Below are positions 1-56,808 of a stretch of DNA of 56,808 nucleotides, piece by piece. Position numbers and translations under genes: made by a program. Position 1 is the stretch's first letter, and each line of letters opens with the position of its first letter. This DNA comes from a virus, in IMG/VR virus record IMGVR_UViG_3300042448_001281, positions 1-56,808 of that record; one strand, written 5' to 3'. Below the pieces are notes generated by a model. That model did not search any database and was not told where the DNA came from. It saw only the letters and a list, made by a program, of their open reading frames with translations.

Positions 1-687
1 TTTGTAGAAAACAATTTGGATAATGATAAAATTACAAAAGGTGTATTTGCACCTTGGTTAATTCACACAAAAGATTATTGGGAAGTTGGTGGACATGATG
101 AAACCCTAAACTCACATAGTGAAGATAGAGACCTATTCAATCGTTTTTTATTAAATGGATTTGATTTCGTTCAACCATGGAACTCAATGGTATATCATTT
201 GACATGTAGAGGTGGACAATTTGAACACGCGATCTCAACTGAAAACTTACAAACAAAATCGGAAAGTTGGAATGCATTAGCAGCAGAAAATACAAAGAAG
301 TTTATTCGTAAATGGGGAACTACTCCATTATATAATGAATTTCAATATCCAATTGTAGCACCTAAATATAATATTGGTTTAATCATTAATAACGCATCAA
401 TGGATTTAGTTATATTTTTAGAACCATACTTTACAACAATATACACTAACAATTTAGGTAAAGTTGAAGGTGTTAGTAAATTAAAAGATATTAATGATGA
501 ACTTACCAATGATATTTTTGTTACATTAAATGCAGAGCAACTAACTAATGAAAATATAGGATTTTTATTTCAATTACCACATATTTTAAAACAAAGTGGA
601 GAAGTGGGTAGTATGAAATACGATATTTTTAATTTGTATATAAAATCATTAATAGAATATCAAAACGATTTAATTAAAGTAAATTAA
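1..687 (+). CDS. Glycosyltransferase, C-terminal part (5' end outside window)
   Basis: The reading frame is open from base 1, so the gene is cut by the window edge. The visible part carries a signature of GT-A (GT2-like) glycosyltransferases: a W-E-V-G-G-H-D-E segment followed by S-E-D-R-D-L-F-N-R, like the galactosyltransferase-type C-terminal domain in which the (E/D)D residues help the base or metal site. After about residue 110 the sequence turns into a different, unassigned domain. A TTG at 16 could be read as a start but lies inside the conserved fold, so I treat the gene as partial. It probably transfers a sugar in the cytoplasm; the acceptor is unknown. Confidence 0.7.
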   Translation, partial: FVENNLDNDKITKGVFAPWLIHTKDYWEVGGHDETLNSHSEDRDLFNRFLLNGFDFVQPWNSMVYHLTCRGGQFEHAISTENLQTKSESWNALAAENTKKFIRKWGTTPLYNEFQYPIVAPKYNIGLIINNASMDLVIFLEPYFTTIYTNNLGKVEGVSKLKDINDELTNDIFVTLNAEQLTNENIGFLFQLPHILKQSGEVGSMKYDIFNLYIKSLIEYQNDLIKVN

Positions 688-718
688 TCTTATATTTATA
701 TATTAGAGGAAAAATAAT

Positions 719-1432
719 ATGCCAGCAGTAAGTAAAGCACAACAAAAATTTATGGGAATGGTTCACGCCGCACAAAAAGGTGAAGAACCATCTAGTCCAG
801 AAGTAGCAAAAGTAGCTAAAGATATGAGTAAGAAATCAGCAAAAGATTTTGCATCCACAAAACATAAAGGATTACCTAACAAAGTAGTGGAATCTAGTTA
901 TGATAGTGAAACTGATGATTTAGTATCTGCAATCGTAGTTAATCCAGCAAGAGTGGAAAGTAAATTACCAAAACCTACAAATGAAATTTTGTGGAAAGCA
1001 ACCGGTAAAGTATGTGAAGGCAGAGGGATGGCAGAAAGAGTTAAGATGTATGAAAAGAAAGGTGGTGGTTGGAGAATGGGTGAGAATAGAGATGAGCAAG
1101 TATACAACAGCATAAAAGAATTCTATTACAATGAAGTTAAAAAACAAAATGTAAAAGAAGTAAGTGATTTTGTAGATGAAGGTGGTGAAGGAGATCATGA
1201 AGTATCTATGGCAAGAAATGCATTACAGGCTATAGCAAGAAACTCACAAGAAATAATGGGAAAGATTGGAATAAATGAAAAAGATATTCCAGGATGGATA
1301 CAAGACCATATCTCACAAGCAAATAGTTTTCTAAATCAGGTAGCACAAAACTATCATGAAGTAGAAGGTGATGCAAATAATAAAGACAATTTCGTAACTA
1401 ACGACCCTAACAATAAATCTAATGGAAAATAA
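719..1432 (+). CDS. DUF3008-like N-terminal domain protein, possible virion-associated
   Basis: The first 60 residues follow the DUF3008 pattern: M-P-A-V-S-K-A-Q-Q-K-F-M-G-M, then a K-x-G-E segment and ending in S-T-K-H-K-G-L-P. A middle segment around residues 90-140 is basic and glycine-rich. The C-terminal part has an A-R-N-A-L-Q-x-I-A-R helix and a W-I-Q-D-H-I-S-Q-A segment that I associate with marine myovirus proteins of unknown role. A G/A-rich AGAGG precedes the start. The stop overlaps the next gene by 11 nt. Function is unknown; a structural role is inference. Confidence 0.6.
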   Translation: MPAVSKAQQKFMGMVHAAQKGEEPSSPEVAKVAKDMSKKSAKDFASTKHKGLPNKVVESSYDSETDDLVSAIVVNPARVESKLPKPTNEILWKATGKVCEGRGMAERVKMYEKKGGGWRMGENRDEQVYNSIKEFYYNEVKKQNVKEVSDFVDEGGEGDHEVSMARNALQAIARNSQEIMGKIGINEKDIPGWIQDHISQANSFLNQVAQNYHEVEGDANNKDNFVTNDPNNKSNGK

Positions 1433-1796
1433 AGAATTAGAAGTATACATTTTTAATTTAATGCAGTTTCAATCACAAGTTAAAATATGGCATTGGCAAA
1501 CTAAAATATATTCTAAACATCAGGCATTAGGTGAATTGTATGATTTTATATCAACTCAATTAGATGAATTTACCGAAACAGCAATGGGTAAATATGGTAG
1601 ACCAGATTCTAGTGGTATAACTCACACATTCGTAAATTTAAATGATAAAGAAATTATTACAACAATAGATAAGTATATTGAAGAATCCATTAAATTAGGT
1701 GAAGTACTACCAAAAGAAGATACTGATTTGTTAAATTTAAGAGATGAAATTATCGGAAACTTAAATAAAACAAAATACTTATTGACATTAAAATAA
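1422..1796 (+). CDS. DUF5856-like small helical protein (Dps/ferritin-like look)
   Basis: This all-helical 124-residue protein has near its start Q-V-K-I-W-H-W-Q-T-K then H-Q-A-L-G-E-L-Y, followed by D-E-F-T-E-T-A-M-G-K-Y-G. The spacing of His, Trp and acidic residues recalls Dps/ferritin-like four-helix proteins and the phage family DUF5856. The typical ferroxidase residues cannot be confirmed by eye. It overlaps the end of the DUF3008-like gene, so the two are probably translationally coupled. Role unknown. Confidence 0.55.
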   Translation: MENKELEVYIFNLMQFQSQVKIWHWQTKIYSKHQALGELYDFISTQLDEFTETAMGKYGRPDSSGITHTFVNLNDKEIITTIDKYIEESIKLGEVLPKEDTDLLNLRDEIIGNLNKTKYLLTLK

Positions 1797-1800
1797 GGTT

Positions 1801-2601
1801 ATGGTTAAGGTAATTGCAGCAGGAACCTCATTCACATTTGGTTCAGGATTACATTTTTACGAACGATTTAAAAATAATAAAGAACTTACATTTTTTGATT
1901 TAGAACCAATTGATAACGAAACTAATATTAAAAATTCGTATAGTTCATTATTGGCTAAAAAATTTGATGGAGAAAGTAGTATAGTAGGTACATCCGGTTA
2001 TTATAATTCATTTTTAGATTCAATAGCAGAAATTAAAACTTTATTAGAAACTAATTCAAATGTAAAAATTGTTTTGTTTCAATTAATAAATCCAGAAAGA
2101 GATTTTTTTATATACAATGATGTTATCTATTATTTAGATATTACAAATTATAATACATTTATTGATTCAAAAAATAAATTATTATCTACATTAGATGATA
2201 GTATAGATAAAACCGATTTTACCGAAAAATTAGATAAAGATATAGAATTATACACATATGATCAATGTCAATGGAAAATAAATCACACTAGGTATTTTAT
2301 TGATAAATTAACTGAATTAAATCATTATCTTACAAGTAAAGGAATAATTTTACAAATATTATCATATTATGATTCATATGATAGTTCACTTTTAAGTTTT
2401 CCTAAAAATTCATTTGTAATTATCAATCATAATGAAATAAGATATTCTAATATTTTTAATTTTGTTAAAAATACTAAATTAAGAATTTGTGATGATATTA
2501 ACATTACAGATGATGAACATCCTAATTTTAAAGCACATGAAATTGTAGCGGAATCGGTATATCAAAATATATTAAAACATCCGTTATATAGAACAATCTA
2601 A
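1801..2601 (+). CDS. SGNH/GDSL-hydrolase-like protein
   Basis: Block I is G-T-S-F-T-F-G-S-G at about residues 8-16, where the Ser would be the nucleophile. A Gly block (G-T-S-G-Y-Y-N) lies near residue 63. A C-terminal D-D-E-H-P-N-F-K-A-H-E-I-V-A-E-S would supply the catalytic Asp/His. It is closest in layout to the protein at 6548-7342, which shares F-T-F-G-x-G-L near the start and H-P-N...H-x-x-x-A-E-S at the end. SGNH enzymes remove or transfer acyl groups, often on carbohydrates. The start is 4 nt after the previous stop. Confidence 0.65.
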   Translation: MVKVIAAGTSFTFGSGLHFYERFKNNKELTFFDLEPIDNETNIKNSYSSLLAKKFDGESSIVGTSGYYNSFLDSIAEIKTLLETNSNVKIVLFQLINPERDFFIYNDVIYYLDITNYNTFIDSKNKLLSTLDDSIDKTDFTEKLDKDIELYTYDQCQWKINHTRYFIDKLTELNHYLTSKGIILQILSYYDSYDSSLLSFPKNSFVIINHNEIRYSNIFNFVKNTKLRICDDINITDDEHPNFKAHEIVAESVYQNILKHPLYRTI

Positions 2602-2612
2602 TATTTATATTT

Positions 2613-2930
2613 ATGGAAAATATATATTCAGTTTTAATTACGGCAATAACCGTACTAGGTGGAACAGGTGCTTGGAGATACTACGAAAAGAGAGCACTAA
2701 ATAAAGAAAGAGATGATGAGTTTATCAGACACGATTGTAAAGACCGTATCTCTAAATTAGAAGCTCTATTAGAAGCTTCCTCAAAAGAAAAAGATGACCT
2801 TAGAAATATGGTATTGGCTCTTACTAAAGAAGTAGCAGCTCTATCTGTAAAAGTTGAATTTCTTACTAAAGAAAATGATAAGTTAGAAAAGGCACTACCA
2901 AAAACTAAAAAGCAACAATTAAACGGATAA
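2613..2930 (+). CDS. Small membrane-anchored coiled-coil protein
   Basis: Residues about 5-22 form one hydrophobic segment (I-Y-S-V-L-I-T-A-I-T-V-L-G-G-T-G-A-W). A long charged coiled coil rich in Lys, Glu and Leu follows to the end. The pattern, a short N-terminal anchor with a cytoplasmic or periplasmic coil, occurs in phage holin-accessory and spanin-like proteins, but no diagnostic motif is visible. The stop (TAATG) overlaps the next start. Function unassigned. Confidence 0.6.
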   Translation: MENIYSVLITAITVLGGTGAWRYYEKRALNKERDDEFIRHDCKDRISKLEALLEASSKEKDDLRNMVLALTKEVAALSVKVEFLTKENDKLEKALPKTKKQQLNG

Positions 2931-3457
2931 TGATTTTATTAAAAGATTTATTAAACGAAGATAAGAAATTAAGAATATTTGATTTTGATGATACACTTGT
3001 CAAAACTAAATCGTTTATACATGTTACACACAAAGACGGCAAAAAATCTAAATTAACTCCTGGTCAATATGCAGTATATGTAAAAAAGGCAGGTGATGAG
3101 TTTGATTACAAAGATTTTGAAAAAGTGAACAAACCAGAAATGATTGTTGGTTACACTAAATTATTAAAAAGATTTGTAGAAGGTGAAGGACAACGCAAGG
3201 TAACTATATTAACAGCAAGAGCCGCATATAAACCAGTTAAAGAATATTTAAAAGATATCGGATTAGGAAGTGTATATGTAGTTGCATTAGGTGATAGTGA
3301 CCCACAAAAGAAAGCAAAATACATAGAAGATATGATTAAGAAAGGATATGATGATGTATTCTTTATTGATGATTCTCCAAAAAATATAGCAGCGGTACAA
3401 AAATTAGAGAGAGAGTATCCAGAAGTAAAGTTTAGAATACAATTAGCTAGACTTTAA
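2930..3457 (+). CDS. HAD-superfamily phosphatase (polynucleotide-kinase-phosphatase-like)
   Basis: HAD motif I is D-F-D-D-T at residues 18-22, motif II is T-A-R in L-T-A-R-A-A-Y, and motif IV is F-F-I-D-D-S-P-K-N near the C-terminus. Length (175 aa) and the V-V-A-L-G-D-S-D stretch resemble small phage HAD proteins and the phosphatase half of polynucleotide kinases. It should hydrolyse a phosphate ester using Mg2+; the substrate cannot be read. It overlaps the preceding stop by one base, indicating coupling. Confidence 0.75.
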   Translation: MILLKDLLNEDKKLRIFDFDDTLVKTKSFIHVTHKDGKKSKLTPGQYAVYVKKAGDEFDYKDFEKVNKPEMIVGYTKLLKRFVEGEGQRKVTILTARAAYKPVKEYLKDIGLGSVYVVALGDSDPQKKAKYIEDMIKKGYDDVFFIDDSPKNIAAVQKLEREYPEVKFRIQLARL

Positions 3458-3489
3458 TTTGGTAGTATGGGTTTTATTTAGTAAATTAG
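3458..3489 (+). promoter_or_regulatory. Weak Bacteroidota-type promoter
   Basis: TTTG at 3458-3461 is followed after 20 nt by TAAATTAG at 3482-3489, one base off the TAnnTTTG box. The ATG of the next gene lies only 4 nt downstream. Confidence 0.35.
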
Positions 3490-3493
3490 TTAT

Positions 3494-4258
3494 ATGAAAT
3501 CATTAAGGTTTTGGAAAAAAGAAGCATTCGAAGTAACTACCGAACCCATTTGGAATTTAACAGAAAGAATTAATTCAGTTCATACCACATCTGGAAATGA
3601 TGAAAGTGGAACATGTACATATACCTATAACGAATTAGGATATAGGGGTGATTCTATTTACAAAGGTGGGGTAAGAATATTATCAGTAGGTGATTCACAT
3701 ACTGAGGGTGTTGGTGTAAGTGATGGGGAAACTTGGTCACATCAATTATCAAAACTCATACCAAATGGTGTAGATTTAAATGCTGGATTTGGTGGTAGAA
3801 GTAACGATTATATAGCAAGAACAATACTAACAATGTTTAAGACATTTAGACCTGATATTGTATTGGTAATGTATACATATCCTACTAGAAAAGAATATTA
3901 CACAAAGAAAGGTGATTTACAACCTTTTCATGTTAATCCTTGGGGATATTTTAAAAATGATGAAGTGGGTAAAGATGAACATCAATCGTATTTAAAAATA
4001 TCACATGATGAAAACGATATGATTAATTGGTATAAGAATCATTTATTAATTAGTAATTTTTTAAAAGCTAATAATACACCTTTCTTTTGGAATGGTAGTT
4101 TTTTAAATGATAGTACCATAAAAGAAGATAATAGATTTGATGGTGAATACGATAATTTTTTAGATAAGTCTGCGGAAAAAACACACGCCGGACCATTGCA
4201 TAATAAACTTTACGCTAAAAAATTACATAACTTTTTAAAATCAAAAGATGTCTTTTAA
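3494..4258 (+). CDS. SGNH/GDSL-hydrolase-like protein
   Basis: Block I is G-D-S-H-T-E-G-V-G-V near residue 67, a Gly/Asn block is G-F-G-G-R-S-N-D-Y near 100, and the end has T-H-A-G-P-L-H-N. The I-V-L-V-M-Y-T-Y-P-T-R core strand matches the position of the F-E-F-T-F-F-D-R strand in the SGNH protein at 40186. About 60 residues precede block I, longer than in the paralogues. It probably acts as an esterase or acetyltransferase-like enzyme on glycans. The last 11 nt overlap the next start. Confidence 0.7.
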   Translation: MKSLRFWKKEAFEVTTEPIWNLTERINSVHTTSGNDESGTCTYTYNELGYRGDSIYKGGVRILSVGDSHTEGVGVSDGETWSHQLSKLIPNGVDLNAGFGGRSNDYIARTILTMFKTFRPDIVLVMYTYPTRKEYYTKKGDLQPFHVNPWGYFKNDEVGKDEHQSYLKISHDENDMINWYKNHLLISNFLKANNTPFFWNGSFLNDSTIKEDNRFDGEYDNFLDKSAEKTHAGPLHNKLYAKKLHNFLKSKDVF

Positions 4259-5096
4259 AAAAATATATCTAAATGGTTGTTCTTTTATGTGGGGTATGAA
4301 TCATTCTAATCCTATTACATTCCCGTATTTTGAAGAAACAAAAGATATAGATACATCACATGGGGTTCATTGGAACGGACCCACTCAATTTAATAATTAT
4401 GATTGGGTTAGACAAAAATATAATATAGCGGGTAGATTAAAAGAACATTATAATAATAAAGAAGTTATAGATGAATCGATATATGGTGGTTCATTACAAA
4501 GAGTAGTAAGAAAAACATACAATTGGATTATTAATAATTACGAATGTGCAACGGATACTTTGTTTATATTAGAATGGCCTATTGGAGTTAGAAACGAAAT
4601 TTATATACCAATTCAAAATAGATATGTAAATTATACTTCTAATTTTGATAATTTTGATGGAATGGATCCTTATATTCATAGATTAATGATAAATGAATAT
4701 TCACCTAACTTCTTTTCAGAAGAAATTCAGTTTATAGAGGATTTACATTCAATGGTTGGTTTGTTATCTCTTATAAATCAAGTTGGTGGAAAATACTTAA
4801 TATTATTAGATGAGTTTCCAATTGAAAACCATTCAACTGAGACTTCAAAATATATAAACGAAGATAGAATTGATGATATATTAAATAAGTTTGTATATCC
4901 ACACATTGTAAAATTTAATCATACTGAAAAACAAAATATAACATCTATGATGGAATATTATAGAGATTATGAAAAAGCAACGATTACAAATGATACACAT
5001 GGAAAATTACAAGATGAACATAATTCTTTAAGAGGAACTAAATTAATTACAGAACAAATTATAAAAAATATAAATGACAGAAGTAATTATTTTTAA
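4248..5096 (+). CDS. SGNH-hydrolase-like protein (divergent)
   Basis: The N-terminus reads L-N-G-C-S-F-M-W-G, an SGNH block I with Cys before the Ser. I-Y-G-G-S-L-Q-R-V-V-R matches the block III region of the protein at 44015 (S-G-G-G-S-G-R-V-I-R). A strand L-F-I-L-E-W-P-I follows. The C-terminus has D-T-H-G-K-L-Q-D-E-H-N-S, which could hold the Asp/His pair. Weak overall conservation leaves open that it is a non-catalytic relative. It overlaps the genes on both sides. Confidence 0.55.
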   Translation: MSFKKIYLNGCSFMWGMNHSNPITFPYFEETKDIDTSHGVHWNGPTQFNNYDWVRQKYNIAGRLKEHYNNKEVIDESIYGGSLQRVVRKTYNWIINNYECATDTLFILEWPIGVRNEIYIPIQNRYVNYTSNFDNFDGMDPYIHRLMINEYSPNFFSEEIQFIEDLHSMVGLLSLINQVGGKYLILLDEFPIENHSTETSKYINEDRIDDILNKFVYPHIVKFNHTEKQNITSMMEYYRDYEKATITNDTHGKLQDEHNSLRGTKLITEQIIKNINDRSNYF

Positions 5097-5778
5097 GTAT
5101 AATAGTGATATAGTACCAGATTTTAAAGTGATTGCACCTCTTAAACACGGTACTCGTTTTTTATCAGATAACAATCCAGTTGAAAAAAAACGAATTAGTA
5201 CAGTACACGTAATACAAAAATTTGAAGATGACCTAACTAATGAATTGTTTGATTTTATTGATAATCCAAAATCTACAAAAACAATAAAATTAAAAAAAAT
5301 ACAAATATTAAAAAAACAAGAGAGTTATTTTGTATATAGAAATCCATATGATGCATTTATAAGTGCAATTCAAACTGGATATGCATCTACACAAGCTAAT
5401 AAATCAACGGATGACTTAGGTGCAAATATGACAAATAATAACCATTTTTATACACACTATTATAGAGTATTAGAAAGGATTTTAGAAAATACAGAAGATG
5501 ATATCATTTCGTTTATAGAATTAAATGATTTAACTGAATTTTTTAGAATTCAAACACTTAGACCACTTAATTTTTCTAAAGAAAAATATTCATTTGATAG
5601 TTATATTACAAAAGAAGAGCTAGAAAATTTGTGCAAAGAAAAGCATCCAATGTTATGGCATAGATTTATGATTGAAATAGAAAAAGAAAAAATTGCATTA
5701 GGTAATTTACTCAAAAAATTTGATTGGAAAATTAAAATTAATAAAGAAATATCGGATATGCAAAATATAAAACCTTAA
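5074..5778 (+). CDS. Sulfotransferase-like protein
   Basis: A-P-L-K-H-G-T-R-F-L near residue 22 resembles the PAPS-binding loop of sulfotransferases (P-K-T/S-G-T-T/S). F-V-Y-R-N-P-Y-D-A-F-I-S near residue 90 resembles the 3'-phosphate-binding segment R-N-P-x-D-R. Length (234 aa) fits a small phage-borne sulfotransferase fold. If active it would move a sulfate from PAPS to a sugar or protein. It lies among SGNH proteins, which fits glycan decoration. The first 23 nt overlap the preceding gene. Confidence 0.55.
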   Translation: MTEVIIFKYNSDIVPDFKVIAPLKHGTRFLSDNNPVEKKRISTVHVIQKFEDDLTNELFDFIDNPKSTKTIKLKKIQILKKQESYFVYRNPYDAFISAIQTGYASTQANKSTDDLGANMTNNNHFYTHYYRVLERILENTEDDIISFIELNDLTEFFRIQTLRPLNFSKEKYSFDSYITKEELENLCKEKHPMLWHRFMIEIEKEKIALGNLLKKFDWKIKINKEISDMQNIKP

Positions 5779-5782
5779 TTTA

Positions 5783-5814
5783 TTTGGTAGTTTCTATTTT
5801 TTTTAATATATTTG
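5783..5814 (+). promoter_or_regulatory. Bacteroidota-type promoter
   Basis: TTTG at 5783-5786 and TATATTTG at 5807-5814 are separated by 20 nt, in a 56-nt gap before the 5835 gene. Confidence 0.7.
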
Positions 5815-5834
5815 AGTATAATATTAAATAAACT

Positions 5835-6134
5835 ATGGCACCGAAACAAAAAGAAGGAGAATTTCATATCGGAGATGGAAAGCATCTTATGGTAAAAAGT
5901 TCTACGGTCGTATCAATGAATGATCAATTAAGATTGATGACCGGAGAAGGAAAGAGTATTACACTAAATGTAGAAATTAAAGCAGATTTTGATAAAATAC
6001 CACAACCATACCATCAGATGTTTTTGCAAATGTTACAAATTCGTTATGGTGGAATCGTAAATATTTGGGATAACACACAACCTTTTACACCTCCAGAAAA
6101 ACAAAAGAAAAAATGGTATCAAATATGGAAATAA
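5835..6134 (+). CDS. Hypothetical protein
   Basis: This 99-residue protein has a mixed alpha/beta look and no recognised family. The C-terminus is basic and aromatic (P-P-E-K-Q-K-K-K-W-Y-Q-I-W-K). It is the first gene after a good promoter and heads a run of small proteins. The small membrane gene at 6125 begins inside its last codons. Confidence 0.6.
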   Translation: MAPKQKEGEFHIGDGKHLMVKSSTVVSMNDQLRLMTGEGKSITLNVEIKADFDKIPQPYHQMFLQMLQIRYGGIVNIWDNTQPFTPPEKQKKKWYQIWK

Positions 6135-6271
6135 TACAATATCTAATATTAGGAATAATTGGAACATTTATTTGGTTAGGATATGAAATGTATACTGCAC
6201 CAATGATGGATGAAAATGGTAGAATTATTAAGAAAGGAAAACGATTAAAAGATTTGTTTAAAAAAAAGTAA
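6125..6271 (+). CDS. Small single-pass membrane protein (48 aa)
   Basis: The sequence starts M-E-I-I-Q-Y-L-I-L-G-I-I-G-T-F-I-W-L-G-Y, one clear membrane helix, followed by a short Lys-rich tail. Its start overlaps the end of the previous gene by 10 nt and its stop is 1 nt before the next start, as expected for a coupled operon gene. Function unknown. Confidence 0.6.
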   Translation: MEIIQYLILGIIGTFIWLGYEMYTAPMMDENGRIIKKGKRLKDLFKKK

Positions 6272-6272
6272 T

Positions 6273-6548
6273 ATGAAAGAATTTATACAAAAGTATCAGA
6301 AAGCAATTGTTGGAACAGGTGCAGTATCAGTATTATTGATATGTTATTATCAACAAAAAGAATTAGCAAAATTGAGAAGTGAAGTGAATAAAATAACTAC
6401 ATCTACTACAATTGATAGTTTGGCTACTGAAAATTTTATGTTAAAAACACAGAATGGTAGATATGAATTAAGTTTAGAACACCTGTACGAAGTAAATCCT
6501 ACGGCGGCTAAACAATTTGATGAATATTTACAAAGTGAAACTGAATAA
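6273..6548 (+). CDS. Small membrane-anchored coiled-coil protein
   Basis: A hydrophobic stretch at about residues 10-26 (A-I-V-G-T-G-A-V-S-V-L-L-I-C-Y-Y) is followed by a charged helix with heptad-like Leu spacing. The design mirrors the 2613 gene. The stop shares one base with the ATG of the next SGNH gene. Function unknown. Confidence 0.6.
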   Translation: MKEFIQKYQKAIVGTGAVSVLLICYYQQKELAKLRSEVNKITTSTTIDSLATENFMLKTQNGRYELSLEHLYEVNPTAAKQFDEYLQSETE

Positions 6549-7342
6549 TGGGAGCGATTTGGTGTAGAGGATGTTCGTTTACATTTGGAGAAGGATTACA
6601 ATTCTTTTCTAATTTAAAATCGGTTACTATACCAAAACAACATATGTTTGATTATGAAGAACTAACACATGTTCAATATAGGTTTATTCAAAATAATAGA
6701 TATTCCAAACTATTAGCAGATTTATTAGGTAGTGTAGATGTAAATTCATCTAAAAATGGAGGATCAAACGATGGAATATATAAAGAATTACGATTATTAA
6801 GTATAAATGATAACGAAATAAAAATAAAGGATAGAGTTGGGTATAATAGAGAAACATATACAAGATTAGATGAAATAGATTATATTGTAATTCAGTTTAC
6901 TAACATATACAGAGATGAACTATTAATAAATAATAAAGTATATCCACAGCTTAATATGGTTACAAATGTAGATGAGTATATTAAAACATATTTAAAAGAT
7001 GATTTAACATTTGATGATTATACAAAAATTTTATGTGAGCAAACTATTAACAAATTTAAAAATGTATTTAAAACAATAGAACAAAAAAAACCAAATATAA
7101 AGATAAGAGTATTTAGTTGGGAAAACGAATTGGATGAATATCTTAGATTAGATGAATATTTTAAAGATAAAATAATCACATTTAATTATAAAGATAAAGA
7201 ATATAAAACATTAAGAGATATTGTATACTCAAAATCTAAACTAACAATACAAGAAACATTTCATCCAAATTGTAGAAATGATCAACATATGAATTTAGAA
7301 GGACACAAATTAATAGCAGAATCAATTTTTAAAACTTTATAA
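6548..7342 (+). CDS. SGNH/GDSL-hydrolase-like protein
   Basis: Block I is R-G-C-S-F-T-F-G-E-G-L at about residues 8-18. Block II/III is N-G-G-S-N-D-G-I near 75. The C-terminus F-H-P-N-C-R-N-D-Q-H-M-N-L-E-G-H carries candidate Asp/His residues. It is the nearest visible paralogue of the 1801 gene, with similar length and end motifs. Each copy follows small accessory genes, which suggests duplication of an SGNH unit. Confidence 0.65.
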   Translation: MGAIWCRGCSFTFGEGLQFFSNLKSVTIPKQHMFDYEELTHVQYRFIQNNRYSKLLADLLGSVDVNSSKNGGSNDGIYKELRLLSINDNEIKIKDRVGYNRETYTRLDEIDYIVIQFTNIYRDELLINNKVYPQLNMVTNVDEYIKTYLKDDLTFDDYTKILCEQTINKFKNVFKTIEQKKPNIKIRVFSWENELDEYLRLDEYFKDKIITFNYKDKEYKTLRDIVYSKSKLTIQETFHPNCRNDQHMNLEGHKLIAESIFKTL

Positions 7343-7355
7343 TAAAACAAAAATT

Positions 7356-7733
7356 ATGGGACAACAGCATGTAACACTAAACATCGGAGATGATGGATTA
7401 GTAAAATCGGTAGGACATGATATGGGTGGTTCTTACGAAATAGAAACACCTAAATATGAACAATTAGAAATCAATTTTCCAAAAGTAGATGGACAGGGTG
7501 AATCTATTTATGAAACATGTATTCAATGTGGTAAAGAAACTACTACATTAAAAAGTACACATATAGATTTTAGAATAGGTTATGTAGAAGGTGCAGGACA
7601 ATTATGTTGGCATTGTTATACAGGTAAATCTAGGAGTCTTATCACAATAGATGAGAGAACTATCATTGATACACCTAACGATGCAGAATTGGGTGCAAAG
7701 GTACGCAGACAGTACTTTGAAAATAAGTCCTAA
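7356..7733 (+). CDS. Zinc-ribbon protein, function unknown
   Basis: Two Cys pairs, C-I-Q-C-G-K at 55-58 and C-W-H-C at 84-87, form a likely four-Cys zinc ribbon in the middle of a 125-residue protein. The N-terminal 45 residues are beta-rich and include a repeated G-x-x-x-G-x-D pattern. No family recognised. The gene is last in the transcript before the promoter at 7738. Confidence 0.6.
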   Translation: MGQQHVTLNIGDDGLVKSVGHDMGGSYEIETPKYEQLEINFPKVDGQGESIYETCIQCGKETTTLKSTHIDFRIGYVEGAGQLCWHCYTGKSRSLITIDERTIIDTPNDAELGAKVRRQYFENKS

Positions 7734-7737
7734 AATA

Positions 7738-7769
7738 TTTGGAAAACTGAAAAATTGTCAGTATCTTTA
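7738..7769 (+). promoter_or_regulatory. Bacteroidota-type promoter
   Basis: TTTG at 7738-7741 and TATCTTTA at 7762-7769 with 20 nt between. It gives a leader of about 70 nt before the Hc1-like gene at 7844. Confidence 0.75.
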
Positions 7770-7843
7770 TGGTATAAATGGTTCGTATATATTATAGTTA
7801 TTTACGAATTCGGTTACATATTTTTTAAATTAAAAGAAAGTTT

Positions 7844-8026
7844 ATGGGAAGTAAAAAACAAGAAATTTTCGAAACAATGAAATCGTTGTTCGTAAAATTT
7901 GAAGAAGAGCACAACAAGACAACAAAAGTATCTCAAAAGAATGCACGAACGTATATCGGCGACTTAAAGAAGTTAGTTACAGATTACCGACAAGCATCAG
8001 TTGAAGAGACGAAAAACAGTAAGTAA
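7844..8026 (+). CDS. Hc1-like small histone-like protein
   Basis: The 60-residue, Lys-rich helical protein has the order M-x-x-K-x-Q-E-I-F-E, a middle K-F-E-E-E-H-N-K-T-T-K, then N-A-R-T-Y-I-G-D-L-K-K-L. This order matches the short histone H1-like Hc1 proteins of Bacteroidota (G-T-R-V-R-K-G-M-Q-D-L-K-K-L). Such proteins bind and compact DNA. It is a one-gene unit with its own promoter and a strong terminator right after the stop, so it may be highly expressed. Whether it acts on phage or host DNA is unknown. Confidence 0.6.
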   Translation: MGSKKQEIFETMKSLFVKFEEEHNKTTKVSQKNARTYIGDLKKLVTDYRQASVEETKNSK

Positions 8027-8034
8027 ACCCAATG

Positions 8035-8066
8035 GGGGTGGAAAGTAATATCTCCACCCCTTTTTA
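8035..8066 (+). terminator. Rho-independent terminator
   Basis: GGGGTGGA at 8035-8042 pairs with TCCACCCC at 8053-8060, followed by a T run. It separates the Hc1-like gene from the TonB-dependent receptor gene. Confidence 0.85.
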
Positions 8067-8093
8067 TTTTTAAACCAAAACACAAAAACAAAC

Positions 8094-11000
8094 ATGAAAA
8101 AAGCGATTTTATCGTTGTTCCTTTCAGTATCAGTTTTAATGGGATTCGGTCAAGTTACCACATCCTCTATTTCTGGTGTAGTTAAGAACGAAAAGCAAGA
8201 AGTGTTGGTAGGTGCTACAATACATGTAGTTCACACTCCAACAGGTACTCAGTACAAAACCGTAACAAATAAGAATGGTGTTTATGCATTACCTGCAGTA
8301 AGAGTAGGTGGCCCATACACATTACATGCTTCATTTGTTGGATTTAGAAAAGGTGAAGAAACAGATGTAAACGCTCAATTGGGTGTAACTACAAATGTGA
8401 ACTTTACATTAGTAGATGAGAAATCAACTCTTAAAGAAGTAGTTGTGACTGGAACAAAATCTGGATTATTCTCAAAAGAAAAGACAGGAGCAGCACAACA
8501 ATTTACTCGTAGAGAGTTACAAACTATTCCAATTACAGGAGCTAGAACAATCAATGGTATTACTAAATACAATCCATTCGGTGATGGTTCTTCATTTGGA
8601 GCACAAGATTCTCGTTTGAACAACTTCACAATCGATGGTTCTCAATTTAATAACAACTTTGGATTAGGTTCATCTGCACAAGCGGGTGGTAGAACCGGTG
8701 CAAGTGCTATTTCATTGGATGCGATTGACCAATTACAAGTGAATGTTGCTCCATTTGATATCCGTCAGTCTGGGTTTACTGGTGCAGGTATCAATGCGGT
8801 AACAAGAAGTGGTACAAATGAAATTGAAGGTTCGGTATATCAAACACAAAGAGATAATAGTTCTCGTTATGTTGGTGATAATGCAAGAGGAACAAAAGTA
8901 ACTGCATCTAAATTTGATGAGAAGGTACAAGGTTTCCGTTTAGGAGCACCAATCATTAAGAACAAATTATTTATCTTTGGTAACTACGAATCAATTGAGA
9001 AAACTGAACCAGGTACAACTTGGATTTCATCGGGTTCTCCTTTAACCGGTTCACAAGTAAGTAGACCAACTTTCCAACAATTAACTGACCTTTCTAAATT
9101 TATGAAAGATAAGTTTAATTACGAAACAGGTCCATTTGAAGGATATTCTAATACCAACACATCTAATAAATTTTTAGTTCGTGTTGATTGGAATATTAAC
9201 GATAAGAACAAATTAACTGCTCGTTATGTATACCATAATTCAGAAGCACAAATTGGTATTTCAAATTCACAATCTGCAGGTTTTGGTAATAGAACGCAAA
9301 ACATCAACGCAATGTCTTTCCAAAATAGTGGATATACTATTCAGGATAACACTCGTTCGGCAGTATTAGAATTAAACTCTAAGATTTCAAATACATTATA
9401 CAATAACTTAATTGTATCGTATGATAAACAAATTGAGAACAGAGGTTATTTATCTCAAATGTTCCCAACGATTGACATTAAAGAAGGTTCTACTACATTA
9501 ACATCAGTAGGATTTGACCCATTCACTCCGGGTAACAAATTAGACTACTCTACAATCAATGTTACTAATAACTTAACAAAGTATTTAGGTAAACATACAA
9601 TCGTAAGTGGTTTCAATTTCCAAAGTTATGAATCTAATAACTTATTCTTCCCAGCATCAAATGGTGTTTATATTTTCAATAGCTTAGCTGATTTCTATAC
9701 TGCAGCTAATCAATCATTAGCAAATGGTGGTAAACCATCTGCGTTTGCACCAGCTCGTTTCCAATTCCGTTATTCGGCGTTGCCAGGAGCAATTGAACCA
9801 ATGCAAACTTTAAGATCTTATAGAACTGATTTATATTTACAAGACGAATATAACGCAACTAAAGATTTAAAATTGACTTTTGGTATTAGAGCAAACATTA
9901 TTGATTTTGAAAACAGCGCATTAGAAAATCCAGCAATCACTGCAATGACTTTTGCAAATGGTGAAAAGTGGAATACAGGTGTAATGCCTAAAACACAAGT
10001 CCTTTTTGAACCAAGATTAGGTTTCAACTATGACTTAAAAGGTGAAAAGAAAACACAATTTAGAGGTGGTACCGGTGTATTCACTGGTCGTCCTCCGTAT
10101 GTATTCTTATCTAACCAAATCGGTAACAATGGTGTGTTAACTGGATTTATTGATGTAAGTGGTACTGCAGCTGCACCTTATGGTTTTACTGCTGACCCTA
10201 ACAAATATTTTATCCCATCAACTCCAACTTTACCATCAACATTTGATTTAGCATTGACTGACCCTAACTACAAATTCCCACAAGTTTGGAAAACCAATTT
10301 GGCGGTAGACCAAAAGTTACCATTCTTCGGATTAGTAGCAACGGCAGAATACTTATACAACAAAACAATAAACGCAGTTCATTACTATGAAGCTAACCTA
10401 AGAAATCCAGTAGGAACTTTGGGTGGTGTAGATAACAGACCTCGTTTCGGTGGAAGTGATGCAACTGTAAGAGTAAATAACAATGTGAGTAGAGCAGCAG
10501 TTCTTACGAGTAAGAATGGTGCATACCACGAATCATTGACATTGAAATTAGAGAAACCATATCAAAAAGGTTTCTGGGGTTCATTCGCTTGGACAACTGC
10601 TAACTCAAAAGACTTTATGAGTGCAGGTTCAATCGCTAGTGGTAGTTGGCAATCAGCATTATCAGTTAATGGTAATAACGATTTAGGATTATCATTTGCA
10701 GACGCATTTGTTAAAAATAGATTCGTAGGTTTATTAGGATATAGAATTGAATATGGTTCTAAATATGGTGGAGCAACTACATTTACATTAGGTTATGTAG
10801 GACAACAAGGTAATCCATATTCTTATATCGCAGCGGGTGATTTAAATGGTGATAGAGTAAACAACAACGATTTAATTTTCGTTCCAATGAAGGGTTCGGA
10901 TATTAGATTTGCAAGTTTAACTGCAGGTGGTAAAACATTTACTGAAGCAGAACAACAAGCTGCATTTGATAAGTTTATCGGACAAGATAAATACTTATCA

Positions 11001-11372
11001 ACTCGTAGAGGTCAATACGCTGAAAGAAATGGTGGTTTATTACCTTACTTACATAGATTTGATTTATCGGTAGCACAAGATGTATTTGTTAAGATTGGTG
11101 GAAAGAGAAATGCTTTCCAAATCAGAGCGGACATCTTAAACTTTGGTAATATGATTGATAATAAGTTTGGTGTTTCACAAAGAGCTACGGCACCTCAAAT
11201 TTTGAACTTTGTAAGCAGAGATGCGGTTACAAATGTTCCAACATTTAGATTGGCAACACAAAGATTAACAGATGGTTCTACTATTTTAGCTAGAGATAGT
11301 TATCAGTACAACTCATCGGTATTTGATGTATGGTCTGCACAATTAGGTATCCGTTACATCTTCGGTAAATAA
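8094..11372 (+). CDS. TonB-dependent receptor, Oar-like, with carboxypeptidase-regulatory-like domain
   Basis: Full length at 1092 aa. Residues 1-19 form a Sec signal peptide ending G-F-G-Q. Residues about 23-105 are a CarboxypepD-regulatory-like beta sandwich (I-S-G-V-V-K-N-E-K-Q, then N-G-V-Y-A-L-P-A-V). L-K-E-V-V-V-T-G-T-K near 113 is the usual start of the plug. The plug follows to about 240 (L-N-N-F-T-I-D-G, then I-N-A-V-T-R-S-G-T-N). The rest is a beta-barrel with alternating aromatic strands, ending S-A-Q-L-G-I-R-Y-I-F-G-K. These outer-membrane proteins import substrates using TonB energy; Oar-type members are Bacteroidota proteins. The A-rich leader lacks a promoter of its own; a terminator lies on each side. 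No frameshift is seen. A phage location is unusual. Confidence 0.9.
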   Translation: MKKAILSLFLSVSVLMGFGQVTTSSISGVVKNEKQEVLVGATIHVVHTPTGTQYKTVTNKNGVYALPAVRVGGPYTLHASFVGFRKGEETDVNAQLGVTTNVNFTLVDEKSTLKEVVVTGTKSGLFSKEKTGAAQQFTRRELQTIPITGARTINGITKYNPFGDGSSFGAQDSRLNNFTIDGSQFNNNFGLGSSAQAGGRTGASAISLDAIDQLQVNVAPFDIRQSGFTGAGINAVTRSGTNEIEGSVYQTQRDNSSRYVGDNARGTKVTASKFDEKVQGFRLGAPIIKNKLFIFGNYESIEKTEPGTTWISSGSPLTGSQVSRPTFQQLTDLSKFMKDKFNYETGPFEGYSNTNTSNKFLVRVDWNINDKNKLTARYVYHNSEAQIGISNSQSAGFGNRTQNINAMSFQNSGYTIQDNTRSAVLELNSKISNTLYNNLIVSYDKQIENRGYLSQMFPTIDIKEGSTTLTSVGFDPFTPGNKLDYSTINVTNNLTKYLGKHTIVSGFNFQSYESNNLFFPASNGVYIFNSLADFYTAANQSLANGGKPSAFAPARFQFRYSALPGAIEPMQTLRSYRTDLYLQDEYNATKDLKLTFGIRANIIDFENSALENPAITAMTFANGEKWNTGVMPKTQVLFEPRLGFNYDLKGEKKTQFRGGTGVFTGRPPYVFLSNQIGNNGVLTGFIDVSGTAAAPYGFTADPNKYFIPSTPTLPSTFDLALTDPNYKFPQVWKTNLAVDQKLPFFGLVATAEYLYNKTINAVHYYEANLRNPVGTLGGVDNRPRFGGSDATVRVNNNVSRAAVLTSKNGAYHESLTLKLEKPYQKGFWGSFAWTTANSKDFMSAGSIASGSWQSALSVNGNNDLGLSFADAFVKNRFVGLLGYRIEYGSKYGGATTFTLGYVGQQGNPYSYIAAGDLNGDRVNNNDLIFVPMKGSDIRFASLTAGGKTFTEAEQQAAFDKFIGQDKYLSTRRGQYAERNGGLLPYLHRFDLSVAQDVFVKIGGKRNAFQIRADILNFGNMIDNKFGVSQRATAPQILNFVSRDAVTNVPTFRLATQRLTDGSTILARDSYQYNSSVFDVWSAQLGIRYIFGK

Positions 11373-11395
11373 GATTACGCAGTCAAATATACTCA

Positions 11396-11426
11396 AACCC
11401 TCACCTAATAAGTGGGGGTTTTTTTA
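11396..11426 (+). terminator. Rho-independent terminator after TonB-dependent receptor
   Basis: AACCCTCAC (11396-11404) pairs with GTGGGGGTT (11412-11420), with one G-T pair, and runs into seven T. The hairpin overlaps a possible ATG at 11412, which argues for the later start of the next gene. Confidence 0.85.
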
Positions 11427-11447
11427 TATTCGTATATATTTATATGT

Positions 11448-12083
11448 ATGAAAAAATTACTTACATTAATCGCGTTTACATTAATCTTAATTGGTAGTAA
11501 AGCACAAGACATCGTAGTATTAAAACATACAAACTACACATCACACTTTAGTAAATCAAAGAAATATCCTGTAATGGTGGAGTGGTGGGAAACAAAAGCA
11601 AAAGTAGCATGTGAAAAACCATTAGCTAGAAAGGATAACTTTAAACCAGATCCACAATTACCAAATGAAACTAATATTGGACAGGATTATGTAGGTAGTG
11701 GATTCGATAGAGGTCATTTGATGCCGGCAAAGAGTAACCAATGCCAAACTCAGCAAGTTCAGGATGAGTGTTTCTATTATTCAAATATGGCAGCACAATA
11801 CCATAGATTAAATGCAGGTGATTGGAAATCATTGGAAACCCTAACAAGAGAAATTGCATCTAAGCAAGACTCAGTTCACATATGGGCAGGAAATGTAGGT
11901 GAGATTAAAAGAATAGGTAAAGTAGCAGTTCCTAAACAATGTTGGAAAGTGGTATACACTAAGAAATCAAATGAATGGATGGCATTTATATTTGAGAACG
12001 ATTTATCAAATCCGGATGGAATAAATAATAATAAAGTTGACTTAGTTGATGTAGAAAAATTGACTGGGTTGAAGTTTAAATAA
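11448..12083 (+). CDS. Secreted DNA/RNA non-specific endonuclease (NUC1 family)
   Basis: The start at 11448 gives a Sec signal peptide (M-K-K-L-L-T-L-I-A-F, cleaved after about residue 19, S-K-A-Q). The earlier in-frame ATG at 11412 would add 12 residues translated from the terminator hairpin and was rejected. The catalytic motif D-R-G-H is at 87-90 (F-D-R-G-H-L-M-P-A), and the metal-binding Asn is likely N113 or N122 (Y-S-N-M-A-A-Q, L-N-A-G-D-W). At 211 aa it matches bacterial EndA/NucA relatives. It should cut DNA and RNA outside the cytoplasm, perhaps degrading host or competing DNA. Four Cys residues may form disulfides. Confidence 0.85.
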   Translation: MKKLLTLIAFTLILIGSKAQDIVVLKHTNYTSHFSKSKKYPVMVEWWETKAKVACEKPLARKDNFKPDPQLPNETNIGQDYVGSGFDRGHLMPAKSNQCQTQQVQDECFYYSNMAAQYHRLNAGDWKSLETLTREIASKQDSVHIWAGNVGEIKRIGKVAVPKQCWKVVYTKKSNEWMAFIFENDLSNPDGINNNKVDLVDVEKLTGLKFK

Positions 12084-12088
12084 GTTTT

Positions 12089-12721
12089 ATGGAAAATGAA
12101 GGTTTCTTTCCCAATTTGGATGAAACACCAAAAAAAAGAAAGGGAAAAAGTTGGTCAACTGGCACAACTAAAAGAGGATTAGGTGCAAGACCGTTGTTAG
12201 AGACGGAAATTAAAGAAGCACAATCAAAATCACGTTCGGCATTCGAAACAGCTAGAACATTGGGAGTATCGTATAACACATATAAGAAGTATGCAAAACT
12301 ATACGATATATTTGATGTAAATTATAATCCTGCAAATATACCGATTGAACGCAGGTTGAATTTGAATGTAGGTAAATATCCATTGGCAGATATCTTACAA
12401 GGGATGTATCCACATTATCCTATTATCAAATTAAAGAAACGATTGTTAAAAAATGGTGTGTTCCCTACTGAATGTACTTGTTGTGGATTTGATGAGGTTA
12501 GAATTACGGATGGAAAATCACCTTTACTATTAGATTTTTTAGATGGTGATTGGACAAATCATAGAATAGAGAATCTAAGGTTCTTATGTTATAATTGTTT
12601 CTTTCTATTGATAGGTAAGAGAAAGATACCTAAAAACGGACAATTTGTAGAACAGGGTATTACAGGCGATGAAGATGATAATGAAGTAGAAGATATTGAA
12701 ATTGAAGATGAAGAAATTTAG
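12089..12721 (+). CDS. HTH plus zinc-ribbon protein, degenerate HNH-like
   Basis: Residues about 47-72 form a helix-turn-helix (S-A-F-E-T-A-R-T-L-G-V-S-Y-N-T-Y-K-K-Y). A zinc ribbon follows: C-T-C-C-G-F near 129-134 and C-Y-N-C near 168-171. Between the Cys pairs the layout L-D-F-L-D-G-D...N-H-R-I-E-N-L-R-F-L-C matches the HNH family of phages, but the first His pair is replaced by Asp and the final His by Phe. It may therefore bind DNA without cutting it, or be a regulator. The C-terminus is acidic. It starts 5 nt after the nuclease gene. Confidence 0.7.
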   Translation: MENEGFFPNLDETPKKRKGKSWSTGTTKRGLGARPLLETEIKEAQSKSRSAFETARTLGVSYNTYKKYAKLYDIFDVNYNPANIPIERRLNLNVGKYPLADILQGMYPHYPIIKLKKRLLKNGVFPTECTCCGFDEVRITDGKSPLLLDFLDGDWTNHRIENLRFLCYNCFFLLIGKRKIPKNGQFVEQGITGDEDDNEVEDIEIEDEEI

Positions 12722-12730
12722 TAAATAAGA

Positions 12731-12762
12731 TTTGGAAAATTCAGAAATTTAAGTTATCTTTA
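12731..12762 (+). promoter_or_regulatory. Bacteroidota-type promoter
   Basis: TTTG at 12731-12734 and TATCTTTA at 12755-12762, spacing 20 nt, upstream of the DUF4494 gene. Confidence 0.75.
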
Positions 12763-12786
12763 ATTATAAACAAAAACAATAAAGTT

Positions 12787-13014
12787 ATGGCAAAGTATTA
12801 TGAAGTACAAGTTACAATGCACCACGAAGTAGATAATGGTAAGGGTGTAAGTAAAGTAAAGAAAACAAAAGAAAATTATTTAGTAGATGCAATGAGTGTA
12901 ACTGAAGCAGAAGCTAGAGTAGTTAAATTATTCACCGATGCGGCAATCAATGTAGATTACGAAGTGACAGGTGCAAAAGAAAGTAAAATTATTGAAGTAG
13001 TAACTGCTGAATAA
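12787..13014 (+). CDS. DUF4494 family protein
   Basis: The 75-residue protein shows the DUF4494 layout: K-Y-Y-E-V-Q-V near the start, then N-Y-L-V-D-A-M-S-V-T-E-A-E-A-R-V in the middle. The family occurs in Bacteroidota and their phages; its role is unknown. It is the first gene of a transcript with 13014-13940, and its stop overlaps the next ATG by one base. Confidence 0.8.
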   Translation: MAKYYEVQVTMHHEVDNGKGVSKVKKTKENYLVDAMSVTEAEARVVKLFTDAAINVDYEVTGAKESKIIEVVTAE

Positions 13015-13262
13015 TGGAAAAGGAAATTAAAGAACAAAAAATACAAGTTCTTAAAAGAGTTCCACCTGGTGATAGATGGGTAATGGCGGATGGTAAAAAT
13101 TCGGCAGTATACCCATCTCTTACCGATGCATTAGAAGCTTGGTATCAATTTAGAGGAGATACACAATTCTTTATGGATGCTCGTAAAGGGACGGTTGAAA
13201 TTATCAAACAAGAAGAAGTAGAAAAACCTACAAAGAAATTCTCACTATATGGCGAAGAATAA
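13014..13262 (+). CDS. Hypothetical protein
   Basis: 82 residues, no family recognised. It has a predicted beta hairpin around V-L-K-R-V-P-P-G-D-R-W-V-M-A-D-G, a helix D-A-L-E-A-W-Y-Q-F, and an acidic tail. It overlaps the DUF4494 gene before it and the HAD gene after it, so it is part of a coupled operon. Confidence 0.6.
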   Translation: MEKEIKEQKIQVLKRVPPGDRWVMADGKNSAVYPSLTDALEAWYQFRGDTQFFMDARKGTVEIIKQEEVEKPTKKFSLYGEE

Positions 13263-13626
13263 TAGAAAAACAATATTTTGTGACATTGATGGTACATTGG
13301 TATTTCAGTTTCCCTTTGATGAATTTGATGAAAACAAAGTAGAAGTTCTACCGGGTGTTGCAGAAAAAATCAAAGAATGGAAAGAAGCAGACCATTATAT
13401 TGTTTTAACTACTGCAAGACCTGAAGAAATGAGAGAGGGTACTACTAAACAAATGAAATTAGCAGGTATTCACTTTAATCAATTAGTAATGGGTATAGGT
13501 AGAGAGGAAAGATACCTTATAAACAATAACGAAAAACTAACACCTGAGATTAATAGAGCAATTGGTATTTCAGTAAAAAGAGATGGTGGATTTACGGATA
13601 TAGATTTCAAATCAATTGGATTATGA
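13249..13626 (+). CDS. HAD-superfamily phosphatase
   Basis: Motif I is D-I-D-G-T at residues 12-16 and motif II is T-T-A-R near 59-62. A later V-M-G-I-G-R-E-E-R-Y-L-I-N region replaces the usual D-D motif, so motif IV is unclear. Length 125 aa fits the small HAD group that processes capsule or nucleotide substrates. The start overlaps the preceding gene by 14 nt and the end overlaps the ferredoxin gene. Confidence 0.7.
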   Translation: MAKNNRKTIFCDIDGTLVFQFPFDEFDENKVEVLPGVAEKIKEWKEADHYIVLTTARPEEMREGTTKQMKLAGIHFNQLVMGIGREERYLINNNEKLTPEINRAIGISVKRDGGFTDIDFKSIGL

Positions 13627-13940
13627 GTTTTATAATAACGAGTAAATGTACGGATGTATGTGATGGTGGGTGTTTAACGGTTTGTCCTATGGATTGTATT
13701 CATGGACCTATCAATCCCACCGGTGCGGGGAAAGAGCTCGCAGAATCAAAGGAAAAGGGGCTTAAAGGTATACAAATGTATATAAACCCTAATGATTGTA
13801 TTGATTGTAGTGCTTGTATACCTGAATGTCCTGTTGACGCCATTGTTTCTAGTGAGGATGAGGCAATACAACTCGGTGAATATCAATCAGTTATAAAGAA
13901 TTACGAATTTTTTGGCCTAAAATATTTGGAAAATCAATAA
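13623..13940 (+). CDS. Two-cluster ferredoxin
   Basis: The second cluster motif is canonical: C-I-D-C-S-A-C-I-P-E-C-P at residues 59-70. The first is C9, C13, C17, C21 followed by P and another Cys at 25, with longer spacing, so this site may carry a [3Fe-4S] or [4Fe-4S] cluster. A stand-alone ferredoxin donates electrons to a reductase or radical enzyme. None is adjacent; a flavodoxin-fold gene lies at 44987. It is the last gene of the 12787-13940 operon. Confidence 0.85.
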   Translation: MSFIITSKCTDVCDGGCLTVCPMDCIHGPINPTGAGKELAESKEKGLKGIQMYINPNDCIDCSACIPECPVDAIVSSEDEAIQLGEYQSVIKNYEFFGLKYLENQ

Positions 13941-13956
13941 ATCTTTCGTATCTTTA
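13925..13956 (+). promoter_or_regulatory. Bacteroidota-type promoter
   Basis: TTTG at 13925-13928 and TATCTTTA at 13949-13956, spacing 20 nt. The upstream element overlaps the last codons of the ferredoxin gene. Confidence 0.75.
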
Positions 13957-13996
13957 TGTTATACTTATATTTAATTATTAAACAAAACACAAAAAA

Positions 13997-14275
13997 ATGA
14001 GTACATTTGTAATTATAGTTATCGCATTAGCAGTGGCGGGTGCATTAACTTACCTTTTAATGAAAAAAGGAAAAATTCAGGATTTAAACAATAATAACAT
14101 TCCTGATGTAATTGAAGAAAAAGTTGCAGAAGTTAAAGAAACAGCAACTAATTTAAAAAATGATGTTAAAGCTAAAACTAAAAAAGCTAAACAAATCGTA
14201 GCTGAAGTTGCTAAGGTAGTAAAAACCGATGCAAAACCAAAGAAATCAGCAAATAAGAAAAAAACCACTAAATAA
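13997..14275 (+). CDS. Membrane protein with Lys/Ala-rich tail
   Basis: One N-terminal membrane helix (F-V-I-I-V-I-A-L-A-V-A-G-A-L-T-Y-L-L) is followed by a D-L-N-N-N-N-I-P-D-V-I-E segment that resembles a calcium loop. A long basic helix rich in Lys, Ala and Val then runs to a K-K-K-T-T-K end, YtxH-like. The basic tail could bind nucleic acid at the membrane; this is inference. Its own promoter lies just upstream. Confidence 0.65.
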   Translation: MSTFVIIVIALAVAGALTYLLMKKGKIQDLNNNNIPDVIEEKVAEVKETATNLKNDVKAKTKKAKQIVAEVAKVVKTDAKPKKSANKKKTTK

Positions 14276-14307
14276 TTTGGTAGTTTCAAAAATAAAGTAT
14301 ATCTTTG
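14276..14307 (+). promoter_or_regulatory. Bacteroidota-type promoter
   Basis: TTTG at 14276-14279 and TATCTTTG at 14300-14307, spacing 20 nt, upstream of the lipoprotein gene. Confidence 0.8.
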
Positions 14308-14339
14308 ACTTATAAACAATTAAAAACTAAAAAAACAAC

Positions 14340-14516
14340 ATGAAAAAAGTGTTAGCAATTTTCGCTATCGCAGCTTTAGTAGCTTGTGGTGGTGCAACAA
14401 CAACAGAAGTAGTAACTGATTCAACAGCAGTTCAAACTGATTCAACAGCGGTTCAAACGGATTCAACCGCAGCAGTGGTAGAAACACCAACAACTGAAGC
14501 AGTAGAAGTTAAGTAA
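14340..14516 (+). CDS. Small lipoprotein with D-S-T-A-V-Q-T repeats
   Basis: The 58-residue protein starts M-K-K-V-L-A-I-F-A-I-A-A-L-V-A-C, a lipoprotein signal with the lipobox Cys at 16. The mature part repeats D-S-T-A-V-Q-T three times and is Thr/Val/Ala-rich. Small lipoproteins of this style are common in Bacteroidota chromosomes, which suggests transfer from a host. It is a one-gene unit with promoter and terminator. It probably sits in the outer or inner membrane; function unknown. Confidence 0.75.
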   Translation: MKKVLAIFAIAALVACGGATTTEVVTDSTAVQTDSTAVQTDSTAAVVETPTTEAVEVK

Positions 14517-14521
14517 ATTAT

Positions 14522-14550
14522 AAAGGGGATAAGAAATTATCCCCTTTTTT
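14522..14550 (+). terminator. Rho-independent terminator
   Basis: GGGGATAA (14525-14532) pairs with TTATCCCC (14537-14544) across a GAAA tetraloop; a T run follows. Confidence 0.9.
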
Positions 14551-14569
14551 ATTAAAGGAGTAACAATAG

Positions 14570-15007
14570 ATGATTAAATGGAAAAAAGAGATGCAAGAAA
14601 GTTACAATTTATACTTAGATGATATTAGAGAGCCTTCTCAATCATTCAAAAAGAGTGGTGATAGTAGATACAATGATTTAAAATGGAACATTGTTAGATG
14701 TTATAGTGAATTTGTAGAAACAATAGCATTAAATGGTATTCCTAATATCGTATCATTTGACCACGATTTAGGTGAGGAACATATTAACTACTATTTTGAT
14801 AATGGTGGTAGAGAAAATCCTCCTGACCCATTAAAAGGTCACTTTACCGAAAAGACTGGATATGACTGTGCTAAGTGGTTGGTTGAGTATTGTAGTGAAA
14901 ATGGTTTACCAATGCCAGAATACCTAATACATTCAGCAAATCCTGTGGGAAGTCAAAATATCCGTTTTATATTGGAAAATTACACTAAAAAACACCCATT
15001 TTCATAA
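14570..15007 (+). CDS. Cyclic-phosphate-processing receiver (cREC)-like protein
   Basis: The N-terminus has N-L-Y-L-D-D-I-R-E-P (Asp17-18), then W-N-I-V-R-C-Y-S-E-F, then N-I-V-S-F-D-H-D-L-G-E-E-H (Asp64, Asp66), and later G-Y-D-C-A-K-W-L-V. This order matches the cREC family, a receiver-like domain linked by genome context to cyclic-phosphate RNA ends and conflict systems. An alternative start at 14591 would remove seven residues. The stop overlaps the first palindromic repeat. Confidence 0.7.
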   Translation: MIKWKKEMQESYNLYLDDIREPSQSFKKSGDSRYNDLKWNIVRCYSEFVETIALNGIPNIVSFDHDLGEEHINYYFDNGGRENPPDPLKGHFTEKTGYDCAKWLVEYCSENGLPMPEYLIHSANPVGSQNIRFILENYTKKHPFS

Positions 15008-15080
15008 CTAGTTGATTATCAATGAGTTACGATATTAGAAAAAAATCTAATGTGTAAATGATTGATTGTCAACGATTTTA
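15004..15080 (+). repeat. Palindromic repeat cluster A (two sites)
   Basis: Site 1 (15004-15029) has the core GTTGATTATCAA flanked by AACT and AGTTA. Site 2 (about 15055-15080) is weaker, with TTGATTGTCAA. The first site overlaps the stop codon of the cREC-like gene. A promoter starts 19 nt further on. Confidence 0.75.
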
Positions 15081-15098
15081 AAAAAACTTTCCAAAAAG

Positions 15099-15130
15099 TT
15101 TGGCGGTTTCAAAATAATGTCGTATCTTTG
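15099..15130 (+). promoter_or_regulatory. Bacteroidota-type promoter linked to palindromes
   Basis: TTTG at 15099-15102 and TATCTTTG at 15123-15130, spacing 20 nt, just downstream of repeat cluster A. It serves the 15187 gene. Confidence 0.85.
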
Positions 15131-15186
15131 GTATATATCCAAATTGATAAAGATATATCCACACACACATTATATAATCTTTTAAT

Positions 15187-15453
15187 ATGACAGTTATGAG
15201 TAAACTACCAAAAAATCTTAAAATGATTAGTTGTCCCAAATGTTTAGGTAAAATGCCTGAATTGAGATTAACTAAATTCGGTTATCGTTTTTGTATTAAT
15301 TGTTCCACTACACAAAGAGTTGGTGGTGTTGCAATTGCAAATCATAAGACGGGTAACGAAATACAAATTATGCCTATGGAACAAGCAAATAGATTATACA
15401 AGTTGTCACAAAGACAAGGGTATGGTGTTTGTAAAGGTATGAAACATAATTAA
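15187..15453 (+). CDS. Small zinc-ribbon protein
   Basis: Cys pairs C-P-K-C at 16-19 and C-I-N-C at 36-39 form a classic zinc ribbon around a K-F-G-Y-R-F loop. The C-terminal half (E-Q-A-N-R-L-Y-K-L-S-Q-R) is helical and basic. A second ATG at 15196 is an equally good start. Position directly after the palindrome-controlled promoter makes a regulatory role plausible but unproven. Confidence 0.6.
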   Translation: MTVMSKLPKNLKMISCPKCLGKMPELRLTKFGYRFCINCSTTQRVGGVAIANHKTGNEIQIMPMEQANRLYKLSQRQGYGVCKGMKHN

Positions 15454-15479
15454 TAATATTTAACTTTTTAATTCTAAAC

Positions 15480-15512
15480 AAATGTGGAGCCACCACACTA
15501 AAAACTGGAAAA
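15480..15512 (+). promoter_or_regulatory. Small leader hairpin GTGG-AGCCA-CCAC
   Basis: GTGG, loop AGCCA, CCAC at 15484-15496 lies 23 nt upstream of the ATG at 15519. A near-identical hairpin occurs before the 20714 gene. Confidence 0.4.
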
Positions 15513-15518
15513 ACACGT

Positions 15519-15689
15519 ATGACTACTTTAAAGTCTAAATTTGAATTTATTTCAAACCAATTAAACGAAGCATTAACTAGCGCTAACACTACAACTTCTG
15601 AACAAAAGAAAGCGTATTATTTAAGTAGAGCTTTGTACTATTCACAAAGATTGAATACATTAGCACAAAGAGCTAAGATTTCTGCATAA
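15519..15689 (+). CDS. Hypothetical protein (56 aa)
   Basis: The sequence is helical and slightly basic, with a middle E-Q-K-K-A-Y-Y-L-S-R-A-L-Y-Y-S-Q-R-L. No family recognised. It is followed at once by the tRNA-like hairpin element at 15705. The leader carries the GTGG-CCAC hairpin. Confidence 0.55.
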   Translation: MTTLKSKFEFISNQLNEALTSANTTTSEQKKAYYLSRALYYSQRLNTLAQRAKISA

Positions 15690-15704
15690 TTTGCAGATAA
15701 ACTA

Positions 15705-15747
15705 AGATAGTTTGGAACATGTAGGGGTTCAATTCCCCTACTATCTT
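15705..15747 (+). ncRNA. tRNA-like minihelix (acceptor stem plus T-arm)
   Basis: AGATAGT (15705-15711) pairs with ACTATCT (15740-15746). It is directly stacked on AGGGG (15723-15727) / CCCCT (15735-15739), closed by a T-loop TTCAATT that fits the TTCRANY consensus exactly. The 11-nt connector contains GG, as in a D-loop. There is no anticodon arm. This is the shape of a tRNA top half or of the tmRNA tRNA-like domain. It lies between the 15519 and 15779 genes and could be an RNA processing site. Function is inference. Confidence 0.5.
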
Positions 15748-15778
15748 CATATTTATTAAACACTAAAACATAAAGAGT

Positions 15779-17869
15779 ATGGGCTGGTATGACAGTTTTA
15801 AAACAGGTACATTAGATTACCTTACAAAAGGTAGTTATTCAAAACAAAAAAAGAAATCTGCAAGTTCATTTTGGGCAGATGAGTGGAGCCAGTACGATAC
15901 TCCTACTACCTATTGGAGTGGTGGTGAATGGAAAACACAACAACTTTCCAAAGTAGAAAATAGTACGGCAGAGTTACTTAAACTTAACGCACACAAAAGA
16001 GCAATCTCTAACTTTGTAAACATTCTTACAAATAAAAACATTCCTGTTACATTTGCTAAGAAAGGTGATTCATATACGGATGGTAAATCCGTAGTATTAT
16101 CAGCTGAGGTTAAACCTGATAAGTTTGACGTTGCAGTAGGTTTAGCATTGCACGAAGCATCACACATTGTTCTTACAGACTTTGAATTGATGCCTAAGTA
16201 TAATGCACCTAAAGATATGTTCAATCAGTTTGCAGTTGCAGCTGGTAAGGACCCTCAAAATTTAGATAGTGTAGAATATCATCTAAACAAAGATAACTTA
16301 TTTGATGTAGTTAAATCATTGGTAAACTTTGTAGAGGATAGAAGGATTGATCAATACATCTACAATACTTGTCCAGGTTATAGAGATTATTATAGAGCAT
16401 TGTATGATGAGTATTTCTATGATACTACTATTGATAAGGGATTGCAAAGTGATGAATATACGGATGAAACATTACAATCGTATATGTTCCGTATCATTAA
16501 TATCACAAACAGCAATAGTGACCTTAGTAAGTTAAAAGGTTTGAAAGAAATTTATCAAATCTTAGACCTTAAAAACATCAATAGGTTAAAATCAACTAAA
16601 GATTCATTAGAGGTAGCAGAAAAGATTACTAATACTATTCTAAAAAACATTAGTATTGAGTTATCCGAAAAACCACAAAATGGAAATGGTGAAGGTGAAG
16701 GTGGTGAACCACAAGAAATTGATGATTTGGGAGAAAACTTTGAAATTACACAAGGTGATGATAGTGGTGATAATTCATGTACAGGCGTTAAATTATCTAA
16801 AAATGCTAAGGCACAATTAGATAAAGCTATTAAGAAACAAAAAGATTTCGTAAACAATAATCTTAAAAAGAAAGCCTTAACTAAGAAAGAAAATGATACA
16901 CTAGACCAAATTGATAAGAGTGGAACTACAATGGAAAATGTAGGTGATACTAAATTGGAAAATGGTGGACATATTCCAGTAGTTCAATGTATGGTTTCTA
17001 AGAAAATGACAGAATCATTGATGCAAGATAGAGAGTTTCCATTTGCATATTGGAGTGATTATGATAATAAGTTTCACAACTGGAATGAGGAAACATTACG
17101 CAGAGGTATTATAATGGGTACTATTTTAGGTAAGAGAATTGCTGTTCGTAGTGAGGAAAGAGAAACAATCAATCCACGTCAAAAGAATGGTAGAATTGAT
17201 AAGAGAATGGTAGCGGCATTGGGGTATGATTATGTAAATGTATTCTCTCACAAAGAAGTAGATAAATTCAAAAAGGTAATGTTACATATTACTATTGATG
17301 GTAGTGGTAGTATGAGTGGTAGGAATTGGAATGACTCATTGGCATTAGCAATTGCAATTTGTAAAGCAGGTTCAATGGTTAGTAACTTGAATGTGCAGGT
17401 ATCTATTAGAGGTACTTGGGGTAACAAACCTTACATATGTATTGCGTATGATAGTAGAGTTGACAAGTTTGAGAAAGTAAAAAGATTGTTCCCTGCTTTA
17501 CAAGCAAATGGTACAACACCTGAGGGTTTAACATTCCAAGCTATTATGAAACACTTTGTAGAAAGTACAAAAGATATGGATAGTTATTTCTTAAACATAT
17601 GTGATGGTGAGCCTACCTTCTCAAACGATCAGGTAAGTTATGGTGGCCAAAATGCAGTTCTGCATACTAAGAAAATGGTAAACCAAATTAGAGAAATGGG
17701 TATCAATGTAATGAGTTACTTTGTAAGTGAGGGTGGTGGTAGTAGTTGGGGTAGTAGTTCAAAGGATAAATTCAAACAAATGTATGGTAGTGACAGTAGA
17801 TTCATAGATGTTACACAAATCGTACCAATTACAAAGACATTGAACGAGTTATTTATGAAAAAAGGGTAA
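15779..17869 (+). CDS. VWA-domain protein with HExxH zinc-peptidase-like N-domain
   Basis: Residues 125-129 read H-E-A-S-H within A-L-H-E-A-S-H-I-V-L-T, a zinc-peptidase signature; E-D-R-R-I-D-Q-Y near residue 189 follows and may supply the third ligand. A Gly/Glu-rich linker lies near residues 300-330. A VWA domain begins at about 500 with the MIDAS motif D-G-S-G-S at 507-511. The total is 696 aa. The MoxR-type ATPase gene follows, so the pair fits MoxR-VWA chelatase or chaperone modules such as CobS/CobT and RavA/ViaA. It probably remodels a target protein or loads metal. Target unknown. Confidence 0.8.
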   Translation: MGWYDSFKTGTLDYLTKGSYSKQKKKSASSFWADEWSQYDTPTTYWSGGEWKTQQLSKVENSTAELLKLNAHKRAISNFVNILTNKNIPVTFAKKGDSYTDGKSVVLSAEVKPDKFDVAVGLALHEASHIVLTDFELMPKYNAPKDMFNQFAVAAGKDPQNLDSVEYHLNKDNLFDVVKSLVNFVEDRRIDQYIYNTCPGYRDYYRALYDEYFYDTTIDKGLQSDEYTDETLQSYMFRIINITNSNSDLSKLKGLKEIYQILDLKNINRLKSTKDSLEVAEKITNTILKNISIELSEKPQNGNGEGEGGEPQEIDDLGENFEITQGDDSGDNSCTGVKLSKNAKAQLDKAIKKQKDFVNNNLKKKALTKKENDTLDQIDKSGTTMENVGDTKLENGGHIPVVQCMVSKKMTESLMQDREFPFAYWSDYDNKFHNWNEETLRRGIIMGTILGKRIAVRSEERETINPRQKNGRIDKRMVAALGYDYVNVFSHKEVDKFKKVMLHITIDGSGSMSGRNWNDSLALAIAICKAGSMVSNLNVQVSIRGTWGNKPYICIAYDSRVDKFEKVKRLFPALQANGTTPEGLTFQAIMKHFVESTKDMDSYFLNICDGEPTFSNDQVSYGGQNAVLHTKKMVNQIREMGINVMSYFVSEGGGSSWGSSSKDKFKQMYGSDSRFIDVTQIVPITKTLNELFMKKG

Positions 17870-17886
17870 AAAACACCAAAAAACCT

Positions 17887-17959
17887 AACTGGTTGAGTAT
17901 CAACAAGTTATGCATAACAATAAAATGGGGTGCATAACTCGTTGATTACTAACCACTTA
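17887..17959 (+). repeat. Palindromic repeat cluster B (two sites)
   Basis: Site 1 (17887-17912) reads with core GGTTGAGTATCAACAAGTTA. Site 2 (17931-17959) has CGTTGATTACTAACCACTTA. Both lie between the VWA gene and the promoter at 17968. Confidence 0.75.
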
Positions 17960-17967
17960 AAAATATA

Positions 17968-17999
17968 TTTGGTAGATTGGCAAAAAAGTTGTATCTTTG
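17968..17999 (+). promoter_or_regulatory. Bacteroidota-type promoter linked to palindromes
   Basis: TTTG at 17968-17971 and TATCTTTG at 17992-17999, spacing 20 nt. It gives the MoxR gene its own transcript and a 57-nt A-rich leader. Confidence 0.85.
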
Positions 18000-18055
18000 A
18001 TATAATCAAATGAGTAGAAATATAAACAATAAACAATAAACATTAAATTTCAGTT

Positions 18056-19282
18056 ATGAGTAAAAAAATGCAAAACGCAGAGTTCGGTTACACACAAGAG
18101 TGTTACAAAGTAGACAACATTAAATCTCGCTTCAACCTTGTTAATACAATGGGTGAAGTTGCAGATGATTCAACGATTGTAGGTAGTTCAATGAGAAAGA
18201 GAGCACATACAAACGGAAAAGCAATTAGAGGACACATCAATAAGAATGGTGTGAAAACATATCGTATGGTAGAAATGCAAGAATATACGGATATGTTGGT
18301 TAAGCCGATGAATACGGATATCGCAGAAACTATCGTAGAAAATCCAACGGAGCATAAAGATGTTATTGATTTCATCCACAAAGACGGTATGGAGTTGAAA
18401 CCTGCTAACTTAATTATGAACGAATTAAAGTGGAAATACTTATTGCGTTCAGCAGTTAGAGCTCGTAATATTATGATGACAGGACCGGCTGGTAGTGGTA
18501 AAACAATGGCAGCTAAAGCATTAGTAAGTGCATTGAAACGCCCTTTCTTTTACTTTAACTTAGGTGCTACACAAGACCCGAGAGCAGCTTTGATTGGTAA
18601 CACACACTTTAACAAATCGACTGGTACATACTTTAGTGAATCAGCATTCATTAAAGCAATTAAGACACCTTATGCAGTTGTATTGTTAGATGAGTTGAGT
18701 AGAGCACATCCAGAAGCTGCTAATATCTTAATGACGGTATTAGACCAAACACAAAGATACTTACGATTAGATGAGCAAGATAATTCACCAATCGTTGAGG
18801 TAGCAAAAGGTGTTACGTTTGTAGCAACCGCGAATATCGGCTCGGAATATACTGCAACACGTGTTATGGATAGAGCGTTGTTAGACCGTTTTGTAACTAT
18901 TGAGGTAGATACACTAAACGCAGATCAAGAATATCAGTTATTAAATATGTTGTATCCTGATACCAATCAAGAGGATTTGAAAGCAGTAGCTGAAATTGCA
19001 TCTCACACACGTGACCAAGTAAAAAGTGAGGTTGGTAAATTAACAACGGCAGTATCTACTCGTATTTCAGTAGAGATGGCAGGTTTGTTATATGATGGTT
19101 TCAACTTATTAGAAGCAGCAGAAGTAGCAATCTTTCCATTCTATTCGCAAGATGGTGGTATGGATAGTGAACGTACATATATTAAACAATTAGTTCAAAA
19201 ATACATCCGTGACGAGAATGATGGTGAAAAGTTATTCAACGAAGTGACAGAAGATGCTAATGATGATACGATAGTGTGGTAG
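18056..19282 (+). CDS. MoxR-type AAA+ ATPase
   Basis: Walker A is G-P-A-G-S-G-K-T at residues 143-150, Walker B is V-V-L-L-D-E-L near 210-216, and sensor I is F-V-A-T-A-N-I-G near 258. An R-A-L-L-D-R-F segment near 278 fits the arginine-finger/VxxRF region of MoxR/CobS proteins. The first 110 residues are an N-terminal domain without a clear family. It likely forms a ring that acts with the VWA protein upstream. A palindrome-linked promoter and a strong terminator delimit it. Confidence 0.88.
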   Translation: MSKKMQNAEFGYTQECYKVDNIKSRFNLVNTMGEVADDSTIVGSSMRKRAHTNGKAIRGHINKNGVKTYRMVEMQEYTDMLVKPMNTDIAETIVENPTEHKDVIDFIHKDGMELKPANLIMNELKWKYLLRSAVRARNIMMTGPAGSGKTMAAKALVSALKRPFFYFNLGATQDPRAALIGNTHFNKSTGTYFSESAFIKAIKTPYAVVLLDELSRAHPEAANILMTVLDQTQRYLRLDEQDNSPIVEVAKGVTFVATANIGSEYTATRVMDRALLDRFVTIEVDTLNADQEYQLLNMLYPDTNQEDLKAVAEIASHTRDQVKSEVGKLTTAVSTRISVEMAGLLYDGFNLLEAAEVAIFPFYSQDGGMDSERTYIKQLVQKYIRDENDGEKLFNEVTEDANDDTIVW

Positions 19283-19293
19283 ATATGTTATGA

Positions 19294-19332
19294 GGGTAGA
19301 GTTCATACTCATACTCATAACTGGCTCTACCC
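19294..19332 (+). other. Inverted repeat between MoxR gene and terminator
   Basis: GGGTAGAG (19294-19301) pairs with CTCTACCC (19325-19332) across a 23-nt loop containing a repeated TCATAC. No T run follows, so it may stabilise the mRNA end. Confidence 0.6.
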
Positions 19333-19343
19333 AATATTAACTC

Positions 19344-19378
19344 GATAGGGGTGCATTCTGCATCCCTATCATTTTTTT
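19344..19378 (+). terminator. Rho-independent terminator
   Basis: GATAGGGGTGCA (19344-19355) pairs with TGCATCCCTATC (19359-19370) across a 3-nt loop; seven T follow. This is the longest terminator stem seen in the window. Confidence 0.92.
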
Positions 19379-19397
19379 AATTTTAAAACATAAACAT

Positions 19398-20048
19398 ATG
19401 CCGAATTGGTGCTTAAATAGATTGACAGTAAGTGGTGATAAACATGAGATTAACAAATTCAAAGAACTTACATTAGTTAAACCGGAGAAAAGTAGTGAAC
19501 TGAATTTTACTATGGAAGTTTTATATCCTACTCCAACGGAATTATTAGAACAAACATCACCTGCAATGTGGCGTGGTGACGAACTGGATGTTGAAGGTAA
19601 GTTGGAATTTGAAAAGAAGATAGAAGAAATTAAAGAAAAGTATGGATATACTGACTGGTATAATTGGAGAGTAGATAAGTGGGGTACTAAATGGGATGCA
19701 GCAGAAAGTTGTATATGTGATGATACGGATGAATTATTTGTAGTAGAATACGATACAGCATGGGCACCTAATATTGCTTGGGTTCAATATGTAGCAAAAG
19801 CATTTCCTGCATTACAATTTACTTTGACCTTTGAAGAACCCAGTATGAACTTTTGTGGTATATACGAAGTGAAAGGTGAAAATGAGGACCTAATGGAAGG
19901 TGAATTAGAATATGTAGATGAAGAAACAGGTAGACAGGTTTACTATGATGGTGAAATTGAAAAGTATCGTTATAGTGACACGAATGAAATCGCAGGTACT
20001 GAAGATGAAGACTTTTGGCCTGAAATGAGAAACCCTTTTAATAACTAA
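19398..20048 (+). CDS. Api92-like ferredoxin-fold domain protein
   Basis: The start M-P-N-W-C-L-N-R-L-T-V-S-G-D matches the Api92/YubB-type ferredoxin-like fold family common on phages and plasmids. The middle W-G-T-K-W-D-A and the F-V-V-E-Y-D-T-A-W-A-P region are also typical. The acidic C-terminal tail differs. No enzymatic role is known; it is not an iron-sulfur protein. It begins a transcript after the MoxR terminator. Confidence 0.8.
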   Translation: MPNWCLNRLTVSGDKHEINKFKELTLVKPEKSSELNFTMEVLYPTPTELLEQTSPAMWRGDELDVEGKLEFEKKIEEIKEKYGYTDWYNWRVDKWGTKWDAAESCICDDTDELFVVEYDTAWAPNIAWVQYVAKAFPALQFTLTFEEPSMNFCGIYEVKGENEDLMEGELEYVDEETGRQVYYDGEIEKYRYSDTNEIAGTEDEDFWPEMRNPFNN

Positions 20049-20057
20049 ACAAACACA

Positions 20058-20660
20058 ATGGCATTAACTAAAAACGTAACGGCATTCATTAATCATGTGA
20101 AAGGACATTGTAAAGAAGTAGGTATTAAATATGATGTTCGTCCTGTAAAGTATTTGGTATTAAGTGGCAATATAAGATGTAGTGGTTACTTTTGTGAAGA
20201 AACTATGAAATTAGTAGTAGCAGGTAAAAGTAAAGATTGGTTGGGTATATTAGTACACGAATACGCACATCTAACACAATGGCAAGATAAGAGCACTAAC
20301 ATATGGAAAACCGGCTCGACTGGAGTGACAAATTTAGATGATTGGTTAGGTGGTAAGAAAATTCGTAGTGTTAAGAAAGCAATAGAATGGAGTAGAGATT
20401 TAGAATTGGATAATGAGAAACGTGCAGTAAAACTAATTAAAAAATGGCAACTACCGGTAGACCTTAACGATTACATTAAAAAAGCAAACGCATATATTCA
20501 GTTCTACAATTATATGAGATACTCAAAGAGATGGAGTAGACCAGGCAACGCACCATATAGTAACAAAGCTATTTATGAAGCGATGCCACCTAATTTTAGA
20601 ATGAACTACAAAAAAATGAGTGACAAGTATTTAAAATTATACAAAGAACAAAATATATAA
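20058..20660 (+). CDS. Zinc-metallopeptidase-like protein (HEYAH)
   Basis: L-V-H-E-Y-A-H-L-T-Q-W at residues 66-75 is an HExxH zinc site. Upstream beta strands (G-Y-F-C-E-E-T-M-K-L-V-V-A) fit an SprT- or WLM-like core. The helical C-terminal half includes E-L-D-N-E-K-R-A, whose Glu could be the third ligand. Whether it cuts protein is unknown. It starts 9 nt after the Api92-like gene. Confidence 0.65.
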   Translation: MALTKNVTAFINHVKGHCKEVGIKYDVRPVKYLVLSGNIRCSGYFCEETMKLVVAGKSKDWLGILVHEYAHLTQWQDKSTNIWKTGSTGVTNLDDWLGGKKIRSVKKAIEWSRDLELDNEKRAVKLIKKWQLPVDLNDYIKKANAYIQFYNYMRYSKRWSRPGNAPYSNKAIYEAMPPNFRMNYKKMSDKYLKLYKEQNI

Positions 20661-20674
20661 AGATTTTTTTTAAA

Positions 20675-20706
20675 ACGAAGTGGAGACACCACTATAAAAA
20701 TTGAAT
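20675..20706 (+). promoter_or_regulatory. Small leader hairpin GTGG-AGACA-CCAC
   Basis: GTGG, loop AGACA, CCAC at 20680-20692 lies upstream of the ATG at 20714. It is the second copy of the 15484 hairpin, with loops differing by one base. Confidence 0.4.
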
Positions 20707-20713
20707 TATAAAC

Positions 20714-21997
20714 ATGGCTAAAACCAAAAAAACCGGACCTGTATCCATTAGGCAACTGACAGGTGGTAAAAAGGGAGAACCAATTATTCCTAAAATAACT
20801 GCTCCAATAGGGAGTTATGAATTGGTAGACATTAATGAAGTATTGGATAATCCAGGACAAGTGATTTATGTAGATACATCACGTGAATTAGGTGAAACTC
20901 CACAAGAAGCATTAATTAATCATTATGCAACACTTGCAGAAAGTATAGAACAAACTGGATTAGAACAAATACCTGTTGTCTTTAGGTTTAAAGATGGGAC
21001 ACTATGTTTTAAGTCCGGTATGACAAGACGAGAGGTGTTAAGACGTATGGGAGCAACTCATATACCAATAACGATTATTGATAGAATGGATATTACATAC
21101 GATGAATATACAAATAGTCCAGAACATTGGTTTGACAAATACACCGATACAGCATCCTCTAATATTATGGATACTGAAAGGAAAAAGGAGATTAATCAGT
21201 ATAAACAAATGCTGGTAATAGAAGATGATCATAAAAAGAAATTTGGTAAACCATTATCAATTGATAATTTTAATAAAGCACTTACAATGACTGGATTAAC
21301 ACAGGATTTGTATGATAAGTTTCAGGCGGTACAAACCGAATGGCCAGAAATGTATGACAAATTGTTAATATTAAAAAAGACAGTTATACCAGCTTATAAA
21401 GAACTTTTACAAAAGAGAAAGCAACAAGCTAAAACAAAGAAAGCAAATCCTGCAGGATTTGGATTAGTAGATAAACAAATTATGAAAAAAATCCTAAATG
21501 CAGTAGCGGGATTAATGTTTGAATTGAATGAAGTAAAACTAATGACGAATGGTTTAAATCATGATTTCTTAAACTTAATTCAAACTAATATTAGAGGTGG
21601 ATTATTACATGAAGCAATTGTTCATTCATTTAAACACATTATGAATGATGCAAACCCAGACCATTCATGGGAAGCATATGATAATATGACATATGATTTA
21701 TTAAGTACCGGTATTGGACTTGAAATTGATGTTAAAACAAGAATCTTAGGTAGTAAAGATTGGACATGTAAAGCAAACAATATTAAAAGTGGATTTTATC
21801 TATTTGTTGAAGCAAATGATGATATGACACAATGGTTTGTAGCATATGGATATACTAAAGCAGAGGATTGGGATAAGAAAAATACAATGGGCATGTATAA
21901 TACTAAAACTTTAGCAAAGAATATCGGTAAGAATATGAATATACTTATTGGTAATATTGACAGTAAAGGAAAATTATATACACATCCAATTCAATAG
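20714..21997 (+). CDS. ParB/Srx-type N-terminal domain protein with unassigned C-domain
   Basis: Residues about 35-120 match the ParB/Srx fold: a V-D-I-N-E-V-L-D-N-P-G-Q segment, L-A-E-S-I-E-Q-T-G-L-E-Q-I-P-V-V-F, then K-S-G-M-T-R-R-E-V-L-R-R-M-G-A in the place of the G-x-x-R-R motif. A central helical part is basic (Q-K-R-K-Q-Q-A-K-T-K-K-A). The last 140 residues contain G-L-E-I-D-V-K-T-R and beta strands, possibly a PD-(D/E)xK nuclease core. ParB-like phage proteins can be nucleases or DNA organisers. A strong terminator follows. Confidence 0.7.
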   Translation: MAKTKKTGPVSIRQLTGGKKGEPIIPKITAPIGSYELVDINEVLDNPGQVIYVDTSRELGETPQEALINHYATLAESIEQTGLEQIPVVFRFKDGTLCFKSGMTRREVLRRMGATHIPITIIDRMDITYDEYTNSPEHWFDKYTDTASSNIMDTERKKEINQYKQMLVIEDDHKKKFGKPLSIDNFNKALTMTGLTQDLYDKFQAVQTEWPEMYDKLLILKKTVIPAYKELLQKRKQQAKTKKANPAGFGLVDKQIMKKILNAVAGLMFELNEVKLMTNGLNHDFLNLIQTNIRGGLLHEAIVHSFKHIMNDANPDHSWEAYDNMTYDLLSTGIGLEIDVKTRILGSKDWTCKANNIKSGFYLFVEANDDMTQWFVAYGYTKAEDWDKKNTMGMYNTKTLAKNIGKNMNILIGNIDSKGKLYTHPIQ

Positions 21998-22001
21998 AAA
22001 C

Positions 22002-22031
22002 AAAGGGGGACAGAAATGTTCCCCTTTTTTT
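22002..22031 (+). terminator. Rho-independent terminator
   Basis: AAAGGGGGAC (22002-22011) pairs with GTTCCCCTTT (22018-22027) with one G-T pair. The T run doubles as the upstream element of the next promoter. Confidence 0.85.
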
Positions 22032-22060
22032 GTTAATCACATTATTTATTAGTATATTTA
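22029..22060 (+). promoter_or_regulatory. Bacteroidota-type promoter, leaderless
   Basis: TTTG at 22029-22032 and TATATTTA at 22053-22060, spacing 20 nt. The ATG at 22064 is 3 nt past the box, where transcription should begin, so the mRNA may be leaderless. Confidence 0.6.
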
Positions 22061-22063
22061 AGT

Positions 22064-22348
22064 ATGGAATTTAATAAGACAGATGAGGAACTAAAACAAA
22101 TGTCAGATGATGAATTGTTTGCTTATTTAGATGCCAAAGCAGCACATTTAAAGAAGTATACTGCACCCTTAAGCAATTGGCATGTTAAACGATATTCTCA
22201 CATTGGAGAAGCAGTAAGTAAAACGGATAGAGGAACGGATGAAGTGTTCGCAGATGGGTTGTATGATAGTTTAAAACCGATTATAGAGGCAAATGATAGT
22301 GAATCATTTAATAGAATGGCAGATAAAATTAAAAAGAGAAATAAATAA
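22064..22348 (+). CDS. Hypothetical protein
   Basis: 94 residues, acidic at the start (T-D-E-E-L-K-Q-M-S-D-D-E-L-F) and Lys-rich at the end. No family recognised. It begins the coupled operon that continues to 25961; its stop (TAATG) overlaps the next ATG. Confidence 0.6.
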   Translation: MEFNKTDEELKQMSDDELFAYLDAKAAHLKKYTAPLSNWHVKRYSHIGEAVSKTDRGTDEVFADGLYDSLKPIIEANDSESFNRMADKIKKRNK

Positions 22349-22533
22349 TGGGATTTAATCACTGTCACATACCTAATATCTCAGCAGTAATGTGGGAATT
22401 AGAAACACATGGAATTGAAAAGTTTGTAAAATTATATACATCCTATGATTCCTATGGTGGTGATAGTGAAGCAATACAATTTATAGAACAAACATTAAAA
22501 CAATATTATGAGCAAGCAACAACTATCAACTAA
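22348..22533 (+). CDS. Hypothetical small protein
   Basis: 61 residues with a G-F-N-H-C-H-I-P-N start and an aromatic middle (Y-T-S-Y-D-S-Y-G-G-D-S-E). No family recognised. It overlaps the genes on both sides (1 nt before, 26 nt after), which argues for translational coupling. Confidence 0.55.
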   Translation: MGFNHCHIPNISAVMWELETHGIEKFVKLYTSYDSYGGDSEAIQFIEQTLKQYYEQATTIN

Positions 22534-22801
22534 TGAACCAATTGATGTTACACATGATGAAGATTATGTATATGAACAATATCTAACACAAGAAAAATTG
22601 AATGAGGAGTATTGGCAGCATAAGGCAAATGAAACTATTGAAACTATTAATTCAATATACGATAATAGATTTTGTTATGCAGATGTAATTGCCGCGGTTA
22701 TGGAAGTGACAGGTGATGAAGAATTTACAGAATCAGTAGGAAATAAGTTGAATGAATTGTATGTTAGGAGATTGACATTTGATGCATACCAAAATAAATA
22801 A
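22508..22801 (+). CDS. Hypothetical protein
   Basis: 97 residues, acidic, mainly helical (Y-L-T-Q-E-K-L-N-E-E-Y-W). No family recognised. The 26-nt overlap with the previous gene makes the exact start uncertain; no other ATG precedes residue 60. Confidence 0.55.
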   Translation: MSKQQLSTNEPIDVTHDEDYVYEQYLTQEKLNEEYWQHKANETIETINSIYDNRFCYADVIAAVMEVTGDEEFTESVGNKLNELYVRRLTFDAYQNK

Positions 22802-22803
22802 TT

Positions 22804-23223
22804 ATGGGTTACAATAGATTTAGATGGTGGACAAAAGGAAAGAAAAAGAATCCTTTACCGGAACATTATCCATTATCACAAAAAATTCAGAATGGTGATT
22901 ATGATTATTCGTATATGTTTGCAGAAGCTAAAGAGATGAGAGATACTGCTCAGAAAGTATATCAACAAACATACGATAACTATGGTGGAACTGATGAAAA
23001 GAATAGGATTGAAGTTTCGTTAGAAGCATCTCAAATGAAAAGAATAAAAGCAATTAAGTTGGAGTTAGAAGCTAACAAAGATGAGCAGAATATACTTTAC
23101 AAATTGAGGAGAGATTTAACTAAAACATTCGGTATAGATTTGTGGAATGAGGCAATGGAAAAAGTAGATGGTGATTTATTAGATTTATATACTTACTATA
23201 AAAAGAATGCAGTTAAAGATTAA
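22804..23223 (+). CDS. Hypothetical coiled-coil-like protein
   Basis: 139 residues, basic N-terminus (R-W-W-T-K-G-K-K-K-N-P-L-P-E), then long helices rich in Glu and Lys. No family recognised. It immediately precedes the two glycosyltransferase-like genes, overlapping the first by 17 nt, so it may be an accessory of that pair. Confidence 0.6.
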   Translation: MGYNRFRWWTKGKKKNPLPEHYPLSQKIQNGDYDYSYMFAEAKEMRDTAQKVYQQTYDNYGGTDEKNRIEVSLEASQMKRIKAIKLELEANKDEQNILYKLRRDLTKTFGIDLWNEAMEKVDGDLLDLYTYYKKNAVKD

Positions 23224-24457
23224 GTTTTCAGAAATAAGAGGTGACTTTGGCATTAAGGATTTAGATCTCTACTCAACGGAAAGTAGAGAATCATATATCC
23301 GACAAGGTCACATGAAACAATTTATATTTTCAGTTCAGAAATACGGAGATATAGAATTTATAGAGGATGAGGAAGTATATTGTTTATTTTATACTGAATC
23401 AATTTCATCTGCAATACCTCACTTTATCAATTTAGATAAGAGTAAGGATATATTACATAAACTTAGGACCGGTGTTATAAAGAAGTTCATATTCTATGGT
23501 GAGGATATGGACTTTCTTACTGTCGCTGGTCCTGTGCCAGGATTAGTTCAACAATTAAACCATTTCTTTGGTGAGCATATTGATAAGGTTTGGATTAGTA
23601 TAGCTAGTAAAAACTGGTCGCATGATTGGGGTAATATTAATGTGGTATATAACTTAGGATGTTTACCTTACTTTATTGAGAACAATATTGAAAAGATAGA
23701 GGAGGAAAATATCATAGTAGATAGTTCTAAAGCAGAAAAGCATTTTTATACAACCAACAATCAACCGAGAGAAGCTAGGATGCATTTGTATAAGCACTTA
23801 TTGGATAATAGGATGATGAGTAAGTGTGAAGCAAGTTTCTTTTTTAGATATTGGGATGATGGAAAGAAGTATATTACATATAGTGACAGAGAAAGAGATG
23901 GTGCAAAGAAATTACTACCAGATATAGATGATGAATTTCAGTTTCCTGTTAGAGTATTTGAGAATGAATTAGAGGGTGGACACTATTATAATTGTAAGTG
24001 GGTAAACTTTGAAAAGAACAATAATGCATTGATAGATGTTGTAATAGAAACCTTAAGTGATGGTGTTGATTTTTGTTCACTTACCGAAAAGACATTTAGA
24101 CCTATTATATGTAAGAAACCATTTTTAGTATTTGGTTCAGCCGGTCTATATAGAGGATTAGAGGAAATGGGATTCAAACTATTTCCAGGATTATATGATG
24201 CTGATATATTAGATGATACTACTGAATTTAACGAGATAATGGATGAGTTACGACATGAGGATAATGCAAAGGTAGTTTTCTATGAGAGGAGATTTAATAA
24301 GTTTCTAAAGATATTAGATAGATTAGCAGAAATGGATATAGAACAATTAAGAGAATTAGTAGATGAAACTTGGTTTAATTGTGAGTATAATTATAACGTC
24401 TTATTACACATAATTAAAAAAGAAAAAGAGGATACTATTAAGTTGTTTTCATTATGA
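23207..24457 (+). CDS. Glycosyltransferase-like protein (TEKTxRP family)
   Basis: The C-terminal third has L-T-E-K-T-F-R-P-I-I-C-K-K-P-F-L-V-F-G followed by L-E-E-M-G-F-K-L-F. This donor-site-like block resembles fucosyltransferase/exostosin C-terminal domains (Y-x-S-E-K). The block is shared with 24454, 38234 and 55146, which defines a four-member family in this window. The first 200 residues carry a distinct domain with an I-R-G-D-F-G-I-K-D-L start. It is likely a GT-B-type transferase; the sugar is unknown. Confidence 0.6.
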   Translation: MQLKIKFSEIRGDFGIKDLDLYSTESRESYIRQGHMKQFIFSVQKYGDIEFIEDEEVYCLFYTESISSAIPHFINLDKSKDILHKLRTGVIKKFIFYGEDMDFLTVAGPVPGLVQQLNHFFGEHIDKVWISIASKNWSHDWGNINVVYNLGCLPYFIENNIEKIEEENIIVDSSKAEKHFYTTNNQPREARMHLYKHLLDNRMMSKCEASFFFRYWDDGKKYITYSDRERDGAKKLLPDIDDEFQFPVRVFENELEGGHYYNCKWVNFEKNNNALIDVVIETLSDGVDFCSLTEKTFRPIICKKPFLVFGSAGLYRGLEEMGFKLFPGLYDADILDDTTEFNEIMDELRHEDNAKVVFYERRFNKFLKILDRLAEMDIEQLRELVDETWFNCEYNYNVLLHIIKKEKEDTIKLFSL

Positions 24458-25560
24458 TTGTAAGATGTTTTAAATATGAACCAAATAGTGAATTAGTTTT
24501 CAATGAACAACCACAGTTAGATAATTACCATATTAAACTAAAACAGGATGAAGATGTCTTAGTAATTCACATAATGGATAATTCGCCAAATCCAAACATT
24601 AATCTAATTGAGGAATTTATTAGAAAAATAAACATCAACAAAGTAGTAATAGATTTTACATCAGTTGAGTGTTATGTTCAAAAAAGTGTAGTAGAAGAAT
24701 TAGAAAAGAGATTAGCTCGTTTCACACTTAGAATATTGACAGTTAATATTGTTAATAACGAATACAAATCACATATCTTTTTTCCTACACATGCATTTCA
24801 ATTATTACATAAATTTGATGAATTAATTGATCCTATATTTGAAATACAAACAAAGGTTTTAGCTACAAAGAAACGATTAAAGAAGTATCTATTTTTAAAT
24901 CACCATCTTAGAACGGAGAGGTTTAAGATATTTGAATCATTATATAAAAACAATAACCTAAATGATGGTTTGGTTAGTTTTAATTGGACGTTAGAACATA
25001 ACGAATTTGTAGCATCACAATATTCGGTATCTATGGATGATTTAGAATACATCAAAAATTCAGATGCATATTCTATACTACCTATTGAATTGGATGGTAG
25101 TAATGAAATAGCACGTACATTTGATAATAATATAACAGGTATACAAAATCCTGTCTATTTCTCACCACCTAATACAAACATTACACATTACTTTAATGTA
25201 TACTTTGAAATAATAACTGAAGGATTTAGTAGTAATACACCATTTCATCCGTATGTCGATAGAACAAATCTATTGCATTATTCCGAAAAGATTTACAAAC
25301 CATTATTATTCGGTGTTCCCTTTTGTTTTTGGGGACCGGAAAATACATTAGAGGAATTTAAAAAGTATTTAGGATTTAAGTTTGATTGTCCATTATACTA
25401 TTCAAATGTTGGATATGATTTAAACCAATTTTGTGATAAAGTAAACGAATTATCTAACTTATCATATAAAGAATTACACACATTGTATTATCAGTATATT
25501 GATGATATTAAACATAACCAACAAACATTAATAAACTATTTAAAAAACATAACAATATGA
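24454..25560 (+). CDS. Glycosyltransferase-like protein (TEKTxRP family)
   Basis: The shared block is L-H-Y-S-E-K-I-Y-K-P-L-L-F-G-V-P-F-C-F-W-G followed by F-K-K-Y-L-G-F-K-F. An L-R-T-E-R-F-K-I-F-E-S-L motif near residue 152 is similar to L-R-R-L-K-T-F-E-I-L in the 38234 protein, so these two are closest. ATGA overlaps on both sides show coupling with 23207 and 25557. Confidence 0.6.
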   Translation: MIVRCFKYEPNSELVFNEQPQLDNYHIKLKQDEDVLVIHIMDNSPNPNINLIEEFIRKININKVVIDFTSVECYVQKSVVEELEKRLARFTLRILTVNIVNNEYKSHIFFPTHAFQLLHKFDELIDPIFEIQTKVLATKKRLKKYLFLNHHLRTERFKIFESLYKNNNLNDGLVSFNWTLEHNEFVASQYSVSMDDLEYIKNSDAYSILPIELDGSNEIARTFDNNITGIQNPVYFSPPNTNITHYFNVYFEIITEGFSSNTPFHPYVDRTNLLHYSEKIYKPLLFGVPFCFWGPENTLEEFKKYLGFKFDCPLYYSNVGYDLNQFCDKVNELSNLSYKELHTLYYQYIDDIKHNQQTLINYLKNITI

Positions 25561-25961
25561 CAGAAAGAAAGTATTTACCAACCCTAAGTGAATTAATTGA
25601 TAGATTAAGTATCGTTCAATTAAAAGAAGTATTTATTGCAGAACATAAAGCAGAATACGGACAGGAAATTAAAGATATAGTAAATGATATTCAAATTTTA
25701 TTAGATGAGAATAAAAGTGTAGTGACCGCAGAAACTATTAGAGCAATTGTAGTATTATCACAAATGAACTTACATATTTGGCACAACGAATCAAACTATC
25801 GTAAGGGAATTAGAGATGGCAACAATTTAGAATTAACACATGGTATCAACGGAATTAGAAATACTGCAAAGAATAAGATACAAGAAGTTAATGGTGGTAG
25901 AAAAGATTACAAGATAGATTGTTTAGCAGCAGAATTTAAGGATTGGGAGATTTCTTGGTAA
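25557..25961 (+). CDS. DUF4254/DUF6165-like helical protein
   Basis: The start P-T-L-S-E-L-I-D-R-L-S-I-V-Q-L-K-E-V matches a helical family often placed beside glycosyltransferase genes. The middle M-N-L-H-I-W-H-N-E-S-N-Y-R-K is distinctive. It is the last gene of the coupled operon after two glycosyltransferase-like genes, which supports a helper role. Family assignment is tentative. Confidence 0.5.
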   Translation: MTERKYLPTLSELIDRLSIVQLKEVFIAEHKAEYGQEIKDIVNDIQILLDENKSVVTAETIRAIVVLSQMNLHIWHNESNYRKGIRDGNNLELTHGINGIRNTAKNKIQEVNGGRKDYKIDCLAAEFKDWEISW

Positions 25962-26017
25962 AATAACCCAAAAATAGGGTAATATATTACAAAAAATCGT
26001 AATATTAACCCATTTTC

Positions 26018-26138
26018 ACAACTCATTGATTATCAACAAGTTATAACTTATTGGTTTTCAATGGGTTATCTATGTCTATTAGATTTTTTTTATATATGAA
26101 AAAAACATATGCGTAACTGATTGATCCTCAATAAAAAC
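26018..26138 (+). repeat. Palindromic repeat cluster C (three sites)
   Basis: Two adjacent sites share cores ATTGATTATCAACAAGTTAT and TTGGTTTTCAATGGGTTAT. The third has ATTGATCCTCAAT about 45 nt later. Spacing and order match cluster D. Confidence 0.8.
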
Positions 26139-26163
26139 TTTTAAAAATAGTTCAAAAATAGCA

Positions 26164-26193
26164 TTGTTAGTCAAAAATATCGTCGTATCTTTG
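26164..26193 (+). promoter_or_regulatory. Bacteroidota-type promoter linked to palindromes
   Basis: TTG at 26164-26166 and TATCTTTG at 26186-26193, spacing 19 nt. The leader ends in the conserved AAAAAAATTATAATATGAA. Confidence 0.85.
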
Positions 26194-26238
26194 GGTATAT
26201 CCCAACAATGAGGGACTGGTATATAAAAAAATTATAAT

Positions 26239-27084
26239 ATGAATACAATGAAATTTACAACAATCGGTAATGCTAAAAAGGTAACGGGTTTATCTTATTT
26301 AGGTAGTGTAGCAAGTAGTTCAAAAATTGCTAAAGGTTTAAAGTACAATGAAATGACTTACATTTTGTATCTTGCTCCTGCTGAACAAAGTGGTTACAAT
26401 GTTTGTCCTGGTTCAACGGCTGAATGCAGAGAAGCTTGTTTAACTGAAAGTGGACACAATAGAATTGATGTTAAGAAAAATGCAATCAACAAAGCTCGTA
26501 TCAAAAAAACTAAATTGTTCTTTGAGCATAGAGAGTTCTTTATGGGTTGGTTAGTAACTGAAATTAATAAAGCTAGAAACGATGCCTTTGCTAAAGGATA
26601 TACATTTTCAGTTCGTTTAAATGGGACATCGGATATTCAACCAACATTATTTAAATTCAATGGTAAGGTGATTTTTGATGTATTTAACGAAGTGACATTT
26701 TATGATTATACTAAGGTTGCTAATCGTTTTAAGTTATTAAATAAGTATTCTAACTATGATTTAACTTATTCTTTTAGTGGTTACAATATGTTACAATCAT
26801 TGGAGTTATTAGAAAATAATAAAGGTAGAGTTGCAATGGTATTTGAAGGTAAACAATTACCCAAATCATTTATGGGTTACAAAGTAATTGATGGTGATGA
26901 ATACGATATGAGACACTTAGATGAGACGGGTGTAATTGTAGGATTGAAGTTTAAGTTTGTTAGAACAAAGATTGATACTGCACATAACAAATTCATTATC
27001 CCTATGGATAGCAAGTTTAGTGTGTATGATGTAAACCCTTTGATAACAAAAGCTGCTCAAAATAAATTGGCATTAGCTAAGTAA
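26239..27084 (+). CDS. Gp88-family phage protein
   Basis: The layout L-A-P-A-E-Q-S-G-Y-N-V-C-P-G-S-T-A-E-C-R-E-A-C-L (Cys 56, 63, 67) and V-R-L-N-G-T-S-D-I near residue 130 fits the gene-product-88 family of phages. The three Cys look like a metal or cluster site. Role unknown. It is expressed from a promoter with palindromes and starts a long operon of small genes. Confidence 0.7.
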   Translation: MNTMKFTTIGNAKKVTGLSYLGSVASSSKIAKGLKYNEMTYILYLAPAEQSGYNVCPGSTAECREACLTESGHNRIDVKKNAINKARIKKTKLFFEHREFFMGWLVTEINKARNDAFAKGYTFSVRLNGTSDIQPTLFKFNGKVIFDVFNEVTFYDYTKVANRFKLLNKYSNYDLTYSFSGYNMLQSLELLENNKGRVAMVFEGKQLPKSFMGYKVIDGDEYDMRHLDETGVIVGLKFKFVRTKIDTAHNKFIIPMDSKFSVYDVNPLITKAAQNKLALAK

Positions 27085-27085
27085 T

Positions 27086-27223
27086 ATGAAAACACATTAT
27101 GAAAGAACTATCAAACGTACCGAACAAAAAGAAGCGGGTGCATTTGATGGTAGGTATAAACAAAAGATTGTACCTAACAAAAAAAGAAAAGCCGCTAAAT
27201 TGTGGGCTCGTAAAAACAAATAA
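27086..27223 (+). CDS. Small basic protein (45 aa)
   Basis: The protein is Lys/Arg-rich throughout (R-T-I-K-R-T-E-Q-K, then K-K-R-K-A-A-K-L-W-A-R-K-N-K). It starts 1 nt after the Gp88 stop. It may bind nucleic acid; this is inference. Confidence 0.5.
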   Translation: MKTHYERTIKRTEQKEAGAFDGRYKQKIVPNKKRKAAKLWARKNK

Positions 27224-27234
27224 AATATAAAGAT

Positions 27235-27447
27235 ATGAAATTAGAATTGAATTTATTGGAATTGAATCAGTTGTATTATGCAACTAGTAAGTTAGTAGAA
27301 CAAAATGAGTCTCACTTAAAAGAGTTGGGTACAAATATTAGTAGTATAGAATACTTTACTAATGAATTAAATAAATCAGTAGTGTTGAGAAATAAAATAC
27401 AAACTAGTTTGTATGATGAAGTTAATAAATTAGATAACATAGATTAA
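27235..27447 (+). CDS. Hypothetical small protein
   Basis: 70 residues, helical and Leu-rich at the start (L-E-L-N-L-L-E-L-N-Q-L-Y-Y). No family recognised. Confidence 0.55.
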   Translation: MKLELNLLELNQLYYATSKLVEQNESHLKELGTNISSIEYFTNELNKSVVLRNKIQTSLYDEVNKLDNID

Positions 27448-27458
27448 ATAATAATATT

Positions 27459-27806
27459 ATGAGAGTAACTGATGAAAAAGCAATAGAGTATCTTAATGGT
27501 AACCCTATTGTAAAAAAGTTTATAGATGAAGTAAATGAAAAAAGAAAAGAATACTATAAAGGTAATTCTTTTATGGATGGAAAAACGGATTTGATTATTG
27601 AGATAGGTAACAAATATATTCGTTTATGGAGTGGGACTAGTTGTTGGGGTTTTATTAGTAGAGTGGATGGCGATTTGAAAGGTGCACCGATTAAGAAAGG
27701 TGATTTATTAAAACCAGCAACTTGGAAAGCACCAGCAAAACACGCTAGAGGTAACATAATAGATGGTACAGCAAGATGGAGTGAATACGGACCTGAATAT
27801 CTTTAA
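27459..27806 (+). CDS. Hypothetical protein
   Basis: 115 residues, alpha/beta, with a G-T-S-C-W-G-F-I-S-R middle strand and an A-T-W-K-A-P-A-K-H-A-R-G segment. No family recognised. It lies in the Gp88 operon. Confidence 0.6.
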   Translation: MRVTDEKAIEYLNGNPIVKKFIDEVNEKRKEYYKGNSFMDGKTDLIIEIGNKYIRLWSGTSCWGFISRVDGDLKGAPIKKGDLLKPATWKAPAKHARGNIIDGTARWSEYGPEYL

Positions 27807-27820
27807 TTAAAACAAACTAT

Positions 27821-27880
27821 ATGAATAGATTTATACCCTGGTATCCAATCAACGAAGTAATTAAAAACATTAAAAGATAA
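27821..27880 (+). CDS. Possible micro-peptide (19 aa)
   Basis: ATG to TAA fits the operon spacing (14 nt after one gene, 3 nt before the next). The peptide is M-N-R-F-I-P-W-Y-P-I followed by a basic end. Without it there would be a 77-nt gap, which is unusual here. Low confidence. Confidence 0.25.
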   Translation: MNRFIPWYPINEVIKNIKR

Positions 27881-27883
27881 TAT

Positions 27884-28570
27884 ATGAGTATCAATAGAAC
27901 AAAAAACTTTATAGCAACTATCCCAATGAAAAGTGAGGAGCAGGTTATAGAAATTAAAAAAGTATTAGAACAAATCTTTGGTTGGGTAGTATTGAAAGGT
28001 CGTCATAGTGACAGAAAATCCGTAGTTAAGAATTGGATGAAGTGGAAACAAAATGATGTACCTTGGAGATTAGCTCAGTATATTGATGTTTACTTACATC
28101 CTAAGAATCCAAACTATAATAGTACGAAAGGTATTCATAGACAGAATATGAAGTTAAATGATAATAGTGTTATTACTGCTCGTATGTTAGGTAATATGAA
28201 ATTGAGTTTTGCAGATGGGCATTACAATACGATACAAAGTAAAGGTGGTACACCATATCAAGTAATAATGAATATGCATAACAAAACTTATCATAAAGTT
28301 GTAGTGACACAAACACCGAAAGTTCACCGAAATTCTAAAAAACCTTATGGTATGGTTGCTAAACAAATATGGCAGTTTATGAAAGTTAGACATGATGCTA
28401 GTTTTACCGAAATAAAAACTTATTATGATGTTGATATTAGAGGTAACAAAACTATGATTGATGGTGGTAGTTTTATTCATCATCACCAATCATTAAGAAA
28501 ACCATCAACAAAGAGAGGTTGGTATTTAGCTAAAAAACCAAATGGTAGATACACATTAAATGTATGTTAA
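27884..28570 (+). CDS. Hypothetical protein
   Basis: 228 residues, basic, with many His and Lys residues (S-K-G-G-T-P-Y-Q-V-I, H-N-K-T-Y-H-K-V-V, H-H-H-Q-S-L). No family recognised. The C-terminal G-W-Y-L-A-K-K-P-N-G-R-Y may be a small beta domain. Confidence 0.6.
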   Translation: MSINRTKNFIATIPMKSEEQVIEIKKVLEQIFGWVVLKGRHSDRKSVVKNWMKWKQNDVPWRLAQYIDVYLHPKNPNYNSTKGIHRQNMKLNDNSVITARMLGNMKLSFADGHYNTIQSKGGTPYQVIMNMHNKTYHKVVVTQTPKVHRNSKKPYGMVAKQIWQFMKVRHDASFTEIKTYYDVDIRGNKTMIDGGSFIHHHQSLRKPSTKRGWYLAKKPNGRYTLNVC

Positions 28571-28571
28571 T

Positions 28572-28775
28572 ATGAAAACATTTATAGTAATTTATTTAGT
28601 GTTAATGTTACCGGTAATCGGACAAGCACATACACTAATGAAACAAAATATAACTGAGCAAGTTAGAAATACCTTCATCTATAATTTTAGAGTGTTTATA
28701 GTATTAATATTCTATACTCCGAGATGGTGGTGGTTATTCTTTATAGGATTGATTGATAAATTTAAAAATAAATAA
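28572..28775 (+). CDS. Small membrane protein
   Basis: The start at 28572 is chosen because it follows the previous stop by 1 nt; an upstream ATG at 28560 lies inside the preceding gene. Two hydrophobic segments (F-I-V-I-Y-L-V-L-M-L-P-V-I-G and F-I-V-L-I-F-Y-T-P-R-W-W-W-L-F-F-I-G-L) suggest two membrane helices. Function unknown. Confidence 0.55.
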   Translation: MKTFIVIYLVLMLPVIGQAHTLMKQNITEQVRNTFIYNFRVFIVLIFYTPRWWWLFFIGLIDKFKNK

Positions 28776-28776
28776 A

Positions 28777-28998
28777 ATGGCAATATACAACAATGAGATT
28801 GACCCAAATATAATAATGTGGGAGCAATTAGAAAAAGAAAGAAACGAAACAATAGCAACACTAGAGTTTCAAGAATGGATGAAAGAATTAAATGTTTCTC
28901 AATCATATGAGGACCCTACATTAAAACATAATGCAGGTGATTTGATGAGACAGTACGATATGAAAAAATATTCTAAATTAAACTTTAAACAAAACTAA
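28777..28998 (+). CDS. Hypothetical small protein
   Basis: 73 residues from the ATG at 28777, just after the previous stop; the ATG at 28753 lies inside the preceding gene. Acidic helix (E-Q-L-E-K-E-R-N-E-T-I-A). No family recognised. Confidence 0.5.
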   Translation: MAIYNNEIDPNIIMWEQLEKERNETIATLEFQEWMKELNVSQSYEDPTLKHNAGDLMRQYDMKKYSKLNFKQN

Positions 28999-28999
28999 T

Positions 29000-29407
29000 A
29001 TGAACATAGCATTAACAATAGAACAAGTAAAGATGATGAGCAAAGCCGGATTTCACAAAGAAGCATTAGATGAATGTGATAAGGCAATTGAGTATTTAGT
29101 AAAAGCAGAGAATGAGGGTAAATCATCCGTAGTGACATATTTACCAATTTTCGGTGAACCTATTATGACTAGATACGGAGTAAGTAAAAGAGTAAACGGA
29201 TATGATAAGAAAGAATCTAAAAACATTGAGTTTTGGAAAGATAGATTCTTTGATTTGATATTGTTGTTTACGCAAAGATACAATAGAAAAATGGGAATTA
29301 AACCAAAGAAAGTAAAACCCTTTAAGAAAGGAAGTGTTGATAGAGTATATGCATCAAATGCAAGTTTTGGTTCAGCAGGACCTTCATATAGAAATTCATT
29401 AGATTAA
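29000..29407 (+). CDS. Hypothetical protein
   Basis: 135 residues. The first 35 residues form helices (Q-V-K-M-M-S-K-A-G-F-H-K-E-A-L-D-E). A basic segment K-P-K-K-V-K-P-F-K-K-G comes near the end. No family recognised. Confidence 0.55.
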   Translation: MNIALTIEQVKMMSKAGFHKEALDECDKAIEYLVKAENEGKSSVVTYLPIFGEPIMTRYGVSKRVNGYDKKESKNIEFWKDRFFDLILLFTQRYNRKMGIKPKKVKPFKKGSVDRVYASNASFGSAGPSYRNSLD

Positions 29408-29427
29408 TAAATAAAAACAAATAAATT

Positions 29428-29784
29428 ATGAAAGCGATTAAGATTGATGCAAAAAATAGACAAGTTATTGAAGTAGATATTACATCTGACTACAATGATA
29501 TTAACAAAGAGATTGGTTCTCAAATATTCACAATAGCACATTCGTTAAAGAAGCGTGATACTATTATGGTAGATGATGAGGGATTATATAATAATGATAA
29601 TACTTTCTTTGTTTATAAAGGAGCACATCAGCCGTTTGCAGGTAATGGTTTGATTGTAGGTTGTAATGCAAAAGGTGACACAGTTGATTGTAAGATTGAT
29701 ATCAACGAAGTGAAACAAAATGTAGAGTTTTACGATAGAAACACATTAGCTATGGCAATGGCATTTGGTAAAGTAAAATACTAA
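29428..29784 (+). CDS. DUF3846-like protein
   Basis: The start M-K-A-I-K-I-D-A-K-N-R-Q-V-I-E-V-D-I followed by an I-G-S-Q-I-F-T-I-A-H strand and a T-I-M-V-D-D-E-G-L-Y-N hairpin fits DUF3846, common in phages and mobile elements. The late strand G-N-G-L-I-V-G-C-N-A-K-G-D matches the family's G-x-x-x-V-x-G region. Role unknown. Confidence 0.6.
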   Translation: MKAIKIDAKNRQVIEVDITSDYNDINKEIGSQIFTIAHSLKKRDTIMVDDEGLYNNDNTFFVYKGAHQPFAGNGLIVGCNAKGDTVDCKIDINEVKQNVEFYDRNTLAMAMAFGKVKY

Positions 29785-29785
29785 T

Positions 29786-29932
29786 ATGAGAACGTATTAT
29801 GATGTAACATTAGTGACAATAAGTGGAGATAAGGTGGATATCAAAAAATTAACATATTCACAAATCGCACAATTAACATCTAATGCAGATTTAAATAGAA
29901 TTATAATTAATAAAGAATATACTAAAAAATAA
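29786..29932 (+). CDS. Hypothetical small protein (48 aa)
   Basis: The ATG is 1 nt after the previous stop. Sequence M-R-T-Y-Y-D-V-T-L-V-T-I-S-G-D followed by a helix and a basic end; a small alpha/beta fold is likely. No family recognised. Confidence 0.5.
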   Translation: MRTYYDVTLVTISGDKVDIKKLTYSQIAQLTSNADLNRIIINKEYTKK

Positions 29933-29936
29933 AGTT

Positions 29937-30314
29937 ATGGGATTAGATATGTATGCTTTTTCTACTAAAGCAAAACCGAAATCGGAAGTAGATTTTGAAA
30001 CTAAGAATTTTAAACCAGAGGAAGTTCACTATTGGAGAAAGCATCCAAACTTACATGGTTGGATGCAATCGTTATATGATTCAAAGGGTGGAACATCCGA
30101 TAGTTTCAATGGTGATTGTGTTGTATTGGATAGTGAAGATTTAGATAATTTAGAACAAGATATAAGAGATTATAATTTACCAGATACATCTGGTTTCTTT
30201 TTTGGACAAAGTAGTAATGGTGATGAAGAAATCAAAGATGATTTGGAGTTTGTTAGTAAAGCAAGGGAAGCAATCAAACAAGGTAAGACCGTATATTACA
30301 CAAGTTGGTGGTAA
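29937..30314 (+). CDS. Conserved phage protein, G-L-D-M-Y family
   Basis: Begins M-G-L-D-M-Y-A-F-S, then V-H-Y-W-R-K-H-P-N-L-H-G-W-M near residue 30. This pattern is widespread in phage and mobile-element proteins of unknown function. A central G-D-C-V-V-L-D-S-E-D-L and a C-terminal Y-Y-T-S-W-W are also typical. It lies in the operon of small genes. Confidence 0.65.
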   Translation: MGLDMYAFSTKAKPKSEVDFETKNFKPEEVHYWRKHPNLHGWMQSLYDSKGGTSDSFNGDCVVLDSEDLDNLEQDIRDYNLPDTSGFFFGQSSNGDEEIKDDLEFVSKAREAIKQGKTVYYTSWW

Positions 30315-30330
30315 AATTAAAATTTAAAAT

Positions 30331-30546
30331 ATGATTAAGAGTAAAAAACAAAAGTTAGGAATTGAAATTGATTTGACGGGACCGGATGGTAACGCATTTG
30401 TATTGATTGGTATGGCAAGTAGATTAGCTAAACAATTAGGTAAAGATGGTAGAGCCATTCAAAAAGAAATGATTGATGGTAATTACGAACATTTAGTAAA
30501 CACATTCGATAAACATTTCGGAGAATTTGTAACCTTATATAGATAA
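30331..30546 (+). CDS. Hypothetical small protein
   Basis: 71 residues, D-L-T-G-P-D-G-N-A-F-V-L-I-G strand-loop then a helix A-S-R-L-A-K-Q-L. No family recognised. Confidence 0.55.
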   Translation: MIKSKKQKLGIEIDLTGPDGNAFVLIGMASRLAKQLGKDGRAIQKEMIDGNYEHLVNTFDKHFGEFVTLYR

Positions 30547-30550
30547 CACA

Positions 30551-30883
30551 ATGAGATTCAAATCAAATCATCCACCATTTTCATACGAAGGAGTATTCAG
30601 TAACCAAAAGTATGTTATATGTAGTTCCGATGGAGATGGGTGGGTTAAAGTAGATAGACATTATAGTTGGAATGAATTAGAACCATTGTGGGATAAAATA
30701 GAATATGGTAAAACTAATGTAGTGACAAAAACTAAACGAAAAGAATACAAAGTAAGTGGTAGTAAAGGAAATGTATATAAAGTAGTTAGTGATGAGGGCA
30801 TTTGGAGTTGTAGTTGTCCCGCACATGGTTTCGGTAGAGGTAAAGATTGTAAACATATTATTCAAATAAAAAATAAAAAATAA
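30551..30883 (+). CDS. SWIM zinc-finger protein
   Basis: The C-terminus carries C-S-C-P-A-H-G-F-G-R-G-K-D-C-K-H: Cys87, Cys89, Cys100 and His102 fit the SWIM finger C-x-C-xn-C-x-H. The finger is preceded by two beta strands, and the N-terminal 60 residues hold a W-V-K-V-D-R-H-Y-S-W-N segment. SWIM domains bind DNA or protein. A second SWIM gene lies at 32788. Confidence 0.8.
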   Translation: MRFKSNHPPFSYEGVFSNQKYVICSSDGDGWVKVDRHYSWNELEPLWDKIEYGKTNVVTKTKRKEYKVSGSKGNVYKVVSDEGIWSCSCPAHGFGRGKDCKHIIQIKNKK

Positions 30884-30888
30884 AAGTT

Positions 30889-31272
30889 ATGGGATGTTTT
30901 AGTTTTATATGTAAAGAGACTGGGTTGCCAGTTGCATCAGATTCATTTAGTGGTGATGCGGTAAGATTGTACCTATTAAAAAATGGTGAGGTTATAGAGG
31001 AGATGCGAGGTCATTACGATTCATATGGTAGAGTATTCAAAGACAAAACTTGTGAAGATTCGTTTGAATGGAAAATGCATTGGAGTGATGTATGTGATAT
31101 GATGTTTAATGATAATCCAGGTGATGGTATTGCGGTAGTATTAGAAAAGTATTTTACAGGTAAGATACCAACAACACAAAGTGAAGGAGATCCTGACCAA
31201 GGATGGGGTGAATATAATGGTGGTGGTAAAAAAATTAAAGAACCAGCACATATTGTATATTTTAAAAAATAA
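30889..31272 (+). CDS. Conserved phage protein
   Basis: Starts M-G-C-F-S-F-I-C-K-E-T-G, then V-R-L-Y-L-L-K-N-G-E-V-I-E-E-M-R-G-H-Y-D-S-Y-G-R-V-F. This layout recurs in phages without a known function. The 127-residue protein is Gly-rich toward the end. Confidence 0.6.
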   Translation: MGCFSFICKETGLPVASDSFSGDAVRLYLLKNGEVIEEMRGHYDSYGRVFKDKTCEDSFEWKMHWSDVCDMMFNDNPGDGIAVVLEKYFTGKIPTTQSEGDPDQGWGEYNGGGKKIKEPAHIVYFKK

Positions 31273-31275
31273 AAG

Positions 31276-31437
31276 ATGCAAGTAAAAGAAAGTAAAACAA
31301 ATTGGCACTTTAGAATAAGTGTAGCTAAATCAATTTTAAGGATTATAGCAGGTATCGCATTAGTGAATAGTTTACTGATTCCAGCCGGTTCATTTTTTAT
31401 AGTGGCTGAGATATTAGGAATTATTGAGGAATTGTAA
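31276..31437 (+). CDS. Small membrane protein (53 aa)
   Basis: A basic head (K-E-S-K-T-N-W-H-F-R) is followed by one or two hydrophobic helices (I-L-R-I-I-A-G-I-A-L-V-N-S-L-L-I and F-F-I-V-A-E-I-L-G-I-I). Starts 3 nt after the previous stop. Confidence 0.5.
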   Translation: MQVKESKTNWHFRISVAKSILRIIAGIALVNSLLIPAGSFFIVAEILGIIEEL

Positions 31438-31448
31438 AACTTAGTAGA

Positions 31449-31643
31449 ATGAAAAATACACTTAAACAACGAACTTACGAATGTAAATGTGGGGCATTAA
31501 CAAAAGAATATCTTTGGGATAATGATTTGGATAACACAAAAGTTAAATGTTCGGATTGTTCAAAGTTATTAACTAAAAAGAATTTAGTAACACAAACTAC
31601 AACCGATGCAGTAAGTATTAGAACACCAACAAAAAATAGATAA
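31449..31643 (+). CDS. Small zinc-ribbon protein
   Basis: Cys12 and Cys14 (C-K-C) plus Cys34 and Cys37 (C-S-D-C) suggest one zinc ribbon in 64 residues. The Ser/Thr-rich tail is unassigned. Confidence 0.55.
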   Translation: MKNTLKQRTYECKCGALTKEYLWDNDLDNTKVKCSDCSKLLTKKNLVTQTTTDAVSIRTPTKNR

Positions 31644-31646
31644 CAA

Positions 31647-32021
31647 ATGAAAAAAATATTTCCAAAGAAAGAAAGAGGACCAATGATGTTAATTGATAAG
31701 GTATTTACTATTCCATTATTTCATGCTAATACACAACAATATGTATGTACCGAAGTTGTGGAATTAGGTAGTAGTACACATAGTAAAACATATGGATTAT
31801 ATTTCAAATGGTTACCAACATCATTTAGTGTACCTGAAATATTAAGAATGGACATTGAAATATACAAACAAAATATTAAACCATTTTTAGTTAGCATATC
31901 TTTGTATGAAAAAACAAATAGTGGAAACTATGTTGTAACTTGTAATGGACATTTTGATGAAGATTACATATCAACGCCTGCAAAAATTCAAACTATGATT
32001 GAACGATTAATAAATAGATAA
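31647..32021 (+). CDS. Hypothetical protein
   Basis: 124 residues, beta-rich middle (Y-V-C-T-E-V-V-E-L-G, Y-G-L-Y-F-K-W-L) and basic start (K-K-I-F-P-K-K-E-R-G). No family recognised. Stop overlaps the next start. Confidence 0.55.
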   Translation: MKKIFPKKERGPMMLIDKVFTIPLFHANTQQYVCTEVVELGSSTHSKTYGLYFKWLPTSFSVPEILRMDIEIYKQNIKPFLVSISLYEKTNSGNYVVTCNGHFDEDYISTPAKIQTMIERLINR

Positions 32022-32383
32022 TGAAAACAAAAACATATTTTAGTGAGTTCCGTGGTGACATTGCTGTTGCTATTTTAGGTAAAGATGATTATCGATACGG
32101 AGTGATGAAACCTTTATTCGATATGTGTGGTTTTGGTTTTGCTGAAACAAGTTCGGGTTGTGTATTCATTGATGGTGAAGTAAAACTAACCAAAGATGAA
32201 TTGAAATGGGTAGAAGCACATGAAGTAGCACACATACTTTTAAAACACACAAAGGAAAGAAACGATAATGATGAAATTGCAGCTGATATGTTTGCAATTA
32301 TATTACTAAAAGATAAAGGATATACCAAAGCAGCACAATTGATAGAGGACAAATTTGAAGAAAGACATAAAAGAAAATTATAA
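32021..32383 (+). CDS. Zinc-metallopeptidase-like protein (HEVAH)
   Basis: E-A-H-E-V-A-H-I-L-L-K-H at residues 65-76 is an HExxH site, and D-E-I-A-A-D-M-F-A at 84-92 gives the third ligand expected for ImmA/IrrE-type peptidases. Length 120 aa is short for that family and no DNA-binding domain is attached. ImmA-type enzymes cut repressors; here that is inference. Confidence 0.65.
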   Translation: MKTKTYFSEFRGDIAVAILGKDDYRYGVMKPLFDMCGFGFAETSSGCVFIDGEVKLTKDELKWVEAHEVAHILLKHTKERNDNDEIAADMFAIILLKDKGYTKAAQLIEDKFEERHKRKL

Positions 32384-32386
32384 GTT

Positions 32387-32791
32387 ATGAATTACAATAT
32401 AATACTTTCAATAGTAATGGTATGTTTACCTTACGAAATGGAACGTGAAGAGTTACGAATCAATAAAATGATTGAAACGATTACTCCCGAAATAGTGACA
32501 CTAACCACATATAAAGCAAATGTAGGAGAAACCGATAGTACACCAAATATAACTGCGAGTGGTTTTAAAATTACTAACCCAAAGAAACATAGAATAATTG
32601 CAGTTAGTAGAGATTTAAAAAAGAAATACAAATTCGGACAAAAGATAAGAATAACAGGAGCCGGTAAATATGATGGCACGTATAGGGTACATGATGTAAT
32701 GAACAAACGATATAGAAATAGAATTGATATATTAATTGGAGATAAAGATAAACAAACTAAATTAAACAAAATTAAAATATATAAGATATGA
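32387..32791 (+). CDS. 3D-domain (DPBB) protein, likely cell-wall lytic
   Basis: A hydrophobic N-terminal segment (I-I-L-S-I-V-M-V-C-L) suggests export. From residue 36 the 3D domain is clear: L-T-T-Y-K-A-N, D-S-T-P-N-I-T-A-S-G-F, I-I-A-V-S-R-D-L, Y-R-V-H-D-V-M-N-K-R and R-I-D-I-L. The domain is a double-psi beta barrel with three Asp and is found in MltA-type lytic transglycosylases and RlpA-like proteins. It may help release at lysis or entry. Its stop overlaps the next gene's start. Confidence 0.75.
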   Translation: MNYNIILSIVMVCLPYEMEREELRINKMIETITPEIVTLTTYKANVGETDSTPNITASGFKITNPKKHRIIAVSRDLKKKYKFGQKIRITGAGKYDGTYRVHDVMNKRYRNRIDILIGDKDKQTKLNKIKIYKI

Positions 32792-33321
32792 GAAGGCCAG
32801 AAAATTTCCACAAAATAGATAATGAAAGTTTACCAATAGGTAGTCAAATAGTAAATATAGATGTAAGCAAAGAAGGGTTTTTTGTTATGAATAATGGGAT
32901 TGGTAATAGTTGGAATAATGTAGTTCTATTTGAAATGGATTGGGAAAACGAACAATACAATGTTAAGATATGTGTATTGGGTGAAGGAACGGATGGTTGG
33001 TATTTACATGAAAAACTGCCTATACCAAAATTTTTAATGAAAACCGTAAATGCATTTAAAGAATTTGTATATAGTAATATGATGGATGTGGTATCTAAGG
33101 TAGATTTAACTAACATAGAACCTGATATGGCAGGAATAACTAATGTAGATGTAGTAGAAGTTAAACATAATGTACAAAGTAGTTCAGGTCCTAATACAAC
33201 ATACGAAGTGACAGAAAATGTAGGTGGAATTTTTGATTTATGGAGTTGTAGTTGTCCTGCATTTATGTATAGTAAAGAAACACCACAAACGTGTAAACAT
33301 ATTAAATCAATTAAAAAATAA
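32788..33321 (+). CDS. SWIM zinc-finger protein
   Basis: The C-terminal C-S-C-P-A-F-M-Y-S-K-E-T-P-Q-T-C-K-H matches a SWIM finger. A related finger with the same W-S-C-S-C-P-A lead is in the 30551 protein, so these two are paralogues, with this N-terminus about 70 residues longer. The start overlaps the preceding stop. Confidence 0.8.
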   Translation: MRRPENFHKIDNESLPIGSQIVNIDVSKEGFFVMNNGIGNSWNNVVLFEMDWENEQYNVKICVLGEGTDGWYLHEKLPIPKFLMKTVNAFKEFVYSNMMDVVSKVDLTNIEPDMAGITNVDVVEVKHNVQSSSGPNTTYEVTENVGGIFDLWSCSCPAFMYSKETPQTCKHIKSIKK

Positions 33322-33325
33322 ACAT

Positions 33326-33598
33326 ATGAAACAATTTAAAGACTTGGAATTTAAACCACACCCAATGGCAGATGGATTGAATGGTATAATTAGCCGTATT
33401 GAATTTGATAATGGATTCGGTGCAAGTGTAGTAAAACATCAATACTCTTATGGTGGTGATAGAGGCTTATATGAATTAGCAGTATTGGATAGTAATGGTG
33501 AAGTGCATTATGATAATTCAGTTGCTAATGGTGATGTGATTGGTTATTTAAGACCTGAAGATGTGACAGATGTAATGGAAAAAATACAAAAATTGTAG
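33326..33598 (+). CDS. Hypothetical protein
   Basis: The start at 33326 is used because it follows the previous stop by 4 nt. 90 residues, with a G-F-G-A-S-V-V-K-H-Q-Y-S-Y-G-G-D-R-G-L-Y-E-L strand region. No family recognised. It ends the Gp88 operon before the next regulatory gap. Confidence 0.55.
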   Translation: MKQFKDLEFKPHPMADGLNGIISRIEFDNGFGASVVKHQYSYGGDRGLYELAVLDSNGEVHYDNSVANGDVIGYLRPEDVTDVMEKIQKL

Positions 33599-33636
33599 TG
33601 TTCATATATTAAATAATCATAATATATGGATAAAAG

Positions 33637-33745
33637 CATAACTCATTGATTATCAGCAAGTTATAAGTTGTTGGTTTTCAATGAGTTATAAATCTTTATG
33701 GCATTGGGTAATTATTAAGACGTAACTCGTTGATACTCAATAAAC
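33637..33745 (+). repeat. Palindromic repeat cluster D (three sites)
   Basis: Sites at 33637-33662 (core ATTGATTATCAGCAAGTTAT), 33664-33690 (core TTGGTTTTCAATGAGTTAT) and 33719-33745 (core GTTGATACTCAAT). Same order and spacing as cluster C. Confidence 0.8.
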
Positions 33746-33782
33746 AATCTTTATTTTAGGTAAAAATAGTTTAAAAAAGGCA

Positions 33783-33812
33783 TTGTTAGTCCAATAAAAA
33801 GTCGTATCTTTG
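33783..33812 (+). promoter_or_regulatory. Bacteroidota-type promoter linked to palindromes
   Basis: TTG at 33783-33785 and TATCTTTG at 33805-33812, spacing 19 nt. The leader ends in AAAAATTATAATATGAA. Confidence 0.85.
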
Positions 33813-33859
33813 ATTATTACCGACAGGATAAAACACGACACATAATAAAAAATTATAAT

Positions 33860-34273
33860 ATGAACTATTATCAAATTGTAGCATTTGCACAAACCTTAAA
33901 ATCTAAAAATATGAAAAGTAACAATGAGAATGCATTTATCAATGATGCGTATGATGAAGAAAGTAAATTACACATTGAGTTTATGAGTGAAGTGAAACGA
34001 CACGATTATTCTTATATGATGAGTGATGATGATAGAGTTTATAGAAACGGCCGTAGTGTTGAAAAACAAATTGAAGAAAAACTACACGCACTTATCAACA
34101 TATGTAAATATGATGCAAGTGATTTGTTGGATGAAGTTCTAACCAATGTAAAACAAGAATACAATGATAGGGATAGTAACGGAGATGATTTAACACATAG
34201 AGTAATTAAAGGTTGGTTCAAACCTTATACTGAAACTGAAAGAAAATTATTCACATTAAACAACGATAGATAA
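33860..34273 (+). CDS. Hypothetical protein
   Basis: 137 residues, acidic and helical (N-E-N-A-F-I-N-D-A-Y-D-E-E, then I-E-E-K-L-H-A-L-I-N-I). The start is supported by the leader conserved at three promoters; a second ATG at 33911 is possible. No family recognised. It is the first gene of the operon with DNA ligase, 1 nt ahead of it. Confidence 0.55.
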   Translation: MNYYQIVAFAQTLKSKNMKSNNENAFINDAYDEESKLHIEFMSEVKRHDYSYMMSDDDRVYRNGRSVEKQIEEKLHALINICKYDASDLLDEVLTNVKQEYNDRDSNGDDLTHRVIKGWFKPYTETERKLFTLNNDR

Positions 34274-34274
34274 T

Positions 34275-35384
34275 ATGAAACTAGATACAATATACAAAAA
34301 GACAAAGACAGGTGCAACGCAAGAATGGACAATTGAAGTAGTGGGTAACAAATACCGAACTCATAGTGGACAAGTTGGTGGTGCTATTACTACGAATGAA
34401 TGGACAATTTGTTATGGTAAGAATGTAGGTAGAGCAAACGAAACTACGGATAAAGAACAAACAATGGCAGAAGCCGTAGCAAAGAGAACAAAGAAGTTAG
34501 AGAGTGGTTACTTTGAGAATATCAAACACATTAACAAACAACAATACTTTGAACCAATGTTGGCAAGTAAGTGGGAAGATAGTAAAGATAAGATTACTTA
34601 CCCAATCTTTTCACAACCTAAGTTAGATGGTATTCGTTGTGTAGTGACAAAAGATGGTATGTTTAGTAGAAATGGTAAACCAATCATTTCAGCACCACAT
34701 ATTAGAAAGAGTTTGGATGATATATTTCAAGTATATCCTGAATTGATATTGGATGGTGAGTTATATGCTGACAAGTTCGCAAATGACTTTAATAAGATTG
34801 TATCGTTGGTAAAGAAAACTAAACCAAATGATACCGATTTGAAAGAAAGTAAAAAGAATATTCAGTATTGGATTTATGATTTACCTGATAACGATATACA
34901 ATTTGGTGAAAGATGTGAAAGATTAAATGAGTTGTTTGAAAATTACAATTCATTCAGTAAGCATTGTGTAGAAGTTGAAACTGAGATTTGTAATGATGAA
35001 GATGAAGTGATGGGGTTGTATGAGGAATATGTGGATAATGGATTTGAAGGTCAGATGTTACGATTGAATAAAGAGTATGAGAATAAGAGAAGTAAATCTT
35101 TAATGAAACATAAATCGTTTGTTGATGAAGAATATACTATTTTGGATATCGTAGAGGGTGAGGGTAATAGAACTGGAACGGCTGGTTATATGGTATTTGA
35201 AACGATTGAAGGTAAACGATTCAAATCAAATGTAAAAGGAACGTGGGATGAAACTGCCGAAATGTTAAAGAATAAAAAGAAACTAATAGGCAAGCAAGCA
35301 ACGATTAAGTATTTCAATCTAACACCAGATGGAATACCTCGTTTCCCATATGTAATTAATATTGATAGAAACGAATACGAATAA
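34275..35384 (+). CDS. ATP-dependent DNA ligase with WGR-like N-domain
   Basis: The adenylated Lys is K116 in Q-P-K-L-D-G-I-R (motif I). Motif III is L-D-G-E-L-Y near residue 155, motif IV is E-G-Q-M-L-R near 256, and motif V is S-L-M-K-H-K near 275. The OB domain follows (G-K-Q-A-T-I-K-Y-F-N-L). The first 75 residues (E-W-T-I-E-V-V-G-N-K-Y-R-T-H-S-G) resemble a WGR-like domain, which is unusual for a minimal phage ligase. It joins nicks in replication or repair. Total 369 aa. Confidence 0.88.
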   Translation: MKLDTIYKKTKTGATQEWTIEVVGNKYRTHSGQVGGAITTNEWTICYGKNVGRANETTDKEQTMAEAVAKRTKKLESGYFENIKHINKQQYFEPMLASKWEDSKDKITYPIFSQPKLDGIRCVVTKDGMFSRNGKPIISAPHIRKSLDDIFQVYPELILDGELYADKFANDFNKIVSLVKKTKPNDTDLKESKKNIQYWIYDLPDNDIQFGERCERLNELFENYNSFSKHCVEVETEICNDEDEVMGLYEEYVDNGFEGQMLRLNKEYENKRSKSLMKHKSFVDEEYTILDIVEGEGNRTGTAGYMVFETIEGKRFKSNVKGTWDETAEMLKNKKKLIGKQATIKYFNLTPDGIPRFPYVINIDRNEYE

Positions 35385-35385
35385 T

Positions 35386-35703
35386 ATGATAACGATAAAG
35401 AATATAGATAAAATAGTATCAATCAATTCACAAGATATTGAAGTGATGGATTGGAAACAAGAACCTGATTATTATCAATTTACATTTGAGCATGATAACA
35501 TACATTCAACAACTTTCGTAGCTAAAATGAATAGACATCATGATTGGGGTGATACCGATTCATATAGAATGAGATTATGGGATGGTATAAATAGTTCACC
35601 ATTAGAATATAATTTTGGATTGCATGATATAGAAAATCCATTCACATTACTCAACTACTTAAAAGATGTATTGTATGATTGGGATAATATAACAAACAAA
35701 TAA
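35386..35703 (+). CDS. M-x-I-K-N-I-D family protein (distant copy)
   Basis: Starts M-I-T-I-K-N-I-D-K-I, as do many small proteins at 46.6-51 kb. Later it has F-E-H-D-N and a C-terminal helix after T-L-L-N-Y-L-K-D-V-L. The start is the ATG at 35386, 1 nt after the ligase stop. Placed 11 kb away from the main array; function unknown. Confidence 0.6.
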   Translation: MITIKNIDKIVSINSQDIEVMDWKQEPDYYQFTFEHDNIHSTTFVAKMNRHHDWGDTDSYRMRLWDGINSSPLEYNFGLHDIENPFTLLNYLKDVLYDWDNITNK

Positions 35704-35706
35704 TTT

Positions 35707-36228
35707 ATGAGAGGTAAAGCAATATTCATAGACATAGATGGCCCATTATCGTGGGGTAATTGGGGAGATGGTAAAGTGAAAATAATGGAAGGAACGATGA
35801 ATGAGTTTACAATACCTTACGCATGGGACAGAGCCGATTGTGAAGCATTGAGTGAGATTATAAAACAAACTGATGCACAATTAGTAGTATCATCCGATTG
35901 GAGAAAACATTTTGGTTTTATTCAGTTGAGTATGATATTTGAACATTATGGTATTGGTAGGTGGAACTTATTGGATACTACAACAAACTTTAATCCTAAA
36001 AAGAAACTCAGTTCATCAATTCAATGGGATAGAGCATGTGAGATTGAAATGTGGGTTAAGTCATTCAAACCTACCAATTGGATTTCTATTGATGATATGC
36101 AATTAAACTTTGGATATAAGTCATTAGGTATTCCACAATGGAGACATGTACAAGTTGATGGTGATTTTGGATATGGTGGTAAGTTAAGAGATAAGGTTGA
36201 TGAATGTATAACAAAATTAAATAGATAA
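35707..36228 (+). CDS. HAD phosphatase of HAD-SAK type
   Basis: Motif I D-I-D-G-P at residues 9-13, then V-V-S-S-D-W-R-K near 60, a C-E-I-E-M-W-V-K region, and W-I-S-I-D-D near 130. This order fits HAD domains of Swiss Army Knife RNA-repair proteins (HAD_SAK). It may remove a phosphate from an RNA end. It sits behind a DNA ligase, which fits nucleic-acid repair, but no RNA ligase is visible. Confidence 0.65.
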   Translation: MRGKAIFIDIDGPLSWGNWGDGKVKIMEGTMNEFTIPYAWDRADCEALSEIIKQTDAQLVVSSDWRKHFGFIQLSMIFEHYGIGRWNLLDTTTNFNPKKKLSSSIQWDRACEIEMWVKSFKPTNWISIDDMQLNFGYKSLGIPQWRHVQVDGDFGYGGKLRDKVDECITKLNR

Positions 36229-36231
36229 CAA

Positions 36232-36582
36232 ATGAATTACAATAAAATAATAATCGGTATCTTATTTGGTATCTTAGGACAGATAGGAACGTTTCTACAA
36301 TTACAAGGTAGTTACAAATATGGGTGGCATGAAAAGTATCAATGGTTAGTTATATTAGCCAGTTTACCTTTAGGGTGGATTTACATACAAAGTGTAAATG
36401 GACTTATAGTAGGATTTGGTGGACAGATATGGCCTTCGCGTTTGTTAGGATTTGGTATTGGTGTAATTATATTTACATTGATGTCACACTTTCTATTCAA
36501 AGAACCATTAGGTATGAAGAACGCATTATGTTTAGGTTTGGGATTTGTTATAGTGGGTATTCAGTTATTTGTTAAAAATTAA
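36232..36582 (+). CDS. Small multi-pass membrane protein
   Basis: Four hydrophobic segments in 116 residues: I-I-I-G-I-L-F-G-I-L-G, W-L-V-I-L-A-S-L-P-L-G-W-I-Y, L-G-F-G-I-G-V-I-I-F-T-L-M and L-C-L-G-L-G-F-V-I-V-G. The last two recall small EamA/SMR-like transporters. No polar transport motif is seen. Confidence 0.55.
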   Translation: MNYNKIIIGILFGILGQIGTFLQLQGSYKYGWHEKYQWLVILASLPLGWIYIQSVNGLIVGFGGQIWPSRLLGFGIGVIIFTLMSHFLFKEPLGMKNALCLGLGFVIVGIQLFVKN

Positions 36583-36585
36583 GAT

Positions 36586-37860
36586 ATGAAAAAAATTATA
36601 TTAGGATTAATCGTAGTGACATTATTCGGATGTGAAAAAGTAGCACCTGGAACATATATGTTTCCTAGAAATAAAAAAGAAGATGTAGTTACACAACCAA
36701 TTCTACCTACAAATACTCAAATTGAAAAATTACCGAAAGGTTATTATTTTGGTAAATCATCATACGAATTGAGAGTTGCACAAACCTATATTAATATAGA
36801 TTCACTTAGAACTATATTTGGTATTAGAACTATTGGTGAATTTAAGGGTAATAATAATTTAGGATTCGTTTATGTTGATATGAACAACGATGGATTTGAA
36901 GATATATTTTATCCATATAGTACAGGTAGTGAAGTTAATTTAAAACCAGAGGTTTTTATTTATTATGGTAACACATATATTAGAGATAATAGTATGTTAC
37001 CAAATGATTATGTAGGAAATCAAAATACCAGAAAAACAATAGTGGGTGATTATAACAATGATAGTTTACCTGATTTGTTTTTAATTAATTCAGGATATGA
37101 AAATGTAAATACTCAACATTTTGCATTAGAAAAAAATACATTGTTATTAAGTGATAGAATTACAGGAAAATATAAGTTAGGTGATTTATCAATGTTAGGT
37201 AGAGATTTTTGGCATGGTGGTGCATCTGGCGATTTAAATGGTGATGGTAATATTGATATTGTAATAAGTTCAGGTAAACCTGTATTATTATTAGGAAATG
37301 GAAAAGGGGGATTTACAAAGCAAAATATAGATTTTAAAAATGATAATTTAGGTGCCTATATTACTATTGAAATAATGGATGTAGATAAAAACGGAACAAA
37401 TGATATTATAATGACCGGTGATGAAGGACAGAGAAATAATAATTCAATAGCAAAATCTACTATATTATTTAATAACAATTTATCATTTCAAAAAGTAGAT
37501 ATAACTGAACCAAATATATTAGGATGGAAATTGGTTATGGATATTGGATGTGAAGATATTGATAATGATGGTATTAAAGAAATATTTTTATGCAGAACGA
37601 GAGATAATACATCCGTTTGGTCTAATGGTTATTTAATTAACATTTATAAAAAAGTGGGAAATGGATATGAAGATGTTAGTGATAAATTTATAAAAAATAA
37701 TAGATTTGTTGCAGGAGATAGAAACTATGCTGGATTTTGGATATATCAAATGACTCTTAAAAAAGAAAAAGATGGATTATATTCAATTAATGCATATGTT
37801 AGTGATAAAAGTACAGTCCAATATTGGAAACAAAATAGTATAACAAAACAATTTGAATAA
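36586..37860 (+). CDS. Surface lipoprotein with FG-GAP/VCBS-type repeats
   Basis: The lipobox Cys is at residue 16 (V-T-L-F-G-C). At least five FG-GAP-type calcium loops are visible: D-M-N-N-D-G-F-E-D, D-Y-N-N-D-S-L-P-D, D-L-N-G-D-G-N-I-D, D-V-D-K-N-G-T-N-D and D-I-D-N-D-G-I-K-E, pointing to a beta-propeller. Such proteins bind ligands or cells at the outer surface of Bacteroidota. A phage copy could act in host surface change or adsorption control; this is inference. Confidence 0.75.
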   Translation: MKKIILGLIVVTLFGCEKVAPGTYMFPRNKKEDVVTQPILPTNTQIEKLPKGYYFGKSSYELRVAQTYINIDSLRTIFGIRTIGEFKGNNNLGFVYVDMNNDGFEDIFYPYSTGSEVNLKPEVFIYYGNTYIRDNSMLPNDYVGNQNTRKTIVGDYNNDSLPDLFLINSGYENVNTQHFALEKNTLLLSDRITGKYKLGDLSMLGRDFWHGGASGDLNGDGNIDIVISSGKPVLLLGNGKGGFTKQNIDFKNDNLGAYITIEIMDVDKNGTNDIIMTGDEGQRNNNSIAKSTILFNNNLSFQKVDITEPNILGWKLVMDIGCEDIDNDGIKEIFLCRTRDNTSVWSNGYLINIYKKVGNGYEDVSDKFIKNNRFVAGDRNYAGFWIYQMTLKKEKDGLYSINAYVSDKSTVQYWKQNSITKQFE

Positions 37861-38030
37861 TGAGCAGATACGATAGATTATTATTAGAACAAGCAAGAGA
37901 TTACTTTACTCGTAAACTTAAATTGTTAGAATCCTTAGATAAACATTTGACGGAAAAAGGTAACTTTACAAAAGGACAGCAAGATTTATTACGGAAACTT
38001 ACAAATGATAATACTTATTCAAAAAAGTAA
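37860..38030 (+). CDS. Hypothetical small helical protein (56 aa)
   Basis: The ATG overlaps the stop of the lipoprotein gene by one base. Helical and basic (R-Y-D-R-L-L-L-E-Q-A-R-D-Y-F). Function unknown. Confidence 0.5.
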   Translation: MSRYDRLLLEQARDYFTRKLKLLESLDKHLTEKGNFTKGQQDLLRKLTNDNTYSKK

Positions 38031-38035
38031 TACAT

Positions 38036-38233
38036 ATGAATTGGGAAAACAAATTAAAAGCAACTGGCTTCCTTTCACTTAAAAATAAAGATGGTGAAAC
38101 ATTTAGTTATATTAAATTAGATGATGCGGCAAAGATAGCTGAAATGGCTTATAACGAAGCATTGGATAAATTAAAAGAAATTTATAAAACTGAAGCAGAT
38201 ATAGTTGATACGATTAAAGATTTAAGATTGTAA
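38036..38233 (+). CDS. Hypothetical small protein (65 aa)
   Basis: Short strand region (F-L-S-L-K-N-K-D-G-E-T-F) then helices. No family recognised. It ends right at the start of the glycosyltransferase-like gene. Confidence 0.5.
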   Translation: MNWENKLKATGFLSLKNKDGETFSYIKLDDAAKIAEMAYNEALDKLKEIYKTEADIVDTIKDLRL

Positions 38234-39358
38234 ATGAAACTATTTTATTGTAATGGTTATGGTGATTTGGACTTTAGTAAGTTAGGATTTAACTTATACG
38301 ATATTAAGTTAAATGATTATGATTACATAAAAGATATTGAATCTGGTGATGTATTATTTATTAAATTAGATGATATTGATATACTAAATCAATTAGTAAA
38401 TCCTAAACTCAAAATTACTATATTTTTATTTATCAGTCATGAGTATTGTAATGAACATCGTAGGATTGATATAATTAAAAACAAAAATGCTAATCATTCA
38501 ATATGGTTCTTAACATCACATATAGATTTTTATTCTATTGATAATGATATGAGTTTAGAAGCTAAGATGTTTCCATTCAAAGAAGCATTTTCAGATAAAG
38601 CATATATCAATTCAATTAATAGAAATAGAAAATACAATTTTTTTAATCGTTCTATTAATCTACGCAGACTAAAGACATTTGAGATTCTAAAAAAGAAAAA
38701 TATAGAATTATTAGATTGTTATTTTACATTTGGAAACATTATCAAACACAATACATTTGGTGATATAGATACAATTAAAGATTTTGTAGAATTTAGAGAT
38801 AAAAAAAATAAATTGGGGATTGATGCAGATTTTATTTCAAAGTATAAGAATGAATTTAAGTTATACGAAAATAGAGAACAGGTTGAATTAGGAATTATAC
38901 AGGCATCACATTCAAACGATATGTATGATACTATAAATGAACAATCATTAGATTCATATGTATCAATGATAATTGAAAGTAGTGGTGATATGGATGATGA
39001 TTATAGATTGACGGAAAAAACATTAAGAGCTTGGTTATGTAAAAACATTTTCTTAACTTTACAATGTAAAGGATTTACCAAATTACTTAAACAAAATGGA
39101 ATAGAAACATTTGAAGATGTATTTGGTTTAGATGAAAATTGGGATGATTGTGAGGAATTAGAAAGAATAAATAAATTCATATCAGCTTTAGAATATATAA
39201 ATGGATTATCAATAGCTAAAATAGCAAGAATATACAATAAAAAAGATATAGAAGATAGAATAGATAAAAACTATAATTTTATTATGAATAGTTTTAATGA
39301 TGATACAATATTAGCTGAGTTAAAAAAGAAAATTGGTTATGAAAATAATGTTCATTAG
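38234..39358 (+). CDS. Glycosyltransferase-like protein (TEKTxRP family)
   Basis: The shared block is R-L-T-E-K-T-L-R-A-W-L-C-K-N-I-F-L-T-L. It also has L-R-R-L-K-T-F-E-I-L near residue 144, matching 24454. The first 60 residues are distinct. The 20-nt overlap with the phosphoesterase gene suggests coupling. Confidence 0.6.
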   Translation: MKLFYCNGYGDLDFSKLGFNLYDIKLNDYDYIKDIESGDVLFIKLDDIDILNQLVNPKLKITIFLFISHEYCNEHRRIDIIKNKNANHSIWFLTSHIDFYSIDNDMSLEAKMFPFKEAFSDKAYINSINRNRKYNFFNRSINLRRLKTFEILKKKNIELLDCYFTFGNIIKHNTFGDIDTIKDFVEFRDKKNKLGIDADFISKYKNEFKLYENREQVELGIIQASHSNDMYDTINEQSLDSYVSMIIESSGDMDDDYRLTEKTLRAWLCKNIFLTLQCKGFTKLLKQNGIETFEDVFGLDENWDDCEELERINKFISALEYINGLSIAKIARIYNKKDIEDRIDKNYNFIMNSFNDDTILAELKKKIGYENNVH

Positions 39359-40043
39359 TGACACACATGGTAGTCACGAGAAAATTGATAAATTATATGG
39401 TCAATTACCATATGTAGACATTATGATTCATAGTGGGGATTGTAGTAGATATGGTGAGTTTGCAGAAACCGATTTGTTTATGGATTGGTATTCAAAACAA
39501 AACGCTAAACATAAAGTATTGATAGCGGGTAATCATGATTTTGTATTTCAAAACAAAGAAAGAACAAAACAATTATTAGAATTAAACCCATCAGTTACTT
39601 ATTTAGAAGATGAGTATATTAATATTGATGGAATTGGTATATATGGTTCTCCATGGTCACCTATCTATGGTATGTGGGCATTTATGAAACATAGAAACAA
39701 TGATATGGATGAAGTGTGGAGGAAAGTTCCAACGGATGGTAGTATTGATATTTTAGCAACACATACACCTAGATATGGTAGATTGGATATTAGTGTAAGA
39801 GGTAATTATAATGTAGGGTGTGAGATGTTAGCAAATAGAATCAACGATATACACCCTAAGGTCCACGTATTTGGACACATACATGAATGTGGTGGAATGA
39901 TTAAGGAAGAAACCGAAGTACCGGTAAAAGGTATGGTAAGTTTGAATGCATCCCTATTAGATATTAGATACGAATTAGCTAATCCAATATGGATATGGGA
40001 CACTGAAACAAATGATTGGAGTTCAATAGAAATAAAAGAATAA
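39339..40043 (+). CDS. Calcineurin-like metallophosphoesterase
   Basis: The fold is clear: D-T-H-G, H-S-G-D-C, G-N-H-D, T-H-T-P and G-H-I-H, five metal-binding motifs of calcineurin-type phosphoesterases. The start at 39339 (M-K-I-M-F-I-S-D-T-H-G) is preferred over a TTG at 39333. The substrate is not readable. It shares an operon with sugar-related genes. Confidence 0.85.
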   Translation: MKIMFISDTHGSHEKIDKLYGQLPYVDIMIHSGDCSRYGEFAETDLFMDWYSKQNAKHKVLIAGNHDFVFQNKERTKQLLELNPSVTYLEDEYINIDGIGIYGSPWSPIYGMWAFMKHRNNDMDEVWRKVPTDGSIDILATHTPRYGRLDISVRGNYNVGCEMLANRINDIHPKVHVFGHIHECGGMIKEETEVPVKGMVSLNASLLDIRYELANPIWIWDTETNDWSSIEIKE

Positions 40044-40046
40044 GAT

Positions 40047-40199
40047 ATGATAATGAGTTATGTGATAGGAATCGGTTGCAGCTTTATACTGGCTGCAATC
40101 GTTTCATTTTTTTGGGTAAGAGGTATTGATAATATGAAAGAAAATCATCCTGATTATAAGGGTGAAGATTTTTTAAATTGGAGTGATGATGAAAAATAA
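40047..40199 (+). CDS. Small single-pass membrane protein (50 aa)
   Basis: One helix (Y-V-I-G-I-G-C-S-F-I-L-A-A-I-V-S-F-F-W-V) with a short acidic tail. It overlaps the next gene by 14 nt. Function unknown. Confidence 0.5.
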   Translation: MIMSYVIGIGCSFILAAIVSFFWVRGIDNMKENHPDYKGEDFLNWSDDEK

Positions 40200-40851
40200 A
40201 CTTTGGGTATTTGGATGTTCGTTATCAACTGGATTTAGAGGTGCAATAATGCCGTATGATGAAAAAGATACATGGGCAGGTAAATTGGCAAATAAATTAG
40301 GGTTAGAATTAGTTAATCAAGCACACGCCGGACAATGTAATTGGGTATCTATATTACAATTTATAGATAGAAGGGATGAAATCAAAAAAGGTGATATTGT
40401 GGTATTTGAATTTACTTTCTTTGATAGATTTAACATATATCCAACAAGAGCACAATGGGGTGATTTAGAACATTTTTTTATTAAACATCAACAATCTTTA
40501 GTTGATGCAAATAAAGAATTGAGAGATTTAAATTTTAAATGGTTTGGTAAACAAGTACATCAATGGTGTAATGATACTGAAATCCCAATTTACCTATGGT
40601 CAGTTGAAGGACAGACTCATATTGATTTTAAACGATACTTTGAAAAATATAGATTTATACCTGCTCCTAACTATACAATAGAATCACCAAACTTTTCATT
40701 TTATTATAAATGGCAAGATTTACATCCTGAACAATGGTGTTTAGAAGATGATAGACATTTTGGTGAATTAGGACATGAGAGAATGGCAAATCATTTATTT
40801 GATTGTATTAAAAATGATATACAATATACTTATAAGAAACCTGTTGTATGA
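40186..40851 (+). CDS. SGNH/GDSL-hydrolase-like protein
   Basis: Block I is F-G-C-S-L-S-T-G-F near the start. H-A-G-Q-C-N-W-V is the Gly/Asn block. I-V-V-F-E-F-T-F-F-D-R is the core strand, and D-D-R-H-F-G-E-L-G-H-E-R near the end holds the Asp/His pair. The start could be 40189. It is coupled to the HldE-like kinase by a 4-nt overlap, so sugar metabolism is a plausible setting. Confidence 0.7.
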   Translation: MMKNKLWVFGCSLSTGFRGAIMPYDEKDTWAGKLANKLGLELVNQAHAGQCNWVSILQFIDRRDEIKKGDIVVFEFTFFDRFNIYPTRAQWGDLEHFFIKHQQSLVDANKELRDLNFKWFGKQVHQWCNDTEIPIYLWSVEGQTHIDFKRYFEKYRFIPAPNYTIESPNFSFYYKWQDLHPEQWCLEDDRHFGELGHERMANHLFDCIKNDIQYTYKKPVV

Positions 40852-41579
40852 AAGTTTTAGTTATAGGAGATAGTTGTACGGATGTATTTGTATATGGCTA
40901 TTGTAAACGATTATGTCCCGAAGGACCTATACCAATATTTGAACCGAGTAGAACAATTACAAATATGGGGATGGCGGGTAATGTAGTTGCTAATCTTAAA
41001 TCATTGGGTGCAGAGAAAGTTGAATTGGTTACTAACAAAGAACAAATAACAAAGACAAGATATGTTGAGGAAAAGGCAAATCATCTAATTATTAGAATTG
41101 ATAGTAATGATAAGGTTAGTAATTCATTTGATATTAAAAGAGTTCCATTTGGTGATTATGATGCAGTAATTGTAAGTGATTACGATAAGGGATATTTAAC
41201 ATATGATGATTTAGAAAAAATATCAGAATCACATCCACTTACTTTTATTGATACCAAAAAACCAATAAACGATAAAATGAAAGGATACTCATTCATTAAG
41301 ATAAATGAGTGGGAATGGGAACAATGTAAAGATGCAAATTACGAAGATTGGAATGATAAATTAATAGTTACAATGAGTGAAAGAGGTGCAATGTATAATG
41401 GTATAACGTATCCTGTAAACAATGATATTGAAGTAAGAGATTTAAGTGGTGCAGGTGATACATTTATGGCAAGTTTAGTAATTAGTTATTTAAAAACAAC
41501 AAGTATAGAACGTAGTATTCAGTTTGCAAATGATTGTGCAACAAAAGTAGTTCAAAAAAGAGGAGTAGTTACACTATGA
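40848..41579 (+). CDS. PfkB-family sugar kinase, HldE/RfaE-like
   Basis: The N-terminus (V-I-G-D-S-C-T-D-V-F-V-Y-G) and the active-site loop G-A-G-D-T-F at 201-206 mark the PfkB family. The R-L-C-P-E-G-P-I-P-I-F-E-P and N-M-G-M-A-G-N-V-V-A-N-L segments point to the heptose-7-phosphate kinase (HldE/RfaE) type. At 243 aa it lacks the C-terminal nucleotidyltransferase part. It may phosphorylate a sugar for glycan synthesis. ATGA couples it to the next gene. Confidence 0.75.
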   Translation: MKVLVIGDSCTDVFVYGYCKRLCPEGPIPIFEPSRTITNMGMAGNVVANLKSLGAEKVELVTNKEQITKTRYVEEKANHLIIRIDSNDKVSNSFDIKRVPFGDYDAVIVSDYDKGYLTYDDLEKISESHPLTFIDTKKPINDKMKGYSFIKINEWEWEQCKDANYEDWNDKLIVTMSERGAMYNGITYPVNNDIEVRDLSGAGDTFMASLVISYLKTTSIERSIQFANDCATKVVQKRGVVTL

Positions 41580-41746
41580 CAGATACAATAATATCTAAAC
41601 TAATTAAGGATAATTTAGTTATTGAAATAACTGATAATGGTATAATATTATCAATTAATGAAATTAATTCAATTAAAATTAATTCAATTAATGATATTAC
41701 AGATGATTTAATAGCTAAATTATTAGAAAACAACAATAATAGATAA
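41576..41746 (+). CDS. Hypothetical small protein (56 aa)
   Basis: Ile/Asn-rich (I-N-E-I-N-S-I-K-I-N-S-I-N-D). The ATGA overlap with the kinase gene gives the start. The low-complexity content may point to a short coil. Function unknown. Confidence 0.45.
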   Translation: MTDTIISKLIKDNLVIEITDNGIILSINEINSIKINSINDITDDLIAKLLENNNNR

Positions 41747-41784
41747 AATCTTTATATTTATAATAAACAAAAAAGGATAAGAAT

Positions 41785-42063
41785 ATGCTACATACTGATA
41801 TGTTTGATTCATTTCAAATGCAAGACAAAAACGAAGTTTTAGTAAGTCAAAACAAATATGGTGTTTTGGTTCTAAATCAAAATAATGAGTGGATTCCTAC
41901 TGAAATCTATGAAGAAGATTTTCCAAAATACAATGTAATATCTGATATTTTAGATTACGAAAATGCTGAAGATTTAAAAGAAAGTGCAGAAGAATTAGCT
42001 ACTGTAATTGCACCTATGTGGCCTTTAGTAGAAGAAGTTGATAAATTCATACCAAGTATTTAG
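41785..42063 (+). CDS. Hypothetical acidic protein
   Basis: 92 residues, D/E-rich (E-D-F-P-K-Y-N-V-I-S-D-I-L-D-Y-E-N-A-E-D). No family recognised. A terminator follows, so it is the last gene of the unit. Confidence 0.55.
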   Translation: MLHTDMFDSFQMQDKNEVLVSQNKYGVLVLNQNNEWIPTEIYEEDFPKYNVISDILDYENAEDLKESAEELATVIAPMWPLVEEVDKFIPSI

Positions 42064-42093
42064 TTATAATACTAAATATTTAAACTTAATACG

Positions 42094-42130
42094 ATACCAT
42101 TATTCAACTTTAGAATAGTGGTATTTTTTT
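42094..42130 (+). terminator. Rho-independent terminator
   Basis: ATACCATTATTC (42094-42105) pairs with GAATAGTGGTAT (42113-42124) with one G-T pair; seven T follow. Confidence 0.85.
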
Positions 42131-42152
42131 ATACAAAATATGTTCAATAATT

Positions 42153-42184
42153 TTTTGAATTTATTAAAAAAATAGTTATATTTG
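42153..42184 (+). promoter_or_regulatory. Bacteroidota-type promoter, leaderless
   Basis: TTTG at 42153-42156 and TATATTTG at 42177-42184, spacing 20 nt. The ATG at 42188 is 3 nt past the box. A TTG at 42182 lies inside the box and cannot be the start. Confidence 0.7.
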
Positions 42185-42187
42185 ATT

Positions 42188-42421
42188 ATGAATATCTTTA
42201 GAAAAATAAAACAATTCTTTATACCGGAGTGGCACACCTTCCTTTTGAAGAATGATGATAAACTAGAATTAAGAGTATATCGTAATGGTATACGGGTTTC
42301 TTTTACTGATTTGTATAAAACAAAAAGAGGAAGTAAAATCTTAAAAGAATATTTAGATGAACAACAAAGAAAAGAAAGTGAAAGGAAGAAAAGTAATTCA
42401 AAAGAAAGTAAAGATTTATAG
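42188..42421 (+). CDS. Hypothetical basic protein
   Basis: 77 residues with a K-I-K-Q-F-F-I-P-E-W head and an R-K-E-S-E-R-K-K-S-N-S-K-E-S-K tail. No family recognised. The mRNA appears leaderless. Confidence 0.55.
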   Translation: MNIFRKIKQFFIPEWHTFLLKNDDKLELRVYRNGIRVSFTDLYKTKRGSKILKEYLDEQQRKESERKKSNSKESKDL

Positions 42422-42435
42422 AAAAACTACATAAT

Positions 42436-42636
42436 ATGTTTCTATTAAATAGACAATTGATGCGGTTTAATGATAAATTATATATCGTTAAAAAAACAAT
42501 CAATGCAGAACGAATACAAGATTTGGAATTGGCAAAAAAATACTATGGGGCCGATTATGTATTAAGACCTAAAACATCCAACGATTATATATTTTTAGAA
42601 ACAATAGAAGATTTAGAATATGAAACAACCACTTAG
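42436..42636 (+). CDS. Hypothetical small protein
   Basis: 66 residues, alpha/beta (L-Y-I-V-K-K-T-I-N-A-E-R-I-Q-D). Overlaps the next gene by 17 nt. No family recognised. Confidence 0.5.
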   Translation: MFLLNRQLMRFNDKLYIVKKTINAERIQDLELAKKYYGADYVLRPKTSNDYIFLETIEDLEYETTT

Positions 42637-42775
42637 TCAAAAAGATATGTTATTAAAAAACATAATGAAATCGGAAAGTAAAGTACAAAACAAAATGGGT
42701 AAAACTACAACCAATGGTAAATTAAATACCAAAGGTAATATTGATGTAAAGGCAAAGAATAGAAAATCACAATAA
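42620..42775 (+). CDS. Small basic protein (51 aa)
   Basis: Lys/Asn/Thr-rich (K-M-G-K-T-T-T-N-G-K-L-N-T-K-G-N). It fills the gap before a promoter and starts inside the previous gene. Disordered look; function unknown. Confidence 0.4.
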   Translation: MKQPLSQKDMLLKNIMKSESKVQNKMGKTTTNGKLNTKGNIDVKAKNRKSQ

Positions 42776-42778
42776 TAT

Positions 42779-42809
42779 TTTGTATTTGTGGTAAAATGTA
42801 GTATCTTTA
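42779..42809 (+). promoter_or_regulatory. Bacteroidota-type promoter, leaderless
   Basis: TTTG at 42779-42782 and TATCTTTA at 42802-42809, spacing 19 nt. The ATG at 42814 is 4 nt past the box. Confidence 0.6.
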
Positions 42810-42813
42810 TGAT

Positions 42814-43068
42814 ATGAAGCAATGGAATAAAAAAGTTTTCTTAAAAACAATGTTTGATGTATTGAAAGATAGCGACTTTATGGAAGGCGTTATGTTAGAG
42901 TTATTGGAATTTTATAGAGATAATACGGATGAACAAAATAGATTAGAATTTGATGAAACTATGTTAGATGATTTACTTGAAAAGAGTATTGAACTAGAAT
43001 GGTATGAGGTAAGTGCAAGATTACATAAACATATTCAAAATATTAATGAAAATGTCACTACAAATTGA
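42814..43068 (+). CDS. Hypothetical acidic helical protein
   Basis: 84 residues, helices rich in Asp/Glu (F-D-E-T-M-L-D-D-L-L-E-K). No family recognised. Overlaps the next gene. Confidence 0.55.
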   Translation: MKQWNKKVFLKTMFDVLKDSDFMEGVMLELLEFYRDNTDEQNRLEFDETMLDDLLEKSIELEWYEVSARLHKHIQNINENVTTN

Positions 43069-43261
43069 TGAGGATGGATTCTATATAATAGATGATCCTA
43101 AACAAATGAAAGAATGGTATAGAATGACAGACCTTTCACATATAGAGAGGTTAGCATTAAAAAGTGAAATGAATCCCAAACCAAAGAAAGTGGTCAAAAC
43201 CACAAAGAAAATAGAAACACCGGAACAAACGGATTTCGATAAATGGTTTAATTATAAATAA
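43052..43261 (+). CDS. Hypothetical protein
   Basis: The ATG at 43052 (M-S-L-Q-I-D-E-D-G-F) is chosen over 43013, since it gives a normal 17-nt overlap. 69 residues; the end D-F-D-K-W-F-N-Y-K and a K-P-K-K-V-V-K-T-T-K-K linker are basic. No family recognised. Confidence 0.5.
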   Translation: MSLQIDEDGFYIIDDPKQMKEWYRMTDLSHIERLALKSEMNPKPKKVVKTTKKIETPEQTDFDKWFNYK

Positions 43262-43280
43262 TTAGTATTAAAAAGAAGTT

Positions 43281-43820
43281 ATGTTTGATAAGTTAGTAGA
43301 TTTATTAGTTAGATTTAGTATGGATATATTACCATTTGTTATTGTAGAACAATGGAATGGTGCAGTACAATTAAGATATGGAAAGTTTATAAAAGTATTA
43401 TATCCTGGTATTCATTTTAAGATACCATTTTTTGATTCTATTGTTGAATGTCCTGTTATTACACAGTCGGTCAACTTACCCTCACAAACCCTAACTACAT
43501 TAGACGAACAAAGTATTGTATTGAAATCAATTATCAGATACAAAGTAAGTAACATACAAACTTATTTATTAGGTGTGATGCACGCAAACGATGTCCTAAT
43601 TGATACGACACAAGGAATGATTAGAGATGTAGTAGAGTTAACAACATGGGATGATTTGGTGGATGTGAACGAAACAATAACCAATAAAGTAAAAGAATAT
43701 GTAGTAAGGTGGGGAATAGAAGTCGAAGCAGTAACAATAACAGATTTGGGAATTGTAAAAAGTTTCCGTATATTTGGAGATGAAGGGCATAAAACAACAA
43801 TATTACCAACCGATATATAA
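43281..43820 (+). CDS. SPFH/Band 7 (stomatin-like) protein
   Basis: The start has a short hydrophobic anchor (L-V-R-F-S-M-D-I-L-P-F-V-I-V). The SPFH core is clear: G-A-V-Q-L-R-Y-G-K, Y-P-G-I-H-F-K-I-P-F-F-D, then L-D-E-Q-S-I-V-L-K-S-I-I-R-Y-K-V, then I-R-D-V-V. The 179-aa protein lacks the long C-terminal coiled coil of host stomatins. SPFH proteins organise membranes and modulate proteases. A phage copy may compete with or guard host membrane complexes; this is inference. Confidence 0.8.
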   Translation: MFDKLVDLLVRFSMDILPFVIVEQWNGAVQLRYGKFIKVLYPGIHFKIPFFDSIVECPVITQSVNLPSQTLTTLDEQSIVLKSIIRYKVSNIQTYLLGVMHANDVLIDTTQGMIRDVVELTTWDDLVDVNETITNKVKEYVVRWGIEVEAVTITDLGIVKSFRIFGDEGHKTTILPTDI

Positions 43821-43823
43821 CTT

Positions 43824-44015
43824 ATGGAAAAACAATACGCAAAACAAATAATAGAATGGGCAGAAACAGCAAAAGAAACATTAACCCTTCGTAAAGAAAT
43901 CATAATAGATGAAACTATAACTAATGAAAAATTAGGTGAGATAGTTCGTATGATGTATAACGCAAAAGTAAGAGCAGAAAACGATTCAATTGAAAGGTGT
44001 AAACAATTTATATAA
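43824..44015 (+). CDS. Hypothetical small helical protein
   Basis: 63 residues, helical, Glu/Lys-rich. Starts 3 nt after the SPFH gene and overlaps the next by one base. Possibly replaces the missing coil of the SPFH protein, but this is a guess. Confidence 0.5.
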   Translation: MEKQYAKQIIEWAETAKETLTLRKEIIIDETITNEKLGEIVRMMYNAKVRAENDSIERCKQFI

Positions 44016-44848
44016 TGAATAAACATAACATAGAAATAGTATATAGTAATGGATGTTCACATAGTGCGGCCGGTGGATTAGAATTAGTTAGAACAATAGA
44101 TGATAAAAAAACACTAATAACTGATGTTTATAAAGAAAAATATAATGTAAGTTGGAAAACACAAGAAGATGCAACTTATATAGCACATTTAGCAACTTTA
44201 TTAGGTGGAATTGAATATGTAGCAGATGCAGCAAGTGGTGGTGGTAGTGGTAGAGTAATTAGATTGGCATATGATTTTGTAAAAAGAAATTGGGATAAAA
44301 AAGATAAGTTATTTTTAGTTTTAGAGTTTCCATGTTTCTTCCAACGAATGGATGTATTTTCAGTTAAATTAGATAGTTGGATGGTAGTAAATCAATCATT
44401 CAGTAATTCAGGCAGAAGAAATCATTTATACGCAACTAGAAAATACTTTTTAGATGAATTTAGTAGTGATACACAAAAAATAGATGGTGATAAAGAACTT
44501 ACTACATATTTAGATAACTTTACTAGAATTGATGTTGAAGAACAAAAATTGATAAGAGAAATTGAAACATTTTTATCTTTTTTAAAATTCAATAATATTA
44601 AACACATATGGTTTGAAGGTGATAAAAGTATTCAAACCAAAATAAATCCTGATCTTTTAAAAGATGAATTGAGAATTTATGATGAACTTGGTTATCATAA
44701 TGATTTCCATGGTTGGATAAGAAAACACAACCTAACTATAAAAGATGAATTAGAAGGATTGAGTACCGATTTACATCCTGGTTATTTCGGACACAAAAAA
44801 TTCGCAGATATACTATATGAACATATTAATAAAAAATATAATATGTAA
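44015..44848 (+). CDS. SGNH-hydrolase-like protein (divergent)
   Basis: Block I is N-G-C-S-H-S-A-A-G-G; the block III region is S-G-G-G-S-G-R-V-I-R; the strand is L-F-L-V-L-E-F-P; the end D-L-H-P-G-Y-F-G-H-K-K-F holds an Asp/His pair. It is most like the 4248 protein. The gene ends before a terminator. Confidence 0.6.
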   Translation: MNKHNIEIVYSNGCSHSAAGGLELVRTIDDKKTLITDVYKEKYNVSWKTQEDATYIAHLATLLGGIEYVADAASGGGSGRVIRLAYDFVKRNWDKKDKLFLVLEFPCFFQRMDVFSVKLDSWMVVNQSFSNSGRRNHLYATRKYFLDEFSSDTQKIDGDKELTTYLDNFTRIDVEEQKLIREIETFLSFLKFNNIKHIWFEGDKSIQTKINPDLLKDELRIYDELGYHNDFHGWIRKHNLTIKDELEGLSTDLHPGYFGHKKFADILYEHINKKYNM

Positions 44849-44898
44849 CTGATATATAGAAAAAATATAATATGTTGAACCCTCTCAAACGCAATAGC

Positions 44899-44930
44899 AA
44901 TAGGTAGTCTTAAAAAACTACCTATTTTTG
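44899..44930 (+). terminator. Rho-independent terminator
   Basis: AATAGGTAGT (44899-44908) pairs with ACTACCTATT (44917-44926); T run follows and leads into the next promoter. Confidence 0.88.
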
Positions 44931-44961
44931 TTGGAAAAATGGGTATTTTTTCGTATCTTTA
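44931..44961 (+). promoter_or_regulatory. Bacteroidota-type promoter
   Basis: TTG at 44931-44933 and TATCTTTA at 44954-44961, spacing 20 nt. An ATG at 44939 lies inside the promoter and is not used. Confidence 0.75.
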
Positions 44962-44986
44962 TATAGTAAACAATAAAGAATATAAT

Positions 44987-45556
44987 ATGAAAAACTTAAT
45001 TATAATAGGACATCCTGATAAAAGAAGTTTTTGCTACAATGGTATAATGAAAACTATTCAACAAACTTTAAAATTGAATAAAGAGGAAACATGTGTAGTT
45101 GATTTATACAAAGATAATATAACATTCCAATTTACAAAGGATACTATCAAACGATATAAAGAGTTAATAACTTGGGCAGATAGAATTTATATTATATCTC
45201 CTGTTTGGTGGTTTAGATGTACACCGGCAATGGAAGCATTTTTTGACCAGATATTTACACCAGGTTTTGCATATAAGTTTACACCTGTTACAAAATTGTA
45301 TGGATATCCAACACCTTTGTTAAGTAATAAGAAAGTTAGAACATATCTTACACATGGAGCACCTGCATTACCTGTATTAACTATGTATTTCAATTCAGTT
45401 AAACTTAGGTTGGTGATGGGTGTGTATTCATTTGTATTTGGTTGGTTTAAAACAAAGACTCGTCAATTTTGGAGTGTACCTTTTGTTTCTCAAAATGAAA
45501 GATTGGTATATTTGGAGAAAGTGAAAGAGGATATTAAGAAAGATCTTAAATCATAA
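44987..45556 (+). CDS. Flavodoxin-fold NAD(P)H oxidoreductase (KefF/MdaB-like)
   Basis: The flavin-binding start is I-I-G-H-P-D-K-R-S-F, and the second site is Y-I-I-S-P-V-W-W-F-R-C-T-P-A-M-E-A-F-F-D-Q, both typical of the Flavodoxin_2 family. T-H-G-A-P matches its third loop. At 189 aa it is a full-length small quinone reductase. The start at 44987 is forced by the promoter position. Possible electron partner for the ferredoxin at 13623, but these are 31 kb apart. Confidence 0.82.
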   Translation: MKNLIIIGHPDKRSFCYNGIMKTIQQTLKLNKEETCVVDLYKDNITFQFTKDTIKRYKELITWADRIYIISPVWWFRCTPAMEAFFDQIFTPGFAYKFTPVTKLYGYPTPLLSNKKVRTYLTHGAPALPVLTMYFNSVKLRLVMGVYSFVFGWFKTKTRQFWSVPFVSQNERLVYLEKVKEDIKKDLKS

Positions 45557-45557
45557 T

Positions 45558-46100
45558 ATGAAGCAGTGGGTGTGTAGTATATGTAATGGTGATACATCTA
45601 ATACTGATTATGATTATTTAATTGATTATGACCATATAAGTTGTCACTTAGGAGTATGGGGTGGAAAGGATGTACCAACACACAAAGATAAACTAAAAAC
45701 CGGATTTATGAAAATAAAAGGTTGGGAAAAATTGAGTGGGTTTACTTATAAAGGATATACAATCATCAATCCAATCCATAATGCAGAGGAAACAAAGTAT
45801 ATGGCAACAATATTAAATTTAAACTTACCACAAAAACCCAAATGGGAGTTATCGGTATTGACACCTACCCACAAATTTCTATCGGGTATGTCTAGAAATG
45901 CAGATACATTTTTTATATCAATGTGGGATGATAGAAAATTTAGTACCACCCGCGAAATAACAAAACAAGGAATGAAGCAAATTTCATTTTTTAGAGTTAC
46001 ATTTGAGGAAATGATAGATGAAATATTGAAAATACAATTAACATCAGCACCAACATATGGTAGCAGTTCATATCAAAACACACCAACAAATCCTTTTTAA
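45558..46100 (+). CDS. Hypothetical protein with Cys pair
   Basis: 180 residues. C-S-I-C-N-G-D near the start and a later C-H-L-G-V-W-G-G-K-D could bind zinc. No family recognised. The start is 1 nt after the flavodoxin gene. Confidence 0.55.
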   Translation: MKQWVCSICNGDTSNTDYDYLIDYDHISCHLGVWGGKDVPTHKDKLKTGFMKIKGWEKLSGFTYKGYTIINPIHNAEETKYMATILNLNLPQKPKWELSVLTPTHKFLSGMSRNADTFFISMWDDRKFSTTREITKQGMKQISFFRVTFEEMIDEILKIQLTSAPTYGSSSYQNTPTNPF

Positions 46101-46101
46101 T

Positions 46102-46368
46102 ATGAGATTCAAATATAAAATTAACTTAGAAATAGATGTAGATTTCGATGCACCTTTATTGGGTACTGATACTACAAAAGGCAAACGAAGCAGAACTGAT
46201 ATGATTGCAAAGGCGGCATTAGCTGAAATGATTAAATTCAAAACTACGTCATATGTGGGGTTGGATAGACTGATTGATGAAGATAATTTAAAAGGAACAA
46301 TCAAAGGTAGTATTATGTTACGTTCACATAAAATGTTAGATGAAGATAAAAAACTAAATAAGTTATGA
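46102..46368 (+). CDS. Hypothetical protein
   Basis: 88 residues from the ATG at 46102, just after the previous stop. Beta start (K-I-N-L-E-I-D-V-D-F-D-A-P) and basic helices. No family recognised. Confidence 0.5.
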   Translation: MRFKYKINLEIDVDFDAPLLGTDTTKGKRSRTDMIAKAALAEMIKFKTTSYVGLDRLIDEDNLKGTIKGSIMLRSHKMLDEDKKLNKL

Positions 46369-46604
46369 TAGTATTATTAATAGCATCATTTATGATAGGT
46401 TGGTTAGTTGGTGCAAAACAAGAACAAAAAAGACTTGCAAAATATGGTACAATCGGTACAAAACCAAAAACACAAACCGATTATCAAAGAGAGCATGCAA
46501 AAATACCACCTTGTGTTGGACATGAATTAGAATCTCAAAAAGAAATTGAGAAAGCAGATATTGATTTTATGTATAAGTGGATACGAGAAAAAAGCGGTAA
46601 ATAA
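46365..46604 (+). CDS. Small membrane protein
   Basis: One helix at the N-terminus (I-V-L-L-I-A-S-F-M-I-G-W-L-V-G) and a charged tail (79 aa). Overlaps on both sides. Function unknown. Confidence 0.5.
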   Translation: MIVLLIASFMIGWLVGAKQEQKRLAKYGTIGTKPKTQTDYQREHAKIPPCVGHELESQKEIEKADIDFMYKWIREKSGK

Positions 46605-46873
46605 TGATAGTAATACAAAATAGTGAAGCAATTGTTAGACGTGATTTAGAAGATGATTGGTATGTATTGAATATAAAGAAAGGTTACAATAAATACTACA
46701 TTAATCTAACAAAATCCGGTGAAATGTTATTTAAAAATTGTGAGTTGAGTAGGCAAATGAATGAAGGAGGCAGTTATATGTTAAAATGTGGAACTGAATA
46801 TATCTTATTAACTAAACCACAAATAGGTGATATGAAATATATTTTACAATGTTTAAATACTTTTATATGCTAA
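46604..46873 (+). CDS. M-L-x-I-K-N family protein, copy 1 (divergent)
   Basis: Starts M-I-V-I-Q-N-S-E-A-I, has a beta-rich middle and ends in a helix after E-Y-I-L-L-T-K-P-Q-I-G-D. It fits the family layout of a short N-terminal motif, strands, a W/L-L segment and a C-terminal helix. It overlaps copy 2 by 7 nt. Confidence 0.55.
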   Translation: MIVIQNSEAIVRRDLEDDWYVLNIKKGYNKYYINLTKSGEMLFKNCELSRQMNEGGSYMLKCGTEYILLTKPQIGDMKYILQCLNTFIC

Positions 46874-47169
46874 CAATAAAGAACTACAATGTGATAAATG
46901 GAAGAACATTAGGTAACGATGGACATAAAATTGTAGGTGTTGATGAATTACCAACACAATATACTATAATTTGTTATGATAATAAAAATCCAAGATTTAC
47001 AATATGTTTAGAACGAATGGGTATCAATAATAATTATGAATTATGGATGAGGCAACCATCACCAAAACCATCCCGTAGAGTTAAAACTAAAAGAATGTTT
47101 ATACCAAAAGATGATATTAAAAACAAATGGATATTGTTAGAACATATAGACGATTTACTACTTAAATAA
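46867..47169 (+). CDS. M-L-x-I-K-N family protein, copy 2
   Basis: From the ATG at 46867 it reads M-L-T-I-K-N-Y-N-V-I. The C-terminal helix follows R-M-F-I-P-K-D-D-I-K. The upstream ATG at 46849 lies in copy 1. Function unknown. Confidence 0.6.
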   Translation: MLTIKNYNVINGRTLGNDGHKIVGVDELPTQYTIICYDNKNPRFTICLERMGINNNYELWMRQPSPKPSRRVKTKRMFIPKDDIKNKWILLEHIDDLLLK

Positions 47170-47261
47170 TGTACGAAAAACAAACAATACTATATGTGGT
47201 GTGTATAATGATTGCATACATTTGGTATTTGTATGATACGAATAAAGATAAAAGAAAATAA
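47169..47261 (+). CDS. Small membrane peptide (30 aa)
   Basis: Helix L-Y-V-V-C-I-M-I-A-Y-I-W-Y-L with basic tail K-D-K-R-K. It overlaps copy 2 by one base and ends 1 nt before the next gene. Confidence 0.4.
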   Translation: MYEKQTILYVVCIMIAYIWYLYDTNKDKRK

Positions 47262-47262
47262 T

Positions 47263-47391
47263 ATGCATCCTTTTACAATAGTATTAATAATAGTGGGAAT
47301 AGCAAATGGGTTGAATATATGGTATATGATTCGAAGTAGAAGATTACACAATTTATGTATTAAAAGACGAAAAGAAAATAAAAAGAAATAA
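47263..47391 (+). CDS. Small membrane protein (42 aa)
   Basis: Helix F-T-I-V-L-I-I-V-G-I-A-N-G-L-N-I-W then R-S-R-R-L and a Lys-rich tail. Similar in type to the 30-aa peptide before it. Confidence 0.45.
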   Translation: MHPFTIVLIIVGIANGLNIWYMIRSRRLHNLCIKRRKENKKK

Positions 47392-47394
47392 TTT

Positions 47395-47655
47395 ATGATT
47401 AACCTAAATGAAATAATTAATGGTTGGGCAAATGTTATTAAAGATAGAATAGGAACATTGGACCCGAATATAAAACAAATGGCAGAGAATAGATTGATAT
47501 TATGTAATTCTTGTCATATGAGAATAGGGAATAGTTGTAGCACTAAAAATGTTGGAATAAACGAAATAACAAAAAAAGAAACAAACGGATGTGGATGTAA
47601 TATATCTGCAAAAACTTTAAGTCCGGATAGTAAGTGCCCATTGAGTAAGTGGTAA
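47395..47655 (+). CDS. Cys-rich zinc-binding protein
   Basis: Cys at 37, 40, 48, 66, 68 and 81 in the order C-N-S-C, C, C-G-C, C-P. The A-E-N-R-L-I-L-C-N-S-C-H-M-R region is typical of a small phage family whose role is unknown. Confidence 0.6.
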   Translation: MINLNEIINGWANVIKDRIGTLDPNIKQMAENRLILCNSCHMRIGNSCSTKNVGINEITKKETNGCGCNISAKTLSPDSKCPLSKW

Positions 47656-47678
47656 TTAAATAATTTAAATTAAATAAT

Positions 47679-47900
47679 ATGAAAATAGAGTTTAGTATGT
47701 TCAGTAATTTCAGGTCACTAATTGGATTTGAAATAGAACGCAATGGTGCAGTTAGAAAAGATAAAAACGATAGTCCGGTATTTCAAAGGACAGTAGAAAT
47801 TACAATTGGTTTCTTATTTGGATATCTGTCACTTAACTTTGATTTGGGAAATGCGGTATCAATAGAGAAATTAATTACCGAACATAAAGATTTGTTATAG
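47679..47900 (+). CDS. Hypothetical small protein
   Basis: 73 residues with F-G-Y-L-S-L-N-F-D-L-G near the end. No family recognised. Confidence 0.5.
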   Translation: MKIEFSMFSNFRSLIGFEIERNGAVRKDKNDSPVFQRTVEITIGFLFGYLSLNFDLGNAVSIEKLITEHKDLL

Positions 47901-47901
47901 T

Positions 47902-48369
47902 ATGTTAAAGATTAAAAATAGTATATTAATATTTTCAATTATACTAATATTCACATCTTGTCAAAAAAGAATTGATTATTCAACGGATATTAATAAGTTA
48001 AAAGCAGAGATAGAACTTTTAAAACAAAGTAATGTAAAATATGAAAATGATTTGAGTGTATTAAAAACACAAGTTAATCTATTTAAATTACAAATGGATT
48101 CTATAAAAATCCAAACGGATTCAATTCAAATAAAATTGAAAAATGTAGACAAATCAATATCGAACATTTATACAATAATAGAAACTATTAATAAGTTAAT
48201 GTTGGAAATTAATATAAAAATATATGATTTACAATATCAATTAGAACAAAATAGATTTGAATATTATAGAATAGTAAGTGCCTTAGTTGATATCATAGAT
48301 AATATTGGTTTGTTAAACAGAGAAGTTTCAGGATTGATAGAGGCAGTTCAAAATCTACAAAAAAAATAA
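47902..48369 (+). CDS. Coiled-coil lipoprotein
   Basis: The lipobox Cys is at residue 20 (I-F-T-S-C). The rest is a long coiled coil with heptads of Ile/Leu (L-K-A-E-I-E-L-L-K-Q-S-N). The layout recalls phage Rz1/spanin-type or envelope coil proteins. Despite an M-L-K-I-K-N start it is not part of the small family, as the rest differs. Confidence 0.65.
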   Translation: MLKIKNSILIFSIILIFTSCQKRIDYSTDINKLKAEIELLKQSNVKYENDLSVLKTQVNLFKLQMDSIKIQTDSIQIKLKNVDKSISNIYTIIETINKLMLEINIKIYDLQYQLEQNRFEYYRIVSALVDIIDNIGLLNREVSGLIEAVQNLQKK

Positions 48370-48371
48370 CT

Positions 48372-48641
48372 ATGTTAACAATACAAAATCCACAAAAATT
48401 AATTGGGGAAAAATATAATGAAACATTTACTATCATTGGGGTTAAAGAACATAAACATCATTACGAATTTACATTAGGATATGATGCGAGTATAAAACCG
48501 GCAGTAGAAACAATATTACTACATAGAAAGCAAACCGATAACGGAATGTATGTAATGGAATACAATAGTAAAACACTTTGGTTAAACAAAGATGAATTTG
48601 ATACGATAGATAAGATTATAATTTGTATGCAAACAATATAG
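48372..48641 (+). CDS. M-L-x-I-K-N family protein, copy 3
   Basis: Starts M-L-T-I-Q-N-P-Q-K-L. It has V-K-E-H-K-H-H-Y-E-F-T-L and ends K-T-L-W-L-N-K-D-E-F-D then a helix. The W-L-N-K segment matches W-L-L-P in copy 4. Confidence 0.6.
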   Translation: MLTIQNPQKLIGEKYNETFTIIGVKEHKHHYEFTLGYDASIKPAVETILLHRKQTDNGMYVMEYNSKTLWLNKDEFDTIDKIIICMQTI

Positions 48642-48690
48642 TACACTTTTTGGTGGGGCGGGGGTTGGGGGAAAAAAGTGTCGTTGGGAA
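48642..48690 (+). other. G-rich hairpin with quadruplex potential
   Basis: ACACTTTTT (48643-48651) pairs with AAAAAGTGT (48673-48681). The loop is GGTGGGGCGGGGGTTGGGGG, with four G runs and another GGG at 48686-48688. Such a G-rich tract stands out in this AT-rich sequence. Confidence 0.5.
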
Positions 48691-48720
48691 ATTTTTTTGA
48701 TAGTATAAATCATATATACA

Positions 48721-49026
48721 ATGTTAATAATACAAAACATAGATAAAATAAAAAGTAAATTACAACAAAAGGTAATCATTGAGGAATTTGAATTAGTATA
48801 TAGATTCTACATTGATAACCCAAATTACTTAGGTGGCAAGAATGGTATATGGCAACCAATGAAGTGGGAAATTACATTGAGTAGAGTTCATCCACCTGAT
48901 ATAAATCATCCACATAGAAACTACTATCTATTATCAAATGGTAAAAAACAAATATGGTTACTACCAAATGAAATAACACTAGATAAGATAGTGGATAGTA
49001 TTAAATTAATGGGATTCTTAAATTAA
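48721..49026 (+). CDS. M-L-x-I-K-N family protein, copy 4
   Basis: Starts M-L-I-I-Q-N-I-D-K-I-K. It ends K-Q-I-W-L-L-P-N-E-I-T then a helix. The ATG follows the G-rich hairpin by about 40 nt. Confidence 0.6.
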   Translation: MLIIQNIDKIKSKLQQKVIIEEFELVYRFYIDNPNYLGGKNGIWQPMKWEITLSRVHPPDINHPHRNYYLLSNGKKQIWLLPNEITLDKIVDSIKLMGFLN

Positions 49027-49031
49027 ACATA

Positions 49032-49376
49032 ATGCTGATAATAAAAAACATAGATAGAATAAAGCATAAGGTAATACAATTCGGTGGTGAGACATGGACG
49101 ATAGCAGGTGTAAAAGAAGCTGGTTTGTTAGATGGTGATTATTATCAATTCAGTATACATTCATTTTTTGGTAATAAGATGGTACATATATTTTTGAATA
49201 GAGAAACGAAAGGTGAAAAGCAGAAGGAGCAAGAGTATTATCACTATGAGGGTAGAGGTGAATACTATGAATTGATAAGTAGCTGGGATAGTGATATGGT
49301 TACAATAAATAAAGAGTTATTAAGTAAGGAAGGATTATTAATGTTTATGCAAAAAATGTTAGAAACAATAAAATAA
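49032..49376 (+). CDS. M-L-x-I-K-N family protein, copy 5
   Basis: Starts M-L-I-I-K-N-I-D-R-I-K. I-A-G-V-K-E-A matches I-I-G-V-K-E-H in copy 3, and the C-terminal helix is L-L-M-F-M-Q-K-M-L. 114 aa. Confidence 0.6.
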   Translation: MLIIKNIDRIKHKVIQFGGETWTIAGVKEAGLLDGDYYQFSIHSFFGNKMVHIFLNRETKGEKQKEQEYYHYEGRGEYYELISSWDSDMVTINKELLSKEGLLMFMQKMLETIK

Positions 49377-49382
49377 GATACA

Positions 49383-49715
49383 ATGTTAAAGATACAAAAT
49401 ATAAATAAGATAAAAGGGTTGACAGTGAATGGTTGTAAAGTATTAGATATAGAATATAATACTATACAAAGAGGATATATTTTTACAATGGAAGATACAC
49501 ATGGTTTAAATTCAGAAAAAACAGGCCAGTTTTTAATTAAATTATTAGATACCAATTATGAAGTAGATGAATATGAATTTTTTATAATGGGATGGAAGGT
49601 AGCAACTGAACGAAGTGTCACTAAAGAAAAAATCCGTAATATGAATGGATTTGCAAATCAAATGTATGAACTGATTGAGAGAGGTGTTAAAGTTTTAAAA
49701 AGTTATAATAAATAA
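49383..49715 (+). CDS. M-L-x-I-K-N family protein, copy 6
   Basis: Starts M-L-K-I-Q-N-I-N-K-I-K, with I-E-Y-N-T-I-Q-R-G-Y-I-F-T-M strands and a C-terminal helix. 110 aa. Confidence 0.6.
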   Translation: MLKIQNINKIKGLTVNGCKVLDIEYNTIQRGYIFTMEDTHGLNSEKTGQFLIKLLDTNYEVDEYEFFIMGWKVATERSVTKEKIRNMNGFANQMYELIERGVKVLKSYNK

Positions 49716-49721
49716 AACCAT

Positions 49722-50045
49722 ATGTTAGTAATAAAGAATTGTGAAAAACTAAAAGGTGAGGAAGTCCTTAATTTTAGAACGGCGGAAAGGTATGAGATAG
49801 AAGGGATGTATGAAGATAGTGATTGTTATAAAATACATTTACGGTCCGTACATAAACCAATAGTAGATGAGGTATTTATACTATTAAGAAATAAAGTCCA
49901 AAACGAAAGCGGTTTTACATATAATTACTATACCCTATACAATAGTAATGAACCACAAAGCAGGCAGAATGTAACAATGGATATGATAAGATTAAAAGAA
50001 ATGTTGTTACACTCAATAGAACAAATCTTAAAAATGAGAAACTAA
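49722..50045 (+). CDS. M-L-x-I-K-N family protein, copy 7
   Basis: Starts M-L-V-I-K-N-C-E-K-L-K. The middle D-S-D-C-Y-K-I-H-L-R-S matches the Y-Y-Q-F-x-I/F-x-H pattern of copies 5 and 35386. Ends in a helix M-I-R-L-K-E-M-L-L-H-S-I-E-Q-I-L. Confidence 0.6.
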   Translation: MLVIKNCEKLKGEEVLNFRTAERYEIEGMYEDSDCYKIHLRSVHKPIVDEVFILLRNKVQNESGFTYNYYTLYNSNEPQSRQNVTMDMIRLKEMLLHSIEQILKMRN

Positions 50046-50050
50046 AAACA

Positions 50051-50323
50051 ATGTCGGTAGTAAAAATAATAATCATAATACTATTCAGTCTATTGAGTAT
50101 AAAAGTAAAAGGACAGAGTATAGAGAAACAAAACGAAGATACACTTACTCAATCAATATACTATCAACACACTATCATAAACACAAAGAGAATAAGTGTG
50201 TATGGGTATAGTTCATATGATTTAAACTTTGGAGATGAGAGTGGTATAGGTATTGTATATAGTATAAGGTATAGAAATAAAAAAAAGAAACTAAAACAAA
50301 TAAGATATGAATATAATAAATAA
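50051..50323 (+). CDS. Exported small protein
   Basis: A signal peptide is likely (V-V-K-I-I-I-I-I-L-F-S-L-L-S-I-K-V-K-G-Q). The mature part is beta-like with Y/S/G-rich strands (I-S-V-Y-G-Y-S-S-Y-D-L-N-F-G). No family recognised. Confidence 0.55.
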   Translation: MSVVKIIIIILFSLLSIKVKGQSIEKQNEDTLTQSIYYQHTIINTKRISVYGYSSYDLNFGDESGIGIVYSIRYRNKKKKLKQIRYEYNK

Positions 50324-50486
50324 AATCTCTAATATGGATGGGATAGACGAATATATCCTATTAAGTAAAGAGAGTATAGATAGGTTAGTGAATGATAGTA
50401 AGAGACTGGATGATAAGAGCCAAAAGTTAATCGTACAAATGAGTAAATGGATGTATGATAACGATATGATTGAATACGAAGATTAA
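50307..50486 (+). CDS. Hypothetical small helical protein (59 aa)
   Basis: Acidic helix (D-E-Y-I-L-L-S-K-E-S-I-D-R-L-V-N-D-S-K-R). The start overlaps the previous stop; 50334 is an alternative. Confidence 0.45.
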   Translation: MNIINKISNMDGIDEYILLSKESIDRLVNDSKRLDDKSQKLIVQMSKWMYDNDMIEYED

Positions 50487-50498
50487 ATAAAAAATACA

Positions 50499-50783
50499 AT
50501 GTTAAGTTATAGTGAAGATTTTGATTCCATAATTCATGTAAGAGTAAACGGAGAAACAATTATGGAATTAGAGAGAATATATGAAGTAGATGAAAATAAA
50601 AATTCTTATAGTGAAGTAGTTAATCAATGTAGGTTAATGAACATATTGAATAAAAAGCAGAAAGGATATGTACGGATTGAGAATGTAGAGTTATGGCAGT
50701 GTATATGGTATAGGGATAGTGGAATGTATGAGGAAATTCGTCTAACTACAATTAAAGTAAATAATAAAAGAAAAAGGGTATAA
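50499..50783 (+). CDS. Hypothetical protein, possible divergent family member
   Basis: 94 residues starting M-L-S-Y-S-E-D-F. It lacks the I-K-N motif but lies inside the array and has a basic end. Family membership is uncertain. Confidence 0.45.
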   Translation: MLSYSEDFDSIIHVRVNGETIMELERIYEVDENKNSYSEVVNQCRLMNILNKKQKGYVRIENVELWQCIWYRDSGMYEEIRLTTIKVNNKRKRV

Positions 50784-50786
50784 AGT

Positions 50787-51077
50787 ATGTTGATAATAAA
50801 AAACCTATATAAGATAAGACACCAACCGATAGTAGAAGGATGGATAGTATTTGATGTAGGATTGATAAGTAATACATTGGAGTACGAATTTATTTTACAC
50901 AATACAATAGGGAATGCAATACAACGGGTTTATTTAGAAAGAGTAAAATCGAATCATAGATGGTATAGGTTATATACGGAAAGGAGAGGCAAAAGATATG
51001 TTCAATTAGTAACGAAAGAAACAATACAAAATATAAAAGAATTATTAGAACACATACAAGTAGTAGGAATAAATTAA
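50787..51077 (+). CDS. M-L-x-I-K-N family protein, copy 8
   Basis: Starts M-L-I-I-K-N-L-Y-K-I-R; ends K-R-Y-V-Q-L-V-T-K-E-T-I then a helix I-K-E-L-L-E-H-I. 96 aa. Last member of the array. Confidence 0.6.
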   Translation: MLIIKNLYKIRHQPIVEGWIVFDVGLISNTLEYEFILHNTIGNAIQRVYLERVKSNHRWYRLYTERRGKRYVQLVTKETIQNIKELLEHIQVVGIN

Positions 51078-51097
51078 TAAAACAAAACAAAATAAAA

Positions 51098-51241
51098 ATG
51101 GAAAAGATTAAAAAGATTTGGAATTTAGTGTATGTACCAACGGCATTTATTTTAGGTGGATTGAATATGTGGATAGGTGAAACGGGTATAGGTTGTCTAT
51201 TTATTTTATTTGCAACGAATGAAACAATAAATAAAGATTAG
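51098..51241 (+). CDS. Small membrane protein (47 aa)
   Basis: Hydrophobic segments V-P-T-A-F-I-L-G-G-L-N-M-W and I-G-C-L-F-I-L-F-A-T suggest one or two membrane helices. Confidence 0.45.
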   Translation: MEKIKKIWNLVYVPTAFILGGLNMWIGETGIGCLFILFATNETINKD

Positions 51242-51538
51242 AGGATATCATAATAGCTAAAAGATATATCAATATACTAATATACATATTTTGATATATA
51301 CATACATAATAATAAGGTCCGATGTATGATATTTTACCACTTACTCCCACATTCACCCACAATTCAACACACATAAGGGATACAAAGAACTATCATATTA
51401 AATAAAACCTATTAAAGTAGTTTTCAGTCCTTATCCATTCACATTGTCGGACCGCAAAATTTTTTAGGGAATATTTTTACATAGTTAGTTCACACAAAAA
51501 AGAAACCTTTAATATTTGGTAGTGTAAAATAAATTTCG
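51242..51538 (+). other. AT-rich gap without a gene
   Basis: The gap is mostly AT-rich and repeats of TATA type occur at its start (51262-51310). A pair GGTCCG (51316) and CGGACC (51448) could form a loose inverted repeat. No ORF is supported. It ends at the promoter at 51515. Confidence 0.5.
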
Positions 51539-51546
51539 TATCTTTG
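51515..51546 (+). promoter_or_regulatory. Bacteroidota-type promoter
   Basis: TTTG at 51515-51518 and TATCTTTG at 51539-51546, spacing 20 nt. It reads into the RNA at 51552. Confidence 0.82.
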
Positions 51547-51551
51547 GTATA

Positions 51552-51646
51552 ACAGACTGGGACAGAATATAATACATAATATTCTCAATCGTTGCTAGTT
51601 ACTCCTTTTTACCCTTTGATAAGTGCAACACCCGGTCTGTTTTTTA
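51552..51646 (+). ncRNA. Small RNA or attenuator leader before 51661 gene
   Basis: The 5' end ACAGACTGGG (51552-51561) pairs with CCCGGTCTGT (51631-51640), followed by a T run, so the RNA closes on itself and ends as a terminator. An inner hairpin GAATAT/ATATTC is at 51565-51584. The promoter just upstream would start it near 51551. It ends 14 nt before the HEWCH gene, so it is either a 95-nt sRNA or a leader that controls read-through. Confidence 0.5.
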
Positions 51647-51660
51647 TAAAAGCCAATTTA

Positions 51661-52020
51661 ATGAATATAAAAGAATTTAAAAGAAATCATGCATTGAGAG
51701 TAATGACTTGGTGCAAACACAATATAGGCCTGAATGGTAGGAGACACTATTTACCTATATTAGAATGGCATAGTTCTGGCGAAGATTGTGGCGATTATGA
51801 TTTTGAAGATAATATTATTTCGGTTTATAAATCGCAACACAATTCAGTTTTAGAAATTATTCATACCATAATTCACGAGTGGTGTCACTACAAACAAAGC
51901 AAACAAAAATATTATAAATTTGATGAAGAGCTTGGTTACAATAAAAATCCTTTAGAAATTCAGGCAGATAAAATTGCGAATGAATTAAAATTTAAATGTA
52001 GAAAAGATTTATTTTATTAA
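51661..52020 (+). CDS. Zinc-metallopeptidase-like protein (HEWCH)
   Basis: The start at 51661 follows the terminator-like leader; the ATG at 51592 lies inside that RNA. I-I-H-E-W-C-H-Y-K-Q at 70-79 is the zinc site and L-E-I-Q-A-D-K-I-A near 98-106 gives the third ligand. It resembles the 32021 protein in layout (119 aa) and may be SprT/ImmA-like. Confidence 0.62.
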   Translation: MNIKEFKRNHALRVMTWCKHNIGLNGRRHYLPILEWHSSGEDCGDYDFEDNIISVYKSQHNSVLEIIHTIIHEWCHYKQSKQKYYKFDEELGYNKNPLEIQADKIANELKFKCRKDLFY

Positions 52021-52104
52021 TTCTATCGTGACGTCCGACAAAATGAATAAAAGTAAAGTAATCCCTTTACCGAATCCCGGAAAAGTAAAGTTATAGCTAG
52101 ACTT

Positions 52105-52305
52105 TATAACTCATTGGAAATCAACCACTTAGAAAATCCCTATAAAATACTGATAATCAACGAGTTATAACTTGCTGATAATCAATTAGTTGTGTAAAGT
52201 ACTGAAAATCAATCAGTTATGCAATCCGTTGATTATCAGCAAGTTATGTCCGGTCCTAACATATAACAAAAAAACATATATGTAACTTGTTGATTATCTA
52301 TAAAA
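52105..52305 (+). repeat. Palindromic repeat cluster E (about six sites)
   Basis: Sites lie near 52105, 52149, 52170, 52200, 52222 and 52281, with cores such as TGATAATCAACGAGTTAT, CTGATAATCAATTAGTT and GTTGATTATCAGCAAGTTA. This is the densest cluster and includes both orientations. Confidence 0.75.
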
Positions 52306-52328
52306 AACTTTTAAAAATAGTTTGCCCG

Positions 52329-52362
52329 TTTGCCTTTTGTATTAAAAAAAGTCGTATCTTTA
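52329..52362 (+). promoter_or_regulatory. Bacteroidota-type promoter linked to palindromes (weaker)
   Basis: TATCTTTA at 52355-52362 is preceded by TTTG at 52329-52332, spacing 22 nt, slightly long. The leader ends in AAAAAAATTATATATGAA. Confidence 0.6.
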
Positions 52363-52409
52363 TGTATTGAGTTGAGAGATTGACTCGTCACATTAAAAAA
52401 AAATTATAT

Positions 52410-52784
52410 ATGAATAGTAGATTAACAAACCAATTTAGTGAAGTGGCTTTCAATACTGCCAGAAATGAGAAACCCGTTTATTTAAATTTCGCGGCGAGTA
52501 AAATGAGTCAGGCAGTTAAACCTAATTCAGTAGTAGAATTTAAAGACTTTATGGGTCGTTCGCATAAGGTAGTATGTAAGAACAATACCGAAATTAAAAA
52601 GGCGATGGCTTTCTTTAGTGAATTGAAAAAAGAGTCTTTAGCTATTACGCGTATTATCGCACAATATCCAATGAGTTACGGACAAGTAACAAAGAAATTT
52701 ATTCCTGAAGTTAGACGTGAGTTGAAAGGTATTGGGTTAAATAACAAAAGTATTGAAAAGGTCCTTATTATGTATTGGGCCTAG
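52410..52784 (+). CDS. Hypothetical basic protein
   Basis: 124 residues, Lys-rich, with A-S-K-M-S-Q-A-V-K-P-N-S and E-V-R-R-E-L-K-G-I-G-L-N-N-K-S-I helices. The start at 52410 fits the conserved leader; the ATG/TTG upstream is in the leader. No family recognised, but it may bind DNA. Confidence 0.55.
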   Translation: MNSRLTNQFSEVAFNTARNEKPVYLNFAASKMSQAVKPNSVVEFKDFMGRSHKVVCKNNTEIKKAMAFFSELKKESLAITRIIAQYPMSYGQVTKKFIPEVRRELKGIGLNNKSIEKVLIMYWA

Positions 52785-52832
52785 TTCTTTGACATTTTGG
52801 TTTTTCTTTTTTTCACAAATTAAATTTTTTAT

Positions 52833-52928
52833 ATGATTACAATTTTAGAGTTTATGATTATCGCGGTTAGTACAATTTTTGTATACGCATTTATTAAGAC
52901 AGTAGTAGAAACAATTAAAAGCAAATAG
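52833..52928 (+). CDS. Small membrane peptide (31 aa)
   Basis: Helix I-L-E-F-M-I-I-A-V-S-T-I-F-V-Y-A-F-I-K, then a short basic tail. Its leader contains ACAAATTAAATTTTTT, also found at 55031. Confidence 0.45.
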   Translation: MITILEFMIIAVSTIFVYAFIKTVVETIKSK

Positions 52929-52932
52929 TAGT

Positions 52933-53250
52933 ATGAATAGGAAAAAACGAATTGATAGAAATCATATCATATACGAATTAACTAACACAATCAACGGCAA
53001 ACAATATTTAGGTATTACTCAAGCAATAGGTAGAAGGTTTAACTATTCAGTTTTACGAAGATTTCAAAAACACGTTAGTAGAGCAAAGCAAGAAGATTGG
53101 GGCTGGGCGTTGTATAAGGATATGAGAAAATTTGGACCTGATGTTTATGATGTTTGTTTGATTGAAGTAGTGAGAGGTAAAGCAGAAGCACATAAAATAG
53201 AAACGGAATTATTACAACGATACGAATACAAATTAAATTCAACACACTAA
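52933..53250 (+). CDS. GIY-YIG nuclease-like protein
   Basis: I-I-Y-E-L-T-N-T-I-N-G-K-Q-Y-L-G-I-T at residues 12-29 is the GIY-YIG motif, followed by G-R-R-F (catalytic Arg) and E-A-H-K-I-E-T-E-L near 90. At 105 aa it is a single catalytic domain with no DNA-binding extension. It may be a homing or repair nuclease, or an anti-defence protein. Confidence 0.75.
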   Translation: MNRKKRIDRNHIIYELTNTINGKQYLGITQAIGRRFNYSVLRRFQKHVSRAKQEDWGWALYKDMRKFGPDVYDVCLIEVVRGKAEAHKIETELLQRYEYKLNSTH

Positions 53251-53261
53251 AAAATAAAACA

Positions 53262-53549
53262 ATGAGTAAAAACGAATTAACAAACGAAGAACAAATAGCA
53301 ATGCAATTATTTAGCGTAGTATGTGCAGTGTTACAAAGCAACCACACGCCACTAATAACAACGGCGGCAACAATGCAAACTTTAGAAAAGATTTTCAATG
53401 AAGAAGATGGTCCCTTTATGGCAAATGAAAATTCACGACAAATGACTGTAGCAATGATTGATATAGCTAATGGCATTATAAGAAAGAAAGAAAAGGAATT
53501 AAGGGCAGAAGAAGGAGCGGATATTTTAGGTAACATTAACTGGAACTAA
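53262..53549 (+). CDS. Hypothetical protein
   Basis: 95 residues, helical, with E-E-Q-I-A-M-Q-L-F-S-V-V-C-A-V-L. No family recognised. The base use (more GC, for example ACGGCGGC) differs from its neighbours. Confidence 0.5.
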   Translation: MSKNELTNEEQIAMQLFSVVCAVLQSNHTPLITTAATMQTLEKIFNEEDGPFMANENSRQMTVAMIDIANGIIRKKEKELRAEEGADILGNINWN

Positions 53550-53552
53550 TAA

Positions 53553-53566
53553 AGGACCGGTAACAA
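53553..53566 (+). repeat. Short motif AGGACCGGTAACAA (copy 1)
   Basis: Same 14-base sequence as 54034-54047, just after a stop codon. A related CCGGTCCT is at 52250. Confidence 0.5.
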
Positions 53567-53594
53567 TAAACAAAAAACAATAAAACATAAACAA

Positions 53595-54035
53595 ATGAGT
53601 ACAAAATTAAACAAAGTAAATTTCTATTTCGGACAAGCTAATAATGGTCGTAATGCAAATGATGTATCGTTAAAACAAAGTGATATTAAACATTTTCAAC
53701 CTGGTACGATTGTAGTAGAATTATATAAAGATAATGTATCGGATGAATGGTACACTAATAAAATATTTGAAGTTAGTGGCAATGTATATAAAACAAATAC
53801 AGCTGTGAATACCGGTACGACTGCCGATTATTGTTATTCGGTACCTGTAAGGACTGTAATGGAATCTAAAAATAAAATCTATATTAAACAAATTGCTAAA
53901 TCAACTGGTAATCGCAATTGGTCTGGCTTATGTTATGGTAATACTTTATTAAATTTAAATAACGATAAAACGTCAAAAGATTTAATGTATAAAATGTATG
54001 AACGCATTGTAGGTCTAATGCTTAGAAACAAATAG
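53595..54035 (+). CDS. Hypothetical protein
   Basis: 146 residues, beta-rich (V-N-F-Y-F-G-Q-A-N-N-G-R-N, V-V-E-L-Y-K-D-N-V) with a C-terminal helix. No family recognised. The leader is A-rich. Confidence 0.5.
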   Translation: MSTKLNKVNFYFGQANNGRNANDVSLKQSDIKHFQPGTIVVELYKDNVSDEWYTNKIFEVSGNVYKTNTAVNTGTTADYCYSVPVRTVMESKNKIYIKQIAKSTGNRNWSGLCYGNTLLNLNNDKTSKDLMYKMYERIVGLMLRNK

Positions 54036-54047
54036 GACCGGTAACAA
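54034..54047 (+). repeat. Short motif AGGACCGGTAACAA (copy 2)
   Basis: Identical to 53553-53566, overlapping the stop of the 53595 gene. Confidence 0.5.
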
Positions 54048-54079
54048 AAATAAATTCTTTAAAAAATAAATAACACAAT

Positions 54080-54655
54080 ATGAAATTAACAGCACAACAA
54101 TTTAGATCATTCAAAGGTATGACAAATGCAAACGGATTAGATACAGCAATCGCAGTATACATAAACCACGCACATAAACAAAAGATAGCAGATATGGTCG
54201 CATCATTTGGTATTAATACAATAAACCAATTTTGTAAATTTAATTTTGAAGAATACGAAATGAGCTTCGGTAAGTTAATAGCATTGACAGATTTGCAAAC
54301 AGCATTAAAAAAGCATATGAAAAAGAAAGTAACAAAAGTAGTAGCAAAGCGTAAAGCAACAACAGCAAAGGTTGCAAAGAAGGCGGTAGCTAAGAAAGTA
54401 ACAAAGAAACAAAGTATAAAAGAAAAACTATTTAACCAATATAAGGTAGTGACACAATATAGTGAAAACTTAATGCAAGATATCTATTCAGTAGTATATA
54501 GAACAAAGGAACTAAAAAGATTTGTAAACACTAACCTAGCTAATAAGTACATAGAGCAAGAGGTCCTATTGAAGATGAACGAACACGCAGTGAAAGAGCC
54601 TAAGAAAATAAAAGGCATTACAAAAGAATTGAAAGAAGAATTTGAAACACTATAA
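54080..54655 (+). CDS. Lys/Ala-rich H1-like DNA-binding candidate
   Basis: 191 residues. A helical N-terminal domain is followed, near residues 86-120, by K-K-V-T-K-V-V-A-K-R-K-A-T-T-A-K-V-A-K-K and K-K-V-T-K-K, a linker like histone H1 tails, then a helical C-terminal domain. It may compact DNA, like the Hc1-like protein at 7844. No family can be named with confidence. Confidence 0.55.
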   Translation: MKLTAQQFRSFKGMTNANGLDTAIAVYINHAHKQKIADMVASFGINTINQFCKFNFEEYEMSFGKLIALTDLQTALKKHMKKKVTKVVAKRKATTAKVAKKAVAKKVTKKQSIKEKLFNQYKVVTQYSENLMQDIYSVVYRTKELKRFVNTNLANKYIEQEVLLKMNEHAVKEPKKIKGITKELKEEFETL

Positions 54656-54667
54656 AAAAATATTTGG

Positions 54668-54888
54668 CAAGGTATTGTAGCAGATTAACTACTCGAAGGC
54701 AGTATGCGAGAGTGAAGACTGGCCATAGTATTAGAAGATAAAAGGTTACCCTTGAACTAAACCATGTTTTTGAACCTTATCTAATATGATTATATAGTGA
54801 GCTACTACGAAGGACATATCACTAATGGCATAGTAAAAACGCAAGAAAAATAATTTTAACCGGGATGTTTCTACATTCCGGTTTTTTC
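54668..54888 (+). ncRNA. Structured RNA candidate with terminator
   Basis: Stems visible by eye: CTCG/CGAG near 54692-54710, AGATA plus AGGTT (54736-54747) with AACCT plus TATCT (54773-54782), TAGTGA/TCACTA (54795-54824) and a possible long-range GTAGC (54677) / GCTAC (54801). It ends with the terminator at 54858. No promoter of the usual type is seen just upstream, so it may be processed from a longer transcript. Confidence 0.45.
54858..54888 (+). terminator. Rho-independent terminator
   Basis: AACCGGGATG (54858-54867) pairs with CATTCCGGTT (54874-54883), one G-T pair; six T follow. Confidence 0.9.
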
Positions 54889-54908
54889 ATGTCCTCTCAA
54901 AACCAATC

Positions 54909-55000
54909 ATAGCAAGGGTCCTATCCAATCACACACAAAGCAATGCCAGCAAGGGTTTCATCGATTCGCCGCAAACGTAGTGCCAGCAAGGGTTTGGTGA
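54909..55000 (+). repeat. Three copies of AGCAAGGGT at 37-nt period
   Basis: AGCAAGGGT starts at 54911, 54948 and 54985, exactly 37 nt apart; copies 2 and 3 extend to GCCAGCAAGGGTTT. The intervening bases differ. Confidence 0.55.
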
Positions 55001-55145
55001 GAGTGGAGATTCTCCATTTCTTGTAAGTCGACAAATTAAATTTTTTTTATATATGAACCAGGTACACACATATTGTTGGGTAAAAATTTTCACTCTAGGG
55101 AAATGATATATTTATAAAGGTAGTACCTTATTTAACAATGTTATA

Positions 55146-56321
55146 ATGAAGAAAATAAATCTTTATCAAGATAGTAAAGAGTGCCTGTTTTGGACTCGTA
55201 GTGAATTTGAAGAATTAGAAAAGAAGTATCCTAAGAAATTTGAATTAGATAAAGAACAACCATTTGTGTTTGAACATGGTGGGTATGAGTTTAGACAATA
55301 TATTCGTAACACATTTATTAGGGAAGATACTGGGTTAGACCCAACGATAGAACTGGGTGATATTAATATATTTGTACTGACGGGTACTTTCCCACTATAT
55401 AAAGTGATGAACTTACTAAATGAGTTTGAAAAAAATCCAGAAAAAAAATTCATCCTTATAGATAAACATCCTGAAGATTATTGGTTATGTATAGAAGCTA
55501 TGAATAGTAATGAGTTATACGAAAGGATAGCTGGTATGAATAATGTGAGTGTGTTTTGGGATAATTTGGCTAAGTTTAACAATTTCCATTTCCTACCTAA
55601 GATGATGATGCATAGTTATCATAATGTACATCAGTTCAATGGTTTCTTTTTCTTTAATGGATATGAAATCTTTAAACACCATCCAAAGGACAAGAGGATT
55701 GGAATCCATATAAACAAACATATGATTGATAAGATTAGGTATTATCTATATACTAACTTTAAACATAATACACATAATAAGTTATTCTTTACTAACAGGA
55801 AGGAATATAAACACAGCGTATTTGAATTAAACTTTATCGATTCTAATAATGCTGGTACTGAAAGAGAATGGTTCAATTTACAATTCTTAGACCAAACATT
55901 GAAATCAGATATAGAAATAGTATACGAAACCTTTTCCATACAAGCCCGTAGAGATACATCCCTTAAGTGGAATGAAAAGAGTATTAAACACCTTTTCTTA
56001 GGTAAACCATTTATACATAGTGACCCAACGGCACATTCCCTATTTAAAGTATATGGATTAGAACCGTATAGAAGTTTGTATACGGATGAGTTATGGGAAC
56101 TATACTCTAATTGGGATATGAGGGATTTTTTAGTATTGAAAGATGGGTGGGATAGTTATCTACCTCTATTACAACGAAATATAGAGTGGTTGTTAGATAT
56201 GGAGGATAGTGAGTGGAAAGAAAGGTTAGAGCTTGCCAATACCCTTGCTATGAAGAACAAAGAGGTAGTAAACAATTTAGTGTATAATCATTCTCTATTA
56301 CCTTACTTAGATATTTATTGA
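55146..56321 (+). CDS. Glycosyltransferase-like protein (TEKTxRP family)
   Basis: The block is L-K-W-N-E-K-S-I-K-H-L-F-L-G-K-P-F-I-H-S-D then F-K-V-Y-G-L-E-P-Y, so it is the most divergent of the four paralogues (Thr to Ser, Arg-Pro lost). 391 aa. An SGNH gene follows 1 nt later, as at other places in the window, which suggests that the two types of protein act together. Confidence 0.55.
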   Translation: MKKINLYQDSKECLFWTRSEFEELEKKYPKKFELDKEQPFVFEHGGYEFRQYIRNTFIREDTGLDPTIELGDINIFVLTGTFPLYKVMNLLNEFEKNPEKKFILIDKHPEDYWLCIEAMNSNELYERIAGMNNVSVFWDNLAKFNNFHFLPKMMMHSYHNVHQFNGFFFFNGYEIFKHHPKDKRIGIHINKHMIDKIRYYLYTNFKHNTHNKLFFTNRKEYKHSVFELNFIDSNNAGTEREWFNLQFLDQTLKSDIEIVYETFSIQARRDTSLKWNEKSIKHLFLGKPFIHSDPTAHSLFKVYGLEPYRSLYTDELWELYSNWDMRDFLVLKDGWDSYLPLLQRNIEWLLDMEDSEWKERLELANTLAMKNKEVVNNLVYNHSLLPYLDIY

Positions 56322-56322
56322 T

Positions 56323-56808
56323 ATGGAAAATAAACAAACACTATGGATATTTGGAGATTCTTTTTCTACTCCATTTAATGATAACACATTAGGTACTTGG
56401 GATGGAGATTATTGTAAATGGAAAGGATATGTTCCTAAATACTTTGGTGATATTATAGCAAAAGAATTAGAAGTAAATATACAACACTTTGGATATGGTG
56501 GCTCGGATAACGATACTATATTTGAAAGTATAATAAAACAAGCTCCTAAAATTAATAAAGGAGATTTAGTTATCATTGGTTGGTCCTCCATAGGTAGATT
56601 TAGATTAGTAAATAGGGAAAATAAATTCCAAACCGTTATACCTAGTTTTATTGATAAGTCATTGACCTGGTTTGATACCATTTCTAAATCTACAATAGAA
56701 GAGATATTAGTAAATAGAGATCATTATTTGTATAAAAAAGAATTATATACAAAACTAGAGTTTTTAAATTTTTTATTTAATGATATGAAGTTAATACAAT
56801 GGACTCCA
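56323..56808 (+). CDS. SGNH-hydrolase-like protein, cut by window end
   Basis: Block I is F-G-D-S-F-S-T-P-F near residue 10, then G-Y-G-G-S-D-N-D and the strand L-V-I-I-G-W-S-S-I-G-R. The reading frame is open to base 56808, so the C-terminal Asp/His motif is outside the window. Confidence 0.7.
   Translation, partial: MENKQTLWIFGDSFSTPFNDNTLGTWDGDYCKWKGYVPKYFGDIIAKELEVNIQHFGYGGSDNDTIFESIIKQAPKINKGDLVIIGWSSIGRFRLVNRENKFQTVIPSFIDKSLTWFDTISKSTIEEILVNRDHYLYKKELYTKLEFLNFLFNDMKLIQWTP

Follow-up and report, generated by a model that had tools for sequence, protein, structure and literature searches.

Promoters of a large Bacteroidota phage, represented here by a fragment of 56,808 nucleotides (the window; IMG/VR record IMGVR_UViG_3300042448_001281), are in part preceded by clusters of a 25-bp palindrome, TAACTnnTTGATwATCAAnnAGTTA, with 20 fixed letters. 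This palindrome is real, widespread and not private to the phage of the window. Each of its halves corresponds to the IHF consensus, and the sites probably represent symmetric targets of a host-encoded bending protein of the HU/IHF family (DNABII) that aids the phage promoters. The motif is undescribed in the literature that we searched, where neither its core sequence nor a Bacteroidota IHF site led to anything relevant.

Palindrome clusters upstream of promoters

The window was scanned with TAACTnnTTGATnATCAAnnAGTTA at a cut-off of at least 16 of the 20 fixed letters, which returned 16 sites, whereas 100 dinucleotide-shuffled versions gave 0.39 on average and never more than 3. They comprise clusters A to E, the last with six sites within an A/T-rich stretch, plus one more site at position 13869 (Table 1). 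An earlier note on this DNA had proposed the five clusters, all of which were recovered. The note had furthermore pointed to the likeness of clusters C and D, whose site order and first spacing of 25 bp are indeed common to both, but the second spacing differs (70 versus 59 bp). In agreement with its promoter claim, every cluster, and likewise the site at 13869, sits upstream of a Bacteroidota-type promoter with the -7 box TATCTTT(G/A). Promoters of the same kind with -7 boxes near 7762, 14300 and 51539 lack the palindrome, which hence marks only a subset of the promoters.

Table 1. Palindromic sites and associated promoters in the window (match: fixed letters in agreement, of 20)
Feature	Position	Strand	Match	Remarks
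Site outside clusters A-E	13869..13893	.	17	3' end of ferredoxin-like gene; 68 bp to -7 box 13949
Cluster A site 1	15005..15029	.	20	IHF consensus exact in both halves
Cluster A site 2	15055..15079	.	16	promoter-proximal
Promoter A, -7 box TATCTTTG	15123..15130	+		first gene 15187-15453, 88 aa, zinc-ribbon-like
Cluster B site 1	17886..17910	.	19	
Cluster B site 2	17935..17959	.	17	
Promoter B, -7 box TATCTTTG	17992..17999	+		gene 18056-19282, MoxR-type AAA+ ATPase
Cluster C site 1	26019..26043	.	19	IHF consensus exact in both halves
Cluster C site 2	26044..26068	.	17	directly abuts C site 1
Cluster C site 3	26114..26138	.	15	promoter-proximal; distal half kept, promoter side A/T-rich
Promoter C, -7 box	26186..26193	+		gene 26239-27084, GP88 family, PF17338
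Cluster D site 1	33639..33663	.	19	
Cluster D site 2	33664..33688	.	17	abuts D site 1
Cluster D site 3	33723..33747	.	16	promoter-proximal
Promoter D, -7 box	33805..33812	+		genes 33860-34273, then 34275-35384 (ATP-dependent DNA ligase)
Cluster E site 1	52107..52131	.	17	
Cluster E site 2	52143..52167	.	17	
Cluster E site 3	52168..52192	.	18	abuts E site 2
Cluster E site 4	52195..52219	.	16	
Cluster E site 5	52222..52246	.	16	
Cluster E site 6	52283..52307	.	16	promoter-proximal; distal half kept, promoter side A-rich
Promoter E, -7 box TATCTTTA	52355..52362	+		gene 52410-52784, 124 aa

The distance between site and -7 box amounts to 41-82 bp in 77 of 86 nonredundant viral promoters, and in none of the 86 is the nearest site located at 20-40 bp, so that the palindromes, which are never placed on the core promoter, have the position expected for an upstream activator. 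The promoter-distal half of the sites is better kept than the proximal one (41 versus 18 of 84), and their promoter side is A/T-rich. For the orthologs of the gene after cluster E the array is repeated, with a kept promoter-proximal half-site followed by A/T-rich DNA. A phasing of the site-to-promoter distance by 10.5 bp was not seen (R 0.10); a signal of 5.25 bp was found, a periodicity that one would not expect of a classical activator. At the orthologs of the MoxR promoter, the site-bearing phages use a -33 element of the TTTGG type. TTGAC is present at -33 in 9 of 24 siteless versus 0 of 9 site-bearing phages (Fisher p 0.04, not corrected for phylogeny), as if a strong -33 box replaced the activator, a pattern that is suggestive only. 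A general loss of strong -33 boxes at site-bearing promoters was rejected, since it is not general and no more than suggestive at this one promoter.

Distribution in phages and chromosomes

Exact scans retrieved at least 118 motif-bearing stretches from viral contigs and at least 120 from genome contigs, and the genome matches listed come from Bacteroidota, Fibrobacter, Lentisphaeria and an "uncultured bacterium". At up to two mismatches the site is present in 42 of 395 Bacteroidota genomes, one of which has 101. Six genomes that were picked for carrying a match harbor 49-178 copies at up to three mismatches. At the same threshold, the Microscillaceae MAG Prado074 contains 4131 copies in 6.8 Mb versus 19 in the reversed control. 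Its copies (e.g., L126, L132, L139) are mostly single with unique flanks, and the relatives from its family have 0-17 copies at up to two mismatches.

The palindrome is present in ten of 20 related large phages, with a maximum of 21 sites in the 274 kb of G418, and absent from the other ten. The siteless phages include close relatives (G419, G424-G426, G428, G430), so that the palindrome is dispensable even though an IHF-like gene is present in most of the Bacteroidota genomes examined, a point that speaks against the reading as a host IHF site. Exact abutting of neighboring sites at 25 bp is frequent. A site is located upstream of 20 of 33 GP88 orthologs and 16 of 65 distinct MoxR orthologs, compared with 3.5% of background windows. 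Viral sites lie more often between divergent than between convergent genes (38 versus 10 loci), and the mixed chromosomal loci comprise 64 convergent and 62 divergent intervals with sites.

The IHF consensus and a candidate host protein

The logo that was pooled from at least 247 exact viral and genome matches is two-fold symmetric, with A or T as central base in 98% and T at position -12 in 92%, though the viral scan imposed no T there. Column tables split by set agree with the pooled logo. Read outward from the dyad, the half-site is W-ATCAA-NNNN-TTR, which is the IHF consensus, and one palindrome corresponds to two inverted half-sites with one W in common. The agreement extends to every constrained IHF position, namely W (98%), ATCAA, TT and R (A 0.88, G 0.09). 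The motif consensus conforms to the IHF consensus WATCAANNNNTTR as cited in PMC5963220, at least one exact copy of which is present in 14 of the 17 window sites. Moreover, the left half of the motif, TAACTnaTTGATw, equals letter for letter TAACTTATTGATT, a Vibrio fluvialis IHF site that was tested by EMSA and mutation (PMC5963220), and the lambda H' site (NC_001416) is a degenerate pseudo-palindrome about the same W.

Lambda H' and the V. fluvialis tssD2 promoters resemble the phage sites in their half consensus, the W dyad, the A/T-rich flanks and the place upstream of promoters. However, in known IHF sites a single consensus faces an A-tract across the dyad, whereas the phage sites have the consensus on both sides and often abut in arrays of 25 bp. 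The best phage sites are symmetric and only some promoter-proximal ones asymmetric; the kept distal half together with the A/T-rich promoter side resembles the layout of consensus plus A-tract. The IHF of E. coli is a heterodimer in which the beta subunit alone has Arg46, and the consensus is restricted to one side of its sites. Alpha Ser47 and beta Arg46 enter the lateral minor grooves (PMC8421141), and the presence of the arginine in beta alone fits this one-sided consensus. An HU protein of P. gingivalis (PG0121) reportedly bound an inverted-repeat 77-mer better than a control (PMC3969353), which is a weak precedent only.

The search for phage-encoded proteins of this family with PF00216 returned no match above the cut-off in the window and the 20 related phages, with one weak sub-cut-off match in G415, and PF18291 had no match in G000, G418, G420 and G427. 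PF00216 matched at least once in all 20 bacterial genomes first tested. The IHF-like query was matched in 26 of 27 genomes, albeit weakly in G021, G023, G028 and G070, the first three of which have only weak DNABII matches. The exception is Prado074 (G013), where neither of two PF00216 matches represents the IHF-like protein, and that no IHF-like gene was found in the genome with 4131 palindromes counts against a host IHF-like binder. Within its family 11 of 15 genomes have an IHF-like match; besides Prado074, 3 of 14 are without one, so that assembly gaps are possible.

The Bacteroidota IHF-like protein is a member of PF00216 (E 1.8e-26), and its best-scoring NCBIfam model is TIGR00988 (E 1.9e-18), where its 66.6 bits fall short of the cut-off of 119.95. 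Arg46, located before a G/N-FG motif, is kept in 15 of 15 readable IHF-like proteins, which stem from 15 genomes, and seven HU paralogs have V, L or I at the same position. The arginine is shared with IHF-beta (TIGR00988), but the Bacteroidota proteins contain Tyr or Phe in place of Glu44. No alpha partner of the IHF-like protein was identified.

The assignment to a host protein is based on the half-site, the lack of a phage HU/IHF gene above the cut-off and Arg46 of the host proteins. The Bacteroidota host would supply an IHF-like DNABII protein on which the phage relies, and as a homodimer it may recognize TTR in either half; with an Arg46 in each subunit, the two-fold symmetry of the site would be accounted for. 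Bound in arrays whose centers for the most part precede the -7 box by 41-82 bp, the protein would sharply bend the upstream DNA and thereby help RNA polymerase at the site-bearing subset of phage promoters. IHF acts in this way at a number of promoters of E. coli and its phages, and upstream IHF stimulates lambda pL, ilvPG and Mu early. These promoters have the bending protein upstream of the core promoter, as proposed for the phage sites, but the phage differs from them by its serial sites and the promoter type of the Bacteroidota's own. From the sequences we infer all three elements, i.e., binding by an IHF-like protein, its homodimeric state and activation by binding. Position, promoter-facing asymmetry and conservation suggest an upstream architectural activation.

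A wider proposal, to which we are inclined to give slightly less than even credence, is that Bacteroidota have a homodimeric, sequence-specific IHF with a fully symmetric site, from which phages, and one chromosome with about 4000 copies, may have built promoter arrays as a shared regulatory code. Binding of a host IHF-like protein to the phage sites would already provide a function and a binding sequence for a widespread but little studied Bacteroidota DNABII protein, and explain by its homodimeric state why the IHF site, asymmetric elsewhere, is a palindrome here. It would also offer a searchable mark for host-factor-dependent promoters of Bacteroidota phages that have not been cultivated and whose transcription programmes are for the most part obscure.

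Phage-encoded partners and alternative explanations

The earlier note had regarded the palindrome as the binding site of a phage regulator or a DNA-organising protein. Two-fold symmetry, non-covariation, conservation before orthologous genes and the fixed upstream position are in favor of such a site, but its attribution to the phage was not borne out: the motif is not phage-specific, and the IHF consensus match points to a host HU/IHF-family protein. Gene content was compared by BLAST only, between the site-bearing phages G418, G420 and G427 (complete or nearly so) plus G421, fetched from 140 kb on, so that gene absence there is not evidence, and the siteless G426, G430 and G419. No DNA-binding gene was common to the site-bearing and missing from the siteless phages, and a phage-encoded binder was rejected. 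The suggested partner with a ParB domain at 20714, which was matched by no Pfam, PHROGs or NCBIfam model, has no homolog in G418, G420, G427 and the fetched part of G421, and its sole homolog among the fetched phages resides in the siteless G430. A ParB/parS system was discarded, as ParB is not common to these site-bearing phages. A homolog of the other suggested partner, the zinc-ribbon protein at 15187, was not detected in G418 with its 21 sites. Neither of the two suggested partners is therefore supported as the binder.

Palindromes may also form RNA or DNA hairpins, such as terminators or REP-like mobile elements, and the high copy number in one chromosome would be compatible with them. 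However, the variable n positions pair no more than predicted from column composition in the viral and Prado074 sets, and only the pooled set of other genomes has a slight pairing excess. The lack of covariation in the viral sites indicates that a protein dimer reads the palindrome. Since the sites moreover stand before promoters and not after genes, and a larger mobile unit was not seen around the phage sites, a hairpin, terminator or REP element is extremely improbable and was rejected.

A more serious competitor, though still an unlikely one, is an unrelated sequence-specific dimeric transcription factor of host or phage that activates or represses, its IHF likeness being coincidental. A 25-bp two-fold palindrome before promoters and its patchy occurrence within one phage family would suit such a factor. 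The IHF likeness is a short-motif argument: for seven fixed and two two-fold positions the chance over all alignments is about 4e-4 per motif, which is not negligible among a few hundred regulators. On the other hand, IHF spacing is exact, the terminal R is present, and the half-site is identical with a tested IHF site, while BLAST across the window, G418, G420, G427 and the available portion of G421 provided no standout DNA-binding gene. With the Fur box the motif has just TGATwATCA in common, and at a position where that box requires T it has A in 86-94%. The Bacteroidetes LexA motifs CTAA-N5-TTAG and GGA-N5-TCC (PMC8565304) do not fit either, and a LexA operator was rejected. It is quite doubtful, and less probable than the unrelated factor, that the binding of an IHF-like protein serves not transcription but DNA architecture, be it at a replication origin, in packaging or in the nucleoid, promoter gaps simply being the main non-coding space. 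Phage intergenic space is indeed mostly promoter space, and the six sites of cluster E in A/T-rich DNA, the balance of convergent and divergent chromosomal intervals and the thousands of copies in Prado074 are in line with this explanation. Yet the viral preference for divergent intervals, the empty zone at 20-40 bp in all 86 viral promoters, the promoter-facing asymmetry and the recurrence before GP88 and MoxR orthologs argue against it.

Several other genes of the window were observed alongside. The region 15779-19282 encodes a VWA-domain-like protein followed by the MoxR/CobS-type AAA+ ATPase, and both have homologs in each of the seven related phages that were compared, irrespective of whether these carry palindromes. 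A protein of 1092 aa (8094-11372) combines carboxypeptidase-regulatory-like and outer-membrane beta-barrel domains (PF13620, PF25183), which is unusual for a phage; four of these seven phages have a homolog, two per orientation relative to their neighbors. Short proteins in a row with the start M-L-x-I-x-N (48372-51077) resemble tandem paralogs (DNA repeat family D3), and a phage-encoded Band 7/SPFH-domain protein (PF01145) is located at 43281-43820.
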